Positions 1-34,868 of a stretch of 34,868 nt of DNA are shown piece by piece. The notes beneath the pieces were generated by a model. It saw nothing but the letters and a program-made list of their open reading frames with translations, was not told the origin of the DNA and searched no databases. The first letter of the stretch is position 1. Every line of letters begins with the position of its first letter. Where the stretch lies: positions 1 to 34,868 of the forward strand of contig JAULBX010027683.1 in assembly GCA_032358255.1 (NCBI GenBank), read 5' to 3'. The translations under genes and the position numbers were made by a program. The DNA is from Heterotrichella gracilis. Taxonomy: Eukaryota > Sar > Xanthophyceae > Tribonematales > Xanthonemataceae.

Positions 1-2
1 CT

Positions 3-64
3 GCGTGGCGCCGCATGTGCAAGACTGACTGCTAATCTGGCTATTTTGCTGGAATGCATGTAAC
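3..64 (+). repeat. Dispersed intronic repeat, copy 1
   Basis: This segment aligns with 24331-24397 at roughly 80% identity over about 60 bp with a few small gaps; shared blocks include gccgca, gtgcaag, ctgactgc and atgtaac. It is not part of a recognised exon in either place. It may be a fragment of a dispersed element. Confidence 0.5.
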
Positions 65-76
65 TAACTAACTAAC
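61..76. repeat. (TAAC)4 microsatellite
   Basis: Four perfect TAAC units lie in the intron or upstream part of the first partial gene. The rest of 1-385 shows no convincing exon. Confidence 0.85.
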
Positions 77-385
77 ATTGATCTCGAGAGGTGGCAACGT
101 GTGCATGGACATACAGTCGCACGCTTGCTGCTGATTTGACCCTTGAGTCTTGTGCTGCACGTTTTTTTTCATTCCCACTGTTTCAATCTCCCCTTGCAAG
201 TACCAAAGGGATGACTCATCCATCCGGGGCTCGTTACTGCGCATCCATGGAGGGCTCACAAATGGGTGGTGCTTGGCTGCAACATGCATCGCCTGGGCCG
301 GTGACATCCTCCCACGGCGCCCTTGCATGGACGCGTAATGCCAGGTGCATAACCGAATGCTGACTCGCCGATGCCCGGCCCGCAG

Positions 386-2377
386 GTGGGGGAGTACATC
401 CAGAGCAAGGGGGGAGTGGTGACCGCCGAGGAGGTTGCCCCTTTCCTGGATGTAAGCCAGGGCCCAGACCGCAGGCGGGACAGCACCATCCCCGATGAGA
501 ACTTCATGCTGCCGGTGCTGCTGCAGCTGGAGGGGACGCCGGAGGTGGATGACAAGGGCAGGCTGCTGTACACCTTCCCTGCCCTGCAGCGCACAGCCAG
601 CAAGAAGGTGAGCATGGCGCTTGTTGATCAGGATTTTGGGGTTTAGGTGTGGGGTTCAGGGGAGGTTGCATTGCACCTTCCCAGCGCTGCAGTGCACAGC
701 CAGCAAGAAGGTTAGTGCGCTTAAATATTGCCAATAGCAGCGTTTACCATTGCCAGGTAACCATGGCACTGGCTAATCAGCATCACAAGGGTCAGGCTGA
801 TTGCTCATCTGCGTTGGTGTCAAAGTGTATGTGAGAATGATGGCTAGATGTACTGCTTAACTACACCTAGCCCATTTCTCCAATGGCCCTAAAGCGTGAC
901 CCCAATACCCACCCCACAGGGCCCCGCCCCCCGCCGCGCGGCCCTGGAAGCGCCCTGGAACTTCACTGCGGCCTCGCCCATCCAGCGCTTTGCCACCGTG
1001 GCGCTGGGTGCGGCCAACCTGGTCGGTGTACTGGTGCTGAGCAGCATGCTGCAGGACCCAGCGGCGCGCATGCAGCTCGTGCGTGGCTCCTTCGGCTTTG
1101 TGCTGGGGGCGCTGCCGGCGCTGCAGGTGGGGTGGTAGGGATTACGGTGTGTGCTAGGGTTCCTGCATGCAGGGTTCAGGGTTTTCGATACTAGCTAGCT
1201 CGTGCGCGGCTCCTTCGGCATTGTGCTGGCGGCGCTGCAGGTGGGGTGGCTAGCATGCGCTGCGTTTCTGTGTGAAGTTATTGTACCATCCTTGTACGAG
1301 AGAATCAGTGACTTGCAATGCATGCTTCATCTATAGTCTCCACCTCTGCCCCTCTCTCAACGCGATGTGTGCGGTGCGCAACTACAAACAACAGAGTGGT
1401 TAATCGCAATCCAAGTCATGATCAGTGGGCACAAGCGCAAGTCGTACATGCCTTGTTTTAAAGCAAAAGAGAGCTTTTAAAAATGCTGTAGATTTCCATG
1501 TGATGTCTTTTTTCCCCAGGTGTACGCGGCAGCCTTCTTTGCCATCCCCGCCGTGCGCTGGGTGCTGAACCAGCGGCGCAACGCCACCATCGAGGGGCGC
1601 AACGAGGCGCGGCTGCAGTGGCTCAAGGCGCTGGACCAGCCAAGCCCACAGCTGCAGGACAAGATCAGAAGCGCGCGCCGCCAGGCACAGAGCCAGGTGA
1701 GCCTCCTGTTCCTCAACCCTGTGACTTTAGCACCAAAACCTAAGTTGTTACATGTAAAATCCTAGACCTCACCTGCGCGCGCCGAGTGGCACAGGGCTAG
1801 GCAAGGCCTCACCCAAACTCTAACTTGCTTTAAGGATAATACCCGTGACCCTATTGTGCGCGCTGCGTGGTAGAGAGCCAGGTGAGCCCTCACCCTGAAC
1901 CCTTAACCCCTCCTATTATTTCCCCTGGGCTGGGGTACTACGGAGGGTAGTATCCGTAACCTCAATGTGCGCGCTTCGAGGCACAGAGTCAGAAGTTGTG
2001 AATAATTGTTCTTAAATATCAGTGTCATTTTCTATTGGAAGGATGTTTGCAAATCTTAATGATGTTGTTAGCTAAATAACTGATTGATACACATATTAAC
2101 GGGCATATCATCCTTTGCTCAGGTGATTCGGGATCGCGACGTGGTATACAGCTCAGACAAGGCGGCGGGCGAGCAGGCGCAGGACTGGGAGGGGGCGGAG
2201 TTTGAGCGCAGGCTGCAGGCTGGGAGTGGCGGCAGGCCGGCTGTGGGGGAGGGGTCGGGGAGTGCGTACCCCAATGTGCGGGAGCGGACGGAGGTGCGGG
2301 AGGCCCTAAATCCTACAGGGTATCCCAACCTGAACAAGAGGGTCAAGGCGAAGGAGGCTCAACTGGAGGACTGGTGA
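386..2377 (+). CDS. At5g03900-like chloroplast membrane protein, 3' part
   Basis: Exons by eye are 386-607, 920-1126, 1520-1696 and 2123-2377 (TGA); all introns are phase 0 and GT-AG. The 286 residues visible match my recollection of the plant protein At5g03900, named in databases as an iron-sulphur cluster biosynthesis family protein and predicted to be chloroplastic. In order they show a winged-helix-like segment (VVTAEEVAPFLDV), a conserved PEVDDKGRLLYTFPALQRTA stretch, two hydrophobic segments (around FATVALGAANLVGVLVLSSM and the FGFVLGALPALQ/VYAAAFFAIPAVRWVL junction), a basic Arg/Asn/Glu segment, and an acidic tail that includes VVYSSDKAA. The biochemical role is not established; the family name should not be read as proof of Fe-S function. 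The N-terminus, with any transit peptide, lies before the window, because 386 follows a clear acceptor (cccgcag). The short introns carry copies of exon ends. Confidence 0.8.
661..716 (+). repeat. Decayed copy of an exon 3' end plus donor
   Basis: Aligns with 553-613, the end of the preceding exon. The block gcacagccagcaagaagg is kept, and the donor gtgag has become gttag. It lies inside the intron 608-919. Confidence 0.8.
1195..1245 (+). repeat. Copy of the second exon's 3' end plus donor
   Basis: Aligns with 1076-1136. The string ctcgtgcgcggctccttcgg is nearly identical to the exon, and the copy still ends in gcgctgcaggtggggtgg with a usable donor. Confidence 0.85.
1774..1992 (+). repeat. 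Three decayed copies of the third exon's end
   Basis: Copies near 1774-1800, 1851-1886 and 1966-1992 resemble 1670-1704 (gcgcgc...ggcacagagccaggtgagcc). The middle one keeps the agagccaggtgagcc donor context almost intact. Confidence 0.65.
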
Positions 2378-2620
2378 GGGGGTTATGACTTCTTGCCGGG
2401 GTTTGCCAACGCATGCAGGGGGTGTTTGGGGCGAATAGCAGGCGCCCTGCCAAGAGCGAGGTGGGGTTGCAGGAATGATGGGGTGGGCGTGCATTGAAAG
2501 GGACAACATGTGTATACTAGTATTACTTGGCACCAAATACTGTTTTTTGGAGATTTCAAATTGGGACATTCGTGCCGTTTTTGCATCGCATATCGACGGT
2601 GTGTACATGTTCGTCATCGC

Positions 2621-2716
2621 AATGGTGGCAGCACTTCACAGCCTGTTGATTTGAAAAGCTTGGGACACAATGGTGGCAGCACTTTACAGCGTGTTGAAAT
2701 GAAAACCTGGGACAGA
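2621..2716. repeat. 48-bp tandem repeat, two units
   Basis: Units 2621-2668 and 2669-2716 both start aatggtggcagcact and end with a gggaca-type motif. They differ at several positions. The repeat lies in the presumed 3' UTR of the first gene. Confidence 0.8.
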
Positions 2717-2808
2717 CTGTGGGCACCAAGCCTGAGTCAGACAGTGGTGCCTGTCTGGCAGACCTGTACAGCAGGATCCTGCACAGAAGATCCTGATTGC
2801 ACAGTTAT

Positions 2809-2813
2809 TGTAA
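2809..2813 (+). terminator. Candidate TGTAA polyadenylation signal
   Basis: TGTAA, the usual green-algal poly(A) signal, occurs about 430 nt after the stop at 2377. The spacing is long but plausible. Confidence 0.35.
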
Positions 2814-3230
2814 TGACCATTGCTACAAAACCCTTGACTTGGAGGTGTTGGGCTTCTGCTGACTCAGTCTGATCTTTTGCTCGAGCTGATGATAATCTTA
2901 CTGTGACGTATTCTCGCCGAGGAATAGGCTGCGCAATGGTGTACTATCTAGACCGTTCCAGCCCGAGGCAACCTGGTACCAACCATGTGTTTCAACAGGC
3001 CCTCAGGCTGACGGTCACGTACAAATAACGTCACATGTGTACACGTTGCGTGGCATGCGCATGCGTGCACGCTGCAGCGCTCTAGTGTAAAATCGGGGTA
3101 CACCTGTCAGGTACATGGATGCCACAACACTTGCAGCAATTAATTTGCAAATTCGCGGCGATTGATTACTTGTTCACCGTTAACCATGACGTCTTAACGT
3201 TTTGGTTAAATTTCACACATTGAATAATTT

Positions 3231-3256
3231 TATCATATCACAATATCATATCACAA
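3231..3256. repeat. Perfect 13-bp tandem repeat
   Basis: The unit tatcatatcacaa occurs twice back to back and is followed by further cacaatgat words and a tgacgtca palindrome at 3265-3272. Confidence 0.8.
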
Positions 3257-3692
3257 TGATCGCATGACGTCACAATGATTGCTTATCAACACGATTTCAT
3301 AATTCAAGGCAATGCCAGCTTGAGATTATTATAATGCATGCACAAGGTCGCCAGCATGTCATCCGATTAGACTCTATTTGGATTTTTTCATGGCAGTGCC
3401 AGGCAGTAAATGAGAATTAGTGTCACTGCTCGAATCGATTGGCAATATTTATACGCCTGGCGCATGGTATGCGCCTGCTGCAGCCCCACTAGTTTGGAAG
3501 CCCCACTGATGGCGGCTGGGGCAGTCCCAACCCTTTGCTGGCACGGGGTGGCACACCCACTTTCCAGGCCATAGCTGCTTGGGGCGTGGCATCCACACTT
3601 GATCCATATGCCCCACAGCGTGTGTGGAGCCCCTCCCCGTAGCCCACCCTCCAAGGCTCTGGCAGGGGTCCCTTCCTCCACACCCCCTCATT

Positions 3693-3880
3693 AGGTTACT
3701 GCAAGGGCGCATTCTGCAACAGGCCCCCACCACATTTCGCCCCTACCACACTTGGTCACCCCCGCCTTTTAGGGGTAGCTGCGAGGGCGCATTTTGCGAC
3801 CGGCCCCCACCGCATTTCTCCAAATTTTCCTACCACATTTTGGTCACCCCCGCCTTCCAGGGGTAGCTGCTGGGGTGCGC
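3693..3880. repeat. Tandem repeat spanning the chromodomain gene stop
   Basis: Units begin near 3693, 3771 and 3859, each with a ggtagctgc-like start, then gcgcatt, ggcccccac, and a tggtcacccccgcctt end. The third is partial. The stop codon (3830-3832, minus strand) lies inside unit 2, so the last residues of the protein come from repeat sequence. Confidence 0.8.
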
Positions 3881-6800
3881 ATCCAGGTTGCTGGCTGGCT
3901 CCCAGGTGTTGAAATCCTCATCATACCCGTACCACTTGATCAGGTACAGGAGGACCCCATCATCGCTCCGACCCACATCTAGCACAGTCTCAACATAATA
4001 CCGCTCCTCCTCACCGCCCTTTGACCCGCTCCCCTCCCCGTTTTCCTCCACCACTGGCTTCCTCCCCCCCTTGCCTGCTGCTGCACCCCTTGTACCGGAC
4101 GCGCCTTGCTTCCGCCCCTTCGCTGGAGCTGCCGTCCCCCCCTTGGGCACATTCCCCTTGCCAGACCCCCCCTTGACCACCCTGGAGCCGTTCGCAGCAG
4201 AGCGATTCCCTCCCCGTCCCTGTCGCGCCGCACCAGCCTTCCTCCCCTTGGAAGCTGCTGCAGCGGCGCCCCCTTTTACCCCTGCATCCCTGCCAACCAC
4301 CGCCTGGTCTTTGCCCGCCGCCCTGTCGCCCCTCCGGGAATTCCGGGGAGCAGGTGCAGCCCCCATACCGTCTTCTCGATCCCCATTATCTGCATTTAGG
4401 GTGGCAAACCGTTGCTCCCTGCCAACAGAGAGCCTCCTGCTAGCCTGCCTCACTCTCTTGCCCTTGTCGGCATCCTGGGAAGCCATGGCTGTGGCTGTGG
4501 CTGTGGCTGTGGCTGTGGCGGTGGCTGTGGTTTTGCCTGTGGCTGTGGCTGTGGCTGTGGTGGTTGTGGCTTTGGCGGTGGCGGTGGCTGTCCCCGTGTG
4601 GTTGGCTTGATTCCCCCCTTTGGGTGCGCCCCGCCGCTGGCGCTTAGGTGGCGGTTCCACAGCGCCATCCTCGTCCGTCGAGGTGGCCTCTGGTTGGTCG
4701 AGGTCCGGCTCAGCTGCCTGCCACAGGCGAAACAGCATACCGGTGAGAAAGCAATTGATTTCCATTTCGACTACAGCAAACTGTACATTAATACAGGCTA
4801 TCCTATGACTGCCAAACTGTATTGCTGAAATGCATGCGCCAATTAACAGTTTTTATGTGCCAGGCTAGCCACATGGATTGCAGAAGTGTCTCCACTCACA
4901 CATCAGCGCTGCATGTGGCACCAGTGGTGCGTGTGACATCGCACTCACTGGTGCAACGGCATTGCTCTCAAATCGGTAACACAGACCAATGGCCACAGGC
5001 AACCCTAAACCCTAAAACAGTTCATGTAAATGCATTGGCGCACCTGGTGTGGTGTGCCTGGCACAGCAGCAGGCACCGCCCTCCCCGCCTCATCCTCATA
5101 CTCGGACACCCTGCACCACACCAACCACCCCATTACCCCATGCATTGGAGAAGACTCAGCAGGGCGTTGGTCTGTCGAGGCCTTCCAGTATGGCAGCAGA
5201 GTTTCTGGCACTGATGTGACACCTACCAGCACGCCTTCACTGAAGCTTTCAGTAAGGCACAGCCTGCATTGCCTACAGCACAGTGACCCTCACCTGAATA
5301 TGTGCACCCGGATGTCCCTCGAGTGCCTGTGCACCTCGAATGCCTGTGCACCTTGAACATGCTTTTGAAATGTGCTTCTTAAAATGCGCAGCCTCACCTG
5401 AATATGTGCACCTTGATGTCCCTCGAGTGCCTGCCGCTGGAGTCTGGCAGCACCTCGTACACTACCACATCGCCAAAGCACAGCTTCTGCAGCAGCAGGA
5501 GGTTTAGGGTTTAGGGGTTAGGGGTTAGGGGTTAGGGTTGGAGTCTGGCAGCACCTCATACATTATAACGTCGCCCAGGCAAAGCTTCTGCAGCAACGGG
5601 AGTTGAGCAGTATTCTAACTGCAAATCCACACAGCCATCCAATATTACAATAATAAAATGTAAAATCATTACATTTTAGAATATCAGAAAACCGAAGAGA
5701 AAGTCCATGGCATGAATCGAGTCTGAAAGGCACAAGCAAGCTGGGATGCACTCTTGGCCATCATAGCCATCGCAGCAGTTATACCCCGGAGTTATACCAC
5801 AGCCAATCACAGACAAGGCCTCTACCACATAACAGCACCGGTCATCCCCAGCACACACACCAAACACCTGATACCTAACCCTAAACCCTAAACCCTAAAA
5901 CCCTAAAACCCTACACCCAACCCCAGGGTGATGTACATGGTCCAGTGAAAACCCCTTCCAATTCCCGCTGAAGCCAGCCGACACCTGGGTGCCACATGGC
6001 CTGCCCAGCCAAATCACATCCCAGACGTCGTCCCTGCCGTGGTTGGTCAGCGCCTGCGGGGGATGGAGGCGGTGTGCAGGTCAAGCTTTGTGGTTGAGGG
6101 TTGAGGGTACTCGGCACTGGCCATGGTTGGTCAGCGCCTCCGGGGGATGGAGGCGGTGGGCAGGTTACAATAACACCTTTAGGGTTTAGGTTCGCTTGGC
6201 ACTGGCCGCAATTGGTCAATGACTGCGGGGAATGGAGGCGGTGGGCAGGCGGAGTGGGGTATAAACTCTGGGGTTTAGGGTTCAAGTTCGCTTGGCGCTG
6301 GGAAATGCGGGAATAGGGCTTTTGGTTTAGGGTTTAGGGTTGCTTGGCACTAGACGTTAGGGTTAAAAGGTGTGGGTTTAGGGTCGATTGGCGCTGGAAA
6401 GTGAGGAGCAAGGTACAGAGAAGCTTAATGCCATGGGGGTGGTGATCCCATATCCATCGTTTCGGCCGTTGGCACCAAATCCCTGTTGGTCGGGAGCAAA
6501 ACCCTAATGCCTGGAACCCAAACCCCTACCTGCTGCGAGTACTCGGTTTCCTCCCATGGCACGTCATCGCTGATGAGGTGCACCGTGACCTTGTCCTTGG
6601 GGGTGGTGATCCCTAGGATAGGGTTTAGGAGCTTGGCCAGGTCAGCAGGGGCCTGGCACCAGAACCCTCCCGCACAGATGGACCCGCTCATTTGCTGCAG
6701 GGAGGGGTGGTAATTTGTGTAAAATGTTTTAATTACTTTTAAACTGCAGATGGACCCGCTCATTTGCTGCAGGGAGGGGGTGCCAAGGTTGAGTTTTTTC

Positions 6801-8778
6801 CTGCTGATATTTGTCATTATTGGTGCAGGGAAGGTGCAGATGGCGCCGCTCATCTGCTGCTGCGTGCGGGAAGGTGTGTAGTGAGTTGGATCATTTTTTA
6901 ATTGCCCAATGGAAGTTCCAAACTACCTTGGCAGCGCTGTTGAGCAATGCATGGCCGCCTCTGCACCCGATTCCTTCCTCCGCATTTTCTCCTTCCTTTT
7001 GTGATCGCTCCACTAGCACCGTGTATCGTCAGGGCTGAGGAAACGGCATGTGCAGCCAACCCAGCTTTCGTCAATATGACGATTGAAATATTCTACTTTG
7101 TACTGAATGTTTCATTTTTTATTATGCTTCATTTTAAGAGGTATTTTGCCCCACCTTGGCGTAAGCTGGGTTGGTGAGTGATGCCACCAGCTCATCCGCC
7201 GCCTCTGCACACCGATCCATGGCGGCCCTGCTGGGGACCAGGGCCAGCGGATCCCATCCCTTGAAAAAAGTCAGCTTCCCGGAGCCAGTGATCCTGCAGT
7301 GGGCGCACATACATAAATGAAAGGGTCTTGATGATCACATACTGATTGGACATCCCAGGTAAAGATCCCATCCCCTGGAACACTCCTGGTTTCTCAAGTC
7401 CATGGCCCTGCATGGGCGCCGATGCACAAATAAGGCAAGCAAATAGTAAAAAATCCAGCAGCTCTGCCAGAGGAGCAGTCTGCCCTTCACGCCCATGGAC
7501 CAGCCGGCCCTGTCCTGGCACTGCTTATCCCTCGTGTGCACCGGCGGTCGTGTCAACGCAACGACTGCTAAGGACGTTCAAGGCAAGTGATGATAGGGGT
7601 ATGCCAGGCACTCACAGGTCCGCCCCTCTGCGCCGCTTCTTGCTCCCCCAGGATCGGTCCCCCGCCCCATTCCGGGCCTCCCGGAAATCTTCCGGCGCGT
7701 AGCTCTTGGGAGGAAGGCTCTTCAGCCTGCACGTCCAGGAACATATACCCTTGTAACCCCTTATGCGGGTTCAGGGTTCCTATGGGGTGTACACTTGAGG
7801 TGTGGTGGAAGGCGTCCCACCACGACAGCGGGGTACTGCCCTGTGTGACCATACAAGCAAGTATGCAGGCATGTGCTGGGAAGTATGCACAAGACACGTG
7901 TGGGTTGGGTTTCTTGTGGGATTCGGTGTGGCGGCTAGGGTGGGAGCTCAGTTAAAGGAGACTTCAGGGTTTGGGGTTTGGGGTTTGGGGTTTAGGGTTT
8001 AGGGTTTAGGATTTAGGTGGGCTCACCTTGAGGAGGGTTCCCTGCGGTCCACCTCCGCTCTGGCTACCCTCAGCGTGACCCTGCAAGAGTAGGGTTTGGT
8101 TAGGGTTTTCAAGGGGACATGCAACGTATACGCGCATATCGGATATGCATGTAGGTGGCACAGGAGATAGGGTAGGGAAATCCAATCCAACAAACCCTAA
8201 ACACCCTGGTGCCAGGTCGGCAAAGAGGCAAAGTGGACAAAGAGCCCGCGAGGGTTAAATGCCCACCAGGGTTTTGTTGGCATGTTACCCTGGCCCAAGA
8301 AGTGAGACGCTCAGCGTGTCAGTGTATGTCACTGGTAGCGAGTTGTGCTCCGTGAAATGATACGAAAAGCCGGATACAGTATGCCAGCGCCGGTGTATGT
8401 ATGCGTGATCAAGGGTAGCGGATGAGAAGAGGCTGCACAAATGCATGCATGCATGTGGTCCACATCAGGGCACACAACGCTGCAATCCCCCAACATCCTT
8501 GCCACATGCAATGCCGATCAGAGCATATGTAGACGGGGAGAGAGGATTGCCGGCTAAAGGCGACTGCGCGCAAGCTGCAGAGGTGATACAGTCACAGTGC
8601 TCTTCGATGTTTTGAATTTGAAATCTGCGTACCTAGGTTTTGGCTTGGGCTGCGGTTTTGTGGCCACCAAGCCTGCCACAGCTGCTCTCAAATTGAGTTG
8701 CTGCTCCATGGCCTTCCGTCGGGCGATGTTCTCGGCTCGCTGCCGCATGGTCTCTTCATATTCGCTCTCGTTCGTCAT
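3830..8778 (-). CDS. B3 DNA-binding and chromodomain fusion protein
   Basis: Nine exons (minus): 8633-8778, 8027-8080, 7616-7726, 7155-7293, 6530-6694, 5937-6053, 5398-5486, 5044-5110, 3830-4717; 591 codons plus TAG, all phases consistent. I start at ATG 8778 (MTNESEYEET). The N-terminus (YEETMRQRAENIARRKAMEQ, then RREPSSRLKSLPPKSYAPE) matches the start of plant B3 proteins of the At5g42700/At3g19184 type. Residues about 150-275 form the B3 domain: GGFWCQAPADLAKLL, VTVHLISDD, VWDVIWLGR, FSGNWKGFSLDH, GDVVVYEVLPDS, IKVHIF. A Lys/Arg/Gly/Ala-rich linker follows, with an Ala-Thr repeat. Residues about 535-577 form a chromodomain (YYVETVLD, LIKWYGYDEDFNTWEP) with the aromatic-cage positions filled by Y537, W558 and Y561. 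Known of the families: B3 binds DNA and chromodomains read methyl-lysine on histone H3. Inference: a sequence-targeted chromatin reader in the nucleus. Introns contain many exon-edge copies. Confidence 0.87.
4488..4593. repeat. TGTGGC hexanucleotide repeat encoding Ala-Thr
   Basis: A run of tgtggc and variant hexamers sits inside the last exon of the B3-chromodomain gene. On the coding (minus) strand it encodes alternating Ala-Thr, a low-complexity spacer before the basic linker. Its length is probably polymorphic. Confidence 0.85.
5294..5345 (-). repeat. Copy of the B3 exon end plus donor
   Basis: Aligns with 5395-5440: cacctgaatatgtgcacc, then gatgtccctcgagtgcctg. It includes the complement of the splice donor. 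It lies in the intron 5111-5397. Confidence 0.85.
5501..5539. repeat. Telomere-type TTTAGGG/TTAGGGG tract
   Basis: Repeated gtttaggg and ggttagg units lie exactly between the B3 exon (5398-5486) and its copy at 5539-5594. Confidence 0.85.
5539..5594 (-). repeat. Copy of the B3 exon start
   Basis: Aligns with 5436-5492: ggagtctggcagcacctc, then agcttctgcagca. It sits upstream (minus strand) of the real exon, with a telomere-like tract between them. Confidence 0.85.
5873..5914. repeat. Telomere-type CCCTAAA tract
   Basis: Five or more CCCTAAA/CCCTAAAA units lie in the intron just beyond the donor of exon 5937-6053. Confidence 0.85.
6119..6250 (-). repeat. Two copies of a B3 exon's acceptor side
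   Basis: Copies at about 6119-6166 and 6203-6250 match 6036-6080: tggtcagcgcc, then ggggatggaggcgg and gggcagg. Each is followed by gggtttagg-type sequence. The real exon is 5937-6053. Confidence 0.8.
6747..6873 (-). repeat. Two copies of another B3 exon start
   Basis: The block cagatggacccgctcatttg of exon 6530-6694 (at 6675-6694) recurs at 6747-6780, nearly perfect, and at 6836-6873, diverged (cagatggcgccgctcatctg). Confidence 0.85.
7361..7422 (-). repeat. Decayed copy of exon 7155-7293 start
   Basis: Resembles 7240-7303: gatcccatccc, then a changed middle, then ctgca and gggcgc. Identity is lower than for most copies. Confidence 0.5.
7966..8017. repeat. Telomere-like GGGTTTGG/GGGTTTAGG tract
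   Basis: Seven or so units lie immediately beyond the donor of exon 8027-8080. Confidence 0.85.
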
Positions 8779-9266
8779 TGCTGGGGGGGATGAGTTCAAT
8801 CACGGTAAGTTCAAGCACCCCAGACTGCTGTGCGGTTTATGAGCAGCAATCGGTCAGAGAATGCACCTTTATTGGGCGCCGTGTCTTGAAACAACGTCGC
8901 TTGAGTGTGATATAGGCTCGTGAGGCTTGTGATTGATACCTTGCCTGGGGAACACTGCCTACAGCACGAGAAGGGGAAGATAGAGGGGTGGTTGTTGTTG
9001 TTCGGTAACACAAGAAGCACGGCAGCTACAAATACTGTAGTAGCCCCTTGCAAATGACTACAAGTATATTTAATAGCTGCAGAAGATGCTGTGTGTAACG
9101 AAATTCCCGTACTTTTGGACAGTAAGATTTATTCTATCTCTTTTCCAAACAGGTACACCTGTTGACATCACCCCATTCAATCCATCCTAGGCCTTGCAAC
9201 TGCGCATATAAGACCCCCCTCTCCAAAACCTATGTCAGAGTACCGTCACTATACACGGCCAATCGT

Positions 9267-9309
9267 GAAGCTTAAAGCTTAATTAAATAGCGTAAGCTTT
9301 AAAGCTTTT
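9267..9309. repeat. Imperfect AAGCTT inverted repeat
   Basis: The words aagcttaaagctt (9268-9280) and aagctttaaagctt (9294-9307) can pair around a 13-nt A/T-rich spacer. Four AAGCTT-type words lie within 43 bp. Confidence 0.7.
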
Positions 9310-9388
9310 GCGCCCTTGCTTCTCAGATAACAGCCCACGATGCCTCAGTCAGTGTTCACAAATTGGCCTGCCGCAATGGTGATTCAAC

Positions 9389-9393
9389 TTACA
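9389..9393 (-). terminator. Candidate TGTAA poly(A) signal for the U-box gene
   Basis: ttaca on the plus strand reads TGTAA on the minus strand, about 100 nt after the stop at 9495. Confidence 0.35.
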
Positions 9394-9494
9394 AGGAAAT
9401 AGATATAATACAAAGGAAATAATTACGAATAGAGCTAGCCACCGGACGAATATAGCTAGCCACCAGTACCGCAGACGACGCAGCATACATCCCT

Positions 9495-10583
9495 TCACGT
9501 GCTCCTGCCCATCTCCTCCTTTGCCACTGCAATGGCTGACCGCACCGCGTGGTTTGGGAACAGGTGGCTGCGCTCCAGGGGCGCCCTCGTGACGGGGGAG
9601 GTAGTGTGGTGCGCCAGCCAGTCGTGCAGCGCAGCGGCCTCGTAGGTGTGCCCGCCAGATGTTCTCCCCATGTCCTGATTGTACTTGAATTTCCCCCCTT
9701 GATGGGCCATGCCTGGTGCTGACAGTGATGCCACTTTGGGTAACGAGCTGGCTCGCTGATTTCGGACACCGTCTCCCCCTGCCTGTGTTGACTTCCCCGC
9801 AACGACAGACGTACTCTCCTCCCCTTTCTGGTCGCGGGGGTGGTCAGTAGAAGCTGCCGCAGCGGGTCCCTCCCCAGGAGTTGATGGTTCCCCACCCCCT
9901 TGGATATCGCCACCACCACCACCACCTGCCACTGTCCCATCCCCCCCCCTGGCACCCACATTCCCCCTTGCCACAGCACCACCACGCACACCCCACCCAG
10001 GTGATGCACCACCAGGCTCAGCTGTAGACCCACTGGTTGCTGCACCACCCCCACCTCCATCCCCTGATCCAACGCCCACATTATCTCGAACCCCAGCAGC
10101 ACCAGCCACAGCTGAGGCACAAACCCTAAACCGTAAACCATTGGGCTCAGGCTCAGCCGATTGACCTTCTGTCGGTGCTGCCGCTGCTGCTGCTGCTGAT
10201 GCGCCGCCAGGCTCAGCTGTAGTTGTGGTGGCTGCTGCTGCACTGGACACATCTCCATCCCCAGATCTCACATCCACTTCCCCGGCAGCACAAGGCACAG
10301 CTGAGGCACCACGAGGCTTAGCTTATTGACCTGCTGCCAATGCTGCCGGTGCAGTTCCGCTGGCTGCTGCCCTGCCCCCACTTTGATCCCCTGACCCGAC
10401 GCCCACATCCTCCCCTGTCCCAGCAGCATCAGCCCTAGCTGAGACACCCGTTGACCCAGCCGATTGACTTTCTGACAGTGCCGCCGCTGCTGCTTCTACC
10501 CCCTGCCTTGCTTTCTTGGCAGTAATGTTTCTTAATTTGGCTGCCTCCCGCTCCCTGTGCAGCTCCTCCTCGCGATCAGAAGC
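9495..10583 (-). CDS. Low-complexity U-box protein, partial, in-frame TAA
   Basis: One minus-strand frame is open from 10583 to the TGA at 9495 except for a TAA at 10323-10325. The 5' block (86 codons) begins with a charged helix (EEELHREREAAKLRNITAKK) and becomes Ala/Gly/Ser-rich. The 3' block (275 codons) continues the same repeats (DVGVGSGD, AEPGGAS) and ends in a U-box-like segment: SGGHTYEAAALHDWL, then SPVTRAPLE and LFPNHAVRSAI. U-box proteins are E3 ubiquitin ligases. Only the second half of the fold is recognisable; the usual CPI...M.DPV first half is absent or very diverged. No start ATG was found, so 5' exons are missing. The TAA could sit in a short intron (the context cag|gtcaataag resembles a donor) or mark decay. 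No other in-frame stop is present. Confidence 0.45.
10140..10480 (-). repeat. GC-rich coding tandem repeats
   Basis: Segments around 10140-10215, 10290-10360 and 10430-10490 share cagcc/ctta gattgacctt-like words followed by gccgctgctgc. In protein they give repeated Ser-Gln-Ser-Ala, GVGSGD and AEPGGAS blocks. The in-frame TAA falls where other units have a TCG codon. Confidence 0.6.
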
Positions 10584-10692
10584 TCAGTAGGGGTCTCAGA
10601 GCGTGCCGTACAGCGGTTTAGTCCCAGAGGGCCAGTTGGCACCGCCTGCCTCCACAGCTCCCACACGTGGACCCCGCAGTTGGCACTCTGCG

Positions 10693-13600
10693 TCAGTGGT
10701 GGTAGGGCTCCCCCTTGAGTATTGTCCACCCCCTGTAGATCTGCTCCACCAGCACGACGTAGGCCACCTGGAGGCAGCACAGCACACATATAAAAACATA
10801 AAATTGGAGCACATATTGACCCGCGATAATGTAAGATATGTACAACAAAGAGGCACAGGTAAATTATCCTGTGATCACTGTTAAGTTTTTTTGCAGGTAG
10901 CCTCGATTCAAATCCAACAGTTTATTTACAGTAATGTCCACGCCCTGTAGATCTGCTCCACCAGCACCACGTAGGCCACCTGGATCCAGCACAGCACTCA
11001 TAAACAAAATGTAAAAAAGGAGCACATTGACCTGTGATAATTTGTATAAAAGACCTTAACGACAAAGGAGCCCAGGCAATTTGTCCTGTGATGGAATTAT
11101 AAGAACTTTTACAGGGAGCCTCAATTCAAATCCAACTGTTTATTTAACTTTAATCCCGTTAGTTGTTTATGCCACATTGGATCGGATTCAATTGCTTTGT
11201 TTATGTTAAATTGCACCAACTTTGCCAGCCGGATGGTGCCATGATGAAACATGGCATGTTACATCCCCCATTTCCCCTATGTATCATCCCAACCTGGTGG
11301 TTGAGCACCAGGTTTGACGACCGAATGGTCCCATGCGCCTACAGTACCCCATGGTATAATCCCTACCTGGTAGCTGGGAAACATGTTAACAGATGGTGGG
11401 ATGCGCCCGCTATATAGATGACATCAATGCTGTGCTATGTAGGTGACACGATGCAACATATTATCCTCACCTGGTAGTTGAGCACGAGGTTTGAAAGCCT
11501 GATGGTGTCATGCGCCCTCTATAGATAACATCAATAATGTCACATGATACAAGGTCACGTGACTCATGCGACATGATGCAGTACATCATCCTCACCTGAT
11601 GATTGAGTACCAGGTTTGAAAGCCTAATGGTGTCATGCGCCCTCTGGCGGACCTCGGGGCTGTGGCCATAGGGGCCGCCTATGCAGAAGGTGAGGCCGCT
11701 GGCGCCCCCATCCCCAGCCTGCGCCAAGGAGTGAAAGAACCGTTTCAAAACCCCCAAACCCTAAACCAATCCTAGTATCCAAATCATGGTGCGGAAGCCA
11801 TCTAATACATATAGAGGCCCAGCTCACAGCCTCAAGCGTTGATAGGGTTAAGGGTTCAGGGGAGGAAGGAGCACGGCCTGGCATGCACCACTGGAGTGTT
11901 GCAACTGTGAATTCACCTACCTACCCAGCCATGACGGCATTGGAGTACCTGCTCTGCCCATGAGGCAACACCCACCCACCTCAGCTATAGAGTGCAGTAG
12001 GTACATGGTCACGTGGCACCACTTTAAACCCTAAACCTCCAACCCCCACCCCCCACCCCTAAACCAACGCCCCACCTCAGCGATAATGTCCGCCACTTGT
12101 TCCGAGGTGACGTTCCTCCCCCGCTCATCCAGCAATATGATGCGCTCCCCTGAACCAAGCAGCTTCACTACCTGCAGGGAGGGGAGGGCAGATTAGGGTG
12201 TAGGGTTTAAGGTTCCTCCCCCGCTCATCCAGCAATATGATGCGCTCCCCTGGGCCAAGCAGCTTGACTACCTGCAGGCAGTGTGAAGCATGCATTAGGG
12301 ATTAGAGTTTAGGATTCAAGGTTGGCTCTCAGCAGGGATGGAAGTTCTGCCGTGCAGCGGTCAGCATTCTGAAACTGCCCAGGCATGCCACGGCATGCTA
12401 TACACCCATCGGAATAGGCGTCGCCATTAATGTCGCCCACGAACACAAAATATACTGTCCCCCATGCCATCTTCCCTCACCCACCAATCCTATCCCCGTT
12501 GTTCCTACCTTCTCCCCCTCCCCTGCAATCGCCACCTCCACCACGCTCGCCCTCTTAGGGTTTGGCTTGATCTGCACTTCGCTGAACTTGGTGTACCGCT
12601 GGACCTTGGCAACCCACTCATCTGGAAGCAAACAAACAATTGTAGGCAGGGGACAAGGGTGCTGTATGGGCTGCTATCGAGCGAGTTGCACCGACAAGCC
12701 CGTGCCAGGTCGCTAAGGGTTTAGGGTTTAGGGTTTGGGAGACAGGATGCCACATTAGAGTTGGAGATGGTTAGCTGCCCCAGCATGCTGCTAAGAAAGT
12801 GTGCCGGCACCGATACTGGTCTAGCCTACTTGCAGCAAAACTGGCGAAACCCCACCTTCCCGCAGCCAGGTAGTCCTGGCCACATATCTGGCCATGCCCC
12901 ACTGGAGCTGCGTGAAAACATAATTTACACTAAAACCCCAGACCCTACCTGCCTTGCACATGCTGCCGCCTTGAATAACCCCTTCGCAAAAGCTCAAAAA
13001 CAGGTTGCTGGGCACGCAAAAACCTAGACCCCACCTGCCATGGGCGCAGCCCCTTTGGCGCTCCCCCTGTGACTGTCACAACCCTGATGGGGTACCACAT
13101 GCAACAGGCGCTTGCGGGACACAATCCCTCTCTGAAGCTGCAGCGTTACCCTAATGCATACATCCCCAACACCTAGACCCTACCTGCCATGAGCGCAGCC
13201 CCCTTGGAGTTCCCCTTTGTGACTGTCACCACCCTGATGGGTACCGCACGCACCGCACGCGCCAGGCGCTTGCGCTCGCCCCCTGCCGCCGCAGTTGGGC
13301 CACCGCTGAAACCCTGGACACCGGCAATTACCCTAGCAACGGCGCCCCTGGTGCACCACAGGACGGGGTTTGACAGCGCACACTTGCGCTAGGCAGGCGG
13401 GGTTGGATACGGGTGCCAATTGCGTGTGGCTTATCAACCTGGATGCAGAAGCCTCGTGGTTTGCTTGGGACTGCTGCCCTGTATACCCTGGACCCATGGA
13501 AGGGCTATGACCCATGGAAGGGCGTCCCCGATGCACTGTTTGGCAGCGCACACTTGGTGCTAGGCAGGCGGGGTTGATGTGGGTATAGAGCAGTGTGCAC

Positions 13601-14404
13601 ACATGTGGCCACGTAGGCAATACCTTTTGCATGCGATGGCAGCTGTATGACGGCACACATGCATGGCCATGCCTGCCCCCAGCGCCTGCAATGGGATGCT
13701 CCCACACAAAGTTGGGTGGCCTGACGTCCTAAGGTGCTGTATGTTCAAGAATACTTATGCATCGTCACCCTGAATTTGAGATATAAAAGCAATTTGACCT
13801 CTTCCTCCAGTAGCATTCATGGCATGCCCCAATGCCCAGGGGGTGCATGCATGGTAAAGATGTTACTGTTGGTACTGCAGGGTACTGAGTACGCAATTAA
13901 CTGCAAGTATGTGAACAATAAGGCAGAATAGGTACGCGCAGTGCTGCCAGTGTAAGCAACGACTACAGCAGCCGAGTGAAGAGGTGGCTGGAGTTGCCAA
14001 ACATACCTAGGCAGGTACGTGCTGTGCTTAGTACAGGTGCTGCTGCAACCACCGTCGTGTCTAAACCCTAAGTTAGGAACACCACTGCCACCACTAAGAC
14101 CACCACCACCACTGGCTGCGACGCCCCTGTTGAATGTGGGGCGTGAGTTCGTTCCCCACCACCGGTTGGCCTTTCCTATTCCCTCCTCGTGTGGCCTCAA
14201 TGCCAAGTTTCACCCCTTGTATGCAGCTGAAACCCCACAAATCTTCCTCACGATCTTCCGTGGAAGCCTTGCTTTCGACAAGTCCTGCGCACTTGTGCTG
14301 CGGGCTCTGGCTGGAACGCTGACCAAGGTGTTACCAGTGGCTAATTCCAACGTTAAAGAGGGATACCCTAGGAAACAGCATACTTCTGTTGCGTGAGCCG
14401 TCAT
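10693..14404 (-). CDS. rlmH: RlmH/YbeA-type rRNA pseudouridine methyltransferase
   Basis: Exons (minus): 14214-14404, 13184-13305, 12509-12621, 12076-12171, 11596-11718, 10693-10767 (TGA); 239 codons plus stop, phases agree. Core motifs match RlmH in order: IRVVTVTKGNSKGA, EWVAKVQRYTKFSEVQIKPN, GERIILLDERGRNVTSEQ, FCIGGPYGHSPEV, RLSNLVLNHQ, VLVEQIYRGWTILKGEPYHH. RlmH is a SPOUT-fold, SAM-dependent methyltransferase that modifies the pseudouridine in 23S rRNA helix 69. A nuclear copy is expected to act on organelle ribosomes. The first exon encodes an Ala/Ser/Arg-rich leader (PARARSTSAQDLSKARLPRK) that suits a transit peptide. That exon is my least certain call; the other five are firm. The terminal exon and three others have copies in adjacent introns. 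Confidence 0.85.
10926..11150 (-). repeat. Tandem duplication including the RlmH last exon
   Basis: About 210 bp starting upstream of the real last exon repeats 10717-10925. It includes a second VAYVVLVEQIYR exon (10926-10979) with its acceptor. Flanking words such as ggagcacat, cctgtgat and agcctc.attcaaatccaac also recur. The extra exon reads VAYVVLVEQIYRAWTLL then TAA, so it lacks the GEPYHH end. Confidence 0.85.
11277..11525 (-). repeat. Three decayed copies of an RlmH exon end
   Basis: Copies at about 11290-11340, 11364-11405 and 11470-11523 resemble 11589-11645: ctcacctg.t..ttgag, ccaggtttgaaagcc, atggtgtcatgcgccctct. The nearest copy is the best preserved. Confidence 0.75.
12212..12283 (-). 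repeat. Near-perfect copy of RlmH exon start
   Basis: Copies 12111-12181, including cctcccccgctcatccagca, atatgatgcgctcccctg and the acceptor side. Only a few substitutions separate them. Confidence 0.9.
12713..12739. repeat. Telomere-like TTTAGGG tract
   Basis: Three or four GGGTTTAGGG units lie in the RlmH intron 12622-13183. Confidence 0.85.
13035..13113 (-). repeat. Copy of the PIRVVTVTKG exon end plus donor
   Basis: Aligns with 13184-13260: ctgccatg.gcgcagcccc, tgtgactgtcac, accctgatggg. Base losses shift its frame, so it is not usable as an exon. Confidence 0.8.
13341..13585. repeat. Tandem copies with 170-bp spacing in RlmH intron 1
   Basis: cagcgcacacttg and gctaggcaggcggggttg occur at 13374-13407 and again at 13544-13577. 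No exon is recognised in either. Confidence 0.75.
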
Positions 14405-15264
14405 CCAAGCATTGCCTGCGAGCTGGCGGGAGGGCCTCTCAGGCAGTACCTGGTCGCGGAGCGCTGCATGGACGCGATGACACGAAATACAGCGCCATCT
14501 CGGCAGTCAATTACCTGAAAGGTGAGCTAGAACTTTATTGTCGGCACGGCGTGTGACCAATTGCGCAACCCACGGCCATCCAAGTGGTGGCAAGGTGTGT
14601 ACAGCACCTGTCAACTGGGCGCTGTAGGGCTGCCCTGCCCTCGTCATATTGTTCCATTCTTTCGCACGGCACGGTTCTATTCCTTCCATCGTAACTCACG
14701 CTGCGTAGGAAGCATACGGTCTTGCACGGTGTTTGGAAGGTGAACCTCTTCCTGCCACGAGTGGTAAAGCACAGCCCAGACTGAGGGCCCACAGCCGTAT
14801 TTTAGTGCTGCGTTTGGGTTCACGATCAGATCTGAGGTGGGGAACGTAACGGGGGAAACCCAAATGGCTCGAACTTGGCCCATTTCACACGTGTTGGCCC
14901 TCACAGCCTGTCGAGTGGTTGATGGGTACCCACAGAAACACTAGGCCCGGGGTAACCTGGTATACCACTAGGTGGTTGGGTGGGTATCCAAACTGCTGTT
15001 ATCATCTCACACCACTACGCAGCCAAGAGCTCACAGTTAGAAGCAGACCATAGTCTGCCTTGTGGTGGTTATCCAGCCCACTATCTCAGGCTTGATTGTG
15101 CCCTGGGGTTGAGAGCGAGAGTATAGCGTTGCGGCCATTGCTTGTGCGTTTATCCTCCTTGTGGCCCTTGCCTGCAGGTGTGTTGTGTAAGGGGCTAGTC
15201 CCTATCAACACCCTGCCACAACCTTGCTCATCGCAGAAGGGCTGTGGCAAACCCCCCGGTCAAC
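14405..15264. promoter_or_regulatory. Divergent intergenic region, RlmH / LOV kinase
   Basis: About 860 bp separate the two putative start codons, which point away from each other. A CACGTG (G-box core) lies at 14888-14893. A cag acceptor-like site at 15234-15236 means the kinase could have an upstream 5' exon. No other gene is seen. Confidence 0.45.
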
Positions 15265-27795
<12,531 letters not shown>

Positions 27796-27819
<24 letters not shown>

Positions 27820-28187
27820 CCGCCAGTGGCCCTCATGGCATCATGTGGTGTCGCGAGGACAGCCAATGGCAGCATGCTATCTGGAACAGCCATTTGACAG
27901 CTTCAGTACCCACTGGCAGCGCGCCATCTGGCACAGCCTAGCAGGCAGCAGGCGTTGGAAGCGCGCTAATCGAGATTGCCTGGGGAATAAACAGAGAGGT
28001 GCCAGCATGCCACCTGGCAGGCACCAGCCAATGGCAGCACGCCACTTGGCAGTGCCTGGGGAGCCACAGCATGTCGAATGGCAGGGATGGCGCCACAAAA
28101 ACGCTTGTTATGAGGCAATAGCCAACTGCAGCCCGCAGCTTGGCAGTCCAGGGCCTCGATCCAATGGCGGCACGCCACCTGGCAGGG
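27796..28187 (+). repeat. AATGGCAGCACGCCACCTGG-type repeat array
   Basis: About six diverged units lie at 27796, 27863, 27911, 28004-28065, 28120 and 28161. The first overlaps the last codons and stop of the LOV kinase. The array continues through its presumed 3' UTR. Confidence 0.65.
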
Positions 28188-30503
28188 GGTTGGGCCAGGT
28201 GGTTAAATTTTATAGCACAGTCTTTTGCGCATCAGACCACGAGATTTTTCAGGGAGGGGGGGAGACGTATTGGGGGGGATGGGAAGTGGGGAGTGGGGTT
28301 GGGGGGGTTGGGGGGGGTATTCGCATGTTGGTGGGCAATGCCTGCTTGTAGAGTGGAGTGGGGTAGGAGTGAATTGATGCATTGCAATTAAGGGCGTTTT
28401 ATCAGCCCTCATGTAGAGCGAAGCAGTTTTCGCAGGACAATTGGGGCGCCCCAATCCGAGCCTTTGGCGCTTGGGGGATGCCCAATAAGGGGGGGGAGAG
28501 GGGGCTATCAATGATAGCGCATTGCTCCTGTATGTGCCACGCTGGTTTCCAAACACGGATTTAGGCACTTATACATATACAGTGAGCGGTGGTGGGCAAG
28601 TCACAAGGGGTAGGCTTTCTTACTGGCTCATGGCATCAACACACACACATGCAACTTGCTTGAAGCTTGCATGTGGCACAAAGTGCGCTAGCTATGAGCC
28701 GTCTCATATGGACCAGGCAACATCTTGGTCTTCAAAACGCATGCACGTTCATAAGTTAAGAGTTTTTTTTGTGTCACTTTTTCATGGACGCAACCCTACA
28801 AACCGTTAGCGCGTGGACTATACTTTATGCGCATCCACTTGTGCTGCACCTAGTTCAATCATAGCACTGCATTTTGAAAATGTGGGGCCACATCTGAACC
28901 TGCAACTTGGCCTGTTGTCAGCAGTGGCATATGTGAGAGATTACTTTTCCTCGTTGTTTCAAGTTGACTCGAATGGCGCCTGGCTTTGTCAAAGAGCGAG
29001 ATGGTGCCTGACTTTGTCTAACAAAATGGTTGACCCTTAAATGGGCCCGGTGTTAAAATCTGTAGCAGCATCTTCAGTGAGTCACAAACCGGTTAGTTTG
29101 CATGTACTGTACTGAGGGCAAACCCTGGTAGCCTACGGGTCATCCCACCGCTCACATGTGGTGTCAGATCATTTGACAGGTTTTTGTGAGTAGGTGGTAT
29201 TAAGCAAGAGTATTTTTTTATTAGCAAGCCTAAGATTGGCATATCGTGCTCCACAGGTTGCTGCCCACCCTGTTTGTGCTTTCAACATCGCTGGACCAGG
29301 TTGGTAGTGGGCCGCCTTGTTGGGGGCGGTTATGTTCCTTGCTGTCTTTCTGCTGTACGCCGCAAGGAGTGGGTAGCAGCCCCACTGCACTCCCCTCTGG
29401 TTCAATGTCGCACTGCAGTGGCACGAATTTGCATAGCGCAAGCTTGCTTGTTTTTCCTGTCACAGTGGTGTGGTGGGCTTGTCACAACTCCAGTGATAAT
29501 GTACTGCCAAGTGTGGAAATTTCCAGTCCTGGCGCTGCACCGCCTCACCTGCTGTCAATTGCTCAGACATCAACTCGAATACTGGGTACCTACCTAGGTG
29601 CATCATGTTCGGAACTGGTGCATGAACTGGTGCATGAACCCATCTCGCTGGGCTAGGCAGGGAAGCTTTTATGCAGCATGGAAGGGGTGGCTGGGTCAGC
29701 TGCCCAGAAATGTATGCAAGCTGAAGGTGGTTTCCTAGATGCTACACCCCTAGGGTTTGCTCCACCAGACAAGGGACTACTGCATGATGCATCCAACTCA
29801 TGCATCCAATTCATGCATTGGTATCCACTGGAATGAGGGATGCATGCATGCATTGCATGCATTGGAATGAGAAATACGAGCACCAAGAGGTGGCGCGCCT
29901 CGGCGGGGTAAACGAGCACAGTGTATTTGCGTAGACACTGTGGTAAAGGTGCAATCAACTGGTAAAGGTGCAACCAACTGACAGCACCCAAACGGAAGCA
30001 CTTCAGCTGTGCCACTTCTTGGAATGCACGAACTCTGACCCTGACTATGTGTACATAGGCATTGCCACAAAACATTTTCGTGTATTACCGCGCTCTGTAT
30101 CGGAACAGCACTGGAAGCACCAGTAAAACAAGCATTTTCGAGAGCACTCCCAACATACTTGGCTCTGGAAGTGGTATGCACATCAACCACTGTGTCCACA
30201 CCTGAAGGGTCCACCGGTTGCCATAGCGTATACCAAACCCTTGACGGGGGCAAGCAAGCCAATGCAGCCTCTGTGTTCATTTTCACTGCAGAAAGAACGT
30301 GGTGGGCTGACCACTACCTCACAGCCAGGACTCCTGAACATTGCCAGTCTGTGACTTGCCAGGTGGGTGCACTCGGGGGTGCACTTCTGCTCTTTTTGGG
30401 AGTCCTAGCACCCAGGGCAGTTGTTCCCAACCACAAGTTCCTTAAAGTTACTGCCACTGACTGTTAACTTGCTCTGCAGCGCGCAACCAGCCGTGCTTGT
30501 GGC
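28188..30503. other. 2.3 kb with no recognised gene
   Basis: Contains a G-run tract (28248-28320), ATGCAT palindromes (29783-29880) and several short open frames without recognisable domains. It should include the kinase 3' end and the F-box gene promoter. A cag acceptor-like site just before 30480 allows a 5' UTR intron. Confidence 0.5.
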
Positions 30504-31949
30504 ATGGCGGGCAGAACTCCCCTGCACATCCACGACCTGCCAGACGGCTGCCTCGCCAACATATTTGCCCAACTAGACCAGCAACGGACGTGGCAGCACT
30601 GTGGCACCACAGCCCAGCTGGCCCTGGTGTGTTCCAAGTGGCAGGACCTGCTGCAAGGCCCCAGCGCTGTGTGGGCCACCATCAACCTCGAGCCTCCACA
30701 CTACCCCAACCCATACAGGGTGGCACTACTGCTTGCTTGGTTGCGAAGCAGGCTGCCTGGCACCCACAGCCTGACTATAAGGCCAGGTACTGAGTTGTGG
30801 ACCCCCCAGGCTTGTCAACAGCTGCTGGCGGATCTGAACCCAGCTGTGCTCCAGTCGCTGCAAGGGCTGGCGCTTTTCCCACCACTTAACATCGCAGACA
30901 GTTGCAGGCAGCTTGGCGCGCTGACTCGCCTCACTCACCTTGAGCTGAGCACTGAGGTGCCCAGCATGGGTGCGCTCCACACCTTCACTCAGCTGTCCAC
31001 CCTGACCCAGCTCAGGCACCTGGACATCATAGTGTGGCACAATAAGCGGCTGGTCACTCCCCACCTCCCCTACCTGCCCAGCGTCACAACCCTGTGGGGT
31101 AAGTTCATGCTGGACGAGGAAACTGTGGCCAGCTAGCCCAGCCTTCAGCGCTGCAGCTTGGAGCTACACACCTATGGAAGCTGCGTGGGGCCCTGTTCAG
31201 TCCCAGCCAACCTGTACCAGCTCACTTCCCTCACCAGCCTCGCCATCGAAACAAACGTCTGGACGCCTGTGCGGTTCCCAGCCAGCTGCTTCCCCTCCTC
31301 GCTGGTGGACCTCCAGCTGTGCAGAAGCATGATCGAGGTCGATCAGAGTCAAATGGTTCAAGGGGAGGAGGGTTTACCATCGCTCCTGCCAGCCATCGCC
31401 CTGTTCCGCAACCTGCGCAAGCTGGTGGTGGTGAACTTTCCCACCACAGATATGGGCGCCGTAGTATCAAGTCTCACACACCTGGAGGAGCTTGGAGTCA
31501 CACACAACCTGGCGGTGCAAGAGGTGTTCATCATTCCAGCCATGCCCAATCTGACCAAGCTGACATTGACGGGTGTTGATGGCCATATTGAGAACTACAA
31601 CCGCAGGCTGCACAGGTTTTTGTTCCCCATGCCCCACCAGATGCACCCAGACCTGCGTTGCTGCTGGTATGACCCTGCATACACAAGTGAAGAGGAAGGA
31701 ATAGGCGGCATTCGGCCCATATACCCTTTCCCGAACGTCACAATTACCCTACAGGGCAGCTGGGGAAGGTACACGTTGCAGCGAGCTGCCCAGCCAGCCA
31801 ACTCCGATTATTTACGCTATACTATCAGCTGTGATCAGGGGTTTACAAATGAGGGTGAGGAGGGGTTTCCTAGGCAGCTGGGGGATCCAGGGGACAATGC
31901 TGGGCAGGCTGAGGAGTACGCCTGTGCCAAGGCATGGTTGATGAGGTAG
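30504..31949 (+). CDS. F-box/leucine-rich protein with in-frame TAG
   Basis: One frame runs from ATG 30504 to TAG 31947-31949 (481 codons) and is interrupted only by TAG 31134-31136 at codon 211. Residues about 8-60 form an F-box (HIHDLPDGCLANIF, LALVCSKWQDLL, VWATINLE); F-box proteins recruit substrates to SCF ubiquitin ligases. Leucine-rich segments follow on both sides of the TAG: LGALTRLTHLEL, LTQLRHLDIIVW, then LYQLTSLTSLAIE, LFRNLRKLVVVNFP, SLTHLEELGV, MPNLTKLTL. The sequence across the stop reads ETVAS-stop-PSLQRCSLEL, so coding evidently continued. A gtaagt lies at 31099, but every nearby AG acceptor gives an intron that breaks the frame. Possible readings: a recent null allele, a 210-residue truncated product, or readthrough. 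The substrate is unknown. Confidence 0.7.
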
Positions 31950-32142
31950 GCACGGTTAAGACCAGTTGGGACTGATGATGATTATCATATCGTTGAATCA
32001 GATTGGTGATTTATTTATTACAACCATACTGGCTGACAATGTCACAGTGGCAGTTTGATCCGCAACATTTGCATCTGTGTTACATAAAATCACTGATGTG
32101 GTGGCATATCAGAACGGTTGGCGTCATAACGACGCACTCCCA

Positions 32143-32147
32143 TGTAA
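32143..32147 (+). terminator. Candidate TGTAA poly(A) signal for the F-box gene
   Basis: TGTAA lies about 195 nt after the final TAG. On the other strand TGTAA also occurs at 32080-32084 and 32018-32022, which could serve the convergent GEX1-like gene. Confidence 0.4.
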
Positions 32148-32329
32148 TGCATGATGTGCAAATATCTCTCACAAGTGTCACTCGGCAACTTCAACCAAGA
32201 GCTTCAATCAATTCCCTGCGCCTAGTGTAGGCAGAGAACAGTCCACATCCCACCAATCTTGCCAGGAGGTATGGCGCAAAACAAGGAGTTTGGTCCAGCA
32301 AGAAGCTTTAAATCCACCAGCTCTTAACT

Positions 32330-32452
32330 CTGAAGTGGGTACCCCTCCACCAGCACCACACCACACCCAACCCAATCCCAGCAGCATGCTACCCCTCGGC
32401 AGCACTGCCACTTGGAGCGCCTAGAGGGCGCTGCTGCTTGGCGCTCTAGCTG
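32330..32452 (-). repeat. Copy of the GEX1-like gene's 3' end
   Basis: Aligns with about 32550-32655: ccctccac.agcaccacacc, cagcagcat.ctacccctc, ggcgctgc.gcttggcgct. The real last exon begins at 32597, so the copy covers the end of the coding sequence and its 3' flank. Confidence 0.8.
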
Positions 32453-32596
32453 CGCTTCACGTATGTTTTGCAGATCACGGCCGCTGCCCTCCACCAACAA
32501 CTTGGAGCAAGCGGCTCTAAATCCATCGTGACAGCTCCCATACGAGTATCCCTCCACAAGCACCAGCACCACACCCAACTCCTCCACAGCAGCATT

Positions 32597-34743
32597 CTAC
32601 CCCTCAGGGTCAGCAGTGGAACGCCTGGAGGGGCGCTGCCGCTTGGCGCTCAACGGCCTGCCAGGACCCCCTGAGGATACCCTCCCCCGTTTCACACGGG
32701 CTAGCGCAGGGCTAGTGGCGGTGTCATCCGCAGGCCGGGAGCGCTGGCGGGTGAGGCGGCCAGGAGGGGGTGCGGGTGGTGGTGGGCCCGCGCCGGTGGG
32801 TGGTGCGCCACCACTTGTGGTGGGGCGCAGGGGGCGGCGGCTGTAGGGTGGTGGCAGCTCTGCCGGGGCTTCTGCATCTGGAGCCACATTAAGGGAGGGT
32901 GAGGAGGGGCATGAGGTGGGGGCAGCAAGGGGTGGTATTGCGCGGAGATCAAGAGGACGACTTTTATTAGAACATCGGGGTGAGTAGGGCACGTGGAGGG
33001 ATTACCCAGCCACCTACCACAATTGTGGTTCATTGTGGACACTAGACCATGAAGACCAAGACTCATGATGGGATGAGTATCTCACCTGGCGAAGGCAGCG
33101 CCAGCATGCCCGCATCCGGGGAGCCTCTGCCCCGCACAGCCCCCCCTCTCCCCTCCGCCCGCCCACCTCCATCCACCCCTTCCCCCCCCGCCTGGGCACC
33201 CCCCACGAACACCCCCTGGGGTAGGTGCAGCACGATGGTGGGCGAGGGCTGGTCACGCGCGGCCTCCAGGCTGTGCTGCATGGACATCATCGGTGGCGCA
33301 GGATGGGAGGGTAGAGCGGGGGCCAAGTAGCCGCCACTGCCGCGGCCAGTGTCAGGCCCTGGCGAGTGGAGCGCATGGGCGTGCGCGTGGGGATGGTTAG
33401 GGTAGTCTTGCGCTGACGCGCCCTTGGAGGGTTTGGCGTAGGGTTTTGCGCCCAGGCGGGCCTCCAGGTCTTGCATAATGGCTATGCGCTGCTGCGTGAG
33501 CGCGTCCCGGTAGCGCTCCTCTGCCGCCTTCATCTCCCGCTGCACCTGCTTCAGCATCCTGCAGCGCGCAGGTAGTTGCTGTTTCAACATAGTTGCAAAA
33601 GGAAAAGGGCCCTAAATGGCCCCAGTTCCAGTGATCAATACGATGATAAAAAAAAAAACGATGGCACCACTGCCTCCCATCCCACTCTGTCACCCAATTG
33701 TAGCTCTCCTGCTCCAAGTTGCAGTAAGTGCACAGCTTCCAAATGAGCACCAATTTCCAGCCCCCGACACTTGCCCCAAAATCGGGGACTGACAATTAAC
33801 CCCACATTTGGCTAATTGGACCAATTGTTCCATGGCAGGACAATGGACAATCCCCATTTTTTTCACTTCATCCCCCCCGCCACCCACCTGTAGCTCTCCT
33901 GCTCCAGGTTGCAGTAGGTGCACAAATTCCACAGGAGCACCATGAGCGCCACTGCCACACAGGTCCTGCGCACCGCCCAATGGAAGTCCAGGGCCCAGGG
34001 GTCGCGCATGGCTGCGCCTGGCACCCAGGAGGGGGGGGCGAGCACAAGAAGCACCTGGGGAAGGAACAGCGGCGTGTGTCAACATAATACATCAATAAAT
34101 CATGTACTTGTATGCACCAAATTACTATGGATAATGGTGTCGTAGTAATAAATAATTGTGTCGTTAGTTAACTGATTTGCGCAGGCACTTTGTCACATGG
34201 GCCACATGCAACATCCCAGCAGATAATGTACAAAAAATCACCACTACATTGCCTAGCGGCATTCAAGTGCCCCCTGCACAATGCTTCAAATCGCCGCTGG
34301 CAACTTGCCACGGCTAGCCAATGCCACTGCTGTGCAAATTGGTGATTCTACGCTTTTGAGGCGAATGCAGTTTTCTGTGTGTCTTAATTCTTTAAATTGG
34401 AAATTTCATTTGTTTCCCCCTCTTTCCACTACCATTTTACAGCATGCTGCACCGCACCTCCCCATTCGGCTGAACATTCAGCATGGTGGGCAGCCTCCCA
34501 ATGGCCATCCGCTCCGTGGCCAGCCCCGCACCAAACACAGTCAGCATGGGCAGCCTGGCCGCCGCAGCCGTCCTGTACGACCCCACCGAAAAGCTGGAGA
34601 GCGCCGCCACCGAGTAGAAAACCAGCCCGTCCAGGCGGAAGCTCTTGCCCAGGAGCATGCTGAGCAGGCCATGTGATCGCTGCTGGACGTCCGACAGCAT
34701 CTCAAGCACCTCCAGGAGGCTGTGGGAGTGCTCCTTGAGCGCC
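32597..34743 (-). CDS. GEX1: GEX1/Brambleberry-like nuclear fusion protein, 3' part
   Basis: Exons (minus): 34458-34743, 33888-34054, 33086-33558, 32597-32877 (TGA); about 401 codons visible, phases agree. The 5' end lies beyond the window. The first visible exon has a helical stretch (LEVLEMLSDVQQRSHGLLSM), then a hydrophobic segment starting LDGLVFYSVAALSS, then SYRTAAAARLPMLTVFGAGL. The next has a third hydrophobic segment (CVAVALMVLLWNLCTY) followed by CNLEQESY. Then comes a charged helix (EMKAAEERYRDALTQQRIAI) and a long Pro/Gly/His-rich basic tail (RQRSRPADD, KRGRVSSGG). Coiled coil followed by three C-terminal membrane segments and a soluble tail is the plan of the KAR5/GEX1/Brambleberry family, nuclear-envelope proteins needed for karyogamy after gamete fusion. 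The match rests on layout and remembered sequence flavour, so the name is tentative. Confidence 0.55.
33692..33765 (-). repeat. Copy of the GEX1-like TM exon end plus donor
   Basis: tgtagctctcctgctccaag, ttgcagtaagtgcaca repeats 33889-33960 (encoding LCTYCNLEQESY). It lies in the intron 33559-33887. Confidence 0.87.
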
Positions 34744-34752
34744 CTGCCGTAG

Positions 34753-34775
34753 GGTTTTAGGGTTTAGGGGTATGA
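34753..34775. repeat. Telomere-like TTTAGGG tract
   Basis: gggttttagggtttaggg lies in the intron just upstream (minus strand) of exon 34458-34743. The remainder to the window end is intron without recognised coding sequence. Confidence 0.8.
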
Positions 34776-34868
34776 CTTAGGGTATGAGGTCACAGGGGAA
34801 TTAGTCTCCTTAGTGTTGTAGGAAAAGCCTTTGCTTATATCCTTTTGGATAGGCTAAGTGACTGGATA

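Follow-up and report, generated by a model that had tools for sequence, protein, structure and literature searches.

Introns in the window, the whole 34,868-bp stretch of DNA analyzed here (contig JAULBX010027683.1), carry copies of the edges of their neighboring exons, and this observation is genuine. We consider it probable, at roughly 70%, that the introns lengthen by recurrent tandem duplication across exon-intron junctions and that the copies then decay as non-coding DNA. Under this explanation, recurrent head-to-tail duplications of ~70-290 bp would cross the junction and produce longer introns. Duplications internal to exons would be purged by selection and those crossing a donor or acceptor would survive, because the outer splice site could still yield the old mRNA; use of that outer site would make the surplus exon edge intronic and leave it to decay.

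Self-BLAST of the window recovered 48 direct repeat pairs and 1 inverted pair at scores of at least 38 bits, and the offset was 50-400 bp in 46 of the 48 direct pairs. Lowering the threshold to at least 36 bits gave 50 rows, including one with an offset of 1096 bp. The repeats that a previous sequence-only reading had described as direct copies, and had proposed to check by self-alignment, were thereby reproduced. All four copies that it had named (15799-15870, 18346-18405, 19735-19835 and 12212-12283) were recovered at 89-96% identity, in the pairs 15801-15859/15912-15970 (95%), 18339-18405/18532-18598 (96%), 19559-19658/19737-19836 (89%) and 12112-12181/12212-12281 (94% over 70 nt). Its estimate of more than 35 copies compares with the 50 rows; an exon edge is not the parent of every row, and 26 copies were placed exactly using gene models (score of at least 38), 22 of these in a single gene. 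Additional weaker or second copies lie at 658, 1777-1999, 16817, 21413 and 25904, and some rows, among them those at 28.0 kb and at 10.0-10.5 kb, are unplaced relative to an exon edge. A further pair, 3699/3779, which coincides in part with the end of a chromodomain frame, is counted as a repeat pair only, its exon edge being unassigned. The same orientation bias was seen in 20 sampled contigs, where pairs no more than 600 bp apart were direct in 89 cases and inverted in 13.

As had been claimed, the affected genes are unrelated: a LOV/PAS hybrid histidine kinase (LOV-HK), a SPOUT methyltransferase and two genes, at 386-2293 (+) and ~5.3-7.7 kb (-), for which a Pfam match was not found. Homologs of LOV-HK occur in Myrmecia, Botryococcus and Coccomyxa, and the window contig is that of a trebouxiophyte-like green alga. 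The LOV-HK gene model, in which exons further upstream are unplaced, and the copies in its introns are as follows (percent identity to the parent segment).

15548-27819, +, LOV-HK gene, 24 hand-placed exons, single open frame, GT/AG at 23 introns
15814-15859, +, acceptor-side copy of exon start 15925-15970, 96%, exact placement
16736-16762, +, donor-side copy of 16547-16573, 93%; weaker second copy 16817-16853
16988-17025, +, acceptor-side copy of 17186-17224, 85%
17435-17517, +, donor-side copy of 17258-17341, 84%, frameshifting gaps
17950-18024, +, donor-side copy of 17754-17818, 74%
18346-18405, +, acceptor-side copy of 18539-18598, 95%; older third copy near 18085-18130
19737-19827, +, donor-side copy of 19559-19649, 90%; spacer with late telomere-like tract
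20273-20343, +, donor-side copy of 20115-20193, 76%
20930-21001, +, donor-side copy of 20709-20777, 86%, preceded by telomere-like tract
21317-21354, +, donor-side copy of 21222-21259, 92%; second copy at 21413-21447, each spacer with CCCTAAA-like tracts
22179-22202, +, acceptor-side copy of 22306-22329, 96%
22605-22675, +, donor-side copy of 22417-22487, 85%, preceded by telomere-like tract
22756-22788, +, acceptor-side copy of 22872-22904, 97%
23169-23202, +, donor-side copy of 23027-23060, 91%
23674-23756, +, donor-side copy of 23522-23603, 90%, preceded by telomere-like tract
24128-24198, +, donor-side copy of 24018-24084, 87%, preceded by telomere-like tract, as is a third, short copy near 24230
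24823-24850, +, acceptor-side copy of 24939-24966, 96%
25164-25199, +, donor-side copy of 25013-25050, 84%
25347-25391, +, acceptor-side copy of 25442-25486, 91%
25728-25789, +, donor-side copy of 25528-25589, 90%; second copy 25904-25973, more diverged
26669-26716, +, acceptor-side copy of 26763-26810, 85%
27401-27429, +, donor-side copy of 27290-27318, 93%

Copies in the other genes of the window are listed below.

658-715, +, donor-side copy of 555-612, 84% (386-2293 gene, self-BLAST)
1197-1241, +, donor-side copy of 1074-1118, 91% (same gene, exons predicted)
1777-1999, +, three decayed copies (1777-1807, 1858-1888 and 1969-1999; 68-84%) of a predicted exon end in 1673-1703
5539-5587, -, acceptor-side copy of 5438-5486, 84%, with nearly pure telomere-like sequence (5502-5538) between the two
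6026-6249, -, tandem array of three units at 84-85 bp spacing, telomere-like DNA at the ends of units
6747-6766, -, acceptor-side copy of 6675-6694, 100% (gene-model placement)
10930-11146, -, full-length tandem duplicate of 10718-10928, offset 212, 79% over 219 aligned columns (self-BLAST)
12212-12281, -, copy of 12112-12181, SPOUT methyltransferase gene (Pfam)
32359-32446, +, copy of 32567-32651, 80%, weak gene model at this site

An adjacent exon-edge copy was present in 18 of the 23 LOV-HK introns at a score of at least 38, and a cut-off of 34 gave 23 copies in this gene. When 23 LOV-HK exons were compared with all introns except their own following one, nine pairs reached 38, of which eight involved the preceding, adjacent intron and one was non-adjacent (exon 16, intron 10). 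Across all loci, 59 of 65 copies lie in the intron half adjoining their own exon; the earlier statement that copies are always beside their parent thus describes nearly all of them, the non-adjacent LOV-HK match being an exception. Homology continuing past the exon-interior breakpoint was not found in LOV-HK.

Outside LOV-HK, 38 of 210 predicted introns bear a copy and ~0.1 would be expected under shuffled exon-intron pairing, the control suggested beforehand. Among the 210 own pairs, 16 upstream-exon and 27 downstream-exon pairs reached the score, compared with 0.02% of pairs between an exon and an intron of another locus (42,328 per side). A chance origin of the intron-exon matches is excluded. 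Exons outside LOV-HK are predictions of a hidden Markov model trained partly on the tested loci, which recovered 23 of 24 LOV-HK exons exactly with LOV-HK itself in the training set. As 25 loci were drawn from a single AAA domain search, the locus set is not random, and up to nine of the 210 introns may be double-counted through overlaps between L023 and L029 and between L039 and L046 (L023 and L046 add no copy). Seven further overlapping or repeat loci (L030, L040, L042, L044, L045, L047 and L048) were excluded, as were L001 and L002, and loci lacking predicted introns (e.g., L003, L007, L009, L024, L025 and L032) contribute nothing to the 210.

Altogether, 56 of 233 introns examined carry an exon-edge copy, in 15 loci when LOV-HK and the remaining window are counted separately. 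That most introns would do so, as a uniform habit of the genome, did not hold: LOV-HK alone fits this description, whereas the proportion is 4 of 12 in the rest of the window and 34 of 198 elsewhere. Copies occur in 14 of 34 loci outside LOV-HK and are absent from the other 20, a heterogeneity matched by none of 2000 permutations. The presence of two eukaryotes in the assembly was considered as a cause of this patchiness, and the S3Ae ribosomal gene, found once, favors one. Two copy-free loci, L008 (C140) and L016 (C460), are on contigs with terminal telomere arrays. The assembly also includes foreign-looking contigs of GC 0.35-0.38 with no predicted introns, and their presence could point to misassembly or mixed haplotypes as the source of the copies. 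Such an origin is very improbable given the single S3Ae gene, the 0-26% divergence of the copies with indels at 15 loci, the graded series of three, and intron halves whose 58-80% identity is far beyond that of alleles.

The 65 copies involve repeats of 20-104 nt. The expectation that they usually include the splice site was upheld for position, with 44 of 65 extending to within 3 nt of the junction, and less so for the site itself, as GT or AG is retained in 35. Introns with a copy average 403 nt and those without 274 nt, a comparison to which the copies themselves add length. In places, three copies form a series of graded divergence.

Were the copies mutually exclusive or poison exons maintained by selection, the retained GT or AG would be expected, as would the pattern in LOV-HK copies of at least 88% identity, where 28 of 42 differences are synonymous and 14 are not. 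Over all 65 copies, however, 145 of 318 differences are synonymous and 173 non-synonymous, with 55 frameshifting gaps, which falls short of protein-level constraint. The copies are moreover partial exons with a single splice site, and proteins of relatives lack an insertion at 18 of 23 LOV-HK junctions, around which six or more of the 8 homologous algal proteins are free of indels within 8 residues. Alternative exons are accordingly quite improbable, and constraint, hinted at by LOV-HK alone, was absent from the 65-copy set. The synonymous share drops as divergence rises; 29% would be expected from a dead copy alone and, by our own rough estimate, 43-50% once silent changes in the parent are added. 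The copies decay like non-coding DNA, in a near-neutral manner, and the claim that they lie outside the conserved protein is corroborated by the indel-free junctions, the frameshifts and the near-neutral ratios.

Tandem duplication across the junction should leave related sequence on the intron side as well. Of 31 young copies, 21 had an intron half scoring beyond the 95th control percentile; 13 exceeded the 99th, and 10 did so across 80% or more of the spacer. This indicates that the majority arose by head-to-tail tandem duplication of a segment crossing the junction. In a larger set, the intron half was related in 23 of 46 copies and undetectable in the remainder; related halves are 58-80% identical, with controls taken from the test of 31. 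Intron-side homology beyond the splice site reached 9.5, compared with 2.4-2.5 in controls. An insertion of filler ([X][insert][X], the exon edge serving as an extended target duplication) had been considered since the spacers of the 15801 and 18339 pairs looked unrelated. This model is weakened by the 21 related intron halves, and it may still apply to the 10 of 31 young copies whose intron sides did not exceed the 95th percentile; several of these 10 have 93-97% exon identity, and they include some with the most identical exon halves.

A mobile element (introner) inserting with long target duplications would be consistent with some spacers between direct repeats that are nearly pure telomere-like DNA (5502-5538; L005). 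We regard this as highly unlikely: LOV-HK introns are mutually dissimilar (mean intron-by-intron score 20.1, 99th percentile 30.9), a 3.8-kb copy-bearing stretch was unmatched elsewhere in the genome in a search skipping very common words, and the repeats of 20-104 nt exceed the 3-9 bp target duplications given for introners in the relevant part of PMC9860276.

The proposal of tandem duplication is thus supported by direct, local, junction-spanning copies with related intron halves, but plain neutral duplication is a poor fit on two counts. There were 87 junction-spanning and 14 intron-internal pairs, a ratio (6.2) about threefold higher than the 1.7-2.1 of the simulation, a rough comparison because the simulation used Smith-Waterman alignment and the data BLAST with a low-complexity filter. 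Intron halves are also far more decayed than exon halves, contrary to dead-copy rates in both: intron-side score per nt was 0.147 (n=16) where the exon half is at least 93% identical and 0.243 (n=15) at 88-93%, compared with simulated values of 0.69-0.76 and 0.48-0.61. The greater similarity of the exon half may reflect local gene conversion by the parent exon or an exceptionally rapid turnover at the ends of introns.

Telomere-like tracts at the breakpoints were absent from the sequence-only reading. The telomere repeat TTTAGGG forms arrays at contig ends and is 16-fold denser in introns than in exons. Telomere-like sequence makes up 16.0% of the 30 nt beside the breakpoint and 5.2% in no-copy introns matched for junction distance (0/2000 resamples), 15.3% when LOV-HK and L006 are excluded (n=32), and 0.3% around the exonic breakpoint. 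Under this junction-matched resampling, the overall tendency of tracts to lie near intron ends is insufficient as the sole cause. Per locus, telomere heptamers correlate with the fraction of introns bearing copies (rho 0.60, p 0.0003, 31 loci).

The enrichment, the correlation, the terminal arrays and precedents in PMC8355091 and PMC7215372 all favor telomere-associated break repair as the engine, in which staggered breaks at intron ends would be filled in (by CST-Pol alpha or by telomerase addition). This would refine tandem duplication mechanistically rather than oppose it, and predicts telomere-like DNA at the new joint with the flank directly duplicated. We put it forward tentatively, as tracts of at least 12 bp occur in a minority of spacers (25/65; 13.0 in matched no-copy intron segments, maximum 22 over 500 resamples). 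Tracts also lie 10-40 nt inside ordinary intron ends, so that they may be pre-existing fragile sites or splicing signals. The second unit carried a tract at its corresponding end in 7 of the 21 copies that have one at the breakpoint and in 5 of the 36 that do not, which is compatible with insertion and pre-existence alike. Breaks or repair at such tracts may generate the duplications; the wider proposal, that telomere repeats at intron ends are duplication hot spots or fill-in products, with telomere maintenance driving intron growth and short gene conversion homogenizing the copies, is more doubtful.

Intron lengthening is commonly discussed on the basis of transposons or isolated examples. 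The genome described here offers a graded series of events, from near-fresh to barely recognizable, each comparable to its parent exon; the series affords a direct view of the process and is tied to telomere-like DNA at intron ends. The rate of these events, the pathway of repair and what becomes of duplicated splice sites are open to direct testing, and gene finders may mistake such copies for exons in genomes of this kind. Among the literature matches listed, with most subscription papers outside their scope, neither exon-edge copies as a genome-wide intron habit nor telomere tracts at exon-edge duplications were found. Exonize detects exon duplication within genes, including intronic matches (PMC12343006), and in the relevant part of that account it concerns whole exons in annotated genomes, with no exon-edge habit or telomere link.

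Small tandem duplications mediated by paired nicks and by patches, which are direct, short and derived from staggered breaks, are known in plants. Local tandem duplication, as in the present genome, underlies a segment crossing an intron-exon boundary in potato RdRp (PMC4974935) and cases of intron gain in Drosophila (PMC2891723); as described there, these are single cases making a new intron, whereas here existing introns grow with the copies inside them. Intron gain of the Rogers type, in which the upstream exon end is copied next to the distant splice site and provides the new acceptor, does not describe our data: by projection, 6 of 65 copies come within 8 nt of that site or extend past it, five of these six stop short of the junction, and at most L022 D fits. 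In mouse and human cells, CST-Pol alpha acting at breaks with 3' overhangs (43 bp) yields small tandem duplications (PMC8355091) that are likewise direct, short and derived from staggered breaks; these are experimental, and in the relevant part of the account neither splice junctions nor interstitial telomere-like sequence is connected with them. Interstitial telomeric sequences of horse and human are similarly short telomere repeats inserted at double-strand breaks, with flank duplication at 3 of 66 horse loci ascribed to staggered breaks (PMC7215372). According to that source, most such insertions come with deletions, added sequence or complex changes, whereas the tracts described here cluster at intron ends and duplication joints and their insertion is only putative. 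In the present genome, it is the species' own telomere repeat that lies at duplication breakpoints, in a minority of copies, and its greater density in introns and concentration at these breakpoints are new here.

Self-comparison of the window produced 48 direct pairs at 38 bits or more, 46 of which were spaced 50-400 bp, and one inverted pair. It recovered all four examples (at 15.8, 18.3, 19.7 and 12.2 kb) named in the sequence-only reading, which had inferred that introns here grow by recurrent short tandem duplication across exon-intron junctions. Copies of an adjacent exon edge (Smith-Waterman score ≥38) were present in 18 of 23 introns of the LOV-HK gene, which is listed here with two other features of the window:

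15548-27819, + strand: LOV/PAS hybrid histidine kinase gene (LOV-HK), 24 exons placed by hand
27860-28189: 32 nt GC-rich unit in four copies (66-78% to the first), directly downstream of the LOV-HK stop codon
4474-4609, - strand: 12 bp period repeat in a chromodomain gene, encoding an Ala/Thr-rich run

The LOV-HK exons (15.5-27.8 kb) form a single open frame, with GT/AG at 23/23 introns. The product is nearest to a Myrmecia bisecta protein (55% over 78% of the query) and matches Botryococcus braunii at 67% over 43%, followed by Elliptochloris and Coccomyxa; as these closest relatives are green algal, the organism in the window is most likely a trebouxiophyte. The assembly comprises 68.5 Mb in 903 contigs, the window being contig C516. 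Contigs C1, C100, C180 and C331 (sampled loci L003, L007, L009, L024 and L032) have a GC content of 0.35-0.38 and long open frames without predicted introns, and probably derive from another organism in the assembly.

Local direct pairs numbered at least two in 10 of 20 sampled contigs, one in 1 and none in 9 (~197 kb), and these contigs together held 89 direct versus 13 inverted pairs within 600 bp. A purpose-built HMM gene finder predicted 210 introns at 34 loci outside LOV-HK, and an adjacent-exon copy was found in 38 of them (16 upstream-exon and 27 downstream-exon scores). When exons were paired with introns of other loci, 0.02% of 42,328 pairs per side reached the score, corresponding to ~0.1 expected. 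The idea of a genome-wide habit survived in part: copies recur in 14 of the 34 loci outside LOV-HK, but their distribution is patchy and they are absent from the rest. None of 2000 permutations matched the between-locus heterogeneity (LOV-HK included). Other short duplications were also rare in the copy-free loci, where 94 introns yielded two exon-intron pairs, two exon-exon pairs and a single intron-intron pair.

The 65 copies analyzed (30 donor-side, resembling the exon end; 35 acceptor-side, resembling the exon start) had offsets of 67 to 292 bp, and 59 were located in the parent-proximal half of the intron. The junction was approached to within 3 nt by 44/65 copies, with GT or AG kept in 35/65. 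Homology extended past the splice site into the intron (anchored scores of 9.5 versus 2.4-2.5 in controls), and the intron-side anchored score exceeded the controls' 95th percentile in 23 of 46 copies. For the 31 young copies (exon identity ≥88%), the whole spacer between copy and parent was aligned to the stretch beyond the copy and compared with control pairings. The spacer was related above the 95th percentile in 21 copies (13 above the 99th; 10 of 31 above the 99th across at least 80% of the spacer), with alignments covering 174/174 nt at 63% and 67/73 nt at 80% in locus L006 and 115/120 nt at 74% in locus L012. Duplication spanning the junction is thus borne out for these 21, whereas the other 10 showed no relation above the controls' 95th percentile. 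Homology beyond the exon-interior end of copies was looked for in LOV-HK and none was found. Homology in the intron half but none past the exon-interior end is the structure left when an exon edge and the intron edge beside it are duplicated together, head to tail.

Plain neutral duplication did not reproduce all of these properties. Simulating random tandem duplications followed by decay gave a ratio of detectable exon-intron to intron-intron pairs of 1.7 to 2.1, while the copy loci held 87 exon-intron, 14 intron-intron and 11 exon-exon pairs; this excess is indicative, because simulated pairs were detected by Smith-Waterman and the real ones by low-complexity-filtered BLAST. A second simulation was scored by the procedure applied to the data. 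For exon halves at least 93% identical, the intron-half score was 0.147 per nt observed (n=16) versus 0.69-0.76 simulated, and the observed score did not fall as exon identity dropped (0.147, 0.243, 0.131, 0.224). This could reflect short gene conversion that homogenises exon halves with their parents, an exceptionally rapid turnover at intron ends or, for some copies, an origin that took in little intron sequence; of these, we tentatively favor gene conversion. At 18085-18199, an older copy and the spacer that follows it resemble a younger copy plus spacer at 18355-18492 (score 31.5, shuffle maximum 17.5), the younger nonetheless being 96% identical to the exon, a likeness that is possibly a sign of conversion.

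Copies differed from their exons by 145 synonymous and 173 non-synonymous changes (19/13, 46/48, 45/54 and 35/58 from young to old identity classes) and 55 frameshifting gaps. The synonymous share of 46% compares with 29% for a dead copy alone and ~43-50%, by our own estimate, for a dead copy whose constrained parent drifts at silent sites; substitutions and frameshifts in the 65 copies gave no sign of coding constraint. At least six of eight homologous algal proteins had no indel within 8 residues at 18 of 23 LOV-HK junctions (the exceptions being introns 5, 15 and 18-20), and by this protein alignment the copies at those 18 junctions are therefore not part of the protein. Mean intron length was 403 nt with a copy versus 274 nt without. 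Several of the 93 kinesin-domain profile matches in the assembly cross in-frame stop codons, perhaps where short introns were bridged by the search or copies were read as exon.

Perfect TTTAGGG arrays end several contigs, e.g., up to the last base of C460, and TTTAGGG was therefore taken as the telomere repeat of the alga. In the sampled 10 kb of two contigs with terminal arrays, C140 (locus L008) and C460 (locus L016), the predicted introns contained no exon-edge copies, and telomere-like tracts were few. In introns, the TTTAGGG heptamer class was the most over-represented 7-mer class (850 versus 57.5 expected from base composition), at 11.96 per kb versus 0.75 in exons, a 16-fold difference (predicted introns, sampled loci and window). 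Tracts are most frequent 10-40 nt in from either intron end, likewise in introns without copies. Near the 5' end they lie on both strands; near the 3' end most read CCCTAAA and could serve as branch site. Telomere-like DNA made up 16.0% of the 30 nt adjoining the duplication breakpoint (15.3% without LOV-HK and L006), compared to 5.2% at equal junction distance in introns lacking a copy (2000 resamples gave no more than 10.3%); motifs matched in composition reached 2.6%. Of the 65 spacers, 25 contained 12 bp or more of such DNA, versus 13.0 for matched segments (500 resamples, maximum 22). The second unit also had a tract at its matching end in 7 of the 21 copies whose breakpoint bore one and in 5 of the 36 whose breakpoint did not, as would fit tracts that came before the duplication or with it. 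Heptamer density in the introns of a locus correlated with its copy-bearing fraction (rho 0.60, p 0.0003, 31 loci), perhaps partly through duplications multiplying tracts.

The proposed mechanism starts from a staggered break, or from paired nicks, spanning the end of an intron and often coinciding with telomere-like DNA; fill-in and joining would then leave a short head-to-tail duplication. Such duplications are described for CST-Pol alpha at 3' overhang breaks, a complex that also serves telomeres (PMC8355091), and the insertion of telomere repeats at breaks was accompanied by flank duplication at 3 of 66 horse loci (PMC7215372). By analogy, CST-Pol alpha or telomere-repeat insertion may act in this alga.

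In one potato gene, a tandem duplication spanning an intron-exon boundary is documented to have created a new intron (PMC4974935), and tandem duplication has been inferred for some Drosophila introns (PMC2891723); Exonize tallies intronic and boundary matches across 20 genomes (PMC12343006). As presented in its source, the potato RdRp case concerns a single gene and a new intron, whereas in the alga existing introns are growing. As far as our literature search shows, what is new is how densely the copies occur, their graded divergence, the lengthening of introns that were already present and the telomere-like DNA at breakpoints; since duplication across boundaries is already documented, we regard the process as a variant of a known one.
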